64,000 nt of DNA from Thiomicrorhabdus arctica DSM 13458 (GTDB lineage: Bacteria > Pseudomonadota > Gammaproteobacteria > Thiomicrospirales > Thiomicrospiraceae), in contig NZ_KB905901.1 in the NCBI RefSeq assembly GCF_000381085.1, positions 1 to 64,000 of the forward strand, in the 5' to 3' direction. Numbering within the stretch: the first letter of the stretch is position 1; every line of letters starts with the position of its first letter. Under the pieces are notes generated by a model, which saw only the letters and a program-made list of their open reading frames with translations, made no database searches and was not told the DNA's origin. Both the position numbers and the translations under genes were made by a program. Below are positions 1-64,000 of the stretch, piece by piece.

Positions 1-44
1 GGTAGTGTGGGAGTTCCCATGTGAGAGTAGGTCATTGCCAAGCT
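1..44 (+). rRNA. rrf: 5S ribosomal RNA, 3' end only
   Basis: The first 44 bases match the conserved 3' third of bacterial 5S rRNA: a GGTAGTGTGG block, a GAGAGTAGG block and a closing TGCCAAGC. The 5' part of the gene and the rest of the rRNA operon lie left of the window. A strong hairpin with a T-run follows at once, as expected at the end of an rrn operon. The exact mature 3' end is uncertain by one or two bases. Confidence 0.9.
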
Positions 45-52
45 TATATTCT

Positions 53-91
53 AAAAACCCGTGTTGCCTTAGGCTTCGCGGGTTTTTTTTT
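53..91 (+). terminator. Rho-independent terminator of the rRNA operon
   Basis: An A-rich arm with ACCCG pairs with CGGGT, with an inner GCC/GGC pair, and is followed by nine T. It lies about ten bases after the 5S end. Confidence 0.85.
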
Positions 92-270
92 GGGTAGAAT
101 TCATGCGTATTGCCAAGTGTTGACTGTATACAAGGGTGTTGTTACGTTTAAATTTAGCGTTTATAGAGACTTGAGAAGTAAGTTTTGGCTAAGTTGACCG
201 TGTTAATATTCAATCTCTATTTTACAATAGGCAACCATGGTGATTTATAAAACATAGCCTTAAAACCTTG

Positions 271-276
271 TATAAT
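271..276 (+). promoter_or_regulatory. -10 element of the tRNA-Arg promoter
   Basis: A perfect TATAAT lies 17 bases before the tRNA 5' end. No good -35 hexamer is seen at the usual distance. Confidence 0.5.
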
Positions 277-293
277 ATGGCAATCATATATCT

Positions 294-370
294 GCGTTCG
301 TAGCTCAGCTGGATAGAGCACTGCCCTCCGGAGGCAGGGGTCGGAGATTCGAATTCTCTCGAGCGCACCA
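294..370 (+). tRNA. tRNA-Arg, anticodon CCG
   Basis: This is a full cloverleaf of 77 bases. The acceptor arms GCGTTCG and CGAGCGC pair over seven base pairs with one G-T. The D-arm reads TAGCTCAGCTGGATAGAGC. The anticodon stem CTGCC/GGCAG encloses loop CTCCGGA with anticodon CCG. The T-loop is TTCGAAT and CCA is encoded. It lies about 200 bp after the rRNA operon terminator and has its own -10 box. Confidence 0.96.
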
Positions 371-620
371 TTTCTTTTTGAGCCTAGCTCGCCATTCTTA
401 TTTAAAATACAAAGTATGTGCTCAATGTCATGAGTCGTTACTGAGCCAGCTACAAATACAACCCAATGATAATTTGAGGTTACTTTTCTTGAGTTATTTA
501 AGATGAACTGTTAACTATAACGTGAAAAATGTCATTATTTTTTGGAGCGCTTGTTAAGGCATAAAACCAACGAACTTTTAACATATAGTGCCTAGTCAGG
601 ATTAATCGATTTGACTGCAA
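371..620. other. Gene-free stretch between tRNA-Arg and the sucrose cluster
   Basis: I see no ORF with a ribosome binding site and no clear hairpin with a T-run here. It is the downstream end of the minus-strand sucrose cluster. Confidence 0.5.
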
Positions 621-2576
621 TCACATCTCTCTCAGCCAATAAAAACCAAATGCCGGGATGATTAATGAATTATTATAAATTTCTGGCTTCTGGCGACTAT
701 ATAAATCAAACAGTTGACCTTGGTCATAGCTGCCCCAGCTGTGGACATCTTCTAAGTTCAACTTTTGTGGTTGATTGTTAAAATTAGCTACCACTAACAC
801 TCGATCACTGAATTTTTGTGGAGAGAACCGGCTAAAAACAAATAAATTTGGGTTGCCAACATCAATTAATTCTCGGTTATTAAAATCAGCAAAAGCATTG
901 ATTTCTTTACGAACCGAAATCATCTTTTTAATTCCATTAAATATCTCGTACTCAATGGTTCCTGTTACATGACGCTTTTCGGTTTTTTCCCAGTTAATGT
1001 TGGGGCGATGTACCCAACGATTATCATCTACTTTGTTTGGATCATTTAGATAAGCATCATCATTTAAAGTACCAATTTCATCCCCATAATAGAGCAATGG
1101 AAGTCCTCCAAAAGAGAGGATCATGCTGTTTAAAAGTAGGATTTGTTTAATTGCAATTTCTTGGGCTTCAATGTCTCCTGAATTGGTAGCGTATTCTAAG
1201 CCAATCAATGAGGCGAGTGAACCAGAAACTCTCGAATCTCCTGTTTTAATATTCTCAGCGAACGGTAGGCCATGAGCGTGGGAGCCTTCATAACGCCCAG
1301 TCAAATAATTTATTAAAAAGCGACGATGTGATTGAGGTTCATACCCCGCTTGAATAATATCTTTATCATCAAAACCTAAACCAATATCATCATGACAGCG
1401 AATGTAGTTTAGCCATGTTGCGCGTTCTAATTTATTAGGCAGACTTTTGATGCCTTGCGTTAATAATTTGGCATTTTTTGTAGCTACAGCATCCCATAAA
1501 AGCGCCATATAGGTGGCGTTATAGGCAATTTCACACTCTTTGGCAATCACGGCATCTTCACCAAAGTATTTGGTCACTTCTGATGGAGCCACAATGGCTT
1601 CAGCAATAAACAGAACGCCTGGTGCAACGACTTGGCAACAATCTTTAAGCAACTGTAAAATCAAGTGTGCTTCATGTTCATTTTGACAAGTACTGCCGAG
1701 TTTTTTCCATAGGAATGCAACCGCATCTAAACGCAAGATATCGGCACCTTTATTTGCCCAGTAGAGTATGACATCCAGCATTTCAATAAAAACAGATGGA
1801 TTGCTGTAGTTTAAATCCCACTGGTAATTATTGAATACAGTCATGACCCATCGTTGCATTTTGTCATCCCAGGTAAAGTTACCAGGTGCCGTTTCTGGAA
1901 AAACTTCCAGCATACTTTGCTCAAACATATCTGGGATATTACGAGATTCGAATGTGTAATAGTAATCTCTGTAAACGGGGTCACCTTCACGGGCTTTTTC
2001 AGCCCATTCATGCTCGTCAGAGGTATGATTTAAAACCACATCCAATGCAAGCAATATATCGCGTTCACGCATATCTTCTGAAAGCACTTTTAAATCTTCA
2101 AGTGAGCCAACACGGTCATCAATTTCTCTAAAATTACTTACAGCATAGCCACCGTCACTCTGTCCTTCTGGGCATTTCATAATTGGCATAATATGTACAA
2201 GGTTTACACCAAGTTCTTGCAGGTAACTTAAATGGCTTTGCATATCTTTAATATCTTTAGCAAAACCATTGGCATATAGCGCCATTCCCACCCATTTTTG
2301 ATTTAAGAACCAGTTGTAGTCTCGTTCACGTTCTATGTCTTGTTGTTTTAATTCATCAGAGCGTTTAATGTATTTTCTGGCCATGGTTTCAACCAGCTTT
2401 AAAGCTTGTTGCTCAAAATCTTCTCTATCGCCATACAGCTTGCCGAATAAACCATGAATAGCATAAAAGTTTGCACCTAGTCGCGTATAAAAATGCCGTA
2501 GGTCTTTTTGGTAAATATCCGGCTTGATTTGATTGAGAATGTCATTTAGCATTGAATGGGAGATTTCTTCGTACAT
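621..2576 (-). CDS. ams: Amylosucrase (GH13 subfamily 4)
   Basis: A 651-residue GH13 enzyme predicted to split sucrose and pass glucose to an alpha-1,4-glucan, releasing fructose. The helical N-terminal domain (about 1-90) is followed by the (beta/alpha)8 barrel. The nucleophile Asp284 lies in RLDAVAFLW, the acid/base Glu326 in FIAEAIV and the third Asp396 in RCHDDIGL, all at amylosucrase spacing. Length fits the family (about 630-660). It is the last gene of a minus-strand cluster, 10 bp after the fructokinase, which would use the fructose released. There is no signal peptide, so it should be cytoplasmic. Sucrose hydrolase is a related alternative, since both share this fold. Confidence 0.9.
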   Translation of the reverse strand: MYEEISHSMLNDILNQIKPDIYQKDLRHFYTRLGANFYAIHGLFGKLYGDREDFEQQALKLVETMARKYIKRSDELKQQDIERERDYNWFLNQKWVGMALYANGFAKDIKDMQSHLSYLQELGVNLVHIMPIMKCPEGQSDGGYAVSNFREIDDRVGSLEDLKVLSEDMRERDILLALDVVLNHTSDEHEWAEKAREGDPVYRDYYYTFESRNIPDMFEQSMLEVFPETAPGNFTWDDKMQRWVMTVFNNYQWDLNYSNPSVFIEMLDVILYWANKGADILRLDAVAFLWKKLGSTCQNEHEAHLILQLLKDCCQVVAPGVLFIAEAIVAPSEVTKYFGEDAVIAKECEIAYNATYMALLWDAVATKNAKLLTQGIKSLPNKLERATWLNYIRCHDDIGLGFDDKDIIQAGYEPQSHRRFLINYLTGRYEGSHAHGLPFAENIKTGDSRVSGSLASLIGLEYATNSGDIEAQEIAIKQILLLNSMILSFGGLPLLYYGDEIGTLNDDAYLNDPNKVDDNRWVHRPNINWEKTEKRHVTGTIEYEIFNGIKKMISVRKEINAFADFNNRELIDVGNPNLFVFSRFSPQKFSDRVLVVANFNNQPQKLNLEDVHSWGSYDQGQLFDLYSRQKPEIYNNSLIIPAFGFYWLREM

Positions 2577-2586
2577 AGGCTCTTAA

Positions 2587-3489
2587 CTATTTTTGTGAAT
2601 CAGTCGTAAGTAATGACTGATAAAAGGTTTTATTATTAGGTGTAGCACCGCGAATGCTTATGATTTTGCTCGCAAGCAACTGTGCTGTAGCGAGTGTTTG
2701 TTGAATTGGCCAGTCTTTTATTAAACCATGCATATACACGGCAGTAAAGGCATCGCCCGCACCTACCGCATCAATAAATTGATTTATCTTGTCAGGGATT
2801 TCTTTAAAAAACCCATCTGCCGTTAATACTGTAACGCCAGCAGCGCCTTGAGTGACGATTACTTGCTCATTACCAAATTCGGTTTGAAAGGCTTGAATTG
2901 CGGTTTCAATGTCCGTTTGCTTAAAGCCTAATTCACGTAATTCATCTATATTAAGTTTGACCCACTTCGCTTGTTTTATCCACTGAGTTAAACTTTGTTT
3001 ATCCCACCAAGGCGCTCTTAAATTAACATCTAAAAATATATCCCAGTCTCCTGAGTCAACCAGTTTTTGAAACTGTTCTTTTGCATAATCGCTTCTTAAA
3101 GCCAGCGAACCATGGTAAAGAATGCCTTTTGGGTTAGGTAAAATTGTTTGAGATTGGTTAATAAAGTCGTAAGCACTGTTAATTTTAATATCGTAATTTG
3201 GCTCATCATCCATAAAAGTGACCTGCACTTGGCCTGTTGGATGATTTTCATCTTGTTGAATATTATTGGTAACAATTCCCCAATCTTTAGCCTGGTGAAT
3301 GATTTTTTGACCAAGCTTATCTTTACCTACTCTAGAAATAAAAATGGGATTAGCGCCCAACGCTTGCAGATGCCAGCAAATATTAAAAGGCGCACCACCC
3401 AGCACTTGTTCTTGCTTTTGCTGCTGATTAAAGCAGTCAAATAAAACTTCACCATAAAGTGTAATCTGGTCTGTGGAAGATTGCCTCAT
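2587..3489 (-). CDS. scrK: Fructokinase, PfkB/ribokinase family
   Basis: A 300-residue PfkB-type sugar kinase. The N-terminal GGAPFNICWHLQALG (31-45) is the PfkB signature 1 region. GAGDAFTA at 243-250 is signature 2, with Asp246 as the catalytic base. Its place between sucrose phosphatase and amylosucrase argues for fructose as substrate, returning fructose 6-phosphate to sucrose synthesis or central metabolism. It starts 8 bp after the phosphatase stop. Substrate is inferred from context; the fold is clear. Confidence 0.88.
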   Translation of the reverse strand: MRQSSTDQITLYGEVLFDCFNQQQKQEQVLGGAPFNICWHLQALGANPIFISRVGKDKLGQKIIHQAKDWGIVTNNIQQDENHPTGQVQVTFMDDEPNYDIKINSAYDFINQSQTILPNPKGILYHGSLALRSDYAKEQFQKLVDSGDWDIFLDVNLRAPWWDKQSLTQWIKQAKWVKLNIDELRELGFKQTDIETAIQAFQTEFGNEQVIVTQGAAGVTVLTADGFFKEIPDKINQFIDAVGAGDAFTAVYMHGLIKDWPIQQTLATAQLLASKIISIRGATPNNKTFYQSLLTTDSQK

Positions 3490-3497
3490 AGGAGCAT

Positions 3498-4337
3498 TTA
3501 CCCTTTTATATATTGTTTGAAGGTTGGCAGGTAGTGCATCACGCCTTGTAATATTCCTGAGCTGTAATTACCGTTGTTATTCTTTGTATTTACGGCTTGA
3601 TAAAACTGTTGTTCAGTACCTTTTTGCTTAACCAAACTTAACGCTTGTTTTTTCAATTCTGGCGTTGCATTGGCCACCAAAACAGATTGAACTGGGCTAA
3701 TTAACACTTCAAGATCATTGCCGCTGTCCCCTGCAAACACCACTTCTTGTGCCTCATAACCTAAGTGCTTTTGCAGAAATTCAATGGCATGCAGTTTATT
3801 GGCTTTAGGTGGCAAAATATCAAGTAAACCGGTATTACTGGTTTCATCAATACTCCAAATTAAATTGGTGTTTATGTTTAAAGGGCTAAGTTGTTTTTTA
3901 ACGTGAGCGAAACAGCCACTTTCATCCAGTTGTTGAAGGTCAATATAAAAACTTATTTTATGGGAATTTTGTTTTTCAAACTCCTGTAATGAAATACCCG
4001 GTATAGCGCAAACTAAATGATGAATTTTCGTTGGCTCAATTCCATGCCAATCTTGATTAATTTCTTTTTCCCACGCACAGATAGGATGCCATTGATTGTC
4101 TTTTTGATGATAAATTCGTGTACCAACATCGGTAATGGCATAGTCGGCTATAGGCAGTTTATATTTCTTAACCGCTTGGCTCATTAATGCCAAATGACGA
4201 CCCGTAACATAAACCAAAGTGACTGTATGTTCATAGCAAAACTGGCTAAAGGTTTCACGCGCACCGATGGCTTCTTTTTGTATGCCGTTAGGGATAACCG
4301 TTCGATCCATATCGGTACAAAGTAGCAGTCTTATCAT
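3498..4337 (-). CDS. spp: Sucrose-phosphate phosphatase-like HAD hydrolase
   Basis: A 279-residue HAD-superfamily (Cof/MPGP-type) phosphatase. Motif I is CTDMDRTVI with nucleophile Asp9 and Asp11, the motif II region is VYVTGR (42-47), and motif IV is FAGDSGNDLE (201-210). Start and stop overlap the upstream sucrose-phosphate synthase by four bases (ATGA), so the two are probably translationally coupled. The family is clear. The role, dephosphorylating sucrose 6-phosphate to sucrose, is inferred from this coupling, since Cof-type HADs vary in substrate. The synthase carries its own HAD-like C-terminal domain, so phosphatase capacity may be partly redundant. Confidence 0.82.
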   Translation of the reverse strand: MIRLLLCTDMDRTVIPNGIQKEAIGARETFSQFCYEHTVTLVYVTGRHLALMSQAVKKYKLPIADYAITDVGTRIYHQKDNQWHPICAWEKEINQDWHGIEPTKIHHLVCAIPGISLQEFEKQNSHKISFYIDLQQLDESGCFAHVKKQLSPLNINTNLIWSIDETSNTGLLDILPPKANKLHAIEFLQKHLGYEAQEVVFAGDSGNDLEVLISPVQSVLVANATPELKKQALSLVKQKGTEQQFYQAVNTKNNNGNYSSGILQGVMHYLPTFKQYIKG

Positions 4338-6523
4338 TCAGGTTCCTGTATTTCGGTTGAGTTGTTATTTTCTTCAGGAGGGCTGCATTTACCAAAGAAA
4401 TCAAAGTATTCAATAGCTTCTAAAATACCTTCTTCATAACTTTTTTTGGCGTAGTAAATTGTCTCAAGACCTGGAAGATGTGACAACTCTTCTTTATGAC
4501 GGTTAGCCACCACTACGGCCAGCGTGTTACCACGCATCATATTTTCATCCGCACCAGAGCCACCAATAACCAAGATATGTTCTAATGGTATTTGCCAACG
4601 GTCTGCCACATAGCGAAGCGCCATACCTTTAGAAGCTCGCATAGGCAATATATCTAAGTATTTATCAAAAGAAAGCTGAACATTAACAGATTCATCTTCT
4701 TGATGAAGTATGCCGTTAATGTGCTCAAGGTCAGTGACATCCTCATTAAGGTAATAACTGATTTTAAAGGGCGTTTGTTCTGACTTAGGCTGTAAATACA
4801 AGCCAGGATGACTGTCTAAAAGATCTTTAATTTTATGCCTTATCCAATGAAATTCAATATGTTTTGCCCAATACTTATCTTTATTGAGATTAGGGGCATA
4901 GTAAATTTCTGTTCCCGAACTGGTAATTAAGGTATCCGGTTCAGGGAGTTTGTAATGCTTTAGTAAACGCAGAGCGGAATCCATTCTTCTGTTGGTTGCT
5001 ACAACAAACAAAGTTGATTTTCGGTGCTCTTTTAACAGTGCGATCAGTTTGCTTAACGCTTCTGGATTACCGATAAGGTTATGATCAAGACTGGTGACTA
5101 AGGCACGGTCTTTGTAAAGAGCAGAACGCCTTGATATTGGCGTTCTAGGCAAGCGCTCTGATTTTTCAACAATTGGAGTGATTAATTTTAAATAGGTTTC
5201 CGCGTGGGATTTCCAGGCATAGTGCTGTTTTACACCGATTAAACCATCTTTAATCATTTGATTTTTCATATCCGGTTTATTGAGCATATCCAGTAAGGCA
5301 TGAGTGATGGTTTGTGGTTCTAGTGGGTCAATAAGAATACCATTTTGACAGTTCTCTATAATATCTCTAGGTCCACCATCTTCGGTTGCCACAATAGGCA
5401 AACCGGATGCAGATGCTTCAATTAAGGTTAACCCAAAGGGTTCGGTTAATGCTGGATTAACAAAAACACCTCCTGATGCGGCGGCAATGCGATAAATAAA
5501 TGCCACGTCATTTCGGCTATGATGTTTGGGTAAAGACACCTTGCCATATAAATCATAGCGATCAATCATTGACCAAATTTCATGAAATACCTGCTGTGCT
5601 CCAGATTCTAAATCATCCACATCATCTCGATTTCCCGCAATAACAAGTAAATTTGATTTTTCTTGAAGTTCAGGTGACTGGCCATATGATTCAATCAGTG
5701 CAGCAATATTTTTACGTGGATCGGGTCGTGACAAAGCAAGAATAATTGGCTTGTTTGGATTTGTTAAAGAGTACGTTAGCTGTTGGTAAAGCTCTGAGTT
5801 TAATTCATCGCCGCGCGGAGGTTGAAATTGCTCTAAATTGGTTCCAGGAGGAATAACACGCATTTGCTCAGGTTGATAGAAGTCATAAATTTCATACTGC
5901 TCTTCAATCTCTTGATGCGTACTGGTAATGACTCTTTCTGCAGTAGCCAAAACATGTTCTTCGGCATTAATTCGTCTAGACATGTTGTACTGTTCTGCGA
6001 TCTCTTTTGGCGAGACACCGTTTGCAAAAAGTCTTGCTCGCTTCACACGCCCTAATGAATGGCCCGTATGAATAAGAGGAATAGATAACTGATTGGCTAA
6101 CTGGCTACCCACGTAACCCGAGTCTGCATAATGACTGTGAATAATATCAGGATAGTGCTCTTGATCACGGAAATACTCCATCATATTGTCAGCAAACGCA
6201 TCAAGATAATCCCATAACTGCTCTTTGAATATGTATTCTTCGGGACCTGCCTCTATTCTGATAATAGAGAGCTTATCATTGACCTTCTCAAGGGGTTGTG
6301 CATATTCATAATCAACCGTCTTATCTTTAACCAAGCGTGTAAAAATTTCTACTTTACCCACCTCAGGCCTTTCCGATAAAGCTTGAGCGAGTTCTAGAAC
6401 ATACAGAATCTGCCCGCCTGTATCGGCATCTCGTCCTAACTCCAAGTTATTTCCGCGGAGAAGACCATGAACACTAATAAGGGCGATATACACATTCGTT
6501 GGTTTTTCAGTCATACCTTTCAC
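4334..6523 (-). CDS. sps: Sucrose-phosphate synthase with C-terminal HAD domain
   Basis: A 729-residue protein. Residues about 1-470 form a GT-B, GT4-type glycosyltransferase with GRDADTGGQ near the N-terminus, HSHYADSGYVG, and the nucleotide-sugar site PALTEPFGLTLIEASASG. Residues about 490-700 resemble a sucrose-phosphatase/HAD domain. It should join UDP-glucose (or another NDP-glucose) and fructose 6-phosphate. The listed start is a GTG; an ATG three codons in (6514) is equally possible, with AAAGG only one base before it. It heads the four-gene sucrose cluster, a gene set known from halotolerant methanotrophs where it serves osmoprotection. Confidence 0.9.
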   Translation of the reverse strand: MKGMTEKPTNVYIALISVHGLLRGNNLELGRDADTGGQILYVLELAQALSERPEVGKVEIFTRLVKDKTVDYEYAQPLEKVNDKLSIIRIEAGPEEYIFKEQLWDYLDAFADNMMEYFRDQEHYPDIIHSHYADSGYVGSQLANQLSIPLIHTGHSLGRVKRARLFANGVSPKEIAEQYNMSRRINAEEHVLATAERVITSTHQEIEEQYEIYDFYQPEQMRVIPPGTNLEQFQPPRGDELNSELYQQLTYSLTNPNKPIILALSRPDPRKNIAALIESYGQSPELQEKSNLLVIAGNRDDVDDLESGAQQVFHEIWSMIDRYDLYGKVSLPKHHSRNDVAFIYRIAAASGGVFVNPALTEPFGLTLIEASASGLPIVATEDGGPRDIIENCQNGILIDPLEPQTITHALLDMLNKPDMKNQMIKDGLIGVKQHYAWKSHAETYLKLITPIVEKSERLPRTPISRRSALYKDRALVTSLDHNLIGNPEALSKLIALLKEHRKSTLFVVATNRRMDSALRLLKHYKLPEPDTLITSSGTEIYYAPNLNKDKYWAKHIEFHWIRHKIKDLLDSHPGLYLQPKSEQTPFKISYYLNEDVTDLEHINGILHQEDESVNVQLSFDKYLDILPMRASKGMALRYVADRWQIPLEHILVIGGSGADENMMRGNTLAVVVANRHKEELSHLPGLETIYYAKKSYEEGILEAIEYFDFFGKCSPPEENNNSTEIQEPE

Positions 6524-6865
6524 TTTTTTGATGAGTCTTGTCGACGTCTGCGAATCAATATTGTTAAAAGACTCTTTGGGTGGTTTTTAATCTCTCTTTT
6601 ATATCATACTATATATATAAATACTTAGTGTGCGCCTAGAAATTTGTGTGAAAGTTTTGAGCCGTGAATACACGTAAAAAATCCTTGATAAGGTAAGCCT
6701 GTAGATTGGCTTTATTGCTAAAAATGCATATCCATATCCATTTAGTGATTTTTTTCAAATAACAAAAAAAATGCCAGTCCTGATAACTTAGAATAACGTT
6801 CTTCAAAGACGAAAGGTTCAACTCCTTTCCAATTTACTTTTTTAATAATACTCTGTTTATAAATT
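6524..6865. other. Gene-free leader of the sucrose cluster
   Basis: 342 bases between the umuC stop and the sucrose-phosphate synthase start. The stretch near 6595-6625 is almost pure A/T and could hold the cluster promoter on the minus strand, but I see no convincing -35/-10 pair. A 61-codon open frame inside lacks a ribosome binding site and recognisable sequence. Confidence 0.4.
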
Positions 6866-8245
6866 CTAAGTCTTAACCGTCTGTAACTCATTCCAACGTG
6901 TGGTACACCTAGGTGACATTAAATTTCGATTCATCTTCCAACTCTGCTGGTGTAGTCCACTGTTAGCAAGTTGTAGGCTGCCTTTGCCCATTCTATGGTT
7001 CATTTGATCCATTACCAACATTAACGCGTCTGATTTTTGATTGCCTGAATAGTGTGGATTGGGTGCGAATAGATCCGTTTGGATAGCTCCTTTTGGGTTG
7101 ATTTGAGATAAGCTGACACTTGCTTTTAAATATTGAAAGCCGGGTTTCCATATTTTTTTTAGGGCACGTAAACTCATTTTACTGAGTAAAACGGTGCTGT
7201 CGCTGGGGTAGATCAACGGTAGGCTTATTTGATTTTGATACTGGAGGACGTTTTCTCGATAGGGCGGGGTGGTGATGTAGACGGTTATCATCTGGCAAGC
7301 ACCCTTTTGTCCACGTAACTTTTCTGCTGCGACTGCTGTGTAGCTAGCAACCGCTTGACGCATATCATCAAAGTGCTCAACCAATTTTCCAAAAGACCGT
7401 GACGAAATAATTTGTTTTTTTTCATTGATTTTTTCGGCGTAATTGTCCGAGAGTTTCGCTAGAGTGTGCTCATGAAAAGGGAAGCAGGCCTGACCATTTA
7501 ACTCTAATAAAGTGCGCTCAACATTCACGGAAAATTGTTGGCGAATTGTTTTTGGATCAGAGTACTTTAAATCGTAAGCCGTGACGATGTTTTGCGATTC
7601 CAACTTCTGTGATAGCTGCTTGCCGATTCCCCAAACTTTACCAACCTTGACCGTTTTATATAACGCGTCTTGTCTCTCCTGAGATAAGCAGGTTAAGTCC
7701 AAAACATCCATACAGTGTGAGCTTTTTTTAGCTAAGTGATTAGCCAATTTGGCTTGTGTTTTGGATGCGCCAATCCCAACGGCAACCGGAATGCCGATCC
7801 ATTGAAAAACGGTTTGTTTAAGTTGCTGGGCATAGAGTGTTAAGTCGTCCTTGATGAGGTTCGAAAAGTCCAAAAAGCTTTCATCAATTGAGTAAATCTC
7901 TTGCCGCGGTGCAAATTGCGCGCTGATAGCGTGCATGCGCTGGCTCATGTCTGCATAGAGCTCGTAGTTAGAGCTAAACACGGCCGTATTGTGTTTTTTA
8001 AGTAAGCGAGCCACTTTAAAATACGGTTGAAACATCATGCTGTCTTTTTGAGCGGCATGATATCCCCCCCTCTCAAAGGGCTGCTTTAAATAATGATCTA
8101 ACTGTTTGGCCAAATGATTGGCCGCCACAATGCACCCATCATTATTTGAAAGCACGACAACGGGACGACTTTTCAGGGCAGGGTTAAACGCTATTTCGCA
8201 GGAGGCATAAAAAGAGTTTCCATCGACCAGAGCATATTTTTTCAT
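6866..8245 (-). CDS. umuC: DNA polymerase V catalytic subunit UmuC (Y-family)
   Basis: A 459-residue Y-family translesion polymerase, somewhat longer than E. coli UmuC (422). The N-terminus YALVDGNSFYASCE holds catalytic Asp8, and SIDESFLDF holds Asp121 and Glu122. VVVLSNNDGC is typical of the UmuC branch rather than DinB. It would act with cleaved UmuD on damaged DNA after SOS induction. It is transcribed away from umuD rather than sitting in a umuDC operon, with a TAGTATACTA palindrome in the shared 116-bp region. Confidence 0.93.
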   Translation of the reverse strand: MKKYALVDGNSFYASCEIAFNPALKSRPVVVLSNNDGCIVAANHLAKQLDHYLKQPFERGGYHAAQKDSMMFQPYFKVARLLKKHNTAVFSSNYELYADMSQRMHAISAQFAPRQEIYSIDESFLDFSNLIKDDLTLYAQQLKQTVFQWIGIPVAVGIGASKTQAKLANHLAKKSSHCMDVLDLTCLSQERQDALYKTVKVGKVWGIGKQLSQKLESQNIVTAYDLKYSDPKTIRQQFSVNVERTLLELNGQACFPFHEHTLAKLSDNYAEKINEKKQIISSRSFGKLVEHFDDMRQAVASYTAVAAEKLRGQKGACQMITVYITTPPYRENVLQYQNQISLPLIYPSDSTVLLSKMSLRALKKIWKPGFQYLKASVSLSQINPKGAIQTDLFAPNPHYSGNQKSDALMLVMDQMNHRMGKGSLQLANSGLHQQSWKMNRNLMSPRCTTRWNELQTVKT

Positions 8246-8295
8246 TTTTTCTCTTTAATGATTTGGTTTATTTCAGTGAGCCATTTGTGCAATGC

Positions 8296-8305
8296 TAGTA
8301 TACTA
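8296..8305. promoter_or_regulatory. Candidate SOS operator between umuC and umuD
   Basis: TAGTATACTA is a perfect 10-bp palindrome midway between the two divergent SOS genes. It resembles the TA-rich core of gammaproteobacterial LexA boxes but lacks the flanking CTG/CAG. Position is the main argument. Confidence 0.4.
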
Positions 8306-8361
8306 TGAAAAGTGTTACATAAATCAAATGAGACATTCTAAAGGGTAGGGTTTAAAGTTTT

Positions 8362-9012
8362 ATGAGTCATGAAATCGACAAACGCGGTGGGCTTCGGCAA
8401 GGATCGGGGCGAAAGAAAGGTTCCGGAAAGTTTGGTGAGCCAACTAGAGTCATGCGCATTCCGCACTCAAAAGTAACTGCGATACAGGCTTGGTTGAATT
8501 TATCAAGCAATAAAAATAGTACGGATGTCCTGGATGGTACGGTACCAAAAGTAGGATTAGGCCTTGATAAATCAAACAAAGACTTCTCTGGGTTTGGATG
8601 GTATTTACCCGCCAATGATGTGTCTTTTATTGAATTACCGCTGTACAGTCATAAAGTGGTAGCGGGTTTTCCAAGTCCAGCAGATGACTATGTTGAGGAA
8701 CGGTTAGATTTAAATGAGAAGTTGATTCATAACAAAGAAGCCACTTTTTTACTCGTTGTACAAGGTGACTCTATGCAAAACATAGGCATTAAAGATGGTG
8801 ATACTTTAATTGTCGATCGGAGTTTGGAACCTCGGGATGGCAAAATCGTGATTGCCGCATTGGATGGCGAATTGACGGTCAAACGCTTATCAATGAAATC
8901 CACTGGAACATGGTTAGTACCTGAAAATGATGATTACCCCCCCATCTTGGTCAGAGAGGAGTCCGATATCGTGATTTGGGGCGTAGTGACTTCTGCGATT
9001 TCACAATTTTAA
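8362..9012 (+). CDS. umuD: UmuD-like S24 peptidase with long N-terminal extension
   Basis: 216 residues against 139 in E. coli UmuD. From AGFPSPADDYVEERLDLN on (101-118) it follows UmuD closely. Self-cleavage is expected at Ala101-Gly102, with catalytic Ser137 (GDSM) and Lys174 (TVKRL). The extra N-terminal part begins with a basic Gly/Arg-rich stretch, GGLRQGSGRKKGSGKFGEP (9-27), followed by RVMRIP and a helical segment. That resembles an AT-hook-like or small DNA-binding tail and would be removed on RecA-stimulated cleavage. It is divergent from umuC. A LexA-like repressor role for the uncleaved form cannot be excluded. Confidence 0.88.
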   Translation: MSHEIDKRGGLRQGSGRKKGSGKFGEPTRVMRIPHSKVTAIQAWLNLSSNKNSTDVLDGTVPKVGLGLDKSNKDFSGFGWYLPANDVSFIELPLYSHKVVAGFPSPADDYVEERLDLNEKLIHNKEATFLLVVQGDSMQNIGIKDGDTLIVDRSLEPRDGKIVIAALDGELTVKRLSMKSTGTWLVPENDDYPPILVREESDIVIWGVVTSAISQF

Positions 9013-9128
9013 CTTAATTAGTCTATTCTTGATTTAGAAAAATTTGATGCATTTGGTTGGTTTTTATGGAAAGATGGTAGCTACTAAGATCCTAGTTAAA
9101 TTAACTCATTGAATATGATGGATAATAT

Positions 9129-11000
9129 GTGAATAAAAATCGGTATGAGAATAGAAATTCATATGTCATCGCTTTGTGGCTTACTGTAGTAGGATTGGTT
9201 CTATTTGGTGCGCTCTGGGGCTATGAATGGGGGAAGTCAAGCTTAGAAAGAAGCGCGATATCGGCTTATGAACAAAAGATTGAATCGGACATCAAAGCGT
9301 TGATTGAGGATAAAAGAGATGCTTCTATGGCTATTGCCATTACGCTGTCTCAAAACCCAGATATTAAGTCCATGTTGTGCAAAACCTGTGTCCCTGTAAA
9401 CTTTGATTTTAAGCAACTTTCAGATCAGCTAGCGACCAATACTAATTTCAATAACGTCTGGATACAACTCATTGATGCAGATGGTGCGAGTCTATTAAGA
9501 AGTTGGAGTCCTAAGAAAGGCGATTCACTGTTAAAAGTCCGCAAGGATATTGAGGCTAATTTAGCCAATCCTAAAGTGACTCGAACGTTAAGTGTGGGGA
9601 CCTTTTCACTTTCCGTTAAATCGGCGATGCCTATTTTCGATGAACAGAAAAAGTTGTTAGGCTTGGTTGAGGTGATTTCAAAATTTGGGACTCTGGCAAA
9701 ACGTTTAAAACAAGCTGAAGATATTGACTCCGTTATTTTGGTGGATAAACGGTTCCGTAAACAGTTGACTAATGCGGAGACGGGTCTGTTTCTAGAAGAC
9801 TATTATGTGGTCAATAAAACGGCTTTACTTCAGGATCGAGCTTTTTTAGCCAAACTAGCTAAGCTAGGCTTTACGCATTTTGGAGGTTATCAGCTTCACG
9901 GACAAACAATTGTTGGGCGACATTTAATCCTAGACAATAGCCATCAAGAGATTGCCTCTTGGTTTACATTTTCTAATAAGAATCAAGTCGATTTTACAGA
10001 AATGGAGCAGATATTAGCAGGCTATATCTATGCTGTTATGCTCTTTTTATTACTGCTGACTGTCCTATTTATTGTCTACTGTTTTAAACGTCAGTCGGAT
10101 GGTCGAAAACGTTATTATCGCCAAATCATTGATTCTGCATCGGACATTATTTTAGTAGCAGATCGTAATAAAGTCGTGGATGCAAATCAGCATTTCTTTG
10201 ACTTTTATAGTGATTTTTCGACGTTATCTGAATTTCTCAAACAGCATGAAGACCTTAGCAATACCTTTGAAAAAGAAGAAGGCTTTTTACAAAAATATAT
10301 GCAAGGGGTGTATTGGTTGGATTATGTGCTTCAAAATAGAAAAAAGGTTTATAAAGCTAAAATAATGAAAAATGGTCAGCCTCATTACTTCTCAGTAAAA
10401 GCAGGCATGATGGAAGGATTACAAAAACCGTTATTCAATGTTTTACTGCAAGAGATTACCGAACAAGAACTTTATAAAAATCAGTTGGAACATTTATCAC
10501 AAACGGATGCTTTAACGGGTATAGGAAACCGCCTTTATTTTAATCGTAGTTTGAACAAAGAGATTCAGCGTTCACGACGATATAAGAGTGATTTATCGCT
10601 ATTAATGTTTGATATTGATTTCTTTAAAAAGGTGAATGATAACTATGGACATGATGTAGGTGACCAGGTATTGGTTGAAATTTCAGCCGTGATACAGTCG
10701 CTACTGCGTGAAACAGATATATTGTGTCGTTTTGGCGGGGAAGAATTTGCCATTATTATGCCTGAAACGGGTCTGATTGAAGCCGAAAAGAGTGCTGAAC
10801 GATTAAGATCAACGATAGAGAAGGTTTCTACAAGTGAGTTTCCGTCAAAACTCACCATTAGTTTTGGTGTGGGCCAGGTAACGAAATGGGATAATGAAAA
10901 AACGATTTTAAAACGAGTTGATAATGCCCTATATAGCGCTAAAGAATTAGGTAGAAATCGTGTCGTTGTCGCCGAAGGCGACGTTATCCAAAGGCCTTAA
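9129..11000 (+). CDS. Membrane-bound PAS-GGDEF diguanylate cyclase
   Basis: 623 residues from a GTG start. One membrane segment at about 12-31 and a second at about 299-319 enclose a periplasmic sensor region of about 265 residues containing CKTC, of Cache/double-CHASE size. A PAS-like segment (about 333-440) precedes the GGDEF domain. The active site is GGEEF (536-540). An RxxD inhibitory I-site, RETD (527-530), sits exactly five residues upstream, so both catalysis and product inhibition look intact. It should make c-di-GMP in response to an unknown periplasmic signal. Two PilZ-like proteins lie 6-8 kb away and an EAL protein 30 kb away. Confidence 0.9.
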   Translation: MNKNRYENRNSYVIALWLTVVGLVLFGALWGYEWGKSSLERSAISAYEQKIESDIKALIEDKRDASMAIAITLSQNPDIKSMLCKTCVPVNFDFKQLSDQLATNTNFNNVWIQLIDADGASLLRSWSPKKGDSLLKVRKDIEANLANPKVTRTLSVGTFSLSVKSAMPIFDEQKKLLGLVEVISKFGTLAKRLKQAEDIDSVILVDKRFRKQLTNAETGLFLEDYYVVNKTALLQDRAFLAKLAKLGFTHFGGYQLHGQTIVGRHLILDNSHQEIASWFTFSNKNQVDFTEMEQILAGYIYAVMLFLLLLTVLFIVYCFKRQSDGRKRYYRQIIDSASDIILVADRNKVVDANQHFFDFYSDFSTLSEFLKQHEDLSNTFEKEEGFLQKYMQGVYWLDYVLQNRKKVYKAKIMKNGQPHYFSVKAGMMEGLQKPLFNVLLQEITEQELYKNQLEHLSQTDALTGIGNRLYFNRSLNKEIQRSRRYKSDLSLLMFDIDFFKKVNDNYGHDVGDQVLVEISAVIQSLLRETDILCRFGGEEFAIIMPETGLIEAEKSAERLRSTIEKVSTSEFPSKLTISFGVGQVTKWDNEKTILKRVDNALYSAKELGRNRVVVAEGDVIQRP

Positions 11001-11066
11001 AACTTTTCAGATATCGAAGTTAATTAGTGATATGATTTTGCTATTAAATGCAGGGAGCAAATAGCA

Positions 11067-11453
11067 ATGAGTGTATTACCACATCATCTTAAATATGCAG
11101 AGACTCATGAGTGGGTTTACATCAATGAAGACGGTCATGCCCTGGTTGGCATTACTGATTTTGCGCAAGAGGCTTTAGGTGAAATGATGAGTGTCACTTT
11201 TCCCGAATTAGGCGGTTATGCCCAAGCCGGGGATGAGGTCATGTCCTTAGAGTCAGTGAAATCAGCGTCTGATATATTTGCACCCGTCAGTGGTGAAATT
11301 ATTGAAATTAATGAAGCTTTGGAAGATGATCCGGAACTCATAAATGAAGAGCCTTATGATGGCGGTTGGTTATTTAAGATTGCTCCGCACGATCATACCG
11401 AGTTAGAAGAGTTGATGTCAGATGCAGATTATCAAGCGCTTATTGACGGTTAA
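11067..11453 (+). CDS. gcvH: Glycine cleavage system H protein
   Basis: 128 residues, typical for GcvH. It carries the aminomethyl group on a lipoylated lysine, predicted as Lys65 in LESVKSASD. The N-terminus with HEWV (14-17) is also typical. gcvT and gcvP are not in the window, so it is a detached member of the system or may also serve in lipoate transfer. A strong terminator follows. Confidence 0.95.
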   Translation: MSVLPHHLKYAETHEWVYINEDGHALVGITDFAQEALGEMMSVTFPELGGYAQAGDEVMSLESVKSASDIFAPVSGEIIEINEALEDDPELINEEPYDGGWLFKIAPHDHTELEELMSDADYQALIDG

Positions 11454-11481
11454 TCTTTAGACCCGACTTTCCAAATTTTAA

Positions 11482-11510
11482 AGAAGAGGCTTTAGCCTCT
11501 TTCTTTTTTT
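11482..11510 (+). terminator. Rho-independent terminator after gcvH
   Basis: AAGAGGC pairs with GCCTCTT around a TTTA loop and is followed by CTTTTTTT. It separates gcvH from the methyltransferase gene starting 25 bp later. Confidence 0.9.
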
Positions 11511-11534
11511 AAAACCTTTAAAAAGAAGAACTTT

Positions 11535-12728
11535 ATGTTAGCCAGTTTACGCTTAAAAAAGAACGAAGAACGCCGCATTCAACAAGGTCATATGTGGGTA
11601 TTTAGTAATGAAGTAGATACCGTTGCAACACCGTTAAAAGATTTTGAGGCTGGGCAGCAAGTCATTATTGAAGCCTCTAACGGTAAGCCATTAGGTATGG
11701 GTTTTGTTAATCCGAATACCTTGATTTGTGCACGTTTACTCAGTCGTAGCGCTAAGCTTGAACTGAATATGAAGTTTTTAAAGAAACGCATTCAAGCTGC
11801 ACAAGAGTTGCGTGAGATGCATTTTGACCAGCCTTTCTATCGACTGGTATTTGGAGATTCTGATGGTCTACCAGGCCTGGTTATTGATCGTTTTGGTGAT
11901 GTATTTGCTGTGCAAATTACCACTGCAGGTATGGAAGTCATCAAAGAGGATATCGTTCAAGTCCTTGAAAACTTATATCACCCACAAGCGATTGTGATGA
12001 AGAATAATACTCCAAGCCGTGAGTTAGAGGGTTTACCTTTGTATGAAGAAGTGGTGTATGGCGAAATGCCTGCTGAACTTATCATTGAAGAGAATGGCGT
12101 GAAATTTTCGATTCCGGTTGAAGGTGGTCAAAAGACCGGTTGGTTTTATGATCATCGTATGGCTCGTGGCCGTCTACAGACGCTGGTTAAAGGCAAGCGC
12201 GTATTGGATGTCTTTAGTTACCTAGGTGGCTGGGGTGTCGCTGCAGCCGTGGCTGGCGCAGAAGAAGTGACTTGCGTTGATTCATCTGAGTTTGCGTTAG
12301 ATGGTGTCGATATCAATGCGGCTTTAAATGGCGTAGCAGAGAAGCTAGTGACTATTCAAGGTAATGCCTTTGATGTCTTAAATGCCCTGCGTACCGATGA
12401 GCAAAAGTTTGATGTTGTCATTGTCGATCCTCCTGCCTTTATTAAGCGTAAAAAAGACTTTAAAAAGGGTGCTGAAGCCTACCGTCGTATCAATGAAATC
12501 GCCATGCGTGTTTTAGAAAAAGACGGTATCTTGGTCTCGGCTTCTTGCTCTCATCATATGACGCGTGATAATTTGTTGACGGCTGTGCAGTCTGCCGCAC
12601 GTCATATTGATCGCAATGTACAATTGTTTGAGCAAGGTCATCAAGGCCCTGATCATCCTATTCATCCCGCGATTCCGGAAACTGAATATATCAAAACGTT
12701 GTTCTTTAAAGTCACACCAACTTGGTAA
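11535..12728 (+). CDS. rlmI: RlmI-type 23S rRNA (cytosine-C5) methyltransferase
   Basis: 397 residues. An N-terminal PUA domain (about 1-75, with EERRIQQGHMWVFSNEV) is followed by an EEHEE-type linker and a Rossmann SAM domain with VLDVFSYLGGWG (motif I) and VDPPAFIKRKKDF (motif IV). A cysteine in SASCSHHM near the C-terminus matches the catalytic position. RlmI makes m5C1962 in 23S rRNA. One CCAGGCCTGG palindrome lies in the gene (11871-11880), coding for Pro-Gly-Leu. It is followed 26 bp later by an unknown gene, probably co-transcribed. Confidence 0.88.
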   Translation: MLASLRLKKNEERRIQQGHMWVFSNEVDTVATPLKDFEAGQQVIIEASNGKPLGMGFVNPNTLICARLLSRSAKLELNMKFLKKRIQAAQELREMHFDQPFYRLVFGDSDGLPGLVIDRFGDVFAVQITTAGMEVIKEDIVQVLENLYHPQAIVMKNNTPSRELEGLPLYEEVVYGEMPAELIIEENGVKFSIPVEGGQKTGWFYDHRMARGRLQTLVKGKRVLDVFSYLGGWGVAAAVAGAEEVTCVDSSEFALDGVDINAALNGVAEKLVTIQGNAFDVLNALRTDEQKFDVVIVDPPAFIKRKKDFKKGAEAYRRINEIAMRVLEKDGILVSASCSHHMTRDNLLTAVQSAARHIDRNVQLFEQGHQGPDHPIHPAIPETEYIKTLFFKVTPTW

Positions 12729-12754
12729 TCGTTAAAAAGGTTTAAAGTCACCCT

Positions 12755-13954
12755 ATGAAAACAGCTTTATCTTTAAACCCGTCCGAAGTTCAACAAAAAC
12801 AGCTTCAAAAACAGTTATCTAAATCCTGTTTTTGGGATGAAGTTGAACAAACCTTGTGGATTGATTGTCGAAAAGTTCTGCCAGAATTTGGTGTTCTGAA
12901 TGTCCCTAGCTGGGATTCTTTAACGATGAGTTCATCTAAAATTCCAGCCTATCCAAACAATCTAAGAATTCTTGATTGGTCTAATTATTCTCAAATTTCT
13001 TATTGGCGTAAACAGATCCCACAATGGGTGCATGATAGCTGTGCGCTTTTCCCTACCCATCAACTCTCCTTGCTGCATTATGCAGGCAAATATCCGCAAG
13101 TTTTAGAGCTACTTGATCATTCTCCAATGCTCGCATGGCGCTTAATAACAGCGGGCTTGGAAGAAGTGGATATTGTCGCGTTATTATCCGGAAAACGCCA
13201 AATTATGGCTGGGCAAGTGGGTTGGCCAGAGAAAGTTGAGACAGTAAAGTTTTTACGTAATTTACGTTTACGGTTAGTAAATGACGAGATTGCCGAGCAA
13301 ATTGAGATTTGTTTAATGGATGAGCAACGTTTAACGGCTTTGCAGACTTTACCTCGAATCAATTCCATGGCTTTGTCTTTGGCAGCTCGTTTTCCTGAGT
13401 TGATTGGCTGTAAATTGCACCATGCACTGGCACAACTACCGTGTCGCCCTATGCAGTGTCAAAGCATGGTGGCGTTACTTGAGGATGCTTATAGATTGGC
13501 TGAAGCCCTGACTTTGCCACACGCTGAGATTGATAAAATTGGCAACTGTAGATATTTGGTGGAAGTGACTCAAGTCTACCAGGCCTGGTTAAAAATAGGA
13601 TGTGACGAGTTTGTGCGGGAGATGATGGCCATCAATTCTGAAAAGAAATCCAATCTCGAACAACGACTCTCAGCAGAGCCAAAGGTAATGACCTCATGGC
13701 AGGATTGGGTTGAAGTCTCTCGATTACAGCAACATGCTTGGTGGTTGGATTATTCTACGAATGCACAGGGGTTAGTCATTTGGCAGGATAAGGTAGGCGT
13801 CTGGTGCGCATTAATCAGCCAAGATTCTGATGAATTCCTTGGTGATTTGCAAACGATTGTGCGGGTAAGAGGGGAGGAAAACTGTTTACCAGGCGCAAAA
13901 CCTTTGTCAGATTTACATCTTTGGCAGGCGCGTTTATTGCCACAAGGCGACTAA
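12755..13954 (+). CDS. Hypothetical protein, 399 residues
   Basis: I do not recognise this family. The protein has many Trp and Leu residues, no signal peptide and no obvious membrane segment. The middle (about 125-250) looks helical and contains LRNLRLRLVNDEIAEQIEICL. It has no catalytic motif I can name. Its start lies 26 bp after the RlmI-like gene, and the only terminator downstream faces the other way, so it is probably in the same transcript. A CCAGGCCTGG palindrome lies at 13579-13588 (Gln-Ala-Trp). Confidence 0.75.
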   Translation: MKTALSLNPSEVQQKQLQKQLSKSCFWDEVEQTLWIDCRKVLPEFGVLNVPSWDSLTMSSSKIPAYPNNLRILDWSNYSQISYWRKQIPQWVHDSCALFPTHQLSLLHYAGKYPQVLELLDHSPMLAWRLITAGLEEVDIVALLSGKRQIMAGQVGWPEKVETVKFLRNLRLRLVNDEIAEQIEICLMDEQRLTALQTLPRINSMALSLAARFPELIGCKLHHALAQLPCRPMQCQSMVALLEDAYRLAEALTLPHAEIDKIGNCRYLVEVTQVYQAWLKIGCDEFVREMMAINSEKKSNLEQRLSAEPKVMTSWQDWVEVSRLQQHAWWLDYSTNAQGLVIWQDKVGVWCALISQDSDEFLGDLQTIVRVRGEENCLPGAKPLSDLHLWQARLLPQGD

Positions 13955-13961
13955 ACGAAAA

Positions 13962-13983
13962 GACCCAAATTTGACCTTGGGTC
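13962..13983 (-). terminator. Terminator for lysA
   Basis: GACCCAA and TTGGGTC form a 7-bp stem. On the minus strand it is followed by TTTTCG, so it fits the end of lysA. On the plus strand it has no T-run. Confidence 0.6.
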
Positions 13984-14033
13984 CTTAAGGTAAGTTTAAG
14001 GTAAGTATTAACCTAAATTTCACGTTGCATCGA

Positions 14034-15287
14034 CTAAGATTCAATCAGGAGCTCAGAACCCATTAGGTCTTCATACGTTTCACGTGGACGAATCAACCAG
14101 GCCTGGTCATTTTGTACCATGAGTTCTGCCGCACGTGGACGTGTATTGTAATTAGAGCTCATGGTGAAACCATAGGCTCCAGAAGACATTACGGCCAACA
14201 AGTCGCCGGCTTTAAGATTTAACGCTCTATCTTTTCCTAAAAAGTCACCCGTTTCACAAACAGGCCCAACTAAATCCCAGTTGGTTTCTAAGCCATCTGT
14301 TCTCGGTGTCACCGCAACAATCTCCTGGTAAGCTTGGTATAACGCCGGACGAATTAAATCGTTCATTGCGGCATCAATAATAGCGAAATTTTTATGTTCA
14401 GTAGGCTTTAGGTATTCAACTTCGGTTAATAGCACACCGGCATTACCCGCGATGGCACGGCCAGGTTCGATAATCACTTCAATATCAGGGTCATTTAATT
14501 TGTTGATTAATGCCTGAATGTATTCCGCAATTGGAGGAGGTACTTCATCGGTATATTGAATGCCTAAACCGCCACCTAAATCTAGGTGATGAATATCAAT
14601 GCCCATCTCAGCGAGCGTCGCTTTCAACGTTAACACACGCTCTAAGGCATCGACAAAAGGCGTTATCTCAGTTAACTGTGAACCGATATGGCAATCAATG
14701 CCAACAGGATTGATGTGCGAGCAAGCGCATGCATCGGCATATAATTCGGGTGCAGTGTTAATATCTACTCCAAACTTATTGTCTTTGAGCCCCGTTGAAA
14801 TATACGGGTGGGTTTTGGCATCAACATCGGGATTAACTCGAATTGAGATATTAGCTATTAAATCCATGGATTCTGCAACCGTTTGAATACGATCCAACTC
14901 GGCATGTGACTCCAAGTTAAAACAACGGATACCGACCTCTAAAGCACGGCGAATTTCGGAAGACTGCTTAGCGACTCCTGAAAAAACTACCTTTTTAGGG
15001 TCACCACCAGCACGCAAAACGCGTTCAAGTTCACCTTGTGAGACAATGTCAAAACCTGCGCCTATCTTTGCTAAACTTTGTAAAACAGCAATATTAGAGT
15101 TGGTTTTAACGGCATAACAAACTAAATGAGGTTGGCTTCCAAAAGCCGTATCAAAAGCCAGCCAGCGGCTCTCGAATTCCGTTTTAGAGTAAACGTACAA
15201 TGGAGTGCCATAGCGTTTTGCTAAGCTGTCTAAAGAGACGTCTTCGGCATGGAGGGTACCGTTTTTAAGTTGAAAAGCATGAGTCAT
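14034..15287 (-). CDS. lysA: Diaminopimelate decarboxylase
   Basis: 417 residues, fold-type III PLP enzyme, last step of lysine synthesis. CYAVKTNSN near residue 60 holds the PLP lysine. HIGSQ and GGGLGI are conserved phosphate and active-site segments, EPGRA binds PLP phosphate, and GPVCETGDFLG holds the substrate-contacting Cys-Glu. The start overlaps the stop of the upstream lptM gene (ATGA), the classical lptM-lysA arrangement of gammaproteobacteria. A CCAGGCCTGG palindrome at 14097-14106 encodes Gln-Ala-Trp. Confidence 0.95.
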   Translation of the reverse strand: MTHAFQLKNGTLHAEDVSLDSLAKRYGTPLYVYSKTEFESRWLAFDTAFGSQPHLVCYAVKTNSNIAVLQSLAKIGAGFDIVSQGELERVLRAGGDPKKVVFSGVAKQSSEIRRALEVGIRCFNLESHAELDRIQTVAESMDLIANISIRVNPDVDAKTHPYISTGLKDNKFGVDINTAPELYADACACSHINPVGIDCHIGSQLTEITPFVDALERVLTLKATLAEMGIDIHHLDLGGGLGIQYTDEVPPPIAEYIQALINKLNDPDIEVIIEPGRAIAGNAGVLLTEVEYLKPTEHKNFAIIDAAMNDLIRPALYQAYQEIVAVTPRTDGLETNWDLVGPVCETGDFLGKDRALNLKAGDLLAVMSSGAYGFTMSSNYNTRPRAAELMVQNDQAWLIRPRETYEDLMGSELLIES

Positions 15288-15451
15288 TTTGATTCCTGAG
15301 AACTAATTAATCGCAAGTTTGTTTGATCAGAAGAGACCGATTGTACGACCTGTTCTGGTGCCTCTTCAGGCAGGACTAAAGGACTTTTTTTGCCACAGCC
15401 TGAGAGAAGAGCCGCCAGCAGCAGTAAAAACATGCTTAAAGATAAATGCAT
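15284..15451 (-). CDS. lptM: LptM-type small lipoprotein (YifL family)
   Basis: A 55-codon gene on the minus strand. It starts at an ATG (15449-15451) and ends in a TGA overlapping the lysA ATG. The product begins MHLSLSMFLLLLAALLSGCG: a short basic-free start, a hydrophobic stretch and a lipobox LSGC, so Cys19 should be lipidated. KKSPL with a following LP is the family mark after the Cys. LptM helps oxidative maturation of LptD in the LPS translocon. Position next to lysA supports the call. Confidence 0.88.
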   Translation of the reverse strand: MHLSLSMFLLLLAALLSGCGKKSPLVLPEEAPEQVVQSVSSDQTNLRLISSQESK

Positions 15452-15584
15452 AAAAATCAGCCATTGGTTTGGGGTATTTATTCAGTACCCGCGCTAAGTG
15501 TTATTGGGAGGTCAGCTTCAATCAACAAGTCTATTTGAAAGATGATTTCTACAATCTCAATAGAATTCTTGTTTAATGAAGTCT

Positions 15585-15604
15585 TCATCCCTTAGAATGA
15601 GGGA
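15585..15604. other. Inverted repeat before the esterase gene
   Basis: ATCCCT and AGGGAT flank TTAGAATG, 28 bp before the esterase start. It could be an operator or a weak hairpin. Confidence 0.25.
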
Positions 15605-15631
15605 TATTTTATCAGAAACGAGCGAGCGACA

Positions 15632-16300
15632 ATGCAAGAAGCGAAACAAGCCCCGCCAATTATTATCGAACCGAAAAGCAAAGCCACTGCTGCGGTGATT
15701 TGGCTACATGGTTTAGGGGCCGATGGCAATGACTTTGCAGGGCTGGTACCGGAGTTAAGGTTACCCACTCAGCATGGCATTCGGTTTATATTTCCGAATG
15801 CACCCGTGCAAGCAGTCACCATAAATGGTGGCATGGAGATGCGTTCTTGGTATGACATTCGTAGTACTGATTTTATGAATGATATTGATGCGGCCGGTAT
15901 TCGGGTTTCTTGTCATGAGATACATGCATTGGTTCAACAGCAGATTGACTCGGGAATTGACGTTGATAAAATTGTTTTGGCAGGTTTTTCGCAAGGAGGC
16001 TTAATCGCACTGCATGCTGGTTTGAGTTTTAGCCAAGCCTTAGCAGGAATTATGGCTCTCTCAACCTATTGCCCTATGAGTGAACAATTTCACTTGCACC
16101 TGCACCTGCCTATTTTAATGGCTCACGGAAAATTCGATACCGTCATTCCAATGCCTGTTGCCAAGCAGTCTGCAGAGTCTTTAACTCAATGTGGGTATGT
16201 CATTGAGTGGTATGAGTATCCAATGGAACATCAAGTCTGTCTGGATGAGATAGAAGACATCTCAACGTGGCTGGTAAAGACGTTATCGATTGCTTTGTAA
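15632..16300 (+). CDS. Alpha/beta-hydrolase, carboxylesterase/phospholipase family
   Basis: 222 residues, length typical of the YpfH/EstB/acyl-protein thioesterase family. IWLHGLGADGNDF (23-35) is the conserved oxyanion-loop region. GFSQGG carries the nucleophile serine near residue 120. HGKFDTVIP holds the acid Asp and MEHQV the catalytic His. Cytoplasmic, with no signal peptide. The substrate is unknown, probably short acyl esters. Confidence 0.88.
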   Translation: MQEAKQAPPIIIEPKSKATAAVIWLHGLGADGNDFAGLVPELRLPTQHGIRFIFPNAPVQAVTINGGMEMRSWYDIRSTDFMNDIDAAGIRVSCHEIHALVQQQIDSGIDVDKIVLAGFSQGGLIALHAGLSFSQALAGIMALSTYCPMSEQFHLHLHLPILMAHGKFDTVIPMPVAKQSAESLTQCGYVIEWYEYPMEHQVCLDEIEDISTWLVKTLSIAL

Positions 16301-16341
16301 TTGATATTAGGATCCTTTCATAAAATAAGAAAAGACTAAAC

Positions 16342-16893
16342 GTGACTGAGCTAAAGAATAGTTTGACAGATCAACAAGCGTGCCTAGATTTTTTTCAATC
16401 TCGTTCGACACTTATGTTAAGTACCTTTAATTCGCAAGGTACCTTGGAAACCAGTGTGGCACCCTTCGTAACGGATAATGAAGGTCACTTCTATTTATTT
16501 GTCAGCGAATTAGCGCGGCACACTCAAAATATTCTAGAGTGGATTACAGTGAATGAAGCTGCATCATTAAACCCTGATTCAGTAAAACGACCAGGCCTGG
16601 TGAGTTGTTTACTGGTGGCTGACGAAATTGAAACCAAGCAGTTGTTTGCACGTGAACGTTTGACGATGCAATTAGAACTGGCCGAAGTACTCAGAGCATC
16701 TTCACACTTTGAATGGATAATGACACGATTCGAATCAAAATTTGGTGAGATCATCACACTGTTAAAAAGTTTACCGGATTTTCATTTGATTCAGTTAACA
16801 CCGGTAACAGGTGGCTATGTCAAAGGGTTTGGCCAAGCATTTACCTTTAAAGGTTTTCCGGGTCAGCAATTGCAACCAATTCAACAGAAATAA
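16342..16893 (+). CDS. HugZ/HutZ-like heme utilisation protein
   Basis: 183 residues with the split-barrel FMN-binding fold. The N-terminus reads STLMLSTFNSQG and ETSVAPFV, and the C-terminus has GGYVKGFGQAF, which in the HugZ/HutZ family lies near the heme-binding histidine tail. In HutZ relatives the protein binds or degrades heme and frees iron. Here the family is supported, but the heme ligands cannot be judged by eye. A general pyridoxamine-oxidase-like role is the alternative. A CCAGGCCTGG palindrome lies at 16591-16600 (Pro-Gly-Leu). Confidence 0.75.
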   Translation: MTELKNSLTDQQACLDFFQSRSTLMLSTFNSQGTLETSVAPFVTDNEGHFYLFVSELARHTQNILEWITVNEAASLNPDSVKRPGLVSCLLVADEIETKQLFARERLTMQLELAEVLRASSHFEWIMTRFESKFGEIITLLKSLPDFHLIQLTPVTGGYVKGFGQAFTFKGFPGQQLQPIQQK

Positions 16894-16938
16894 GTGCAAT
16901 AAAAATAAAACCCATCCTAAAGATAAAAGGAATTTGTC

Positions 16939-17859
16939 ATGCCTAGTCCAAGGCGTTACTTTAGATATGATGTAAAGGTCCCGATGCACTTGGAACCCGT
17001 TGACCGTTATGGGAAATATCTAGGTGCAGACCGTCGCCAATTGATAAATGAGAAAGAAGAGGCGCATTTAAAGAAGTTGGGTGGTCAGCTAGATGAACTG
17101 CTCGGTAAAGTCATTAATGCGAGTTCACATGCTCCTCATGTCTTTTTTGTATTGAATCATAGAATCAATTTTATGTGGTGGATGACGGATTTATTGATAG
17201 AGTCAAACGATCCACGCCAACAAAGTGACTATCAATTTCGCTCTAAAGAAGACCTAAAATTCTCACCACCGAGCAGTAAAAAAGGCTCTAGCATCACTCC
17301 TTTAGTTCAGGGGTTATACCGAGCGATTGAGCTGTATATTGCAGAATTGCAAACGGTGATTCGAAAAAGTGTTTCCGGTAAGATATTTCTTTATCCATGG
17401 GCTTCTCAAGGAATGTTTAGTGCCACTCGTTATGTTAAAAATTTGGATAATTTAGTCGATTCAGGCATTTTACCTGCGAAAGTCCTTAAGTTGATGATTG
17501 AAAAGCTTAATTTACAGGCAACGGTTTTAGAACGTTTAAAAGGGGTTTACCGTAAGGTTTCTCTTGCAGAGACGTGGCCGAGTTACCAAGCCAATTTAAG
17601 TTGTGGGGGGTTTAGTTTTTTAACCAATGAGACGTATCCTATTTTTGGAAAGATGGATATTTTTATGGAAATTGACGCAGAGGTGATGGTCTGCCGTGGC
17701 AAAATCATCTCCCAGGTCTTCATGGAAGGTCGGCCATTTCAATATCGCATTGGGGTCGAGTTCGATTTTCTAACGAGTGAGCAAGTGCATGCTATTACTC
17801 TGTTTTTACAGCATAAAGAGATTGAGGATGCTATGGCCATGGTGGCTTTACCTTTTTAA
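16939..17859 (+). CDS. Interrupted PilZ-type protein A
   Basis: 306 residues. The first 16 residues contain RRYFRYDVKVPM, a PilZ-like RxxxR (Arg5, Arg9) followed by a strand. The second PilZ mark, NxSxxG, appears only at NLSCGG (219-224), followed by strands and IGVEFDFL (271-278), the usual PilZ end. About 190 mostly helical residues lie between the two halves. In normal PilZ domains the two motifs are about 20-30 residues apart. It is similar in plan to the 313-residue protein 600 bp downstream on the other strand. A c-di-GMP effector role is inferred. Confidence 0.7.
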   Translation: MPSPRRYFRYDVKVPMHLEPVDRYGKYLGADRRQLINEKEEAHLKKLGGQLDELLGKVINASSHAPHVFFVLNHRINFMWWMTDLLIESNDPRQQSDYQFRSKEDLKFSPPSSKKGSSITPLVQGLYRAIELYIAELQTVIRKSVSGKIFLYPWASQGMFSATRYVKNLDNLVDSGILPAKVLKLMIEKLNLQATVLERLKGVYRKVSLAETWPSYQANLSCGGFSFLTNETYPIFGKMDIFMEIDAEVMVCRGKIISQVFMEGRPFQYRIGVEFDFLTSEQVHAITLFLQHKEIEDAMAMVALPF

Positions 17860-17930
17860 AGAAAATCGCAACATATTCCAGATCGTTATTGTGCAGGTTA
17901 AAAAGGGTTATTTAGTTTAAAAAGTAAGGG

Positions 17931-18353
17931 TTAGGGGTGACCTTGAGCATATTTAATATTTTGTTGTTTAACCAGTAACGCATTTTTGATCCATGCCGCC
18001 ATTTGTGAATGGTCTTGGATTAATGCTTGGTATAGTTCACCGATACTTTCGCCCTTCATGCCATATGCAAAAGCAGTAATCTCAATTAATTTATCAATGT
18101 AACGGTTGGGAAAGTGGAGCTGAACTTGAAAGTAGCTGACTTTAGTGAGAATGACGGCATTTAGAACTTTATTCCATTCTTCTCGCGATAAAGCAGGGTA
18201 TTGTTCTTTTGACAGTTGGCTTGGGCCATCCAATCGAATCGTCAGTAACTCTTTGAGACTTGAAAAGCGGATTAAATCCAGGGCAGGTTCACGGATTGAC
18301 AGTGCAATAGTATCCATGAAGCTTGGATCAACATCGTGACTACTTCCAGGCAT
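17931..18353 (-). CDS. Hypothetical protein, 140 residues
   Basis: No family recognised. It looks all-helical, soluble and without signal peptide. It lies between the two interrupted-PilZ genes, convergent with the first and in line with the second (115 bp gap). Its role may be tied to them but nothing in the sequence shows this. Confidence 0.65.
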   Translation of the reverse strand: MPGSSHDVDPSFMDTIALSIREPALDLIRFSSLKELLTIRLDGPSQLSKEQYPALSREEWNKVLNAVILTKVSYFQVQLHFPNRYIDKLIEITAFAYGMKGESIGELYQALIQDHSQMAAWIKNALLVKQQNIKYAQGHP

Positions 18354-18467
18354 GAATTTTAGTCCTCATAAGATTGTCTGCATTATCGTTCATTTAAAAT
18401 AGGCTTTTTGCTTTTGCTAAAATGATGTTAAATTTCATCAGAGACAATAGGCCATGAAAATATCTTT

Positions 18468-19409
18468 TTAAAGAACTATTTTCATACACTCTTTTATTTC
18501 TTGTTTTTGAATTTCGAGCTGCAGAAAATCCTGGTCTCTGCCATGCGGAAATTCAAAGTTGATTGCGATGCGTTCCATCTGTTTACGTTCATCGGTTCGT
18601 ATATCAACCACAGTGCCTTCAAAAGGTAAGACGCGGTCTTGTTCTGCGAAGTAAAGATATACATCAACTCTGGAGTATAAATCATACCGCTTATCCATAT
18701 GTACCGCGAGGCCGCTAGCACTTGTATTAGCATCTCTAAGGATCCATTCCTGCGGGAACTGCTTTAAATAGTTGTCATCATTGATTTGTCGATAAATTTC
18801 TAAATAAGCATCCATAAAATTTGAAAGATTCAATATGGCTTGAATCAATGGAATTTTTTGAAATTTAGGGGCTTGAAAAGTAGCGATCATCTCATCGACT
18901 TTAAAATCGACTGGCAAATGACCAGAAACATAAAAGTGGACCGGGGTTGATTGATCGATGCTTTCAACCATTTTGTTTAGAAATATGAGGTATTTATCCT
19001 CAATCATCTGTAAATACTGAAATGTTTTTGGCGAAGACGCTTGAATACGAATTGCTTTTTTAAAGCCTTGTTGATGTTCTTTTACACGCATCCAATAACC
19101 AGGGTCTTTTCTAGGGTTTTGTCCTTGTGAAATTGAACGAGCACATTCACCAAAAAACTCAATATATTGAATGATTTCTTTAAATATTTCTGTTAATAAA
19201 GCGTTCTGTTCTTGAATGCGACCGACGGATTGCACCGTAAAATCTTTGTGCGCCTCAATTCTTCTGAGTAAGCTCGCGGGAAAATAATCTGCACCTGTCG
19301 CGTAGATCTCTCGATTCTTAATGGGTGATTTAGGCACAATAAAATAACGTATTGGCATATCAATACGGTGAAAGCGGCGGGCATTACCTTTTCTAAACCA
19401 TTTATTCAT
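18468..19409 (-). CDS. Interrupted PilZ-type protein B
   Basis: 313 residues. The N-terminal ARRFHRIDMPIRYF has RxxxR (Arg11, Arg15), and the second PilZ motif is NTSASG at 228-233. The two are separated by about 210 residues predicted as helices, with LLTEIFKEIIQYIEFFGEC (71-89) among them. The C-terminal part ends in IAINFEF (281-287). The plan equals protein A on the other strand, so they are likely diverged paralogues. Both keep residues that contact c-di-GMP in classical PilZ domains. Partner and output are unknown. Confidence 0.7.
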   Translation of the reverse strand: MNKWFRKGNARRFHRIDMPIRYFIVPKSPIKNREIYATGADYFPASLLRRIEAHKDFTVQSVGRIQEQNALLTEIFKEIIQYIEFFGECARSISQGQNPRKDPGYWMRVKEHQQGFKKAIRIQASSPKTFQYLQMIEDKYLIFLNKMVESIDQSTPVHFYVSGHLPVDFKVDEMIATFQAPKFQKIPLIQAILNLSNFMDAYLEIYRQINDDNYLKQFPQEWILRDANTSASGLAVHMDKRYDLYSRVDVYLYFAEQDRVLPFEGTVVDIRTDERKQMERIAINFEFPHGRDQDFLQLEIQKQEIKECMKIVL

Positions 19410-19497
19410 TTTTTTGAGGGAATCCTAGCAAGTAACAAATTTTATTTTATTCTGCTAATGACTACGTGTTGTGAGCAATATAACGAATACATTTATT

Positions 19498-19764
19498 CTA
19501 AATAATTTGAATGGAAATTGATAGGTTTTTTAGGCGTTTATCCATCCATTGATAGGACGGACCTTTTGAATTCTGTGAGCAACCAGTAGAACAGTTTCCG
19601 GTTGAGCAGGATGAGGCGCTTATTTCCTGCACATGCCCCTGTTCTAAAAGAGGATTCATCAGGCCAAAAGCGGCTTCTTCAGAGAGATCAAAGTGATTTT
19701 TTATGTCCGCTAAAGTGACCTGCTCATGCTGTCTGATGTATTTTTTTAACTCTAATAAAATCAT
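19498..19764 (-). CDS. feoC: FeoC-like winged-helix protein
   Basis: 88 residues, the usual FeoC size. The N-terminal winged helix (MILLELKKYIRQHEQVTLAD) is followed by a cysteine group, SCSTGNCSTGC (52-62, Cys53, Cys57, Cys61), proposed in FeoC proteins to hold an Fe-S cluster. It lies downstream of feoB in a feoABC order. In known cases FeoC protects FeoB from proteolysis or senses iron/oxygen. Confidence 0.85.
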   Translation of the reverse strand: MILLELKKYIRQHEQVTLADIKNHFDLSEEAAFGLMNPLLEQGHVQEISASSCSTGNCSTGCSQNSKGPSYQWMDKRLKNLSISIQII

Positions 19765-19817
19765 GGATTCTCCTGGACAAATGTAGATGTCAAGTTGTGA
19801 TTTTGTATTAATTTACA

Positions 19818-22139
19818 TTAAATCATATTTTTGGAATTTGATTTCAATTGAAATTTTCGTCCGACCTTCCGCAAACTAAGGTAAAGGACGAGCATCGCGA
19901 ATGTGATTATGCCAAGCCATATTGTCGAACCCGTTGGGTGTTCGTTAAAGGTTGCGATTTGGTAGAAGCCTACGGCAACACTGTACCCTAGAAACATACT
20001 CCAACCTCCACTGTATAATGCCCAACGCCAACCTAGTTCCTGTTTAATCGCTCCAAAGGTCGCAACACACGGAAAGTAAAGTAGGATAAGCAGTAAATAT
20101 GCATAAGCACCAATATCCCCATTAAAATACGTCGCCATTTTATCGAGTGTCGAAAGAGTAAACCCCTGCTCTTCCGCAATAAGCAATTTATCTTCGACAT
20201 TCTGAATAGAACCTAACCCTAATGGGTCTAGTACATTCGTCACAATACCTGAAATATTCTGCGGAATTGTTGCAAGTGCTGTTTGCATAGCGTCTATAAA
20301 ATCGTAGGTTTCATCACTATCAAGGTGTGTTTTTTGTTTTTGATAAAGAGCATCCAATGAGCCGACAACCACTTCCTTGGCTAATAAACCCGTAATAAGG
20401 CCAACGGTTGCTGGCCAATTCTCTTCGGTAATGCCTAAGGGTGCGACGACGGGTGTGGCAATCTTGGCGACAGTGCTGAGTACAGAAGTCGGTTGGTTTT
20501 CATGGCCAAAGGTACCATCAGTGCCTAAGCTATTAAAAAAGTTGAGCGCTAAAACGACTAAAACAATGATTTTTCCAGCATCTAGAATAAAACTTTTCAA
20601 CTTATTACGGGTATTGATGGCGACATTGATAATCGCCGGTTTATGGTAAATCGGCAGTTCCATCAGGAGCGCTGGAGCTTCACCCGGAAGTAAGGTGTTT
20701 TTTAAAAGTAATGCCGTTAAGGTTGCTGCAAGTATGCCGATTAAATACAGCGAAAATACAATCAGTGCAGCATGCTCGGTAAAGAAAGCGGTCGCAAACA
20801 TGACGTAAACGGTTAAACGTGCACTACACGACATAAAAGGCGTCATCATAATTGTCATAATACGATCACGTTGATCCGGTAGAGTGCGAGTGGCTAATAC
20901 CGCAGGAATATTACAACCGAAGCCAACGACTAACGGAATAAATGCTTGTCCTGAGAGGCCTAAACGACGCATCAGGCCATCCATTATTAGGGCTGCACGC
21001 TGCATATAACCAGTTTCTTCCATAATAGAAAGTAACAGGAATAAAGCACCTATGACAGGAATAAAGGTTGCAACGACTTGTATGCCACCGCCAATTCCCT
21101 GAGCTAAGAATGCAATTAACCAGTTAGGGGCATTTATGGATTGTAAAAGAGCGGTAGGCCCATCCACAAATAAAGCCTGAGCTCCTAAGTCGAAAAAATC
21201 GAGAAATGCATTGCCGACGGTCACTGAGAGTGCAAAGACCAAATACATAATGCCTAAAAAAATCGGCATTCCTAAAAGGGGGTGCAGTATCCAACGGTCA
21301 ATTTGATCAGTGGTATTTCGAGTATATTGGTCTGTATGCGTTTGGCTAGCATGAGCAGCATCATGCGCAAACTGAAAGTATAAGTCCGCTGAAATGAGGA
21401 GTAGATCTTCTTCATAATGGGATTCTAAACGTTTTTTCTCAGCCTCGCAAAAGCTCCGAAGTTCCAATGGCGTCTGTTCGGGATGAATCAACATTTGTAA
21501 CGTTTTCCAACAAGACTCCGAATCCACATTTTCTTGGTGGCTACGCACGGCATGAACCGAATTGTGTAACTCTTCTGGTAGATCAAAATGCAAGTCTGAA
21601 CGTTTATTAAGCAGTTCAGGCAACTGTTGTTTAAGGTGATCTATCCCTTTATTGTAATAAGCTGAAATTGGGACGACAGGACAACCCAATTGGAGTGCGA
21701 GTTTATCGGGGTCAATATTCAGGTTACGCTCATTAAGAAGGTCCATGCGGTTTAACACAACAATAACGGGCAACCCCATATGCAACAGTTGAGCCGTTAA
21801 AAACAGTTGGCGTTCTAAGCTGGTTGCATCAACCACATTAATGATCAAGTCAGCAGACTGGCTCTGCAAATAATCGCAAGCAACTTTTTCATCTAAACCA
21901 GAGTGGGACGATTTCTCAAGGCTATAAACACCTGGTAAATCAACTAGATGGTAGCTTTTTTGATTAAGTTCAAAATTTCCAGTTTTTTGCTCAACAGTCA
22001 CACCTGGCCAATTGCCAGTCGTCTGCTGAGAGCCTGTCAAACGGTTAAAAAGTGTAGTTTTTCCGCAGTTTGGGTTACCAATCAGTGCAATTTGATAGGC
22101 GTGTTTTTTGAGTTTAATCCGGGGCTTAATGACATTCAT
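19818..22139 (-). CDS. feoB: Ferrous iron transporter FeoB
   Basis: 773 residues. The N-terminal G domain has GNPNCGKTTLFNRLTG (G1), switch I with NWPGVTVEQKTG, DLPGVYSL (G3) and NRMD (G4). The membrane part begins near residue 285 with repeated Gate segments, including GCNIPAV. It imports Fe(II) across the inner membrane. The start overlaps the feoA stop by four bases, so both are coupled. Confidence 0.96.
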   Translation of the reverse strand: MNVIKPRIKLKKHAYQIALIGNPNCGKTTLFNRLTGSQQTTGNWPGVTVEQKTGNFELNQKSYHLVDLPGVYSLEKSSHSGLDEKVACDYLQSQSADLIINVVDATSLERQLFLTAQLLHMGLPVIVVLNRMDLLNERNLNIDPDKLALQLGCPVVPISAYYNKGIDHLKQQLPELLNKRSDLHFDLPEELHNSVHAVRSHQENVDSESCWKTLQMLIHPEQTPLELRSFCEAEKKRLESHYEEDLLLISADLYFQFAHDAAHASQTHTDQYTRNTTDQIDRWILHPLLGMPIFLGIMYLVFALSVTVGNAFLDFFDLGAQALFVDGPTALLQSINAPNWLIAFLAQGIGGGIQVVATFIPVIGALFLLLSIMEETGYMQRAALIMDGLMRRLGLSGQAFIPLVVGFGCNIPAVLATRTLPDQRDRIMTIMMTPFMSCSARLTVYVMFATAFFTEHAALIVFSLYLIGILAATLTALLLKNTLLPGEAPALLMELPIYHKPAIINVAINTRNKLKSFILDAGKIIVLVVLALNFFNSLGTDGTFGHENQPTSVLSTVAKIATPVVAPLGITEENWPATVGLITGLLAKEVVVGSLDALYQKQKTHLDSDETYDFIDAMQTALATIPQNISGIVTNVLDPLGLGSIQNVEDKLLIAEEQGFTLSTLDKMATYFNGDIGAYAYLLLILLYFPCVATFGAIKQELGWRWALYSGGWSMFLGYSVAVGFYQIATFNEHPTGSTIWLGIITFAMLVLYLSLRKVGRKFQLKSNSKNMI

Positions 22140-22378
22140 GATAGCGGTTCAACCTGTATATAGTTCGCGATTTGTTTATCGACTGCAAATCGACTCCCGT
22201 CAACACATACGACCAAGTTTTGGCCTCTGATCAGTATAAGTTCCACCACACTGTTGGTATGGAATCCAAGGTGCACCAGACGCATTTTTATCTCTGAGTC
22301 ACCTTGCAAAGCGGTGATCTGACTGATTTGCCCAGCATGGCAATGGGATAGGGGAAGGTTGTGTTTTAAGTTCGGCAT
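22136..22378 (-). CDS. feoA: FeoA, SH3-like Fe(II) transport accessory protein
   Basis: 80 residues. It has the FeoA core with LVHLGFHTNSVVELI and ends in a small strand with FAVDKQIANYIQV. It is thought to act on the FeoB G domain from the cytoplasm. First gene of feoABC, with a candidate Fur box 15 bp upstream. Confidence 0.92.
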   Translation of the reverse strand: MPNLKHNLPLSHCHAGQISQITALQGDSEIKMRLVHLGFHTNSVVELILIRGQNLVVCVDGSRFAVDKQIANYIQVEPLS

Positions 22379-22392
22379 CTTTTAGTTCTAAA

Positions 22393-22407
22393 TGATAATG
22401 GTTTTTA
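22393..22407 (-). promoter_or_regulatory. Candidate Fur box of feoABC
   Basis: TGATAAT is a perfect half of the 7-1-7 Fur consensus. The other half, GTTTTTA, matches four of seven. Its place just before feoA fits iron repression. Confidence 0.5.
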
Positions 22408-22646
22408 TTTAGGTATAGGATAGCAAACCTGGCAAGTTACTTCAATCTTTACAGCAAATATAGATTGAATCAAGAGGCTGCTATGTTGCAAATATCTCAA
22501 TAGAATACTTAAGCAGTCTTTTGATGTTTTAGGAATCGTTCGTTAGGAAAGGATGAGTATTGGAGAAGGTTCGCAAAGAAAATACCCAAATGTCATGAAA
22601 ATAAAGCGTTTTATTGCGCCCAATGAAGCCAACCTTTGTGGAAAAA

Positions 22647-23261
22647 CTAAGGCGTTTTCCTCTGAACCTTGTATAAGGCCACTTCTCCTAGCCAGTTAGG
22701 GGCGATAGACATGCCGAGCGTTCTCCTATGCTCTGCGTTCACGACGGTTCGCGCCACTACTTCAATGTCTTTTTCTTCGCACAAGGCTTCAAAGTCATTA
22801 AAAGTACACATGTGGATATTCGGTGTGTCGTACCAGTGATAAGGCAGAGTATCTGTTTTAGGCATATGACCTTTAAACAAAAGTTGGGCACGGTTGCGCC
22901 AATGTCCAAAATTGGGGAAGGTAATGATGATTTGCTTCCCTATCGCCAACATATCTTCCAATAATTCGTCTGGCCGACTTACGACTTGGAGTGCTTGGGT
23001 CATAATGACATAGTCAAAAGAATCTTTATCAAAATAGTCACATAGGTCATGGCTGTTTAAATCGCTTTGGATAACATTCAAGCCTTTTTCAATCGCTTGA
23101 ATATTTTTAAACGAGTCTATTTCCATTCCATAACCGGTCACGCCATAGGTATCGATTAAGTGCTGCAATAATTGTCCATCCCCGCAACCCAAGTCTAAAA
23201 CGCGACTATTGGGTTTTATCCATTCTGAAATGAGCTTAAATTCAGGTGTGATTTGACTCAT
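22647..23261 (-). CDS. metW: MetW, methyltransferase-like methionine synthesis protein
   Basis: 204 residues with a class I SAM-binding fold: [12 protein letters not shown] (motif I) and [11 protein letters not shown]. It overlaps the metX stop by four bases. MetW partners MetX in many proteobacteria and is needed with it for homoserine acylation, though its own catalysis is not settled. Confidence 0.93.
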
Positions 23262-24430
23262 TTGTCAACCTTTTGATTTAGAAAGATAAGGGGGTCTAAT
23301 GGTGTAATCTCACTAATGATTCGCTGCATATAAGCTCTAAAAAGCCCTTCATAATGTTCATTGCGCAGCAAGAATGCATCATGACCATGTTCAGACTCAA
23401 CTTCTGCATAACTAACGTCTGTATCATTATCGAGCAAAGCTTTAACGATTTCATGTGAACGTGCGGGTGCAAAGCGCCAATCCGTTGTAAAAGCGATGAC
23501 TAAAAACTTTGCGGTTGTTTGAGCAAGCGTTTTGGAAAGGTCATGATCAAATTCTGAAGCGGGATCAAAATAATCTAATGCTTTGGTCATTAATAAATAG
23601 GTATTGGCATCAAAGTTTTGTGTGGTTGCGAATTTCTCACCTTGATAGCGAAGATAGCTTTCAACCTGAAATTCCACTTCATAGTTGTATTGCAACTCAT
23701 CCTTACGACGTTCACGTCCAAACTTGGCCCCCATCATGTCGTCTGATAAGTAGGTTAAATGGCCAAGCATTCTCGCTTGGGCCAATCCTTGTTTTGGTAC
23801 GGTTTTATGCTCAAGAAAACGGCCCTCATGAAAATCTGGATCCGTCATAATCGCTCTACGAGCCACTTCATTGAAGGCTATATTTTGTGCAGATAATTTC
23901 GGGGCGGCCGCAATGACAATGGCATGTTGGAGTTTATCCGGGTAGTCAATTGCCCACTGTAAAACCTGCATGCCTCCCATAGAACCACCAATCAAAGCTG
24001 CCCATTGATTGATTCCGAGGTGTTTTCGAAGTTCATTTTGGCTATTAACCCAGTCGCGACAAGTGACGATTGGGAAGTCAGGTCCATAGACTTTACCAGT
24101 TTCTGGATTCAAAGTAGTTGGTCCCGTGCTGCCATGGCAGCCACCTAAATTATTGGAACAGACAACAAAGAAATGATCCGTATCAATTGGTTTCCCGGGG
24201 CCAATATAATCATTCCACCAGCCGGGCTTGTTGTTTGCATCTAAACCAGCAACATGATGGTCTCCACTTAATGCATGGCAAATTAAGATGCCATTCGAGG
24301 CACTGGCATTAAGTTGACCATAGGTTTCGTAGATAAGGTCATATCGAGGTAAAATCGAACCACTTGAAAGCGTCAATGGTTGTTCAATATGTAAGGTTTG
24401 CGGCGTAATCACACCAAGTTCAATTGTCAT
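23258..24430 (-). CDS. metX: Homoserine O-acyltransferase MetX
   Basis: 390 residues, alpha/beta-hydrolase fold. The nucleophile is Ser150 in GGSMGGMQ and the catalytic His lies near the C-terminus in [10 protein letters not shown]. It acylates homoserine in methionine synthesis. MetX with MetW in gammaproteobacteria is often a succinyltransferase (MetXS); I cannot tell acetyl from succinyl by eye. Confidence 0.93.
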
Positions 24431-24439
24431 AACTAAGAC

Positions 24440-25018
24440 TTATCCCGCCAATGTTTGTGCAATTTGTGTGATAGAGCCGACCGCTATAATTTGTACCAGT
24501 TTAATCGTCAGTATCGCGGCTATAGGAGATAAATCCATACCTGCAATCGGGGGGATGATTCTTCTAAAAGGCTCCAAAATTGGACTGGTTAGCTGATCAA
24601 AAATAACCGTGTTTGGATTGTATCCAGGAGCCACCCAACTCAGAACTATTTGAATAATAATTAACCAAAAGAGCATATCCAGTAGCTGGTTCATAATCTC
24701 TGTAATGGAGGCAAGCAGAATAAAAACAGCACCAAAATCTTTCTCCGTTAAAAAGCCTACGAGTAAAATGAATAGAGCTTGGATAATCACGGCTGTAACG
24801 ATAGCCGACCAATCCCAGCGACCTTTTAAAGGCAAAATTTTATTGATAGGTGCGCATAATGGATTGGTTATCTTGGCGATAAAGGTCACAATTGGGTGGC
24901 GCCAGTCTGCATGAGTAGCACGTAATAAAAAACGCAGCATTAAGCCAAAAATGACTAGTCCCGTGATGAATTGTAGTAAAAAAAGACCACCTTGGCCCAT
25001 TGGTGAAGTCATCTCCAT
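24440..25018 (-). CDS. yggT: YggT family membrane protein
   Basis: 192 residues with two YGGT repeats, each a pair of membrane helices with a conserved DPL/EPFRR-like segment (NPLCAPINKILP and SPILEPFRRIIPP). Its exact role is unknown. It starts at the last base of proC, a coupling found in many bacteria. Confidence 0.9.
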   Translation of the reverse strand: MEMTSPMGQGGLFLLQFITGLVIFGLMLRFLLRATHADWRHPIVTFIAKITNPLCAPINKILPLKGRWDWSAIVTAVIIQALFILLVGFLTEKDFGAVFILLASITEIMNQLLDMLFWLIIIQIVLSWVAPGYNPNTVIFDQLTSPILEPFRRIIPPIAGMDLSPIAAILTIKLVQIIAVGSITQIAQTLAG

Positions 25019-25845
25019 TATGCTTGCCCTCCTAATTCATCGGCCAACTCTTTGGCTCTATTTTGAGCACAAAGCATAGCGCCTTCTACTGTTTGACGAA
25101 GATTTGATTCTTCAAAGCGCTTAATGGCACTTTCCGTCGTCCCGTTGGGTGATGTCACATTTCGTCTTAATGTTGCACAATCTTGTTGGCTTTCCATGAC
25201 CATTTTTGCGGCTCCCAAAGCGGTTTGCATGGTAAGTAGGTGTGCTGTTTTAGCATCGAGTCCCATTTTTTTGGCGGCTTCTTCCATGGCCTCCATAAAG
25301 AGAAAGTAATAAGCCGGGCCACTGCCTGACAATGCTGTAACGATGTCAAGCTGTTGTTCGTCATCGACCCAAATAGTGATACCTGCCGCGCGTAGAATGT
25401 GCTCAGCTTGGCTTTTTTGATTAGCAGAAACAAATGGATTTGCAAACAATCCTGTTGCACCCGTTTGAATCAAAGCGGGTGTGTTGGGCATCGTTCGTAC
25501 GATTGACACTTCACCACCTAACCAGCGATTGATATCTAAAGAGCGAATGCCGGCAGCAACTGAAATGACCATACACGATTTAGCCTGTATGCTTGCTCGA
25601 ATATCCTTGCAGACGGACTGCAAAATTTGGGGTTTAACCGCCAGTACTACGATATCGGCTTTCGCGATCGCTTCATTATTATCCGCGAAACAGTGAATGC
25701 CGAAAGTTTGGGTGATTTGATCACGCTGTACAGACGTTGGATCGGTCGCAAAGATGTGTGCTTTTGAATAGCCACTGGCTAATAGCCCACCAATTAAACT
25801 TTGCGCCATGTTGCCCGCGCCGATAAAACAGATTGTTTGATTCAT
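25018..25845 (-). CDS. proC: Pyrroline-5-carboxylate reductase
   Basis: 275 residues. The N-terminal Rossmann motif GAGNMAQSLIGGL binds NAD(P)H. The C-terminal ALSGSGPAYYFLFMEAM and VTSPNGTTESA segments form the substrate site. Last step of proline synthesis. It is in the usual proC-yggT order, but yggS, normally just upstream, is 796 bp away. Confidence 0.95.
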   Translation of the reverse strand: MNQTICFIGAGNMAQSLIGGLLASGYSKAHIFATDPTSVQRDQITQTFGIHCFADNNEAIAKADIVVLAVKPQILQSVCKDIRASIQAKSCMVISVAAGIRSLDINRWLGGEVSIVRTMPNTPALIQTGATGLFANPFVSANQKSQAEHILRAAGITIWVDDEQQLDIVTALSGSGPAYYFLFMEAMEEAAKKMGLDAKTAHLLTMQTALGAAKMVMESQQDCATLRRNVTSPNGTTESAIKRFEESNLRQTVEGAMLCAQNRAKELADELGGQA

Positions 25846-26641
25846 AGTGTTTTATGTTAACCGAGTTAATTTGTAGAAAGATGTCCGATATTATACGGGA
25901 AAAAGCGATGAAAACGCGATAAGAAGTAACCAAAAAATGTTAGGGAACCTAATCTACTTTTACAGAAGACGCTTAATTCTCTTGCAAGAAAGAAGTGTTG
26001 CAGTTGTGGTCACTCTACTGATAGGAGTGAGGTGATTTTACGAATACTTTATGCTTAAATGACAGACATTATTGTCACTGATAATGCCATGTGAAGATTC
26101 ATCGATTAAGCTGGATTCAGCAAATCCAGGTTAATGGCTTGTGGTCATAAATCAGATGTTATTTCAATAATTCATATGCGTTAGGTATGAAAGCGAATTT
26201 AGAATAAAGTTTATAAGTTATCGAGCATGACCAAGGCGGGTATTACTGCTTTAAATCCTCAATAAAGAATTACAACTGAAGACATTATGAGAGGGTCCAA
26301 CGACATTAAATACAAGAAATTCATTGACTAAGAATGCTTGAATTAATTGTTTTTAGATAAAAGAGCCTAATGCACTAGCAAAAAATCAAATAGTTTAGTT
26401 TTTCAGTTTACTCAATGTCAGTGGGAATCGTTTAGGGACAAGTCTGGGCGTTAAAGTTAAGACTATTTAATATGTCTAACGTTATCTTACAGTACACAGC
26501 GTTTACAAAATTAGTGATGAACCCTTCTGTTAAATTAGATCCATCAGTACCTGAAAAGAGAAGATCGTTGGATTAATTCATGTGTGGTAAACACCTTAAA
26601 ATGCACGAAATTCGATGCGTATTTTGCAAATGAATCAAAGC
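25846..26641. other. 796-bp gene-free stretch between yggS and proC
   Basis: No open frame with a plausible ribosome binding site or recognisable protein is visible on either strand. Stop codons are frequent in all frames. A small inverted repeat, CATTAT/ATAATG, lies near 26070. It may be the remains of a decayed insertion or an unannotated RNA; nothing points to a class. Confidence 0.5.
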
Positions 26642-27343
26642 CTACGCGTTGCTAGAAATGTCTCGAGCACCAAAAATATCTGTACCAATGCGTACCATGG
26701 TGGCGCCCTCCATAATAGCGGCCTCAAGATCGCCTGACATGCCCATTGAAAGCGTATCTAAGGGTGCATTCGGGTTTTGTTTTTGCAATGTCTGCAAAAG
26801 CATACGCATCAATGCAAATGGCACACGCTGAGCTTCAATGTTCACTGCTTTCTGTGGGATCGCCATTAAGCCCCTTAAGCACAGGTTGGGTAGCTGACTG
26901 ATTTCATTCGCAATCTCGATTGTTTCATCCGGAGAGAAGCCCGTTTTAGAGGCTTCTTCACTAATGTTTACCTCTAATAAAATATTCAGTGGCGCTAGAT
27001 TGGCAGGTCGCTGGCTGCTTAAACGTTGGGCTATTTTCAAACGATCAACACTATGCACCCAATCAAAATGTTCTGCAATTGGTTTGGTTTTATTGGACTG
27101 AATTGGGCCAATAAAATGCCATTCTAATTCAGGGCTTTGTGCAATTTTAAGCAAAGACTCTTGCACATAATTTTCACCAAAACAGGTTTGGCCATTCTCA
27201 GCTAAAGTCAAAATATCTTCGATCGGTTTCGTTTTGCTTACGGCTAATAAATGAACGGATTCGGGTAGGCGTTTAGAATGTAAACAGGCTTGGCGGATCC
27301 TATCTTGTACGCTGTGAAAGCGTTCAATCAGTGAAGTTGACAT
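26642..27343 (-). CDS. yggS: YggS/PLPBP, PLP homeostasis protein
   Basis: 233 residues, fold-type III PLP-binding. Lys37 in LLAVSKTKP binds PLP. FGENYVQE, WHFIGPIQSNKTKPI and MSGDLEAAI are family marks. It buffers PLP and affects amino acid pools. A GGAAAA lies five bases before the ATG. Confidence 0.95.
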   Translation of the reverse strand: MSTSLIERFHSVQDRIRQACLHSKRLPESVHLLAVSKTKPIEDILTLAENGQTCFGENYVQESLLKIAQSPELEWHFIGPIQSNKTKPIAEHFDWVHSVDRLKIAQRLSSQRPANLAPLNILLEVNISEEASKTGFSPDETIEIANEISQLPNLCLRGLMAIPQKAVNIEAQRVPFALMRMLLQTLQKQNPNAPLDTLSMGMSGDLEAAIMEGATMVRIGTDIFGARDISSNA

Positions 27344-27562
27344 CGATTTTCCAATCTTTGAGCGAAAGCGTTATTGTAGTAAAAATTGACAAATAAAACC
27401 TTAAAATAAAGTTGATTAACGAGAGCTGTAAATTTGGCTGATCTAGTTCATGCATGAAGCGAATGCGCTGTAGGGTTGCTATAACGATGATTCGCCTCGT
27501 ATAAAAATGGGGAAATAGGCGTATAATTAAATTATAGAAAAAAATTCCCAAAAGGAGTGAGT

Positions 27563-28357
27563 GTGAAGAAAGTAAAATCCAGTGAAGGCAGTTATCCTTA
27601 TGATGTGAAAATGAAGCGTCAAGAATACAAAGCCACTAAACGCTTATTACAGATCGAACTCTTAAAGTTACAGAGATGGGTCAAAGAAAATGATGAACGG
27701 ATTGTTATGGTGTTTGAAGGACGTGATGCGGCTGGAAAAGGCGGAACGATAAAACGTATTATGGAACATCTTAACCCGCGTGGTGCGCGTAATATTGCCT
27801 TAGACAAACCAAGTGAAACTGAAAGAGGGCAGTGGTATTTTCAACGTTATATACAAAAACTACCGACGTTAGGTGAAATCGTATTATTTGACCGCTCTTG
27901 GTACAACCGGGCAGGTGTTGAACGCGTTATGGGGTTTTGTACTCCCTCTGAATATACTCAGTTTATACACCAGGCACCTGAATTTGAACGAATGGTGACA
28001 AACGACGGTATCCGTCTGATGAAGTTTTGGTTCTCTGTAGGTCGTAAAGAACAGTTACGCCGATTTAATGCACGTAAAGATGATCCTTTAAAACAGTGGA
28101 AATTAAGCCCGATGGATTTGGCTTCCTTAGATCATTGGGATGAATACACGAAGGCAAAAGAAGACATGTTCTTCTACAGCAATACCAAGCATGCGCCTTG
28201 GACAGTTGTAAAATCGAATGATAAAAAACGGGCACGCCTTGAAACGATGCGTTATATCTTGAATCAGGTACCTTATGCAGGCAAGGATGAAAAAATTATC
28301 GGTCAATCAGATCCATTGATTGTCAGTTCAGGTGAAGATGTATTTCAGTATGATTAG
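27563..28357 (+). CDS. ppk2: Polyphosphate kinase 2
   Basis: About 264 residues. Walker A is EGRDAAGKGGT and the lid/Walker B region is LFDRSWYNRAGVERVMGF, as in PPK2 class I. It transfers phosphate between polyphosphate and nucleotides, mostly making GTP or ATP. I place the start at the GTG at 27563, since AGGAG ends five bases before it; the GTG at 27557 overlaps that site. No ppk1 or ppx is near. Confidence 0.93.
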   Translation: MKKVKSSEGSYPYDVKMKRQEYKATKRLLQIELLKLQRWVKENDERIVMVFEGRDAAGKGGTIKRIMEHLNPRGARNIALDKPSETERGQWYFQRYIQKLPTLGEIVLFDRSWYNRAGVERVMGFCTPSEYTQFIHQAPEFERMVTNDGIRLMKFWFSVGRKEQLRRFNARKDDPLKQWKLSPMDLASLDHWDEYTKAKEDMFFYSNTKHAPWTVVKSNDKKRARLETMRYILNQVPYAGKDEKIIGQSDPLIVSSGEDVFQYD

Positions 28358-28434
28358 AGGATAATCCTACGAAAGTACAGGGTGTTTACTAGGCTTTTAT
28401 TTATTAAATTATGCAAAATCAGTAGGATAGAACA

Positions 28435-28665
28435 ATGAAAATTGATAAACATGCTTATAGGGTTGTGGAAGGTTTTAAAAAAAGTTTAACGGACGAGCAA
28501 GTAAAAGCCCTGGGTAATGAAAATTTTGAAGAGTTGCAGATGTTGATAGAAGCGGCTATTGGCTCGACGGCGACAAAAGTATTGGATGTTACAGCCAAAG
28601 AACTTGAAAAGCTTGCTAAGGCCACTCGTAAACATGCCGCATCTATTGCAGAGTTAGAAGGTTAA
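28435..28665 (+). CDS. Hypothetical small protein, 76 residues
   Basis: A good AGGA lies seven bases before the ATG. The product is all-helical and charged, with KVLDVTAKELEKLAKAT near the middle. No family recognised and no signal peptide. It lies 77 bp after ppk2 in the same direction. Confidence 0.6.
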   Translation: MKIDKHAYRVVEGFKKSLTDEQVKALGNENFEELQMLIEAAIGSTATKVLDVTAKELEKLAKATRKHAASIAELEG

Positions 28666-28725
28666 TATCGATCTGGTTTTCTGAGATTCGATCACACATA
28701 AGGTAAAGTGAAGAGTGCTTTTTTG

Positions 28726-29436
28726 TTAAGCGTTATAGGTTATGCCTGTGAAGTTTAACCAATCTATTGATTGACAAACTTCCAGACATTTTTTTTGCAT
28801 CTCTTTCGGTAAGCAAGCGAGGATCTGCCATTTTTCAGTCTGGGTTTCACTCTGATGGTGATATTGAATCCACTGGCCAAGTAACTCCGCGAGACTGCCT
28901 TCAAAGCATCCTGGAAGCCCTAACTCACTGGCCAACCGATTAGCGATTTTCCAGTCCTCAAGTAATGGGCTGGCTCCAATGGCATCAAGAGGCATTTCAG
29001 GGAGTATAAAACGGGATGGTTTGATGGGGAAGGGAAATCGTTGTTCACTGTGTAAAAGCGCGAGAGTCTGAGCCGATGCATGAGAAGCCTGCCTCTTTTT
29101 TGCAATATAGAAAAGGTTCGCCATCTCTAAACCACTGCCTAGAATCAGGAGATTTCCAGAGACAGGTATGGTGGTGGACGTTTTCGGTGGTCGACAATGT
29201 AGCTGGCCTGGGGAGGTGGTCTTCATGATTGACACTGAACTTAACAGCTGTAATTTAACGTTGTTCGATTGTAGCTCTTGATGAAATAGACGTAGCGGTT
29301 CTGGATAGGAATCAAGCCAGAAGACTGTACCGACATCAAATAGAACTGGATCGGTTAAGGTCAGGCTAATTAGCCAATAGCCTGCTGTTTGTTCTGCCTG
29401 TTGCCAGTCAGCAATAGAAAAAGTAGTAGGATGCAT
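28726..29436 (-). CDS. Unknown protein in the pyr cluster, weakly reductase-like
   Basis: 236 residues, starting 9 bp after the pyrC' stop, so part of that operon. The plan recalls a ferredoxin-reductase-like chain: an N-terminal beta-rich part (GYWLISLTLTDPVLFDVG), then NLLILGSGLEMANLFYIAKK (94-113) like a dinucleotide-binding start. The typical RxYS and GxGxxP motifs are not clear. A PyrK-like electron-transfer role would fit the neighbours but is only a guess. The C-terminus has LPGCFEGSLAELLGQW. Confidence 0.65.
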   Translation of the reverse strand: MHPTTFSIADWQQAEQTAGYWLISLTLTDPVLFDVGTVFWLDSYPEPLRLFHQELQSNNVKLQLLSSVSIMKTTSPGQLHCRPPKTSTTIPVSGNLLILGSGLEMANLFYIAKKRQASHASAQTLALLHSEQRFPFPIKPSRFILPEMPLDAIGASPLLEDWKIANRLASELGLPGCFEGSLAELLGQWIQYHHQSETQTEKWQILACLPKEMQKKCLEVCQSIDWLNFTGITYNA

Positions 29437-29445
29437 CCAGATATT

Positions 29446-30732
29446 TTACACTTGATTTTTGCGATAAACTGAGCGGCCTTGAAAAAAAGTTTGCTCTACC
29501 TGTCCGATAAACTCCCACCCTTGAAAGGGTGTATTCTGACCTTCACTGAGCATTTCATTCACTTTTAAAGTCCAAATCCCTTCAGGATTGAAAATACTTA
29601 AGTCAGCGGGTTGGTTAATGTCCAATGTCCCCCTTTGAACCCCTAAAATCTTTGCAGGGTTCTGCGTGACACAGCGGATGGCTGTCATGAGATCGAGGTC
29701 ATTCTCTTGGACTAATTTCATTAATAGTGGCAGCAAGGTTTCTAATCCACTAATGCCTGGCATGCTTTCACCAAAGGGCAGAAGTTTTTCATCTTTTTGC
29801 AGCGGCGTATGGTCACTCACGACCGCGTCAATGACGCCCGACTTTAACCCCATTAACAAGGCCTGTTTGTCTTGCATGCTGCGTAAGGGTGGAGAGACAT
29901 GAAACAGACTATTAAACCCAAGAACATCCATTTCAGAGAGGTGTAATTGGTGGATAGCAACATCGCAAGTGATGGGTAAGCCGCGTTTTTTGGCGTCTGC
30001 AATCATTTCAACCGAACGTGCACAAGAGAGTTGCGAGAAGTGGGCTCGAACTCCAGCTTCTTCCACTAGAATTAAATCACGAGCCAACGCAGTGGTTTCG
30101 GCTGAAGGTGGAATTTCGGGCAGTCCTAAGCGTGAACTAACAGGGCCGCTGTGTGCAACCCCGCCGTTTTTAAGTTGCTGGTCTTCACAACGTAGCATGA
30201 CGACCATGTCTTGAGTCGACGTATATTCCAAAGCATTTTTTAATGTTAGGGCACTTCTGATCGGAGTGTTCGCCTGGCTCAAAGCTACACAGCCTGCCTG
30301 TTTCAAAGAGTAGATGCCACTGAGGCGTTCACCTTTTAAATCAATCGTTAAAGCACCAATCGGCATCACAAATGCCGTGGAAGCTTGACGTGCACGACGT
30401 TGAAGTAACTCGGTGACTGCTTGTGAATCATTTACCGGCGAGGTATCAGGTGGACAGCAGATACTGGTAATGCCGCCAGCCGCCGCTGCTTTGGTTTCAG
30501 AAGCGATACTGCCTGCAAAGTTACTGCCGGGTTCGCCTAAACGAGCTTGCAAATCGACCAGTCCAGGTAAAATCCATTTTCCGGTAGCATCAACCTCTTG
30601 AGTAGCTGTAAATCCTTCTGGTGCTTGATCTCCCATACCTACAATACGGCCACGAGAGAGATACAAATTGGTGACCTGGTCAAGATTTTGACTTGGATCA
30701 ATAATGCGTCCATTTAGAATGACTAATTTCAT
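29446..30732 (-). CDS. pyrC': Dihydroorotase-like PyrC', probably inactive
   Basis: 428 residues with the type I dihydroorotase fold. The metal site, normally D-x-H-x-H, reads [13 protein letters not shown] (58-69): both histidines are replaced (Gln62, Arg64). In Pseudomonas such a PyrC' has no dihydroorotase activity but is needed to assemble the aspartate transcarbamoylase dodecamer with PyrB. It overlaps pyrB by four bases, as in that system. A real dihydroorotase should exist elsewhere in the genome. Confidence 0.9.
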
Positions 30733-31781
30733 GAGTTTGCCTCCTCCATTGCGTTGAGGGTATGTGGCTCGTCCAAATCAAGTGAAGCTTGTTCAGCACG
30801 ATGCTGTTTCAATTGAGCCGCGTTACTCATAATAATGGACATGACCGCCATGCGAACGGCAATACCGTAGGTAACCTGTTCAAGAATGACCGATTGTGGA
30901 CCATCCGCAACCTCGGAGGAAATTTCAACGCCCCGGTTAATGGGTCCTGGATGCATGACAATGGCATCGGGTTTGGCCAGAGCAAGACGCTCTTTTGTGA
31001 GTCCGTAAAGCTTAAAAAACTCTTTTTCACTGGGAATCAAAGCGCTGGTCATACGTTCATTTTGTAGGCGTACCATAATAATGACATCGACATCCTTTAT
31101 GCCTTCCTCCATGTCGTGATAGACATGGATGCCCATGGCTTCAGGACTCTCGGGCATCAAAGTTTTAGGGCCAACCACGCGAATTTCACGCGCCTCTAAA
31201 ATGCTTAAGGCTTGAATTTGTGAACGGACTACTCGGCTGTGTAAGACATCTCCGACAATTGCAACTTTCAAATCAAAGACACTGCCTTTGTGTTTACGAA
31301 TCGTAAACATATCCAACATCGCTTGTGTTGGGTGGGCATGTTGGCCATCGCCCGCATTCAATACATGGACATGCGGGGCAACGTGTTGCGAAAAAAACTG
31401 TGCCGCACCGCTTTGCGCATGGCGAATCACAAACATATCAGTCTGCATAGCTTGTAAGTTCCATAGGGTATCAAGCAGAGATTCTCCTTTTTTGGCAGCA
31501 GAGGTTTCAATATCTAAACTTTCTACTTGGGCAGATAACCTTTTTTCGGCGATTTCAAAGGTCGTGCGGGTTCGAGTACTGGGCTCAAAAAAGAGATTCA
31601 TAATGGTTTTTCCACGCAGAATAGGGACTTTTTTGATCTCTTGGGTATTTGGATTAATAAAGGATTCAGCCGTATCCAATATCTCTATTAAGTGCTGTTG
31701 TTTTAGACCTTCAATGGTCAAAAAGTGATGCAGTTGACCTAATTCATTGAGTTGGATATTCGGGCCAGTAAGTCTGCTCAT
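30729..31781 (-). CDS. pyrB: Aspartate carbamoyltransferase catalytic subunit
   Basis: 350 residues, longer than E. coli PyrB (311), as in the PyrBC' class. [13 protein letters not shown] is the carbamoyl phosphate site and [12 protein letters not shown] the conserved second site; MHPGPINRG is near the C-terminus. It makes carbamoyl aspartate. Overlaps pyrR upstream and pyrC' downstream, each by four bases. Confidence 0.96.
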
Positions 31782-32290
31782 GTGACGTCCTCCTGCTGGT
31801 CTAAAATCTTGACTATCAATGGGTCTGGGCCTGTCACTTTAATGGTTTGGCGACACTCTAGAGACATGCCGATGACGTCAGCCTGAAAAGGCAACTCACG
31901 ACACCCTTTTCGATCCAATAAAGCGACTAAAGTGACACTTGCAGGACGACCATAATCAAAGATTTCATTTAAGGCGGCGCGTGTGGTGCGACCGGTAAAG
32001 AGAACATCATCAACGAGAATAATATGTTGATCATCAATTTCCCAAGGGATATCAGAGGCTTGTGTCGTTGGATTTAAACCGATTTTGGAGAAGTCATCAC
32101 GGTAAAAGGAGATGTCGATGACACCTAACGGATCTGTTAAGGCTAATTTTTCATGCAATTTTTGGGCGACCCACTCACCTCCAGTGCGAATACCGATCAT
32201 TTTAGGAGACTGGTTAAAAATAACCCGACGTTGTAATTGTTCACATATGTTTTCAAGCAAGGATGAAACATCAATGTCGAGTTCAGTCAT
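31778..32290 (-). CDS. pyrR: PyrR, pyrimidine regulator/uracil phosphoribosyltransferase
   Basis: 170 residues with a type I PRTase fold; the PRPP loop is [18 protein letters not shown]. In many bacteria PyrR regulates pyr genes and can make UMP from uracil. In Gram-negatives the RNA-binding role is less general. GGA lies six bases before the ATG. Confidence 0.93.
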
Positions 32291-32369
32291 ATTTTTTCCA
32301 GTTAATGTTAGGTGTCGTCATGTGAGAGTCAGCATGTTAAGTTTGATAATAGAATTGCCGAACGTTGCC

Positions 32370-32828
32370 TTAAAGGGCGTTTTGAGTTATGTTCGCTTCT
32401 AGCCAATTCTCTAAAATAATTTGTGCAGCATGGTCATCCAAGTGAGTTTGCTTAAGGTGACGGCCTTCTGCTTCAATTGAACTGAGTTGTTCTTCCATAA
32501 AAAAAACGGGGCAGTGATAGCGGCCACTTAAACGTTGACCAAACTTACGGGCTGGTTGAGTCAAGGCTTGTTCGGTTCCGTCTAAATGCAGTGGTAAACC
32601 CACGACGATGGCAACAGGCTTCCAGTTTTCAAACAACTTGCTAATATGTTCCCAATCCGGTTTACCATCTTTACTTTTGACAATGGTTTCTGGCGTCGCT
32701 GTTTGGGTGATGGTTTGACCAGCGGCCACTCCAATACGGCGTAGACCAAAATCAAAGCCCAGTACAATCCCTGACATGGGTGTTGATTTAGTTTTTAATG
32801 AAGATGGGTTGCTCTTTTGATTAGGCAT
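32370..32828 (-). CDS. ruvX: RuvX/YqgF, Holliday junction resolvase-like nuclease
   Basis: 152 residues. The RNase H-like first motif is VLGFDFGLRRIGVA. VVGLPLHLDGTE and the C-terminal DDHAAQIIL hold the other acidic residues. YqgF in E. coli is linked to 16S rRNA 5' maturation. The start overlaps the yqgE stop by eight bases. Start of the coding region before residue 18 (MSGIVLGF) is less conserved, so a shorter form is possible. Confidence 0.92.
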   Translation of the reverse strand: MPNQKSNPSSLKTKSTPMSGIVLGFDFGLRRIGVAAGQTITQTATPETIVKSKDGKPDWEHISKLFENWKPVAIVVGLPLHLDGTEQALTQPARKFGQRLSGRYHCPVFFMEEQLSSIEAEGRHLKQTHLDDHAAQIILENWLEANITQNAL

Positions 32829-33387
32829 GTCCAGCCTCCAGTGTTAAAAACTCGGGCGAAATCCCCAACGTATTTAGAGCGACTTCCCATCTGTTTTCGA
32901 TGGGTGTGTCAAACAATAGCGATTGATTGTAAGGGATGGTCAGCCAACTGTTACTTTTCAGCTCTTGTGCCAGCTGGCCAGGTTTCCAGCCTGCAAATCC
33001 GAGACAAATCTGGAATTGTTCGGGGCTTTCATTATGACTCAGTGCCTCTATAAAATCATCTGAAACAGTCATGGCCAGGTCATCAGGCAAAAGCATCGAA
33101 CTTTTCCATTCACCTGAGGGATGATGCAGAATAAATCCGCGTTCCATATCCACTGGTCCACCTTTAAGTACGGTGCCCTCTAAAAAAAGACTGTCAGGAT
33201 GTGAGGGGAAGTCAAAGTGAGTAAGTAGATCGTGCACGGTTAATTTATGGGAAATATTAATGACGAGTCCCATCGAACCATGGTCATTATCTTCCACGAT
33301 ATAAATGACGGTTTTTTCAAACCAACTATCGTCTAAAGATGGCATGGCGATCAGAAAGTTGTGTTCAAAAGAGGGCAATTGTTTCAT
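32821..33387 (-). CDS. yqgE: YqgE/AlgH family protein
   Basis: 188 residues, full family length. HNFLIAMPSLDDSWFEKTVIY at the N-terminus and GPVDMERGFILH are the family marks. The function is unsettled. yqgE-ruvX-pyr is a common order in gammaproteobacteria. Confidence 0.93.
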   Translation of the reverse strand: MKQLPSFEHNFLIAMPSLDDSWFEKTVIYIVEDNDHGSMGLVINISHKLTVHDLLTHFDFPSHPDSLFLEGTVLKGGPVDMERGFILHHPSGEWKSSMLLPDDLAMTVSDDFIEALSHNESPEQFQICLGFAGWKPGQLAQELKSNSWLTIPYNQSLLFDTPIENRWEVALNTLGISPEFLTLEAGHA

Positions 33388-33395
33388 AGCGAAAA

Positions 33396-34454
33396 TTATA
33401 ACAGTTTCGTGCGTTCTGCCATGGCTTTTGTTTGCAGGATTTTACCCTGATTGTCGATACATAAAACATAGGTTAGCCCCATACTTTTAGCAATGTTTAA
33501 CCAGTTTTTTGGGCCCGCAATCAGGATGGCAGTCGCGGCGGCATCAGCCGTAGTAGCATCGTTATGTAATACGGTGACGGAAGCAAAACCTTGAGCCGGA
33601 TAGCCAGTATTCGGGTTAATAATATGAGAATAACGTTGTCCATGCCATTCGAAGTAACGCTGATACGTACCGGAAGTGACAATGCTTTCGTCCGCGTTCA
33701 GGTGAATAGCGACTTCCACGTTCGAAGGGTTGTTTGGGTTTTGAATACCGACAGACCAAGGCTGGCCGTTTTTCAACCCCAGAGTTTTCATGTCGCCGCC
33801 AATATTCACAATGGCACTTTTAATGCCGGCCTTAGCAATGATATCTAATGCCATATCGATGGCAAGTCCTTTGGCATTGCCGCCGAAGTCCAGTTGTACT
33901 TGGTTATTCTTACTATAGAGGGTTAACCCCTCAAAATAAATATCCAGGAGAGAAGGGCGTTGGTCTAACCAATGCTGAATAGATTTTTCTGAGGGAGGTG
34001 GGCCAGACCAGGTCTCTTTGTGGAATCCCCAGAGTGCAATCAATTTACCAATGCCAGGATCAAATAACTTCTGACTTGCCCTGGTTAAACTTTGCGACTT
34101 GATAATGAAGTTTTTAACGCTCAAGGGGACATTAATAGGTTGCGATTGGGCAATGGCTTGATTAATTTTGCCGATAATGCCACCTTTTTCCCAAGCATGC
34201 CACTCTTTGTGAAAGTGAAAAAATTCAGTTTCAACTTGTTGAATCGCGGCTTCTGCTTGCTTGACATCAGGATGGTATAGAGTAATGTCAACTAAGGTAC
34301 CAAAGACCACAATAGTCGCTTTAGTGGGGGGCGAATTTTGACTGGAACAGCTTGTTAACAGCAGCAAAAGTGCAAGTCCAAGCGTCCATGATAGTCGCTG
34401 GTGTGGTTGTTGAATTTGGAGGTGTTTATATTTATTTTCTGACATAAGTTTCAT
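33396..34454 (-). CDS. apbE: FAD:protein FMN transferase ApbE, lipoprotein
   Basis: 352 residues. A hydrophobic start ends in LLLTSC, a lipobox, so it should be a periplasmic lipoprotein. VQLDFGGNAKGLAID and the metal-binding DATTADAAATA segment are typical. It attaches FMN to threonine of targets such as NqrC or RnfG, none of which is in the window. Confidence 0.93.
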   Translation of the reverse strand: MKLMSENKYKHLQIQQPHQRLSWTLGLALLLLLTSCSSQNSPPTKATIVVFGTLVDITLYHPDVKQAEAAIQQVETEFFHFHKEWHAWEKGGIIGKINQAIAQSQPINVPLSVKNFIIKSQSLTRASQKLFDPGIGKLIALWGFHKETWSGPPPSEKSIQHWLDQRPSLLDIYFEGLTLYSKNNQVQLDFGGNAKGLAIDMALDIIAKAGIKSAIVNIGGDMKTLGLKNGQPWSVGIQNPNNPSNVEVAIHLNADESIVTSGTYQRYFEWHGQRYSHIINPNTGYPAQGFASVTVLHNDATTADAAATAILIAGPKNWLNIAKSMGLTYVLCIDNQGKILQTKAMAERTKLL

Positions 34455-34590
34455 CTAACATAATCATTGAACGGTAAGGGTTCATTATAAGGTGTTGTCA
34501 TGACTGCATTTCAGTCAATAAAAAATTCACCTGGCGTGGTCATACTAAAAAGTTAATGTAAAAGCTTCTAACAGTTTGGAGTTTAGTACA

Positions 34591-35550
34591 TTATTTTTGG
34601 AGTTCAATCTGTGCTTCCAAGCAATCAAACAAAGTGCCGGCAATATTTAAATCAAATTGCGCGTCGAGCTCACGAATGCAGGTTGGACTGGTCACATTAA
34701 TCTCGGTAATGTAATCACCAATAACATCCAAACCAACAAAATACAGCCCTTTGGCTTTAAGTGTCGGTTTAATCTGTTCACACAACCAACGTTCACGTTC
34801 GGTGATTGGCATGCCCACACCGGTTCCGCCTGCAGCGATATTACCGCGAGTCTCCCCTTCAGCTGGAATACGCGCTAAGGTGTAGTCAAGTGGCTCACCA
34901 TTTATCAGCAAAATACGTTTATCACCTGCTTTAATCTCAGGTAAATATGTTTGCGCCATAATGTGGTGTTTGCCATGGTCGGTCATGGTCTCAATGATGA
35001 CGCTAATATTCGGGTCATCTTGTTTAACCCTAAAGATTGAAGCACCGCCCATCGCATCCAGCGGTTTAAAAATAGTGTCTTGATGGTGACTTATAAAAGC
35101 TCGTAACTTATCTGCATTGGCGGTGACGATCGTAGGGGGGATACATTGTGAGAACCAGCTGGCAAACAATTTTTCATTCGCATCACGTAAGCTCTGGGGT
35201 TTGTTCACCACTAAAACGCCTTCCGCTTCGGCCAACTCTAAAATATGTGTGCTATAGAGGTAGTCATTGGTAAATGGGGGGTCTTGGCGAATCAAAATGA
35301 TATCTAACGTGTTGAGTGCGATGTCATGACGGCCGTCGAAGTCGAAATATTGTTCTGTTTTAGGCCTATCCCATACGTTAAGGCCACGGGTAATTGACCA
35401 GGCCTGGCCATCTTTCAGATAAAGATCTTCAGGTTGCATATAAACCAATTCATGACCGCGTCGTTGAGCTTCTAACAGCATCGCAAAGGAGCTGTCTTTA
35501 TGTGGTTTAATGTTTGCAATGGGATCCATTACTATGCCGACTTTAAGCAT
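34591..35550 (-). CDS. gshB: Glutathione synthetase
   Basis: 319 residues with an ATP-grasp fold. N-terminal VGIVMDPIANIKPHKDSSFAML and C-terminal GDYITEINVTSPTCIREL are very conserved in GshB. Joins gamma-glutamylcysteine and glycine. gshA follows 1.4 kb upstream on the same strand with an NnrS gene between. A CCAGGCCTGG palindrome lies at 35398-35407 (Gln-Ala-Trp). Confidence 0.96.
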   Translation of the reverse strand: MLKVGIVMDPIANIKPHKDSSFAMLLEAQRRGHELVYMQPEDLYLKDGQAWSITRGLNVWDRPKTEQYFDFDGRHDIALNTLDIILIRQDPPFTNDYLYSTHILELAEAEGVLVVNKPQSLRDANEKLFASWFSQCIPPTIVTANADKLRAFISHHQDTIFKPLDAMGGASIFRVKQDDPNISVIIETMTDHGKHHIMAQTYLPEIKAGDKRILLINGEPLDYTLARIPAEGETRGNIAAGGTGVGMPITERERWLCEQIKPTLKAKGLYFVGLDVIGDYITEINVTSPTCIRELDAQFDLNIAGTLFDCLEAQIELQK

Positions 35551-35634
35551 TTTCTTATCCTTTTAAATCCATTTTGAGTCACTCGGGTTTCATTGAGTTA
35601 ACACATTTGTTGCTATTGTACCTGGCTGTGTCAT

Positions 35635-36858
35635 TTAACCAAAATGCCCATCTACGCGTTTTTGAACCAGCATCGGTATAAAAGACCAACAAAACAGAGC
35701 AAAAGCCAGTATCCATAAAAATTGAGCGCTGATCATCCATAGGCCGTACTGTTCAGGTGCAATCATTGGCAAAACCACTCGCACCAGAGTGGCTAAGACA
35801 ACCAATGACAATATCATAGTATGGTGTTTAGGTGGTTGATTGACGTTTCTGCCTGTGTGACCTAGGCTGACTCGAGTCATCATTGCTAAGGTTATCAAGC
35901 CTATGCCTCCAACAGCGAGCGAATGAATCGCTAAGGAGTGAAAGGTCGGTTGGAAGGCGGTGATAACATAGAGTAAAAATCCAATTTGGATAAAAACCAT
36001 GCCCAAATAGAGGCTCCATAGCATCGGTTTTGCCCAAATTCCAGGGGTATACCAATTGATGAGGCGCATATTACCGACAAAAAATAGCATTAAAGCAATG
36101 AATGCAGTGATGACAGCATTGTCTAAAAATAATTCAGACAACATGAGCAGTAAGAGCAATCCTAAATTACTATAATCAATCCATTTCGGATTCGCTAAAG
36201 AGACGGTTTCTTTAACGCCTTTTTCAATAAAGAAGGGTATGACTCTGCGTCCCATCGTCATAATCAATGCCAGAATAATAAAAAAGCCACCAGTATTTCC
36301 CCACGCCATACCTTGCTCTAATATGCCAAACAGGCCTAAATAAAAGATGATATTGAATAAGCCCATTAAGATGATTTTGGCGAGTAAGTCATTTTGCTTC
36401 CACTGCTTAGCACGGAAAATGGGGGTGGCAAATGCAATTGCGAAATAGAGGTTAAAGAGAAGATCGAGCAATGCGGTGATGAGGAGTAATTCGAAGCCAA
36501 ATCCGGGGAATAATATTGGAAGAAACCAACCGATTCGTCCACCTATCCAAAGTGAAAATAGGATCGCTAAAGGGCGACCGGACGGAGTGTTAACGCCCGT
36601 CCAATTTTTGACAGCGGTCAGTAAAAATCCAGCAGCGACCGCCATCGTGAAGCCAAATATCATCTCATGTGCATGCCACTGCGTGACGGATAGGTTGTCT
36701 AGCGGTAAACTCAGTAAGCCTTGCAAAAGAAAAAACCAAATCAACATGCCCAACATGGCAAATAACCCAGCCCCTAAAAAAAATGGCCTAAAGCCTAGGT
36801 TAAACAATGAAAAAGCTGAGGGTTTTTTTTTATGAGTGTCTAAGTTCAGAATGGACAT
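35635..36858 (-). CDS. nnrS: NnrS family heme-copper membrane protein
   Basis: About 407 residues with some twelve membrane segments. Conserved FRPFFLGAG, QWHAHEMIFGF and HSLAVGGIGLITLAMM hold histidines typical of NnrS. NnrS relieves nitric oxide and iron-nitrosyl stress. I take the start at ATG 36858, since GAGGAG lies nine bases before it; an in-frame ATG at 36903 has no such site. It lies between gshB and gshA, which fits a thiol/nitrosative stress theme. Confidence 0.9.
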   Translation of the reverse strand: MSILNLDTHKKKPSAFSLFNLGFRPFFLGAGLFAMLGMLIWFFLLQGLLSLPLDNLSVTQWHAHEMIFGFTMAVAAGFLLTAVKNWTGVNTPSGRPLAILFSLWIGGRIGWFLPILFPGFGFELLLITALLDLLFNLYFAIAFATPIFRAKQWKQNDLLAKIILMGLFNIIFYLGLFGILEQGMAWGNTGGFFIILALIMTMGRRVIPFFIEKGVKETVSLANPKWIDYSNLGLLLLLMLSELFLDNAVITAFIALMLFFVGNMRLINWYTPGIWAKPMLWSLYLGMVFIQIGFLLYVITAFQPTFHSLAIHSLAVGGIGLITLAMMTRVSLGHTGRNVNQPPKHHTMILSLVVLATLVRVVLPMIAPEQYGLWMISAQFLWILAFALFCWSFIPMLVQKRVDGHFG

Positions 36859-36995
36859 AGGATAGGACTCCTCAGTGTGTGTTTCGTTAGTAGACTTCTT
36901 CAATAAGTCTGCTACAGCAAAGGAGTTGATGTAGCAATGAACTAAAGACTTGTCAGGTCAGCAGAGATTGAACCTTTCCCCATTGAAGTGCTTAC

Positions 36996-38306
36996 CTAAA
37001 TGTCTGTTAAATCGGTTAGCGCATCCTTTGCAACGGCAATCTCACGCGCGGCAGCCAATAAAGCTAAGCGTGCAATCACGCCATAAGCGTAAAAACGGTT
37101 CGGACTGGCATCAGGATTCTGATTGTCATCTGGCAGGGCACATGACTCTTCAAACGAGAGGGGTTCGAAATGCATGCCTGGCGAATTCAGGTTGTCGGTG
37201 GCTTTTTTTCCGGTATGAATACGGTAAAATCCGCCAATGACTTGACTGCCTATCATGTAGACCACCGGTTCAGCAACCGCGCCATTAACGGTTTCATAGG
37301 TGTAGACGCCTTCTTGAACCAGCATCTGCTCTACTTGCAGTCCTTCTTTCACTGACGCCATCTTGTTACGTTGTTTACGGTTTAAGTTCAGAATTTCATC
37401 TGCACTGTTGACGGACATGATAGCCATCCCGTATGTGCCGCTGTCGGACTTTACTATGACAAACGGTTTACAGTCAATCTGATGGGTTTCGTAGTACGCC
37501 TTAGTTTCATCTAAGACTCGGTTCACCGTGTTAGCCAGATCTTCAAATCCAGTACGTTCTTTAAAGTTAATCGGACCGCAAGAGATTGAGGTCGGGTTGA
37601 TTAACCACTGGTCAATATCGATAATTTTCGCAAAGGCTTCGGTCACATCGGAATAGTGATCAAAGTGTTGTGTTTTATAACGATTTGACCACCCCAAATC
37701 CATCGGCGGCAGTAATGTTTGCTCAATGCCCTCTAAAATTTCTGGTCGACCACCGGACAAATCGTTGTTTAATAAAACGGCACAAGGAAAGAAGTTATCG
37801 ACTCCAATACGTTCGCCTTTGCGAATTAACGGTTTTAACGTCAAGGTATTCCCGGAAGGTAGCTCTACTAATAGAGGGGCATCTAAATCTGGAATAAGTG
37901 AGCCAATGTGGACTTCGTAACCGGCACTTTCCAAGATGGTTTGTAACGTCAAGAGGTTTTCAAGATAGAAGGTATTTCGGGTGTGACTTTCTGGGATGAT
38001 TAAGACACCATCGGCTATCGGGCAAGCTTGCGTTACAGCGGTTTGTGCCGCATGCACTGCTAAAGAACGTAAATCAGGGTGTAGATTATTAAAACCGGCA
38101 GGGAATAGGTTTGTATCCACGGGCGCTAATTTGAACCCCGCATTTCTTAAATCGACTGAGCAATAAAAAGGAGCTGGAGTGTTTTTAAACTGCTTACGAA
38201 ACCAAGATTCAATCTCTGTTCGATGATCTAAAAGATGTTTTTCCAACTTGAGCAGAGGGCCTTTTAAAGCCGTTTGTAGATGTGGAACATGATTGATTGA
38301 AGGCAT
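36996..38306 (-). CDS. gshA: Glutamate-cysteine ligase, ferrooxidans-type
   Basis: 436 residues, not the E. coli GshA type. It fits the proteobacterial family first seen in Acidithiobacillus, with NHVPHLQTALKGPLLKLEKH at the start, FVIVKSDSGTYGMAIM (ATP-grasp-like) and VNGAVAEPVVYM. First step of glutathione synthesis. Confidence 0.9.
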   Translation of the reverse strand: MPSINHVPHLQTALKGPLLKLEKHLLDHRTEIESWFRKQFKNTPAPFYCSVDLRNAGFKLAPVDTNLFPAGFNNLHPDLRSLAVHAAQTAVTQACPIADGVLIIPESHTRNTFYLENLLTLQTILESAGYEVHIGSLIPDLDAPLLVELPSGNTLTLKPLIRKGERIGVDNFFPCAVLLNNDLSGGRPEILEGIEQTLLPPMDLGWSNRYKTQHFDHYSDVTEAFAKIIDIDQWLINPTSISCGPINFKERTGFEDLANTVNRVLDETKAYYETHQIDCKPFVIVKSDSGTYGMAIMSVNSADEILNLNRKQRNKMASVKEGLQVEQMLVQEGVYTYETVNGAVAEPVVYMIGSQVIGGFYRIHTGKKATDNLNSPGMHFEPLSFEESCALPDDNQNPDASPNRFYAYGVIARLALLAAAREIAVAKDALTDLTDI

Positions 38307-38489
38307 TGGTGAATCTCTTCTGAAGATTGTGGGGCTCAGGCTCGCTGAGCTTTTATGATTTGACTATTATAACTGTATTTTAAATATCTGAGAGCGATTC
38401 TTATTTATGCTCGTGTAAGTTAACGTCGACTGGTTGGGCTGCTCACTTTTCGCCAGCGGCCGCCTGATGCTTTATGAACATTACCACGG

Positions 38490-39233
38490 TTATATATCAC
38501 CCCAGAGTGATTGTAATATAGCTAAAATTGCAGGGCCGGCGGTTTCGGTGCGCAGTACTCTAGGGCCGAGTTGTATTGGAATGAGTCCTATGGTTTCTGC
38601 TTGCTGGACTTCTATTTCGCTTAAGCCACCTTCAGGGCCTATCAGCAATTGTATCGGCGTGCTTGCAGTAGGTGCTTTTACCGTCTTTAAGTTGTGTTCA
38701 GCATGAGGGTCCAATACTAAACCAAAGATCGGTTGGTCCGGGTTTTGTGCTTCTAACCAGGCCTGGTAGCTTTGAATCGGGAATATGATAGGAACGACTG
38801 TGCGACCACTTTGCTCGCAGGCATTAATCACAATGGCTTGCCACTGGTTACGGCGCTTTTCTAACTTATCGACCTCCAGTTTAACATCACAGCGTTCCGT
38901 GAGAATCGGTTGAATCGCCGTTACCCCGAGCTCAACGGCTTTTTGGATTGTGGTATCCATTCGATCCCCTTTGGAAACGCCTTGTACTAAGACGGTTTTC
39001 AAAGGGGATTCGTTATCGGATTTTACGACGGATTCGATATGCAAGTCAGCTGTACGCCGACTGGTCACGATGAGTTTACCCGTAGCGAGCAATCCTGATC
39101 CATTGAAGGCTTCAATCAAATAGCCATGTTTAAGACGTAACACCGTTAATGCATAATGCGCCTGTTCTTTGGGCAACGCAATCGTTTGATTAACTTGATA
39201 GTTGCCTTCTAAGAATAGACGTGAAATGCGCAT
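38490..39233 (-). CDS. rsmE: 16S rRNA m3U1498 methyltransferase RsmE
   Basis: 247 residues with a SPOUT (knotted) fold. N-terminal PUA-like part, then VQGVSKGDRMDTTIQKAVELG and the knot LLIGPEGGLSEIE and LGPRVLRTETA. A CCAGGCCTGG palindrome lies at 38757-38766 (Gln-Ala-Trp). Confidence 0.95.
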   Translation of the reverse strand: MRISRLFLEGNYQVNQTIALPKEQAHYALTVLRLKHGYLIEAFNGSGLLATGKLIVTSRRTADLHIESVVKSDNESPLKTVLVQGVSKGDRMDTTIQKAVELGVTAIQPILTERCDVKLEVDKLEKRRNQWQAIVINACEQSGRTVVPIIFPIQSYQAWLEAQNPDQPIFGLVLDPHAEHNLKTVKAPTASTPIQLLIGPEGGLSEIEVQQAETIGLIPIQLGPRVLRTETAGPAILAILQSLWGDI

Positions 39234-39270
39234 ATTGCTAACCCTTAAAATGAACTTAATTAAGATGAAC

Positions 39271-40125
39271 TTATTTAAATGTTAGAGATTTGGTGATTTC
39301 CAAAGTCGGTTCAATGCTATTCATGCTGTAAAAGTGAATGCCGGGAGCGCCCGCATCTAATAGATTTTGCGCCAATTCTTGCACAACATCCTTACCAAAG
39401 GACAAGAGACTCTCTTTGTCATCATCAAAGCTTTCTAAACGACATTTCAACCAGCGAGGCACTTCAGCACCGCAGCCTTCAGAAAAGCGAATCAGGTTTT
39501 CGTAGTTGGTGATCGGCATAATGCCTGGCACAATCGGTAAATCGATGCCATTTCGTTCGCAGTTATCGATAAAATAACGGTAACTGTCAAAGTTAAAGAA
39601 GTACTGAGTAATGGCTGAGTCAGCCCCTTGATCCACTTTATGCTTAAACCATTTCATCCCAATATCGCAATTGCGCGCTTGTGGATGGGTTTCAGGATAC
39701 GCCGCGACTTCTAAATGAAAACGATCACCACGGGTGTCTTTGATGAATTTAACTAAATCGCTCGCATATTTAAACTCGCCGGGATCCATCATGCCAGATG
39801 GCAAATCGCCTCGTAACGCTACAATTCGTTTGATGCCCATGGTTTCATAGAGGTCTAACAGTTCATTTACACTGTCTTCGCATGCGCCAATGCAGGTTAA
39901 ATGCGGTGCGGCTGCAAAATCAGTTTGCTCTTGAATATACTGGACGGTTTCTAAGGTTTTCGCTTGAGTCGTACCACCAGCACCATAAGTGACGGACATG
40001 TAATCTGGATTCAATGTGCCTAGCTCATCGATGACTGTCTTAAGCTTCTCAGTGCCTTTATCCGTTCTAGGAGGAAAGAATTCTAAGCTGAATTTTTGTG
40101 GGTATTTATGCTGTGATTTAATCAT
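39271..40125 (-). CDS. metF: 5,10-methylenetetrahydrofolate reductase
   Basis: 284 residues, typical of bacterial MetF. LEFFPPRTDKG and MSVTYGAGGTT are conserved FAD/folate segments. Provides methyl-THF for methionine synthesis. It follows metK by 94 bp in the same direction, with a perfect 18-bp palindrome between them. Confidence 0.96.
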   Translation of the reverse strand: MIKSQHKYPQKFSLEFFPPRTDKGTEKLKTVIDELGTLNPDYMSVTYGAGGTTQAKTLETVQYIQEQTDFAAAPHLTCIGACEDSVNELLDLYETMGIKRIVALRGDLPSGMMDPGEFKYASDLVKFIKDTRGDRFHLEVAAYPETHPQARNCDIGMKWFKHKVDQGADSAITQYFFNFDSYRYFIDNCERNGIDLPIVPGIMPITNYENLIRFSEGCGAEVPRWLKCRLESFDDDKESLLSFGKDVVQELAQNLLDAGAPGIHFYSMNSIEPTLEITKSLTFK

Positions 40126-40147
40126 GTGTTTGCTCTACTTTTTAACT

Positions 40148-40165
40148 GTAGCCAGGCCTGGCTAC
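40148..40165. repeat. 18-bp palindrome with CCAGGCCTGG core, metK-metF
   Basis: GTAGCCAGGCCTGGCTAC is perfect over 18 bp. One of the intergenic copies of the recurrent palindrome. There is no T-run, so an intrinsic terminator is unlikely. Confidence 0.85.
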
Positions 40166-40219
40166 GGTTAAGTTTGTATTTTATGGAATCGTTTTTCGAC
40201 CCTAGGCTTAACGCCGGTT

Positions 40220-41380
40220 TTATAGGCCTGCATCAGAACGTAAAACAGCAGCTTTATCGGTCTTTTCCCAAGTGAATTCGGGTAGTTCACGACCAAAATG
40301 ACCGTAAGAGGCTGTCTTTTGGTAGATAGGACGGTATAAGTCTAGCATGGCAATCAAACCCTTTGGGCGCAGATCAAAGTGTTCGCGTACTAGGCGTTCA
40401 ATCAGTGTAATATCAACTTTTTCTGTACCAAAGGTTTCTAGGCTAATAGAGGTTGGTTCAGCAACGCCAATGGCATATGAAATTTGTATTTCACACTTAT
40501 CTGCTAAGCCAGCAGCTACGATATTTTTAGCGACATAGCGACCTGCATAGGCAGCAGAACGATCTACTTTTGATGGATCTTTTCCAGAGAAAGCACCGCC
40601 ACCATGGCGTGCCATGCCACCATAGGTATCCACAATGATTTTACGCCCCGTTAAGCCGGCATCCCCAACAGGACCTCCGATGACAAAACGACCGGTGGGG
40701 TTGATGTGAAACTGGGTGTCACTGTGCAACCACTCTTCAGGTAAGACGGGTTTAATGATTTCATCCATCACTGCTTCACGTAAGGTGTTGGTGTCAATTT
40801 CAGGATTGTGTTGTGTGGATAAAACAACCGCATCAATTCCGACAGGTTTCCCATCTTGATAACGTAACGTAATCTGGCTTTTAGCATCTGGTCTTAACCA
40901 GGACAATATCCCTGATTTTCGAACATGAGCCTGGCGTTCCATTAAACGATGTGCATAAAAAATGGGTGCAGGCATAAGCACATCGGTTTCATTTGAAGCA
41001 TAACCGAACATTAAGCCCTGATCGCCTGCACCTTGTTCATGCTCGGCAGAGTCATCTACCCCCATTGCAATTTCTGGAGACTGTTTACCGATAGAAGAAA
41101 GTACGGCACAGGTTTCGCCATCAAAACCTAAGTCACCGTGATTGTAGCCAATTTCCTTGACGACATTACGGACCAACTCTTCTTGGTCTACCCAAGCTTC
41201 AGTAGTGATTTCACCACCGAGCATAACCATGCCGGTTTTAACAAACGTTTCGCATGCAACGCGTGCTTTAGGATCTTGCTTAAGGATTGCATCCAACATC
41301 GCATCGGAAATTTGATCTGCAATTTTATCTGGGTGGCCTTCAGAAACGGATTCTGAGGTAAATACTGTCGTTTTAGTCAT
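40220..41380 (-). CDS. metK: S-adenosylmethionine synthetase
   Basis: 386 residues. [15 protein letters not shown] (ATP/methionine site) and [12 protein letters not shown] are signature segments, and [19 protein letters not shown] is the P-loop-like segment. Makes SAM from methionine and ATP. GAGG lies seven bases before the ATG. The 140-base leader has a strong promoter, a SAM-II-like aptamer and a small upstream ORF that overlaps this start, so feedback by SAM is likely. Confidence 0.97.
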
Positions 41381-41459
41381 GTGTGTGCCTCGAAGTATCA
41401 GTGAGAATGAAATTTAAATTAACGAGGTACGGGGAATAAGACGGGAATGTATAAGACAT
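41373..41459 (-). CDS. Small upstream ORF overlapping the metK start
   Basis: 28 codons, ATG to TAA. A GAGG lies seven bases before the ATG and forms the 3' end of the SAM-II-like aptamer. The TAA uses bases of the second and third metK codons, so the ORF runs across the metK start. The peptide ([17 protein letters not shown]...) has no known family. It may couple metK translation to the riboswitch, or may be chance. Confidence 0.4.
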
Positions 41460-41463
41460 ACTG

Positions 41464-41526
41464 ATTCCTCGCTTTAGCCGTACTTTTAATGCGCCCGCAA
41501 GCTGATCTATCAAATCGGCGCTAAGG
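41464..41526 (-). promoter_or_regulatory. SAM-II-like riboswitch aptamer before metK
   Basis: On the minus strand the leader has the conserved blocks of SAM-II in order: P1 arm GCGCC, GATTTG, GCTTGC, P1 arm GGCGC, TTAAA, and GGCTAAA. P1 pairs over five bases without mismatch. The pseudoknot partner (P2) I could not fix by eye. It begins within a few bases of the expected transcription start and lies before metK, a fitting target. Downstream, CCGTAC can pair with the aptamer's GTACGG (41478-41483), giving a possible alternative fold. Confidence 0.75.
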
Positions 41527-41530
41527 GCTT

Positions 41531-41559
41531 ATTATGATTTAAAAGACTTTTTGGGTCAA
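41531..41559 (-). promoter_or_regulatory. Sigma-70 promoter of metK
   Basis: On the minus strand TTGACC and CATAAT are 17 bases apart. The expected start of transcription is near 41524, at the aptamer's 5' edge. Confidence 0.8.
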
Positions 41560-41702
41560 GTACTGGAATGTTTTGTATTGTTTTTGGTGCTCAATGTCAA
41601 AGGACTTTAGTTGGTAACAAAACGGTCATTAGCTTGTCGAAAATATTTTATATGGTTTTGCTATAGTGCTCTTCTTTACACCATTCAAGCAGAGAGTAAG
41701 TT

Positions 41703-43508
41703 GTGTTACAACAGTGTCAAACGAAGGATTTAATCCAGTTAAGTGATTGTCTAAGATATGAACTGCAGGATTCGGTTTTAGGACGAGAATTATATTCAAT
41801 TCTATCTATGCGAAATTTATCCCCCGTTTTTCAGCCGATTGTTGATATCAAAAATCGTCAGGTATTTGCTTATGAAGCTCTGATTAGAGGCCCAGAAAAT
41901 TCTCCGTTATACAGCCCATTGCACCTATTTCACGTGGCAGAAGAGCATGGTTGCCTATTTGAAATGGATTGGTTAGCAAGGCAAATTGCCATCGAAAAAT
42001 ATCAACAGTATGGTTCGTCGGAATTTTTGTTTATTAATGTCACCGTCAACGCTTTGATGCAAGGCGGACATCAAAGTGGTGTGACATTAGATTGTCTAAA
42101 GCTACTCGGGATCAGTGTTGAGCAAGTCGTTATTGAGATTACTGAACTGCAGCCCGTTGAAGATTTTTCTTTATTTGTAGAATCTATTAATCATTATCGA
42201 GAAATGGGGTTCAAGGTAGCCATTGATGATTTAGGAGGGGGTTATAACGGTTTACGTATCTGGTCTGAGGTGAAGCCGGATTTTGTAAAAATTGATAAAC
42301 ACTTTGTATCTGGGCTTGATGTTGATGTGGACAAAAGGCGTTTTATGGAAACGATTTGCGCCTTAGCAAAAGGATTGAATACTAAGATAGTTGCAGAAGG
42401 GGTTGAAGACGAAGAGACATTGAAAGTGTTAGAGGGGCTCGGTGTTGATTATGTGCAAGGTTATCTTTTTAAAAAGCCTCAGACCGTGCCGACTCGTACA
42501 CTAGATTATCAGTGGCCAGTAGTCGCTGGTCCTGTCGCGGTTAAAGTAGATGAAACGGTTGAGTGCATTGTGCACGCTTGTGATAGCTTTCACCCGGACA
42601 ATGAGGTTGGTTTAATAACGGAGTATTTGCTTAAAGAAACGCATATTGATTTTGTACCGATTGTCGATGATAAAAAAATAGTCGGAATTGTTTGGCGGAG
42701 GGACTTGATGGATTTGCTAGCACGACGATTTGGTCGTGATTTGTATCACCGAAAATCAATTGCAAATATTATGGATAAAGCCCCTGTCGTAGTCGATATT
42801 GATATGCCTTTGGTTGAGGTAAGTCGTTTGATTACAGATTATCAAGGTAGTCATAAGGGGGACGCCTTTATCGTTGCCGAAAACGATGAGTTTAGAGGTT
42901 GTGGTAAATTTATGGATTTGCTTCGTATCATGACTAATCTGAAAATGGAAAGCGCCCAATATGCCAACCCACTTTCTGGCTTGCCGGGTAATGTACCGAT
43001 TCAAAGAGCCATTCAAGGCTTCTTAAACCAGCAGATGCCCTTTGTAGTGATCTATGTGGATATTGACCACTTTAAACCTTATAACGATTATTACAGCTTT
43101 GACCAAGGCGATGATATTATTCGCGCTATGTCTGATATTTTGATGCGTCATATTCAGCCTGATGTAGATTTTATCGGCCATATCGGGGGGGATGATTTTA
43201 TTATTGTATCGTCTCGAGTGAGTGATTATCAAACCATTTGCAATGGTGTTTTGAATGAGTTTAGAAAAGAAATTATGCAGTTTTACTTACCAGAAGATAG
43301 ATTGCGTAGGGGAATTCAAGGGGTGAGTCGTGAAGGTGAACCTACGTTTTTTTCGATGATGAGTTTATCGCTCGGTGTTTTGCTCGTTAAAGAGGGTGTG
43401 TTTAGTCATCAACAAAGACTAGCTTCCTATGCAACCTTAGCGAAAAAGAAAGCCAAGTCTTTGGGAGGAGATACTTTTGCTGTTATCGACTCGGGTGAGT
43501 TGAGTTAG
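41703..43508 (+). CDS. EAL-CBS-GGDEF c-di-GMP protein
   Basis: 601 residues from GTG. The EAL domain comes first: YEALIRG (57-63), EITELQP, DDLGGGYNG, DFVKIDKHF and EGVEDEETL keep the metal and base residues, so phosphodiesterase activity is plausible. A CBS pair (about 275-410) may bind a nucleotide. The last domain is GGDEF-like with GGDDF (495-499) and no RxxD I-site (PDVD), so cyclase activity is doubtful. A TGCTATAGT extended -10 lies upstream. Likely a nucleotide-tuned c-di-GMP hydrolase. Confidence 0.9.
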   Translation: MLQQCQTKDLIQLSDCLRYELQDSVLGRELYSILSMRNLSPVFQPIVDIKNRQVFAYEALIRGPENSPLYSPLHLFHVAEEHGCLFEMDWLARQIAIEKYQQYGSSEFLFINVTVNALMQGGHQSGVTLDCLKLLGISVEQVVIEITELQPVEDFSLFVESINHYREMGFKVAIDDLGGGYNGLRIWSEVKPDFVKIDKHFVSGLDVDVDKRRFMETICALAKGLNTKIVAEGVEDEETLKVLEGLGVDYVQGYLFKKPQTVPTRTLDYQWPVVAGPVAVKVDETVECIVHACDSFHPDNEVGLITEYLLKETHIDFVPIVDDKKIVGIVWRRDLMDLLARRFGRDLYHRKSIANIMDKAPVVVDIDMPLVEVSRLITDYQGSHKGDAFIVAENDEFRGCGKFMDLLRIMTNLKMESAQYANPLSGLPGNVPIQRAIQGFLNQQMPFVVIYVDIDHFKPYNDYYSFDQGDDIIRAMSDILMRHIQPDVDFIGHIGGDDFIIVSSRVSDYQTICNGVLNEFRKEIMQFYLPEDRLRRGIQGVSREGEPTFFSMMSLSLGVLLVKEGVFSHQQRLASYATLAKKKAKSLGGDTFAVIDSGELS

Positions 43509-44019
43509 ACTGAATTAAACCCAGCTCCGCAAATACAACTCATTACATCTTATTCCTTAAAACAAGCCTTCAAATAAACTCGTTTTTGTGAGAATGATAT
43601 TCTTAGATAGATTAGATTCAACGCCAACGGGTTTGAACCCTTTGTCAATAATCTGGTTTTGGCAAATTAGGCGGTGGATTTAGTCTCTATTGACTGGCCT
43701 GCTTCGCATAATACTCGAGCCACCCATTCTCAACTCACTTTATCAGAGTTGATCCTCGAGCAAATAAACTTCATCCATATTCCTAAACTGTGGGCCAAGG
43801 TTTTCAAGCAGTCAGTGAAAGTCAATCTTGAGCCGTTTGCCGTCATGATTTTTGATGCCGTGTATAAGTGGAGGGTAAAAATTAGCCAACTTTAATTATC
43901 TCAGTAATCGTAGGTGTGTTTATATCAGCGAACCTTAAATTAAAGAATCCCTAGAGATATTTAAATATCAGAAGGTGATCTCATCTATAGTAGAAGGATA
44001 AACCGATTTTTGCTAAAAA
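43509..44019. other. Gene-poor stretch before purE
   Basis: Over 500 bases without a convincing gene. A 73-codon frame at 43674-43895 (plus) contains IDWPASHNTRA, faintly like the start of YfiH/laccase-domain proteins, but the rest does not fit and there is no ribosome binding site. It may be a gene remnant. Confidence 0.4.
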
Positions 44020-44048
44020 TTGAATAATCTCTCATTGGAGTGTAAAAT
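44020..44048 (+). promoter_or_regulatory. Sigma-70 promoter of purE with overlapping dyad
   Basis: TTGAAT (44020-44025) and TAAAAT (44043-44048) are 17 bases apart. The -10 is flanked by GGAGT (44037-44041) and ACTCC (44049-44053), an inverted repeat that could be an operator. Confidence 0.6.
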
Positions 44049-44089
44049 ACTCCGTTTTTTCGAAGCTTTAGGCTAAGTTAGGTGGAATC

Positions 44090-44590
44090 ATGGCAGAATT
44101 GATATTGCCTGTTGTTGGTGTGATTATGGGGTCAAAATCTGATTGGCCAACCATGAAAAATGCGGTAGACATGTTAGAGCTTTTTGGAGTGCCTCATGAA
44201 GTGAAGGTCGTTTCGGCGCATAGAACGCCTGACTTAATGTTTGACTATGCTGATCAAGCTGAGGCGCGTGGACTGCAGGTTATTATCGCTGGAGCCGGTG
44301 GTGCTGCACATTTGCCGGGTATGGTAGCGGCTAAAACTGTGGTGCCAGTGCTGGGTGTACCGGTGCAATCTAAAGCGCTGAGTGGTCAAGATTCATTGTT
44401 GTCAATTGTTCAAATGCCGGGCGGTATTCCTGTCGGCACCTTAGCCATCGGTGATGCGGGAGCTAAGAATGCGGGTATTTTGGCGGCACAAATTGTTGGT
44501 AATTCTAATCCCGTCATTCGTGCTGCGGTTAACGCGTTTAGAGCGGAACAAACTCAAACTGTTTTAGAGAATTCAGATCCCCGCATTTAA
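44090..44590 (+). CDS. purE: N5-CAIR mutase PurE
   Basis: 166 residues, class I Pur[14 protein letters not shown] (CAIR-binding), SAHRTPD and [11 protein letters not shown] are the family motifs. It acts with PurK in purine synthesis. A strong terminator separates it from purK, which is still in line 150 bp later. Confidence 0.97.
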
Positions 44591-44635
44591 CGCGGAGTCA
44601 CAAACCGTCTGAAGACAAAAGAATATTGATATCTT

Positions 44636-44690
44636 AAAACCGTAGGTCAAGCCTTTGTTAAAATGCTTGTCTACGGTTTTTTATTTTAGG
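44636..44690 (+). terminator. Terminator between purE and purK
   Basis: AAAACCGTAG with CAAGC pairs with GCTTG and CTACGGTTTT, followed by T-rich DNA. Some transcripts must read through or purK must have its own promoter. Confidence 0.8.
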
Positions 44691-44752
44691 AAACTTGGTT
44701 TAAGCCTTACAGCTTTGAATTTGATAATAGATGCCATTGCATGGAGAAAATG

Positions 44753-45859
44753 ATGACCCCGATTACAAAACGTATTGGTGTATTAGGTGCTGGACAGCTC
44801 GGTCGCATGTTGGCAATTGCGGGTTACCCGTTGGGCCAAAAATTTGGTTTCTACGGCAGTAATAAAAGCGAACCGTCTGCGCTGCTGGGTCATATGTATA
44901 TGCAATCGGATGACGTGGATTCTCTGGCGGATTTAGCGAGTTTTGCGGATGTCATTACTTATGAAAGTGAGAACACCGATGTGGCGATGGTACGTGAAAT
45001 TGCAAAAACTACACCGGTCTACCCTGGTGAGAAGTCTTTGTATACAGCTCAACATCGTGGTCGAGAAAAAGGGATGTTTGACCAGCTCAATATTCCTTGT
45101 GCACCTTATCAAATCGTAGATTCCCTTGAAAGCTTAAAACGTGCCGTCGCAAAGATTGGCTTGCCAGCCGTTTTAAAAACCACCACTGAAGGCTATGATG
45201 GTAAAGGCCAGTTTGTTTTAAAAGACGAAAATCAAATTGACCAGGCCTGGTCAGAAATTGGTGGACGTGAATTGGTGTTAGAAGGGTTTATTAACTTCCA
45301 GCGTGAATTATCGATGGTGGCGGTACGTAATGCCAATAATGAACATGTTTATTATCCATTAGTACAAAATGTGCACCACGAAGGCATTTTGCGCTATACC
45401 ATTGCGCCAGCGCGTAAAGTTTCAGAAAAAACACAACAAAAAGCCGAAGCTTACATGCAGAGCTTGCTGGATGAGTTAGATCATGTTGGTGTTTTAACGT
45501 TAGAATTATTTGAAACGGTTGATGGTTTAGTCGCTAATGAGATGGCGCCTCGAGTGCATAACTCAGGGCACTGGACCATTGAAGGTGCGATGACTTCGCA
45601 GTTTGAAAATCATGTACGTGCAATCACGGGTTTGCCTTTAGGCGCAACGACACCACGTCAGCCATTGGCCGCGATGATTAACATTATTGGCGAAACGGGT
45701 CCAATCGATCAGGTTTTAAAAGTGCCAAAAGCGTTTTTACATTTGTACGATAAAGAGGAGCGTGCTGGACGTAAGTTAGGCCATATCAATATTATCGCTG
45801 AGACCGAAGAGGAACTTTTTGAAGTTTTTAAAGTCTTGGCTGATTTCTTACCGAAGTAG
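44753..45859 (+). CDS. purK: N5-carboxyaminoimidazole ribonucleotide synthase PurK
   Basis: About 368 residues, ATP-grasp. GVLGAGQLGRMLAIAGYPLG at the N-terminus, TTEGYDGKGQF and EMAPRVHNSGHWT are typical. GGAG lies six bases before the ATG at 44753, so I prefer this to the ATG at 44741 in which GGAG is part of the frame. A CCAGGCCTGG palindrome lies at 45241-45250 within a 14-bp dyad. Confidence 0.95.
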   Translation: MTPITKRIGVLGAGQLGRMLAIAGYPLGQKFGFYGSNKSEPSALLGHMYMQSDDVDSLADLASFADVITYESENTDVAMVREIAKTTPVYPGEKSLYTAQHRGREKGMFDQLNIPCAPYQIVDSLESLKRAVAKIGLPAVLKTTTEGYDGKGQFVLKDENQIDQAWSEIGGRELVLEGFINFQRELSMVAVRNANNEHVYYPLVQNVHHEGILRYTIAPARKVSEKTQQKAEAYMQSLLDELDHVGVLTLELFETVDGLVANEMAPRVHNSGHWTIEGAMTSQFENHVRAITGLPLGATTPRQPLAAMINIIGETGPIDQVLKVPKAFLHLYDKEERAGRKLGHINIIAETEEELFEVFKVLADFLPK

Positions 45860-45942
45860 CAGGGAGGGAAAAATGACTTTAATCCGTGGAAGCCGCGTGG
45901 TGGATTAACTTTAACTTTGAACTTTCTGAACCGTCATTAATT

Positions 45943-47406
45943 TTAATCTCGATAACTCATTAATTGGCTCATAACAGAGGCCAGTTCGGAAGGTAATATT
46001 CCGGGCTGGCCTTTTTGTTGGGCGAGCACATCTCCAGCATGTGCATGTAATGAAACGCCTAAACAGGTGGCATCCCAAAGGGATAAACCTTGGGCAATAA
46101 AGGTCGCTATTGTGCCAGTCAGCACGTCCCCCATCCCACCTACGGCCATGCCTGGATTACCCGCCAGACAAATTTCTAAATGTTTGCCGTCATACATTAA
46201 ACTGCCATTGCCTTTTAAGACAATCACGCCGCCATATTTCTGTTGTAAGGCCTTAATGGCCTGGATGCGATTGGCTTGAATCTCAGGTGTAGTCATATTG
46301 AGTAATAAAGCGGCTTCTCCAGGATGCGGTGTCAGTACCCAATTACTGTGTTTTTGCGGATTTAGGGCCAGTAGTTTCAACGCATCCGCATCGACGACTT
46401 TCGGTAAAGGCACGTCCAAGACTTGTTGATAGAGCGTTTTAGCCCAATCGTCTAGCCCTAGTCCGGGTCCAATCCCTACCACGTTAGCAAGATTGGCTTG
46501 AATGGTTAACTCTTCAGGCTGATAACACATCAGCTCAGGAATGCTTTGCGTAATGGCAACGGTGTGTTCTGAATGGGTAATCACTTTGACCAGGCCTGCT
46601 CCGACCTTTAGGCTCGCCAAACCGGCAAGCTGAATAGCACCCATCATCGAATGGTTTCCGCCCACTAAGCAAACTGTTCCAGCGACCCCTTTATGTTGGC
46701 TAGCGAGGCGCTCAGGTAATTTATTCATCCAGTATTTTAGGGGGTGGTTCAATGCAAGAGGTGATTGGCTTTGGAGAATTTCTAATGGTAAGAACAGGCG
46801 ACTGTAGTGCACTTTTCCGGCGGTATCAGTACCTTGAAAAGTATGTAAGCCTAACTTTCGAGTCATAAAAGTACAAGTATGGGTCGCGTGAATCGCTTGA
46901 CCTAAAATGGCACCGGTATCCGCGTGTAAGCCGCTGGGTGTATCCAATGCTAATACGGGTTTTTTTAGATGATTGAGCCATTGGATCTGTTTGGCGAGTT
47001 GACCGCTAATCGGTCGGTTGAGCCCTGTGCCAAATAGGGCGTCCACCAAAACATCTGCTTGAATGATAATGCTTTCAGCAAAGGGGCTGGTGGTCATGCC
47101 GACAGCAAGCATTTCTTGGTAGGCAATCAGTGCATCCCCCTGAATGGACTCAGGATTGCCATGGAGCAAAACATGCACCTCCATGCCTGCCAGTAACGCC
47201 AACTGAGCCACCACGAAGCCATCACCACCGTTGTGACCGGTACCACAAAATACTACGATGGATTGTGGGTTACTGAAGTGGTGTTGTAAGGTTTCAAAAG
47301 CAAATAAACCGGCTCTTTTCATTAAAAGAATCCCAGGGATGTTCCTTTCTTTAATAGCAATTTGGTCGATGATCTGGCTTTGATGGGCGGTATGAAAACG
47401 AAGCAT
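45943..47406 (-). CDS. nnr: Bifunctional NAD(P)HX epimerase/dehydratase
   Basis: 487 residues. The N-terminal YjeF epimerase half has VVFCGTGHNGGDGFVVA (51-67). The C-terminal ADP-dependent dehydratase half has VLTPHPGEAALLL and AVGGMGDVLTGTIA. It repairs hydrated NADH and NADPH. In many gammaproteobacteria it lies next to tsaE; here it does not. A near copy of the recurrent palindrome (one mismatch) lies at about 46590. Confidence 0.95.
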   Translation of the reverse strand: MLRFHTAHQSQIIDQIAIKERNIPGILLMKRAGLFAFETLQHHFSNPQSIVVFCGTGHNGGDGFVVAQLALLAGMEVHVLLHGNPESIQGDALIAYQEMLAVGMTTSPFAESIIIQADVLVDALFGTGLNRPISGQLAKQIQWLNHLKKPVLALDTPSGLHADTGAILGQAIHATHTCTFMTRKLGLHTFQGTDTAGKVHYSRLFLPLEILQSQSPLALNHPLKYWMNKLPERLASQHKGVAGTVCLVGGNHSMMGAIQLAGLASLKVGAGLVKVITHSEHTVAITQSIPELMCYQPEELTIQANLANVVGIGPGLGLDDWAKTLYQQVLDVPLPKVVDADALKLLALNPQKHSNWVLTPHPGEAALLLNMTTPEIQANRIQAIKALQQKYGGVIVLKGNGSLMYDGKHLEICLAGNPGMAVGGMGDVLTGTIATFIAQGLSLWDATCLGVSLHAHAGDVLAQQKGQPGILPSELASVMSQLMSYRD

Positions 47407-47755
47407 GCTGTCTCCTGAGGAGTATCAGTTAGGGACAAAAATTGTCATCAGTTAAGTTATTTAATTGATAGAGAGTGATATGGTTTTTCTTCTTGCATCA
47501 AGGAATAAAATATCCAGCCTTTTAACGAGATAATCAAGCCACTAAAACCTTGCGCTATTCATTTTTGGCAAGCATGTATAAAGGATCAAGTATGCGTGCA
47601 GTATAGGGTCGAATGAATCATAACAAGGGGCATTGCTTGCAGAGCAACACCTGAAAACCATAATATCAATACTCCATAAAAGAGAAAGTGATGTACCTTA
47701 TCCATGTGGTATGCATGAGTTTTTTTATCGAAACCTTCTTACTTGTGAACCAAGT
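47407..47755. other. Gene-free stretch between uppP and nnr
   Basis: 349 bases with no plausible gene, RNA or terminator that I can see. A 66-codon frame lacks a ribosome binding site and overlaps the uppP end. Confidence 0.45.
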
Positions 47756-48523
47756 TTAAACAAACCAGATCAACAGTACAATTCCAAATATAATGCGGTA
47801 AATCCCGAAAGCATTAAAGGTGAATTTTGCTAGGAAGTGGATAAATAAACTCATGGTTAAGTAGGCCATAATAAAGGCCATGACAAAGCCGACCAATAAA
47901 GGTAACCATGATGTGTTAGCAAATTCAGAATAGTGTGTGGCGAGATCTAAACCAGATGCCGCAGCTAATACCGGTAAGGCCAGTAAAAAAGAGAATTCAG
48001 CGGATGCTTTACGGTCTAATCCAACCAGAATACCACCGACTATCGAGGCTCCGGCACGACTTGTGCCCGGAATAAGTGCGAACATTTGTGCAATCCCAAT
48101 CCAGAATGCTTGCGAGATGCTTAAATCTTCAATGTCTCGAGTGTGATGAGTCTCTTCTCGATAGAATTTTTCCATAATCAGAAAGATGATCCCACCCACA
48201 ATAAACATCCATGCCACTGTTTCTAAGGTAAATAGCGCTTTAATTTGAGTATGGAATAAAAATCCAATCGCGGCGAGAGGCAGAAAAGCAATCAATACAT
48301 TGGTCCAAAGGCGAATATGCTGAAGACTGAATTTCTCTTTGTAGTGCGAGAAAATAGCCAAAATAGCAGCGACTTGAATAATGACTTCAAACGATTTGTT
48401 TTGATCCGTTTGTTCCAATCCCATCCACTCACTGGCGACAATTAAATGACCTGTTGATGAGATGGGCAAGAATTCAGTAAGGCCCTCAATAATGCCTAAA
48501 ATAGCGGCTTGAAAAATATCCAT
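47756..48523 (-). CDS. uppP: Undecaprenyl-diphosphatase UppP/BacA
   Basis: 255 residues, integral membrane. [16 protein letters not shown] (13-28) and [10 protein letters not shown] are the two active-site motifs. It recycles the lipid carrier of peptidoglycan. Length fits the family (about 260-275). Confidence 0.96.
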
Positions 48524-48570
48524 GGTTGGTTCCTAAGTCTCGTGTTTAATCGTAATATTGTTGTGAATTC

Positions 48571-49830
48571 TTACAGTTGATGTCGTAAATCCCGGACGCT
48601 AAAGCCAATAAGTGGGTGATCAATATGTTTAGTCAGAGCGATCACTTTAAAGCTTTCGCCCATTTCATCAGGCAGTGTCAGGGTTTTGATCTGTTGGGCA
48701 ATTTTAATTTGCTCTGTAATCGAAGCTTCAGGCGCTGCGGACATCTCTAGTAATCCAGAGCCCATTAAAAAATTTGCTTGAGTTGTGAAGCCAGCCACCC
48801 TAAAGCCACTGTCAAACCCATCTTCAGCTACCGCCGTAAAGTCGACATGTGCGGTAATGTCTTGTAGTCCAGGATAAAAGAAAGGATTGCTATGTGCACG
48901 ATGTTGGTAATGGCAACGCAATGTGCCCATTACGCGAGCAGGCTGGTAGTACTCTTGACGAGTATAGCCATAATCTATTAGAAACACCGCACCTTGTGTT
49001 AGGCGTTGGTTGAGTGATTTTAACCACGGTTTGATATTGAGGTTGATTTCCGTCTCATAGCCTAAATGAGAGACCTTACCAATATTTTTAATCAGTTGAT
49101 TGGCAAATTTTTGCAAGCCCGAATCCACAATCGGTCGGTAGTCCCACTCAAATTTTTCGGCGATTTCATTGTAAATAACATAGCCTTGTAGAGCTTGCTC
49201 TGGCTCGATACGCAACCGTTCAAACGGCATGGCATCGAGTACCTCATTGGCAATAATAACAGCAGAAAGCGGTTTGCTCGGTAACTCACTTAGCCAAACG
49301 ATCTTTTTATACAGTTCTGCGGGCAATTCATTCTTTAATCTAGTGATTTGGCGTTGTTGTAGATCCGCACTGATTTCTAGAATGTAATACCGTTCTATGG
49401 CTTGTCCTTGTTGCGCTAACTCTAATAAAATATCTTTAGCCATGACGCCACTACCGGCCCCAAATTCTAAAATATTAGGGGATTCGAGTTGTTCAAGTAC
49501 CTGTATTGCTTGGTGGGCTAAACAACGCGAAAAAATCGGTGAAACTTCCGGAGCCGTTATGAAATCACCCTGCGTGCCAATTTTGGGTAATGCGCTTGCA
49601 TAATATCCTAATTCTGGCGTATAAAGTGCTTTATCCATATACTGGGCAAAGGTTAACTGCTTATGCCGTGTCAGCGTACTTCTAATTTTTTTACTCAGTT
49701 GCTGACTGTGTTTAATCCCTTCGGCTGAAGGGGTTGGCAGCGCTGTATGACGATGGTTTTTAGAAGATGTGTTAGAGCGCATTTTTTCGTATGAAATCGT
49801 TTTATTAAAGGATGTGGTATTATGCAACAA
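48571..49830 (-). CDS. MidA/NDUFAF7-type SAM-dependent methyltransferase
   Basis: 419 residues. FAQYMDKALYTPELGYYAS at 60-78, GDFITAPEVSPIFSRCLA and ILEFGAGSGVMAKDIL are family marks. The mitochondrial relative methylates an arginine of complex I; the bacterial role is not clear. The first 35 or so residues are less conserved and the start may be later. Confidence 0.88.
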   Translation of the reverse strand: MLHNTTSFNKTISYEKMRSNTSSKNHRHTALPTPSAEGIKHSQQLSKKIRSTLTRHKQLTFAQYMDKALYTPELGYYASALPKIGTQGDFITAPEVSPIFSRCLAHQAIQVLEQLESPNILEFGAGSGVMAKDILLELAQQGQAIERYYILEISADLQQRQITRLKNELPAELYKKIVWLSELPSKPLSAVIIANEVLDAMPFERLRIEPEQALQGYVIYNEIAEKFEWDYRPIVDSGLQKFANQLIKNIGKVSHLGYETEINLNIKPWLKSLNQRLTQGAVFLIDYGYTRQEYYQPARVMGTLRCHYQHRAHSNPFFYPGLQDITAHVDFTAVAEDGFDSGFRVAGFTTQANFLMGSGLLEMSAAPEASITEQIKIAQQIKTLTLPDEMGESFKVIALTKHIDHPLIGFSVRDLRHQL

Positions 49831-49960
49831 ACATGCATAAACCGCTACTACGTTCTAAATTGCATGGTCAGCTGTTTGCTGTCCATTTGGCTTTGAGTAG
49901 AGTTTAAATTTACTCACGATGCCTAAACCTAATTTAGTTCATAACTACTTGATAAGAGAA

Positions 49961-50434
49961 ATGTTCACTATGAAGGTCGGATTAAAAAAACTTCATGAAA
50001 ATGAATGGTTAGTTCATATGGGTTGTGCTGCCGTAAAGATGGATCAATTTTCAGTGGCACTATTGAATATCACTTTAGCGCACTTATTAGCGTTAGAGCA
50101 GGGCGAAAGCCATTCTATGTTAAAGAGTTATATTAAGTTAGGGTTGAGAATTAAGGCATTGAAGGATTTGGAGTGCCAGAATCTTTTAAGGGTGTTAGAT
50201 AATAAAGATATATTGATGTTTATGATGGTGGCGAATGACCCTGAACTCAATGACTTGATCATGAAAAATACGGGTGGTATTTTGGCCAAACAATTTGAGG
50301 CTGACCTAGCCAATGCAAGCATGCCAAATAAAGAAATATTGAAAGGTGCGATTCGTCGAATTGTCGAAAAGACTTTTGAATTGGAAAGTTTAGGCCAGAT
50401 TGAGTTTACCTCAACAGATACAAAGTATATTTAG
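49961..50434 (+). CDS. Hypothetical protein of an unknown gene pair (first)
   Basis: About 157 residues from ATG 49961; ATG 49970 is also possible, and one at 49919 has no ribosome binding site. It has a helical composition with VHMGCAAVKMDQFSVALLN near the N-terminus. No family recognised and no signal peptide. It is followed 13 bp later by a second unknown gene in the same direction. Confidence 0.65.
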   Translation: MFTMKVGLKKLHENEWLVHMGCAAVKMDQFSVALLNITLAHLLALEQGESHSMLKSYIKLGLRIKALKDLECQNLLRVLDNKDILMFMMVANDPELNDLIMKNTGGILAKQFEADLANASMPNKEILKGAIRRIVEKTFELESLGQIEFTSTDTKYI

Positions 50435-50447
50435 GCAGGAATATAGT

Positions 50448-50888
50448 ATGGATATTGAAGCAAAACGAAAAGAGTCTGGTGAGTTTGAGCTAGAGATTGG
50501 TCCAGTTGTATTTTCATTGCCTGTTGAGGTCGTTAAAGCCCTCAATACTGTGCTTGAACAGCGTTTAAATCATCCTAATACTGCAGATGAGGAGGGTCAC
50601 CAGCGTAAATTAGCAGCTTACCGAGTATTGGCCAACAAAATGGTCGGTGTTGATGACCGTATCGTGCAGAAATTTGCTCCGCAACTCACGCCAGAGCAGT
50701 TGGTAACAATTGTTCGTCTTGCAAAAGGCGATGGGCTTTATAATAAAATTGTTAAAAACCTATCGAAACAAAATTGTCGTCAGTTTGAGGAAGATTATGT
50801 TGGGTTAGATAAAATAACTGAGCAAAACGCTTGCTTACACATGGAGCATATTGTGCCGTTAATCAAAAGTGCGGCACAAGAGCCATAA
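50448..50888 (+). CDS. Hypothetical protein of an unknown gene pair (second)
   Basis: 146 residues from ATG 50448, with AGGAA seven bases before it. The first part, GEFELEIGPVVFSLPVEVV, looks like a short beta region; the rest is helical with LTPEQLVTIVRLAKGD and ends in a helical segment. No family recognised. Close spacing to the first gene suggests an operon. Confidence 0.7.
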   Translation: MDIEAKRKESGEFELEIGPVVFSLPVEVVKALNTVLEQRLNHPNTADEEGHQRKLAAYRVLANKMVGVDDRIVQKFAPQLTPEQLVTIVRLAKGDGLYNKIVKNLSKQNCRQFEEDYVGLDKITEQNACLHMEHIVPLIKSAAQEP

Positions 50889-50920
50889 CTGCGGCAGGCG
50901 ACTAAAAGGCAGTCTAAGCG

Positions 50921-51280
50921 TTACTTTTCTTGATGTCGGGTTATGATCAATCCAACAGTATCGGTTTCTGCGACAGCTTGAGGTTTTCCGACCTTTAACT
51001 GAATGCTTTGTACCGCTTTGTGCGTGCTTAAAATGTGCAGACAAATCGCTTCGGCTAGGCTTTCTAGTAGTTCATAAGAGCTGTTTTCGACGAGTTCAAT
51101 AATTTCATCCGAGACCGTTTTATAACTGACCGTGTCATCAATGTCGTCGCTTTTTGCCGCACTGGCAATGGGTACCGCCATCTCAATGTCAAAAATCAAA
51201 GGTTGGCGGTTTTCACGTTCCCAATCAAAAATACCAATAATGGCTTGGGTTTTTAGGCCTTGAATAAAGATGATGTCCAT
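50921..51280 (-). CDS. folB: Dihydroneopterin aldolase
   Basis: About 119 residues from ATG 51280, with AAGGA five bases before it. IFIQGLKTQAIIGIFDWERE and VSYKTVSDEI are typical, with the catalytic Lys in VGKPQAV. Folate synthesis. Divergent from plsY, the usual neighbour. Confidence 0.94.
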   Translation of the reverse strand: MDIIFIQGLKTQAIIGIFDWERENRQPLIFDIEMAVPIASAAKSDDIDDTVSYKTVSDEIIELVENSSYELLESLAEAICLHILSTHKAVQSIQLKVGKPQAVAETDTVGLIITRHQEK

Positions 51281-51457
51281 GTTCTTCCTTGAAAATAGTC
51301 GGTTTCTGGGCGTTTTCACGTTGATAGGGGTGTTTATCTGAACGTCTATTATCTACTTCTAGTAAAATCATTCAATCTTTACACGACCTCTATGAGTATT
51401 CCTTATTTCAATACCTGATGAGTGTGTCGTAGCAATGCATATTTTAAAGGAAACACG

Positions 51458-52072
51458 ATGGAATTAGAGATAACACTTTTTATGATTGCGGCTTATTTAA
51501 TAGGCTCGATTTCGACGGCTATTATTGTCTGTCAAATAATGGGATTGCCAGATCCAAGAGAGGGTGGCTCAGGTAATCCAGGTGCAACCAATGTTCTGCG
51601 TATCGGCGGAGACAAGGGCAAAAAAGCGGCGGCTATTACTCTGGTAGGCGATATGTTAAAAGGGTTGATTCCTGTACTCATAGCGCACTGGATGCATTTG
51701 GAAGCCAAGTTTATTATCCTGGTAGGTTTTATGGCCTTTATAGGCCATTTGTATCCGGTATTTTTTGGCTTTAAAGGTGGGAAGGGTGTCGCTACTATGC
51801 TGGGGGTGATGTTTGGTTTGTCATTGCCAATCGGTCTAGCGGTTGGAGCAACATGGTTATTTGTCGCTAAAGTGCTTAAAGTTTCATCCTTATCCGCGTT
51901 AATTGCCACCGCATTAGCCCCGATTTATATCTATTTTTTATCAGGCGAAATCAGTTGGGTGTTTTTGACGGCTGTCATGACAGTATTCCTCTTTTGGCGC
52001 CATCGTGGCAATATCCAGCGATTGATGAGTGGTGAAGAGGGGTTGTTTAAAAATAAAAAAGGCTCAGAGTAG
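51458..52072 (+). CDS. plsY: Glycerol-3-phosphate acyltransferase PlsY
   Basis: 204 residues from ATG 51458, with AAAGGA six bases before it. It has about five membrane segments and the three PlsY motifs: GSGNPGATN, GFKGGKGVAT and the C-terminal HRGNIQRL. Makes lysophosphatidic acid from acyl phosphate. Confidence 0.96.
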   Translation: MELEITLFMIAAYLIGSISTAIIVCQIMGLPDPREGGSGNPGATNVLRIGGDKGKKAAAITLVGDMLKGLIPVLIAHWMHLEAKFIILVGFMAFIGHLYPVFFGFKGGKGVATMLGVMFGLSLPIGLAVGATWLFVAKVLKVSSLSALIATALAPIYIYFLSGEISWVFLTAVMTVFLFWRHRGNIQRLMSGEEGLFKNKKGSE

Positions 52073-52106
52073 GTTTGAATTTAGATTTAAATGCTTTTTT
52101 CAAGAA

Positions 52107-52122
52107 TGACCAGGCCTGGTCA
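52107..52122. repeat. 16-bp palindrome with CCAGGCCTGG core, plsY-tsaD
   Basis: TGACCAGGCCTGGTCA is a perfect palindrome between two convergent genes. No T-run on either side. Confidence 0.85.
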
Positions 52123-52149
52123 ATCTAGTGATGACAAAATTAAGGGCAA

Positions 52150-53193
52150 TCACTCCTTAAGGGTAACCTTTATGGGTGGTAAGTCTTCCAAAGACCATCT
52201 TGGCGTGGCGGCAAAATTCAAATCATTGCACTGTCCTGCTAATAATCGCTGTGCACCCGCATAGGCAATCATTGCGCCATTGTCGGTGCAAAACTCCAGT
52301 CTTGGGTAAAAGGATTCGCCACGACGTTTCTTCATGAGTTGGTCTAGTTTAGCTCGAATCTCACGGTTGGCGCTGACGCCACCCGCAACCACAATACGAT
52401 TTAGGCCTTCTTGCTCTAAAGCACGTTTGCATTTTATGGTCAGGGTTTCCGCAACAGACAGCTCAAATGCACGGCAAATATCCGCTTTAGTTTGTTCGCT
52501 AGAGTCCCCTTCTGCAACCGCTTTCAACCAAGTGTTACGGGTAAATGTTTTTAAACCGCTGAAACTCATATCTATACCAGGGCGATCAACCATTGGTCGT
52601 GGAAAAATGTAGCGCCCGGATTCACCTTTTAAAGCTAGGTTGGATACATTCGGACCGCCGGGGTAGCCGAGTTCAAGTAATTTAGCGGTCTTATCAAAAG
52701 CTTCACCCGCAGCATCATCTAAAGTTTCACCAAGTAGTTTGTATTGACCAATGCCATCGACACGAATAATCATGGTATGCCCACCGGAAACTAATAAACA
52801 GATAAAAGGGAATTCAGGCTTGTTATCCTCTAACATGGGGGCAAGAAGATGACCTTCCATATGATGGACACCGATTGCAGGGATGTCGAGTGCATAAGCC
52901 AGACTGCGCGCAACGGAAGTTCCAGTCAGTAATGCGCCAATCAGACCGGGCCCAGCTGTGTAAGCGATACCATCCAGTGCGTCTTTAGAAATGTGAGCAT
53001 CTTCTAAGGTCTGTAGAATGAGTGGTGTTAATTTACGGATGTGATCACGAGAAGCCAGTTCGGGTACGACACCACCATATTGCGCATGTAGTTCGACTTG
53101 TGTGTAAAGTGTATCGGCAATTAGGCCTTTATCAGTATCGTATAGGGCGATTCCTGTTTCATCGCACGAGCTTTCTATTCCTAAAACCAACAT
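52150..53193 (-). CDS. tsaD: tRNA t6A transferase TsaD
   Basis: About 347 residues. [11 protein letters not shown] at the start, [11 protein letters not shown] (metal-binding His pair) and VSGGHTM are signature motifs. It transfers threonylcarbamoyl to A37 of ANN-reading tRNAs. I prefer the ATG at 53193 over the one at 53217, since the protein family begins MLVLGIE. Divergent from rpsU, as usual. Confidence 0.96.
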
Positions 53194-53264
53194 GGCGTAT
53201 TCTTCTCTCTCATTCAAAGTGGCTGAATTTTAACAAACAATCTCGTTTTTTATCATAAAAAGGT

Positions 53265-53293
53265 TTGCAAAATGTCGGCTACGAAATTATAAT
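53265..53293 (+). promoter_or_regulatory. Sigma-70 promoter of rpsU
   Basis: TTGCAA and TATAAT are exactly 17 bases apart, 76 bp before the rpsU start. Probable promoter of the macromolecular synthesis operon. Confidence 0.85.
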
Positions 53294-53368
53294 CCTACGT
53301 TTTCCGCTGTTCTCCATTTCTTGCGTGGTGAATAAGAACCGATATATAAAAATCAATTAGGTAAAATT

Positions 53369-53584
53369 ATGCCAAGCGTAAAGATCAGAGATACTGAACC
53401 ATTTGACGTAGCACTACGTCGTTTTAAGCGTGCTTGTGAAAAAGCAGGTGTTTTAACTGAGACTCGTAAGCGCGAGTATTATGAGAAGCCTACTTGGGCT
53501 AAGAAGCGTATGAAAGCAGCGGCTGTTAAGCGTTTAGCTAAGCGTTTGTCTCGCGACAACCGTCGTACGACTCGTATGTATTAA
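53369..53584 (+). CDS. rpsU: 30S ribosomal protein S21
   Basis: 71 residues, very basic. The start [20 protein letters not shown] is near identical to gammaproteobacterial S21. First gene of the rpsU-yqeY-dnaG-rpoD cluster. Confidence 0.98.
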
Positions 53585-53606
53585 TAATTGGATTGGATGA
53601 GTCTTA

Positions 53607-54056
53607 ATGTCTAATACGATGCAAGAACGACTTACAGCTGAAATGAAAGCCTGTATGAAAGCTAAGAATAAAGAGCGCCTAGTTGTAGTGCGTTCTTTGA
53701 TAGCTGCAATCAAACAGGTTGAGATCGATTCAGGCGCTGCCGTAGATGAAGCAGCTGCTCTAGCGATTGTTGACAAAGCTATGAAGCAGCGTCGAGATTC
53801 TCATCAGCAATTTGTGGACGCAGATCGTTCAGATTTAGCTGAGCAAGAAGCCTTTGAAATGACGGTCATTCAGGATTTCATGCCAGATGCTTTAACAGAC
53901 GAAGAAGTGAACAGACTTATCGATGAAGCCATGGCTTCTAGTGGTGCGGCCTCCATGCAAGACATGGGTAAGGTTATGGGTTTATTAAAGCCTACGATGC
54001 AAGGTCGTGCCGATATGGGTGTGGTAAGTAAGCTGATTAAAGCAAAGTTAGTTTAA
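53607..54056 (+). CDS. yqeY: GatB/YqeY domain protein
   Basis: 149 residues; the tail domain of GatB as a stand-alone protein. MKACMKAKNKERLVVVRSLI, QDFMPDALTDEEV and MGKVMGLLKP are typical. Role uncertain, perhaps tRNA-linked. Commonly inserted between rpsU and dnaG. Confidence 0.94.
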   Translation: MSNTMQERLTAEMKACMKAKNKERLVVVRSLIAAIKQVEIDSGAAVDEAAALAIVDKAMKQRRDSHQQFVDADRSDLAEQEAFEMTVIQDFMPDALTDEEVNRLIDEAMASSGAASMQDMGKVMGLLKPTMQGRADMGVVSKLIKAKLV

Positions 54057-54122
54057 AACGTTTTTAACTTTTTAAGCTCTGTTGTGATAAGTTGTTTTAG
54101 ATAAAATGATTTCGACCCAATT

Positions 54123-54156
54123 TAAAACCCGCCAGTGAATCACTGGCGGGTTTTTG
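54123..54156 (+). terminator. Terminator between yqeY and dnaG
   Basis: CCCGCCAGTG pairs with CACTGGCGGG around AAT, with flanking A and T runs. In this operon such an internal terminator tunes dnaG below rpsU. Confidence 0.92.
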
Positions 54157-54198
54157 CGTTTAATGACCTGTGTATTTTTCTGTGGATAAGGTGTGAGT

Positions 54199-55977
54199 AT
54201 GTCTAGTCAGTCTGGATCAATTCCGCGTTCCTTTATCGAGAGTTTGTTATCTCGAGCAGATGTGGTGCAAGTTATAAATCAGCGTGTTCCCCTCAAAAAA
54301 GCAGGCACTTCCTATAAAGCCTGTTGTCCTTTTCATGATGAGAAGTCACCTTCCTTTAATGTCAGTCCAACCAAACAGTTTTATCATTGTTTTGGATGCG
54401 GTGCCAGTGGGGATGCTCTTAAGTTTTTAATGGAATATGAGGGGCTGTCTTTTGTTGAAGCTGTTGATACCTTAGCCTCACAGTATGGTATGGAAGTTCC
54501 ACGTGAAAAGTTAACACCAGAAAGGCAGAAAGCCCAACAAGTCAAACAGCAGAAGCAACATGATTTATATGATGTGATGCATTTGGCAGCCAAATTTTAT
54601 CGTCATCAATTGCGAGACCATGCGTCTGCGCTTGAAGCCAAATCCTACCTAAAGGCTCGAGGCTTAAGTGCTGAGATCGCTAAACAGTTCGTGATTGGAT
54701 TAGCGCCACCAGGTTGGAATAGTTTGGTTTCTGGCCTTAAAGCCGATGCGAAATTAAAGCAACAGTTGGTTGAAGTTGGTCTATTGGTGCAAAAAGAAGA
54801 TGGCAAACTCTATGATCGGTTTCGGCACCGAATCATGTTCCCTATTCGTGATGGGCGGGGTCGAGTGATTGCTTTTGGCGGACGTGTTTTGGGTGATGAA
54901 CAACCTAAGTACTTGAATTCGCCAGAAACGCCCATATTTCATAAGGGTAGGACTTTGTACGGTTTGTACGAGATGCGCCAATCACGCCAAAAATTTGAAA
55001 GTATTTTGGTGGTAGAAGGGTATATGGATGTTGTCGCGCTGGCTCAGTTTGAAGTCCATAATGCGGTTGCAACACTGGGTACAGCGACGACGATTGACCA
55101 TATAGAGATCTTGTTCAGGCAGGTTAACGAGATTGTCTTCTGTTTTGATGGCGACTCTGCCGGACTTAAGGCGGCATGGAAGGCTTTAGAGTTGGTATTA
55201 CCCCTGATGCAGCAAGAACGTTCGGTCAAGTTTCTGTTCTTGCCGGAAGGTCAGGATCCAGACTCGATGATTCGTGAAGATGGTTTTGAGGGTTTTCAAA
55301 CGAGAATCAAGGAAGCCTTGCCTTTGTCGGCTTTTTTACTACAAGGTTTGCAGGGTCGGTTATCTTCTCCTGTAAACTCGATAGAAGGACGTCAGCAGTT
55401 GGTCGCATTAGCACAGCCTTACGTGCAATCAGCGCAGGATTTATATCAGTTCCTATTGGCGGAAGGCGTTGCAGAGGTGGTCGGTTTGCCCACTTGGCGT
55501 GTAGAAAAACAGATGGATGTCAAGTCTGGTTTTGCTCAGTTTAAGTCCGACTCAGGTAAAAAAACCTCTCAGAGTGTTAAGGTCAGTCGAGTCGTCACTA
55601 TGCCATTGAAAATGGTGCGGATTCTCCTAAAAAGACCAGAGTGGGCAGATTTCTTCGCACCAGAATTTTGTGAAGATTTATTTAGATCAAATGAACGTGA
55701 TCACAGTGTTTTAGGCGGTGTAATCGAGTCATTACAGTTTAATCAATTTATTGCAGAAGCAGGGCTTAATTGGATGAATGCCAATGGTTATCAAGCAGAG
55801 TTGGCATTGATTGAGCAGTCTCCAGTCCCTGATGATGAAGGTTTCCTGTTGGCTGAATTTGAGGCCGTGGTGTTAGGTTTGGGTAAGTTGATTGATGAAA
55901 AAAGTTTGGGACAATCAGGCTGGAGTGCTGAAGAAATGGCTAAGTTACAAATCATGATTAAAGATTCATCCCCATAG
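54199..55977 (+). CDS. dnaG: DNA primase
   Basis: 592 residues from ATG 54199, with AAGG seven bases before it. The CHC2 zinc site is in CCPFHDEKSPSFNVSPTK and YHCFGCGASGD. The TOPRIM core has VVEGYMDVVAL and FCFDGDSAG. The C-terminal DnaB-binding part is present. Makes RNA primers at the fork. Confidence 0.97.
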   Translation: MSSQSGSIPRSFIESLLSRADVVQVINQRVPLKKAGTSYKACCPFHDEKSPSFNVSPTKQFYHCFGCGASGDALKFLMEYEGLSFVEAVDTLASQYGMEVPREKLTPERQKAQQVKQQKQHDLYDVMHLAAKFYRHQLRDHASALEAKSYLKARGLSAEIAKQFVIGLAPPGWNSLVSGLKADAKLKQQLVEVGLLVQKEDGKLYDRFRHRIMFPIRDGRGRVIAFGGRVLGDEQPKYLNSPETPIFHKGRTLYGLYEMRQSRQKFESILVVEGYMDVVALAQFEVHNAVATLGTATTIDHIEILFRQVNEIVFCFDGDSAGLKAAWKALELVLPLMQQERSVKFLFLPEGQDPDSMIREDGFEGFQTRIKEALPLSAFLLQGLQGRLSSPVNSIEGRQQLVALAQPYVQSAQDLYQFLLAEGVAEVVGLPTWRVEKQMDVKSGFAQFKSDSGKKTSQSVKVSRVVTMPLKMVRILLKRPEWADFFAPEFCEDLFRSNERDHSVLGGVIESLQFNQFIAEAGLNWMNANGYQAELALIEQSPVPDDEGFLLAEFEAVVLGLGKLIDEKSLGQSGWSAEEMAKLQIMIKDSSP

Positions 55978-56059
55978 AATGAAAGTGTTGGCACAGAAAT
56001 TGACTGCTAACACGCTCATTTTTAAGGGAAAATCGTAACAAATTAATTTAAAAGTTTAG

Positions 56060-56065
56060 TATAAT
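56060..56065 (+). promoter_or_regulatory. -10 element upstream of rpoD
   Basis: TATAAT 80 bp before the rpoD start with only a weak TAACAA 18 bases upstream. A separate rpoD promoter inside the operon is common. Confidence 0.5.
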
Positions 56066-56145
56066 TGCGCGTTCCGTTTTTTTACACGCAGTTTTATCAG
56101 AAATAATCCGTAAGCGGAATCAAGCAATATTATTTGAGGCAATAC

Positions 56146-57933
56146 ATGACTAAAGTCGAAAGAAAGCAACAGTTAACGGATCTAATTGAACGCGCAAAGG
56201 AACTGGGTTATTTAACCTTTGCGGATGTCAACGATGTCTTACCAGATGACATTGAGGAAGATCAGTTAGGTCAAGTTTTAACGATTCTAAAAGACTTTGG
56301 AATCAAGTTATTTGATGCGGCACCTGATGAGGATGAATTACTCACTCAGGAAGGTGGTGTCTTTGATGAATCTGCTGCGGAAGCGGCACTTACTGCACTA
56401 TCTGAAGTTGATGGTGAGTTTGGTCGTACAACGGATCCTGTTCGTATGTATATGCGCGAGATGGGTTCAGTAGAGCTTTTGACGCGCCACGGTGAAGTTG
56501 ATATCGCCAAACGTATTGAATTTGGAAACCGCGATATGCTGGATGCTTTAGCTAAGTATCCAGTTTATGCGAATACCATTTTAAGCACGTTCAAGAAGAT
56601 GGAAAGTGGTGAAGGTAAAATCGCCGATGTCATTCAAGGTTTCTACCGTCCAGCTGACTTGATTGATATTCCAATTGCAGAGCTTTCACCTGATAGTGAT
56701 GCTAACAACGAACCCAAAGAAGAAGGGATTAACCCTGAAGAATTAGCTGAATTCTTGAAAAAGCTTGAAAAGTTTAGCGTTGCAGCACAATTAGCTGCTG
56801 ATAAAGACGGTGCAGATGATCCTAAGTCGATAAAAAAACGACAGGCCGTCATTGAACATTTACGTGGTGTTCGAATTACGCCTTTATTCTCAACCAGAAT
56901 GATGCGTCTAATCAAGGCTAGAATCCAATCCATTCGCGAGCAAGAACGTGTTATTGTCGATATCGTGATGCGTAAAATTGGTGTACCACGTGCTACGTTT
57001 TTAAAAACATTTGTAGGCTCTGAGCGAGACTATGAAATGGTGGATCGTTTGATTGAAAATTCACCTAAACATGCTGAGGCTTTAGAAGCCGCTCGTGGTG
57101 ATATTAAACGTGCTCAAAAACGTTTAGCGATGATTTCCAAGGCTGAAAAAATGCCGATTGCACTCTACAAGACAATCTACAAAGATTTGAGTAAGTCAGA
57201 GACAACAGCTCGTCTTGCTAAGCGTGAGATGATTGAGGCTAATTTACGTTTGGTTATCTCGATTGCTAAAAAATACACAAATCGTGGTCTTCAATTCCTA
57301 GATTTGATTCAGGAAGGTAATATTGGTCTGATGAAGGCCGTTGATAAGTTTGAATATCGTCGTGGTTACAAGTTTTCGACTTATGCAACCTGGTGGATTC
57401 GTCAGGCGATTACTCGCTCTATCGCCGATCAGGCACGTACTATCCGTATTCCAGTACATATGATTGAGACGATCAATAAATTAAATCGTATCCAACGTCA
57501 GTTATTACAAAGAATGGGTCGTGAACCGACGCCTGAAGAGCTGGCAGAAGAGATGGAGATGCCCGAAGACAAAATCCGCAAGGTCATGAAAATTGCCAAA
57601 GAGCCTATCTCTATGGAAACACCAATTGGTGATGATGAAGATTCTTCTTTAGGTGACTTCATAGAAGATTCGAACATTCTTTCTCCACAGGATGCAGCGG
57701 ATTCAGAAGGTATGAGTGAAACGGTTCGAGAGATGTTAAACACTCTTACACCGCGTGAAGCGAAAGTATTGCGCATGCGTTTTGGTCTAAGCATGAATAC
57801 AGACCATACGTTAGAAGAGGTTGGCAAACAGTTCGATGTGACGCGTGAGCGTATTCGTCAAATTGAAGCAAAAGCGTTACGAAAGCTTCGCCATCCTAGT
57901 CGAGCAGAACGTTTAAAAAGCTTCTTAGATTAA
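56146..57933 (+). CDS. rpoD: RNA polymerase sigma-70 (RpoD)
   Basis: 595 residues from ATG 56146, with GAGG six bases before it. Region 1.1 at the start, an acidic non-conserved region (about 190-240), 2.3-2.4 with [15 protein letters not shown], and 4.2 with [20 protein letters not shown]. Primary sigma factor. Confidence 0.98.
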
Positions 57934-58070
57934 TTCTACGAGCGAGGAATTCTATTAACGGCTACCCTTCAGCGTTAGACAATGGTGGCTTACATTAGTA
58001 AGCTTTCTATTTAATTGCTTGTATCAAATTGAATAGAAGTTTCTTAGTTCGAGATAGTCTGTATTAATGT

Positions 58071-58099
58071 TTCACAAAGCGGTTGGCAGTCGTTATAAT
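58071..58099 (+). promoter_or_regulatory. Promoter of the CAU tRNA
   Basis: TTCACA and TATAAT are 17 bases apart, so transcription should begin near 58106, before the 28-bp palindrome. Confidence 0.75.
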
Positions 58100-58108
58100 A
58101 AGCGCCAA

Positions 58109-58136
58109 TTAAACTCACCAGGCCTGGTGAGTTTAA
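58109..58136. repeat. 28-bp palindrome in the tRNA leader
   Basis: A perfect 28-bp palindrome centred on AGGCCT, 12 bp before the tRNA. It is the longest copy of the CCAGGCCTGG family. By the promoter position it would be part of the tRNA precursor. Confidence 0.9.
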
Positions 58137-58148
58137 ACTCCCTATTTG

Positions 58149-58225
58149 GGGCCCTTAGCTCAGCTGGTTAGAGCATCCGACTCATAATCGGCAGGTCCGC
58201 GGTTCAAGTCCGCGAGGGCCCACCA
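58149..58225 (+). tRNA. tRNA with CAU anticodon, probably Ile2
   Basis: 77-base cloverleaf. Acceptor GGGCCCT/AGGGCCC, D-arm TTAGCTCAGCTGGTTAGAGC, anticodon stem CCGAC with loop around CAT, T-loop TTCAAGT, and CCA. The body resembles E. coli tRNA-Ile2 (C34 turned to lysidine) more than elongator Met, but this must be checked with TilS determinants. Its 3' end is the likely attachment site of the following mobile element. Confidence 0.93.
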
Positions 58226-58281
58226 TATTTATCAACGAGTTATCTCGTAATATCCTTTCCTATCTATTAAGAAAATATAAT

Positions 58282-58311
58282 TTTGTAGCGCATTTGTAGC
58301 ACATTTGTAGC
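58282..58311. repeat. Three 11-bp-spaced direct repeats TTTGTAGC
   Basis: TTTGTAGC occurs at 58282, 58293 and 58304, one helical turn apart, 57 bp after the tRNA. Such arrays are typical arm-type sites of tyrosine recombinases, so this is probably part of the attachment region. Confidence 0.7.
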
Positions 58312-58450
58312 AAAGTGAAGTTGCTTATTGGCAGATTACTTTGAATAAGTACTAATTACTATATTTTAAATGCCTCACTGATGTATAATCCCCGGACTTT
58401 TGTTAAACTTAGATTTGAAAAGCCTAGTTTAAGTAATTTAGGGGGCATAT

Positions 58451-58924
58451 ATGGATACGAATTTACAATTGTTAAAACAGTTTTACTGTGAGTTAAATGT
58501 TCCACAGGATGTTGTTAGTATTGATCAAAGGTTAGTTTTGCAAAAGGTTGCATTGCTTGGTCAGTCGGTTGGCGTGTCTTTAGACTATACATATAACTGG
58601 TATGTAAAGGGGCCTTATAGTCCATCTCTGACAGAAGATTATTTTAAACTACAAGGTTATGTGGATAAGCCGAGTCAATTTAAGTTTAATCAAGCTGTTA
58701 AAGAAAAATTGAACTCTTTATCAGAAGTGATTCATAAGCATGATGTTGATGGAAAGATTCTACCTAAATGGGTAGAGGCGCTTGCTTCTATTGTGTTCTT
58801 GATCAAAAAAACCCACAAAACTGAAGATGAAGCAATTGCTGTTTTATTTAGTCAAAAATCACATATTGATGAAGATATGCGTAATGACGCGATACGAAAT
58901 TTGAAAAAAATTAACTTAATCTAA
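58451..58924 (+). CDS. YwgA/Panacea-like protein
   Basis: 157 residues with GGGGG five bases before the ATG. RLVLQKVALLGQS and YNWYVKGPYSPSLTEDYFKL (52-71) recall YwgA and the wider Panacea (DUF4065/SocA-like) domain: a QK-start helix, then a GPYSPxL turn. In Bacillus ywgA lies beside ywfO, an HD protein; the same pairing is seen here with a 14-bp gap. Likely the partner or control protein of the HD enzyme. Homology is judged by motif only. Confidence 0.65.
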   Translation: MDTNLQLLKQFYCELNVPQDVVSIDQRLVLQKVALLGQSVGVSLDYTYNWYVKGPYSPSLTEDYFKLQGYVDKPSQFKFNQAVKEKLNSLSEVIHKHDVDGKILPKWVEALASIVFLIKKTHKTEDEAIAVLFSQKSHIDEDMRNDAIRNLKKINLI

Positions 58925-58938
58925 TAGGTGCAGTTTTT

Positions 58939-60354
58939 TTGAAAACTATAGCCGACCCTCTTTATGGATCCATTCAGCTTCGTCCTATTGAAGCTGAAAT
59001 CATTAATACCGCTACCTTCCAACGCTTGCATAACGTTAAACAGTTAGGGCAAGCAAACCTAATATTTCCCGGCGCAAATTATTCTCGATTTTCTCACTCT
59101 ATTGGTGCGCTGAGAAATGCAGGTAAGATGCTTCAAGCCTTAAAAGCAAATGATCATTCGCTTTCTGCTCAAATTGAACCCGTTGAAACTAAATACCGTT
59201 TAGCCGCACTTATGCATGATATCGGACACTTCCCTTTTTCGCATGCTACAGAAGGAGCTTTAAAACAGTATAAAAAAGACATGGATTCTGAAGGTTATAC
59301 TGGTGATAGGTGTGAAGTCATTAGTAATCATGAAGCTTTTGGAGAATTGATCATTATGAACTCTCCTGAGATACAATCTATTTTAGAGAAAGCTGGATTA
59401 GATGCAGCAGATGTAGCTTCTGTTTTTGCAAGTAATGATGTTGGGATTAATGAAGGGGCGTTAAACCTTAAGCCAATAATCAGTTCTGAACTTGATTGCG
59501 ATCGAATGGACTACTTAAAAAGAACTTCGCATTTTACAGGCTTACCATATGGCAACGTAGACATAGATTATTTGATTAGTAATACACGTTATATAAATGG
59601 TCAAATTTGTTTTGCTGGAAAAGCAAAGAAGTCTATAGATCATATGTTGTTAGCTAGGTTTCACGATTATCAACAGGTTGTTTTTCACAAAAAGTTAATT
59701 CCTTTGGAATGGTCTTTGATTGAGTGTGTTAAAGAGGCCGCTCATTCTCGCATTATCGATGTATCTCAAGAACAATTAATTGATCGAATTCAGAAAGGTG
59801 ATATTAGAGGTTTTGATGATAATGAAATCATTTCAGCGATTAAAGTTTTAGAAACTCATTACAACAAAAGGCATAATATGCAAAAAGCAAATGCATACCA
59901 TATTAATGCTGTTTTATATGGCGCTGCAGCAATTCAGGTTTGTTCATTTCAAGAATATATTCATGGCTCTGAATTAGAAGTTCATATTAAGGCAAGAATA
60001 GAGGTTGAAAAAATTGTTGAGGAGTATTGTACTAAACAAGGCATTGATCCAGATTATGTCTATTTATGGTCAAAAGAACATTATATTTCAAAGGTTCCGC
60101 CTTCATTGTTATGTTCTAAAGATGGTTTAGATTCAATTCCTAATAAGGAAGAGTTGGTTTTTATAACTGATTTATCTTATGCAGAAAAACCAAAGCCTCT
60201 TATTGAATTACCTGATTCAATGATTAGGATTTTGGCCGAACAAAACCTTTCAGATATTAGAGTTTTTATCCTGCCAATAGATAATCATGAGCAGTATGTG
60301 AGTGAACTGAGTCAATTGATTCAACAGTTCTTCAAGGATGCGTACACTTATTGA
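58939..60354 (+). CDS. HD-domain phosphohydrolase, YwfO/dNTPase-like
   Basis: 471 residues from TTG, with AGGTG eight bases before it. DPLYGSIQLRPIEAEII and FQRLHNVKQLGQANLIFPGA are the YwfO/dGTPase-like start. The HD motif is H53, then MHDIGH (His93, Asp94), and a later Asp in SELDCDRMDYLKRT (about 188-201). Such enzymes remove triphosphate from dNTPs and can limit phage. It sits as cargo in a mobile element with a YwgA-like gene, which suggests a two-gene defence or addiction unit. Substrate is not known. Confidence 0.82.
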   Translation: MKTIADPLYGSIQLRPIEAEIINTATFQRLHNVKQLGQANLIFPGANYSRFSHSIGALRNAGKMLQALKANDHSLSAQIEPVETKYRLAALMHDIGHFPFSHATEGALKQYKKDMDSEGYTGDRCEVISNHEAFGELIIMNSPEIQSILEKAGLDAADVASVFASNDVGINEGALNLKPIISSELDCDRMDYLKRTSHFTGLPYGNVDIDYLISNTRYINGQICFAGKAKKSIDHMLLARFHDYQQVVFHKKLIPLEWSLIECVKEAAHSRIIDVSQEQLIDRIQKGDIRGFDDNEIISAIKVLETHYNKRHNMQKANAYHINAVLYGAAAIQVCSFQEYIHGSELEVHIKARIEVEKIVEEYCTKQGIDPDYVYLWSKEHYISKVPPSLLCSKDGLDSIPNKEELVFITDLSYAEKPKPLIELPDSMIRILAEQNLSDIRVFILPIDNHEQYVSELSQLIQQFFKDAYTY

Positions 60355-60420
60355 CAGAACTCCAAGTTTGAAATGATTGGGGGTTGAAATAACAGGTTTA
60401 ATTTCTTAAAAAGGATATTC

Positions 60421-61041
60421 ATGTCATCACAAGTGCCAACACCAGGTGTGTATCGAATCACACAAGGTGAAAACAAAGATAGAGCCATATTTATTCCATT
60501 TATTGAAGAATTTAAAGGCTCTGACTTCTGGTCATTTGATATTTTCTTACCTGAAAAGTTCATGCTTGTAGATAAGTTTATCGACGAGGACTGGTTAGAA
60601 ATTGTTGAGCGTGATGCCCCTGTTTTTGAATCTGAAATGCCTAGAGAGCTTTTAGAGCAAGCCCGATTTATGCGTGACCATGTCCATTCACTTACATACT
60701 CAGGGTTCATGCCAAACTCTAATTTGGACACAATACAAGACAGCCCTCCTCGTTTAGGTATATACAGAATCCATGAGGAGTTTGCTGATGATAAGAATCT
60801 ATACATCTTCAAAACACTTCCATTTGAAGAGGACGAAGACGGTATCATTATTGATTTTGATGTCGCCATTTTTGCACCTGAGAACTCAGGTTTATATGTA
60901 ATACCTGGCTCAATGTTTACAGTAATTTCCGATTTTTTTGAGCTTAAATTCATTAGAGAACTTTCAGAAAGTGATTTAGGGGACGTTGCTGATGCTACTG
61001 ATAAAGACATGGCTAGCTCCCAAACAAATATTATTAATTAA
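60421..61041 (+). CDS. Unknown acidic protein with internal duplication
   Basis: 206 residues with AAGGA five bases before the ATG. Two similar halves: PGVYRI (8-13) with SFDIFLPEKFMLVDKF, and LGIYRI (112-117) with DFDVAIFAPENSGLYVIP. No family recognised, no signal peptide or membrane segment. The product is rich in Asp and Glu. It follows the HD gene by 66 bp in the same direction. The large opposite-strand frame over the same DNA is a shadow. Confidence 0.65.
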   Translation: MSSQVPTPGVYRITQGENKDRAIFIPFIEEFKGSDFWSFDIFLPEKFMLVDKFIDEDWLEIVERDAPVFESEMPRELLEQARFMRDHVHSLTYSGFMPNSNLDTIQDSPPRLGIYRIHEEFADDKNLYIFKTLPFEEDEDGIIIDFDVAIFAPENSGLYVIPGSMFTVISDFFELKFIRELSESDLGDVADATDKDMASSQTNIIN

Positions 61042-61076
61042 TGGTTTTGGTACTATTATGGCTTCTGAGAACAAGT

Positions 61077-62630
61077 TTAATTAAACTGAGTTTTCTGACG
61101 AAAGGCCTGTCTTGTCCATTTCAGAAATCTGGTAATAATCTTTGAATTACCTAATAACATTCCTTTAATAGATTTAGTTGGCTCTTCATCGTAATAGCTT
61201 TGGCTCAACTCACCTGTTTCATTATCTCTTGTGTAGTCATATAACGGTCTAGCGAGTTGATCTTTGCGCTTCACAAATACACCTCCCATGATTTTAATAA
61301 ACGCTTGCCAGTTAGATGTATCTGCTGAATGCCGTAGTTCATTTAATGCTTTGTTTTGTTCTGTTTGATGCTCTTTTAGTCTTCTTGCTTCTCTCCAGAC
61401 GGAAACAGAGGGGCCTCCTAGCTGTTGAAATTGCCTAATACCCCAACAAGATGCCCAAGCGTTAACGCGTTCAGCAGCGGTAACAGGATTCTCTCCATAT
61501 ATTCCGGTATCTAAATCACTACCATCGATATTTTTAGAAATGTACTTTGCTATGTATCCTGTAGCTGATCCTTTATTAGGATCAATTCTTTTAACGGTAA
61601 AGCGATGCTCTTGCGCACCCTTTTCGTTAGGATCTTTCATTAGTGCATACTCTTTACAAATTTCCGTTAACAGTTTTGATTCGTTAACGTTAACGAAAAG
61701 TAACAAATGCCAGTGTGGTGTTCCATCATGATTGGGTTCAGCAACTCTAAAGCCATAGAATCTTATATTTTCACGGTCGAGTTTTGCCCGGATTCGTTGC
61801 CATATATTATTTAGATAATTTTGGGCATCTAGCGGAGTGTATCCTCCCCATTTAGGGTTTGAATCACCTGAGCGACTAAATGAACGGTGATACTTTGAAG
61901 GGCAGGTAATTGTTAAAAAAAGAGCTTCGTGATTTAGAGTTTTTGAGATGTCTTCAAAGCCTCTGATTCTAACCATAAGTTCGGCTTTGCGTATCTGAGG
62001 ATTTGATACACTTTTATCGGAAAGTTCTTTAAGGGAAAAGCTCTGTCCTAAATTATTTGTGAACATGGTGGATGACATCGAGCGCTCATGTCTGCGTAAT
62101 TGATTTCTTCGTTGTGAGGCTAACCAGTCACTGGCATAGATACCTTTAATGCGATTCACTGCATTCAAGTGATGCTGCACAGTTTCAATATTTCTCGTTA
62201 ACGATCTTCTAAACTTTCTTAGCCACCATAAGGGGTCACAAAGACGTTTAACAATACCCTGTGGATTTCCGTTAACGTTAACTGAAATACCATAGGTGTT
62301 AGCGTAGTTAATTAGATTGCTACAAATTTCGTTAATGTTAACGTTATTAGAAGACGCACTGTAAACCGTGCAAATATGAGCCCTCTGATCAGCGTATTCT
62401 CGAAGAGAGTCTTCGTCATGATTAAGATTTAGTAGCGAGGGTTTGATGTTAAGCTTTTGACCAATATGTTCCTCGAAATTTAATAGGAATAGGTTGGCAT
62501 CTCTTCTTTCTTTTATTGAACAGTATTCTCGGAATAATATTTTTTGAATTTCGTAAGGGAAGGTTGAAAGTTTCTCTTTAACGAAATCTTGATCGTCACG
62601 AATAACTGTCGAGATATTAATGTTAGTCAT
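61077..62630 (-). CDS. rep: Rolling-circle replication protein, phage gpA type
   Basis: About 517 residues from ATG 62630; a GTG at 62639 is also possible. Superfamily 1 HUH motifs (numbered from the GTG): FLTITCPSKYH (241-251), HWHLLLF with His309 and His311 (metal), and GYIAKYISKN with the tyrosine pair Tyr362 and Tyr366 (nicking). The paired tyrosines mark the phage P2 gpA/phiX gpA class. Start overlaps the stop of the small upstream gene (ATGACTAA). The gene contains repeated GTTAAC palindromes. Confidence 0.9.
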   Translation of the reverse strand: MTNINISTVIRDDQDFVKEKLSTFPYEIQKILFREYCSIKERRDANLFLLNFEEHIGQKLNIKPSLLNLNHDEDSLREYADQRAHICTVYSASSNNVNINEICSNLINYANTYGISVNVNGNPQGIVKRLCDPLWWLRKFRRSLTRNIETVQHHLNAVNRIKGIYASDWLASQRRNQLRRHERSMSSTMFTNNLGQSFSLKELSDKSVSNPQIRKAELMVRIRGFEDISKTLNHEALFLTITCPSKYHRSFSRSGDSNPKWGGYTPLDAQNYLNNIWQRIRAKLDRENIRFYGFRVAEPNHDGTPHWHLLLFVNVNESKLLTEICKEYALMKDPNEKGAQEHRFTVKRIDPNKGSATGYIAKYISKNIDGSDLDTGIYGENPVTAAERVNAWASCWGIRQFQQLGGPSVSVWREARRLKEHQTEQNKALNELRHSADTSNWQAFIKIMGGVFVKRKDQLARPLYDYTRDNETGELSQSYYDEEPTKSIKGMLLGNSKIITRFLKWTRQAFRQKTQFN

Positions 62631-62653
62631 TAGTTTCACCGTTAACGTTAACG
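61682..62653. repeat. Four CGTTAACGTTAACG palindromes in the rep region
   Basis: Copies lie at 61682-61695, 62270-62282, 62330-62343 (one change) and 62640-62653. They encode Val-Asn-Val-Asn in several places. Protein repeats alone would not force the same codons. Possible binding sites of an element-coded protein or replication origin parts. Confidence 0.6.
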
Positions 62654-62877
62654 GAATAATAACGTTCCCATCTCAATCCAAAACTGTTGAAGGTTGTATA
62701 CCGAATTTCACCATCCCGGAAAAGTCGATGTATTACCGGAGTAATCCCGGAAATCGGACACTCTTCAATTCCGGAAAACTTACCGAAAGAAGGGCCCGGT
62801 TCCGAGCATTGTTCTACTGTGTTTCCCTGTTGAAACCATTTAAGTAATAGAGCTTTATTGCCTTTGAAATTATTCAC
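62623..62877 (-). CDS. Small hypothetical protein between alpA and rep
   Basis: 84 residues. Contains ISGITPVIHRLFRDGEIRYT, like a short helix-turn-helix, and ends with VNVNGE. It overlaps alpA by eight bases and rep by eight, so an alpA-orf-rep operon. No family recognised. Its DNA is dense in CCGGAA motifs. Confidence 0.6.
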   Translation of the reverse strand: MNNFKGNKALLLKWFQQGNTVEQCSEPGPSFGKFSGIEECPISGITPVIHRLFRDGEIRYTTFNSFGLRWERYYSVNVNGETND

Positions 62878-63005
62878 CGGAAACCTCCGGGAAATTACCG
62901 GAAATATGTTTCCGGAAGCTTTCGAGCCAAAGGTCTAAATCATCTTTTAAATAACGAATAGATCGACCGATCTTGATAAACGGTGGGGCAATGGTTCTAC
63001 CGGAA
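62716..63005. repeat. Cluster of CCGGAA motifs
   Basis: CCGGAA or its complement occurs at 62716, 62747, 62771, 62877, 62898, about 62910 and 63000, with related CCGGAG, CCGAAA between. Dense and in both orientations in 290 bp. Iteron-like, probably part of an origin or regulator site. Confidence 0.5.
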
Positions 63006-63109
63006 CGATTCCCCTCCATTCTTGATTGACGAAGGAATGAACGACTCATTCCAATATATTGAGATGTTTCTTGCTCAGTGAGAGCGCGTGATGCGTTTTG
63101 ATTGTTCAT
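62870..63109 (-). CDS. AlpA-like helix-turn-helix regulator/excisionase
   Basis: 79 residues. LTEQETSQYIGMSRSFLRQS is a MerR-like helix-turn-helix, then PPFIKIGRSIRYLKDDLDLW, the AlpA/Xis wing. Such proteins control excision and replication of integrated elements. First gene of the rep operon. Confidence 0.88.
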   Translation of the reverse strand: MNNQNASRALTEQETSQYIGMSRSFLRQSRMEGNRSGRTIAPPFIKIGRSIRYLKDDLDLWLESFRKHISGNFPEVSGE

Positions 63110-63148
63110 GTTTGTGTACTCCTTGTTCTGTTGGAATACACAATAGCG

Positions 63149-63994
63149 TCACTTTTTAGGTAGTGACGCTACCGATGACGCAAATGGTGATCTTGATTTT
63201 TTAGTGAGAAAGAATGCTTTTAAAATACTATATTGAATTATTATTATAGGAATTGAAATGGGTAAGAAAACAATATCTAGCAATGAAATTCTCTCTTCTT
63301 TACTTCGTATATTTATGATTTTTTGAGGTGTTTTATCTTCTGAAAGGATAAGGATAGTCGAAAATAAAATACCTGTAATTATTGGAAACGTTAAGTTTGA
63401 TGACACGTCAAACAAAACCTTAAATTGTTCTATGGTGCCGTTTTGCCTAAAGTTGTCTATATATATGTACATATATATTCCGAAAACGATAGCGAATGAT
63501 GAGAGTTCAGTTAATCTTTCAGATTTACCAGAAAAGTTTTTCAAAATAAAGTGTGAGCTAACTGTTCCTATAGCCGTGTAGATAAAAGCTGAAGAAAGCA
63601 CATGGTTTTCATCTCCGATCAACTCCTTAAAAAGGGGTTGAAACAGAATGAAATTAAGCCCTAAAAATGTTGTTACTAGTAGGGCAACATACGTTGATTT
63701 ATTTCGCTCTCTTGATTTGTTCATTAGAGGAATCATGGACATTAAGCTTGTAGTAAGTAATGAGAAAACCAGAGTTAATAGGAGTATGGTTTGTATTGCG
63801 TCAATAGCTATTGGGCTATTTAGATTGATTAAAGAAAGAATAAAAATGAATAAAAATGTAAGAAGAGCGTTAACGATAAGGCTTGCCCCCAAAACATTCA
63901 TGGCTTTGTTAAAACTGTCATATCTATAATCATTTCTATGAAAGTATTTCATGATTATGGAAATGCTAATTGTAGATAGCATTATTGACCACAA
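63149..63994 (-). CDS. Multi-pass membrane protein, possibly cut by the window end
   Basis: 281 residues from a TTG six bases from the window end; the frame stays open to the edge, so the true start may lie beyond. About seven membrane segments, for example VNALLTFLFIFILSLI and LLDIVFLPISIPIIIIQYSI. No family recognised. Element cargo. Confidence 0.6.
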   Translation of the reverse strand: MWSIMLSTISISIIMKYFHRNDYRYDSFNKAMNVLGASLIVNALLTFLFIFILSLINLNSPIAIDAIQTILLLTLVFSLLTTSLMSMIPLMNKSRERNKSTYVALLVTTFLGLNFILFQPLFKELIGDENHVLSSAFIYTAIGTVSSHFILKNFSGKSERLTELSSFAIVFGIYMYIYIDNFRQNGTIEQFKVLFDVSSNLTFPIITGILFSTILILSEDKTPQKIINIRSKEERISLLDIVFLPISIPIIIIQYSILKAFFLTKKSRSPFASSVASLPKK

Positions 63995-64000
63995 AACATT

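Follow-up and report, generated by a model that had tools for sequence, protein, structure and literature searches.

A palindromic repeat of a Thiomicrorhabdus chromosome as the putative local dialect of a DNA uptake sequence in Thiomicrospiraceae

The window analysed here, a 64-kb stretch of a Thiomicrorhabdus genome, contains ten perfect copies of the palindromic 10-mer CCAGGCCTGG, compared with a mean of 0.01 in 100 shuffles. We consider it more probable than not that this palindrome represents the dialect in which the window species spells a putative DNA uptake sequence common to the family, a label for self DNA resembling USS and DUS. This explanation was absent from the list offered by an earlier sequence-only reading of the same DNA and is judged the best one here, because its spelling variants, its A-tract, its pairing into hairpins, its preference for gene ends and its presence on both strands all recall USS and DUS. 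With a slight lean in its favour, we also propose Thiomicrospiraceae as a third, independent lineage that recognises self DNA by its sequence during transformation. In many of its species the uptake sequence would have become a palindrome, its half-site having been doubled into a two-sided label, and sister lineages would have retained or regained dialects of the one-sided kind. If true, this third family would be one of environmental chemolithoautotrophs, would use several spellings and would include a switch from palindromic to asymmetric motifs, and the evolution of uptake specificity, the identity of the receptor and the question of drive versus selection would become testable. Dialect switches between related species would allow a receptor search by co-variation, and the motif could serve as a practical handle for transforming sulfur-oxidising marine bacteria.

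All ten copies named in the sequence-only reading were located, and the extension to the 12-mer ACCAGGCCTGGT is true for eight of them; coordinates are given without strand. Within genes, ACCAGGCCTGGT lies at 11870..11881 (RlmI-like methyltransferase), 13578..13589 (ORF 12755-13954, without a family match), 14096..14107 (PLP-dependent decarboxylase), 16590..16601 (HutZ-like) and 38756..38767 (RNA methyltransferase of the RsmE type, where several relatives share the core), while CCAGGCCTGG at 35398..35407 resides in gshB and has an orthologous core in several rich relatives. Longer symmetry had been described for the intergenic copies. It was indeed found for those starting at 40152, 52110 and 58118, which form an 18-bp palindrome between metK and metF (40148..40165), a 16-bp palindrome between the convergent genes plsY and tsaD (52107..52122) and a 28-bp palindrome between rpoD and tRNA-Met (58109..58136), but it is not limited to them, as the copy at 45241 belongs to a 16-bp palindrome within purK (45238..45253), the core of which is shared by L004, L026, L032 and L033. 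The near copy at 46590 was recovered as ACCAGGCCTGCT (46589..46600) in the gene for NAD(P)H-hydrate epimerase/dehydratase; it deviates from the 12-mer by one mismatch and its core is intact. A twelfth core, CAGGCCTG alone, is present at 7485..7492 within a umuC-type gene. In line with the claim that the mobile element is free of the palindrome, no copy follows after 58.2 kb, the region with a phage-type replication gene (61077-62639), but this absence says little since about one copy is expected per 6 kb. The part of the window from 17 to 35 kb, which is without sites, carries ordinary metabolic genes.

Frequencies over the whole genome, a check that had been suggested together with the original observation, proved far higher than those of reversed-letter controls: the window genome contains 397 copies of CCAGGCCTGG, 333 of ACCAGGCCTGGT and 522 of the 8-mer core CAGGCCTG, against 0, 0 and 4 control copies, respectively. 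The element is spread over the entire chromosome, as had been supposed. In a separate count that comprised 264 perfect cores, few single-base core mutants were seen, namely 67, of which chance would account for about 25. CCAGG as such occurs at expectation (663 versus 661, order-3 model), and no general enrichment of CCAGG, AGGCCT or GGCC apart from the core was seen in the window genome relative to an expectation derived from unmasked sequence. Profiles for C5 (PF00145), N6/N4 (PF01555) and D12 (PF02086) methyltransferases yielded no match in this genome. An interpretation of each copy as two abutting CCWGG sites, originating from Dcm-type methylation and repair, is not supported by these results, nor by the dialects in which the two CCWGG sites are disrupted; a product of Dcm/VSP repair was rejected given the lack of a C5 methyltransferase match and of general CCWGG enrichment.

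The more general possibility of a HIP1-like palindrome, generated or maintained through methylation of DNA and repair of mismatches, appears very improbable to us. Its palindromic form does fit, and PMC4390886 describes similar properties for HIP1 and alternate HIPs of cyanobacteria: a short GC-rich palindrome in hundreds of copies, few core mutants, and a patchy occurrence among relatives in which other palindromes act as replacements, as alternate palindromes do here. However, a cognate methyltransferase of the three families was matched neither in the window genome nor in the core-rich genomes G010 (86% complete), G015, G018 and G022, and the A-tract layout and the asymmetric dialects of relatives set the present motif apart from HIP1.

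The full site comprises about 24 bp, AAAnYRACCAGG|CCTGGTYRnTTT, with A-tracts one helical turn off the site centre in genic copies as well. The A-tract is strong in G000 (the window genome), G024, G021, G064 and G068 and weaker in G019 and G036. Such a dyad, flanked on both sides by A-tracts in the window species, could be bound by a global dimeric DNA-bending chromosome protein with a function in nucleoid organization, division or segregation, its specificity drifting between species. We regard this as rather unlikely. The weak positive correlation between left and right flank scores (0.18, 439 sites) speaks for it, and half-sites are not enriched in the window genome, which suits a symmetric binder. 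Even sampled densities (2-8 per 20-kb stretch in 19 stretches, dispersion 0.50, lower tail 0.042) also agree with such a protein. Against it stand the dialects that are asymmetric, with an A-tract on one side only and with copies in inverted pairs, as well as the bias towards gene ends and the lack of a visible positional bias along the chromosome in the sampled stretches, which are not placed relative to ori and ter. The sites of SlmA, Noc and MatP, named as models in the sequence-only reading, are palindromic sites of chromosomal proteins as well, but their numbers are far below the copy number found here. With this and the even densities, a SlmA-, Noc- or MatP-like site finds no clear support. 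Regular spacing as a rule was rejected, being clear in G036 only, while the spacing coefficients of G000, G019 and G061 are close to those of random points. In G061, short gaps are fewer than expected.

Sites of the palindromic form favour gene ends and not promoters, with densities per kb of 1.93 in convergent, 1.0 in co-directional and 0.28 in divergent gene arrangements. Intergenic copies show complementarity in excess, and L213 is a multi-copy intergenic repeat that bears the palindrome. Together with inverted pairs and the mostly intergenic position of asymmetric copies, these features are those of intrinsic terminators or REP-like intergenic elements, which would be copied or selected for their hairpin and would have left the genic copies as by-products. 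We nevertheless judge this explanation improbable. Within ORFs lie 74 of the 111 counted sites of the window genome, and genic copies exhibit excess complementarity at positions 5-7 but none at positions 8-12, for which reason an RNA hairpin as the sole cause was rejected. Gene alignments are mostly gapless, aligned positions differing chiefly by substitution and not by insertion. Flanks common to another site occur in just 16 of 122 sites, several of these being close neighbours, and REP or transposition was rejected because the flanks of most sites are unrelated. In ORFs the core uses all three frames (149, 134 and 29 cases in nine genome samples). The earlier conclusion that DNA and not protein is constrained holds.

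Within the family, 32 of 62 genomes are core-rich, with 236-1173 copies each. A sample of 365 gammaproteobacteria from outside the family contained no genome with a core density as high as theirs. Core abundance is restricted to one family within this sample of the class. Conservation in relatives had likewise been proposed as a check: at orthologous places, rich relatives carry the core in 15 of 28 cases versus a background of 7%, and poor relatives in 2 of 28.

Some of the poor relatives possess different spellings with an identical layout. The palindromic dialect ACCGGCCGGT reaches 1025 copies in G024 (control 1). Asymmetric dialects, AAAACTCAACAGGCCGGGT (537 copies) and AAAATCTGCCAGGTTGGGG, carry a one-sided A-tract and form inverted pairs that look like terminators. 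Counted by strand, ACAGGCCGGG has 268+269 copies in G021 (controls 1+3), which make up the 537, and 154+167 in G004 (controls 0+0). The asymmetric CCAGGTTGGG was found in the samples of G064 and G068, where it is strand-balanced as well. The register is fixed across the aligned spellings: all have GG at positions -2,-1 relative to the centre, and all but that of G075, which lacks the A-tract, have A at -12..-10. A held-out test was performed on 220 kb from G064, G068 and G021, fetched once the motifs were defined. It yielded 14 sites in 80 kb, 12 in 60 kb and 14 in 80 kb, respectively, where 0.12-0.17 were expected, with upstream A at 0.88-1.00 and downstream T at 0.24-0.31. Of these sites, 4/14, 1/12 and 2/14 lie within ORFs and the rest outside, a placement as expected of terminators. 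Nine inverted pairs less than 80 bp apart were present in the held-out sequence, five of them with an A tail before and a T tail after the hairpin. The candidates AAAATCGAC, AAAAAGCCC, AAAACGCCC, AGCGTAAAG, AAAGTCGAA, GAACAGGT and CGACTTAC were rejected as motifs of poor genomes, as they represent codon runs, ordinary terminators or unclear cases. Six sampled relatives (G003, G013, G014, G020, G025 and G031; 40-80 kb each) are without a clear motif, and the sample of G063 is dominated by a many-copy repeat.

According to PMC12616744, only two families are known to have uptake sequences, and the layout, dialects and inverted-pair terminators given there agree with the present motif. As in the USS of Pasteurellaceae, a core is combined with an AT-rich tract at helical spacing, dialects exist, inverted pairs take the form of terminators, and many copies lie both within and between genes (PMC12616744, PMC1852404). 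Unlike USS, the motif is of unrelated sequence, carries its A-tract on the opposite flank or on both flanks and is palindromic in many species, and its receptor and uptake are putative. The DUS of Neisseriaceae resemble it in having several dialects in one family, gene-end hairpins and many copies, and differ in lacking distant AT tracts, again according to PMC12616744. Furthermore, the profile of the DUS receptor, ComP_DUS, was not matched above the cut-off in any of the 62 family genomes; the reach of this profile is unproven, as none of 14 control genomes matched either. The USS receptors are of a different type from ComP (PMC12616744). When the fetched stretches were scanned for prepilin motifs, those of the window genome gave nothing, and our literature search turned up no report of transformation in Thiomicrospiraceae. 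ComEC is encoded in 55 of 60 family genomes including the window genome, and was unmatched in two motif-carrying drafts, G004 and G006. It was also matched in genomes without a visible motif and therefore fails to discriminate rich from poor ones.

Several observations count against an uptake sequence: the six relatives without a clear motif, the missing receptor match, the non-discriminating ComEC and the two motif-carrying drafts without it, the few core mutants, of which the Haemophilus USS tolerates more, the lack of half-site enrichment in the window genome, the mostly extragenic position of the asymmetric motifs, the absence of transformation reports for the family, and G075, which has neither A-tract nor intergenic excess. 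If the motif is nevertheless an uptake sequence, the succession of A-tract, one helical turn and GC-rich core would be bound by a receptor on the cell surface, probably a minor pilin of the type IV class, which would prefer fragments bearing this layout. Chromosomal recombination of such fragments would restore and spread the motif, and changes in the receptor would shift its spelling and create dialects. In the window species, the identical half-site in both halves would make the palindrome readable from either side, whereas elsewhere in the family the label would be one-sided. At gene ends, both solitary copies and inverted pairs may double as intrinsic terminators. In Hydrogenovibrio sp. 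JE_KL2, the sequence that blastn aligns with the palindrome between metK and metF (40148..40165) is an inverted pair written in a different dialect.

All ten 10-mer copies of the palindrome claimed for the window by the sequence-only reading were found, where 0.01 would be expected, and eight of them indeed extend to the 12-mer. The whole assembly of T. arctica (2.55 Mb in 6 contigs, 99.95% complete, with contig 3 beginning with the 64-kb window) contains 397 10-mers, 333 12-mers and 522 copies of the 8-bp core CAGGCCTG, compared with 0, 0 and 4 for the reversed controls. In 444 kb of this genome (the window and 19 stretches), 212 cores over both strands stand against 12 expected from an order-3 model; under the same model CCAGG overall occurs 663 times (661 expected) and GGCC 2326 times (2763 expected). 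Half-sites are not enriched in the genome, and core mutants are rare in nine genomes, with 67 single-base variants against 264 perfect copies and about 25 singles expected by chance. It is very improbable that we are dealing with a HIP-type palindrome generated by DNA methylation and mismatch repair. The methylation models treated in PMC4390886 rest on a methyltransferase, and none of the three methyltransferase families covered by the profile set was found in T. arctica or genomes G010, G015, G018 and G022.

The 12-mer is flanked by a conserved purine at -7, a pyrimidine at -8 and an A-tract at -12 to -10, together with their mirror image. The A-tract is present in T. arctica, G005, G026, G030 and G065, weaker in G009, G019 and G036, and occurs at coding and intergenic sites alike; around the sites of G075, which was left out of the complementarity test, there is none. 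At 270 coding sites complementarity exceeds that given by base composition at positions 5-7 and is no higher than it at positions 8-12, so the outer signal there lies in the DNA. The 138 intergenic copies show excess complementarity at positions 5-9. The sites are 2.1 to 6.6 times as dense between genes as within them in nine genome samples out of ten (ratio 0.6 in G075). With ORFs defined by a simple length rule and no gene finder, site density is 1.93 per kb in convergent, 1.0 in co-directional and 0.28 in divergent gaps, and 56 of 84 sites in co-directional gaps are closer to the upstream stop. This placement speaks against promoter regulation and for use at gene ends. Intrinsic terminators alone would leave the copies inside genes unexplained.

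The GshB protein of the window shares 92% identity with its counterpart in a Thiomicrorhabdus MAG, and Thiomicrorhabdus, Thiomicrospira and Hydrogenovibrio supply the loci nearest to the window. The sequence-only reading had pointed to comparison with relatives, and copies are conserved in those rich in the core. When the window was aligned by blastn with 32 gshB loci, classed by local density as 16 rich and 16 poor in the core, the core was identical at the orthologous position in 15 of 28 comparisons with rich loci other than the nearest relative (7.3% of background 8-mers), in 17 of 31 with that relative (L003) included and in 2 of 28 with poor loci (background 7.2%); note that these cases are not independent, because they comprise only four or five sites in related species. 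Gene alignments across relatives are mostly without gaps, which indicates that sites are gained and lost by substitution; insertion of REP-type elements leaves such gapless gene sites unexplained.

Among 58 genomes, the 12-mer is abundant in some members of the genus and in a single genome from each of three further family genera, and outside the family it occurs 0 or 1 times per genome. Core counts split 62 family genomes into 32 that are rich (236-1173 copies) and 30 that are poor (0-74). In a class sample of 369 genomes, 365 of them outside the family, the highest outside count (338 in 4.1 Mb, 82 per Mb) corresponds to a lower density than in G006, the rich genome with the sparsest cores (236 in 2.0 Mb), and lies well under G035 (840 in 1.9 Mb) and T. 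arctica (204 per Mb). On a ComEC tree covering 30 genomes, the rich or poor state must change five times, and strongly supported branches force three of these changes; G024 is scored there as poor despite carrying another dialect.

Word counts in poor-genome samples revealed that some of these genomes carry the motif in a different spelling on the same layout. G024 has 1025 copies of ACCGGCCGGT (control 1) with the A-tract in unchanged register, ACAGGCCGGG occurs 268+269 times in G021 and 154+167 times in G004, and AAAATCTGCCAGGTTGGGG is present in G064, G068 and Hydrogenovibrio sp. JE_KL2. Aligned on their centres, all three dialects keep the A-tract at -12 to -10, and ACAGGCCGGG and AAAATCTGCCAGGTTGGGG are asymmetric (upstream A 0.81-1.00; downstream T 0.17-0.31, close to background). 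On stretches fetched after motif definition the asymmetric motifs recurred 14 times in 80 kb of G064 (0.17 expected), 12 times in 60 kb of G068 (0.12) and 14 times in 80 kb of G021 (0.14), mainly outside ORFs (inside: 4, 1 and 2 copies, respectively). These stretches contain nine inverted pairs less than 80 bp apart, five of which form a short hairpin preceded by an A tail and followed by a T tail. At window site 40153 the palindrome was aligned by blastn to an inverted pair of JE_KL2 at the matching slot. Terminators and REP-type insertion both fit the palindromic dialect less well than the asymmetric ones, and such elements are an improbable origin of the motif. The site of a dimeric global DNA-binding protein, which we regard as unlikely, would account well for the palindromic form and less well for one-sided dialects and their inverted pairs.

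CCCCCCTA and AGTCGGGG are weaker candidates for dialect words. The former follows an A/T-rich stretch in a motif-poor Thiomicrorhabdus MAG clade (loci L008-L015 and L238-L242; 19 copies, 2.4 expected) and recurred on new stretches (10 in 87 kb, 2.5 expected), some copies being orthologues of one another. The latter was found in G071 (L235-L237, L254-L257) 7 times in 60 kb, and a later 80 kb, where 1.2 copies were expected, yielded 7 more; six of these later seven are AAAAAGTCGGGGACCCCC or a near form, a different A-tract word that recurs within and between genes of G071. In 80 kb of G063 (L207-L210), words recurring 27-81 times point to a many-copy repeat array. Word counts gave no clear motif in six sampled poor genomes.

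By analogy, the palindrome and its dialects probably constitute a DNA uptake sequence. They resemble the uptake sequences described in PMC12616744 in being numerous on both strands, in varying their spelling around a constant layout, in having an AT tract roughly one helical turn away from the core, in forming inverted pairs where genes end, and in being lost or switched among relatives. That account gives them as known only from Neisseriaceae and Pasteurellaceae, and among the matches listed for exact-string and topic searches of open-access literature no report concerned the motif or uptake sequences in Thiomicrospiraceae. T. arctica encodes ComEC. The ComP_DUS profile gave no match over the cut-off, which is weak evidence because the control genomes yielded none either.

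A second over-represented palindrome in the window (GTTAACGTTAAC, 3 sites; TAACGTTA, 7; CGTTAACG, 8) is absent in its 12-mer form from all loci L001-L082, and the octamer GACATTGA/TCAATGTC occurs 13 times in the window (2.5 expected). Positions 13573-15641 of T. arctica locus L213, without ORFs of 100 aa and without an Rfam match, contain duplicated units, as long as 300 nt, in which five palindrome copies lie. Within 58149-64000 of the window, the region after a tRNA-Met gene encodes a phage GPA-type replication protein (61077-62639) and may be an integrated element.
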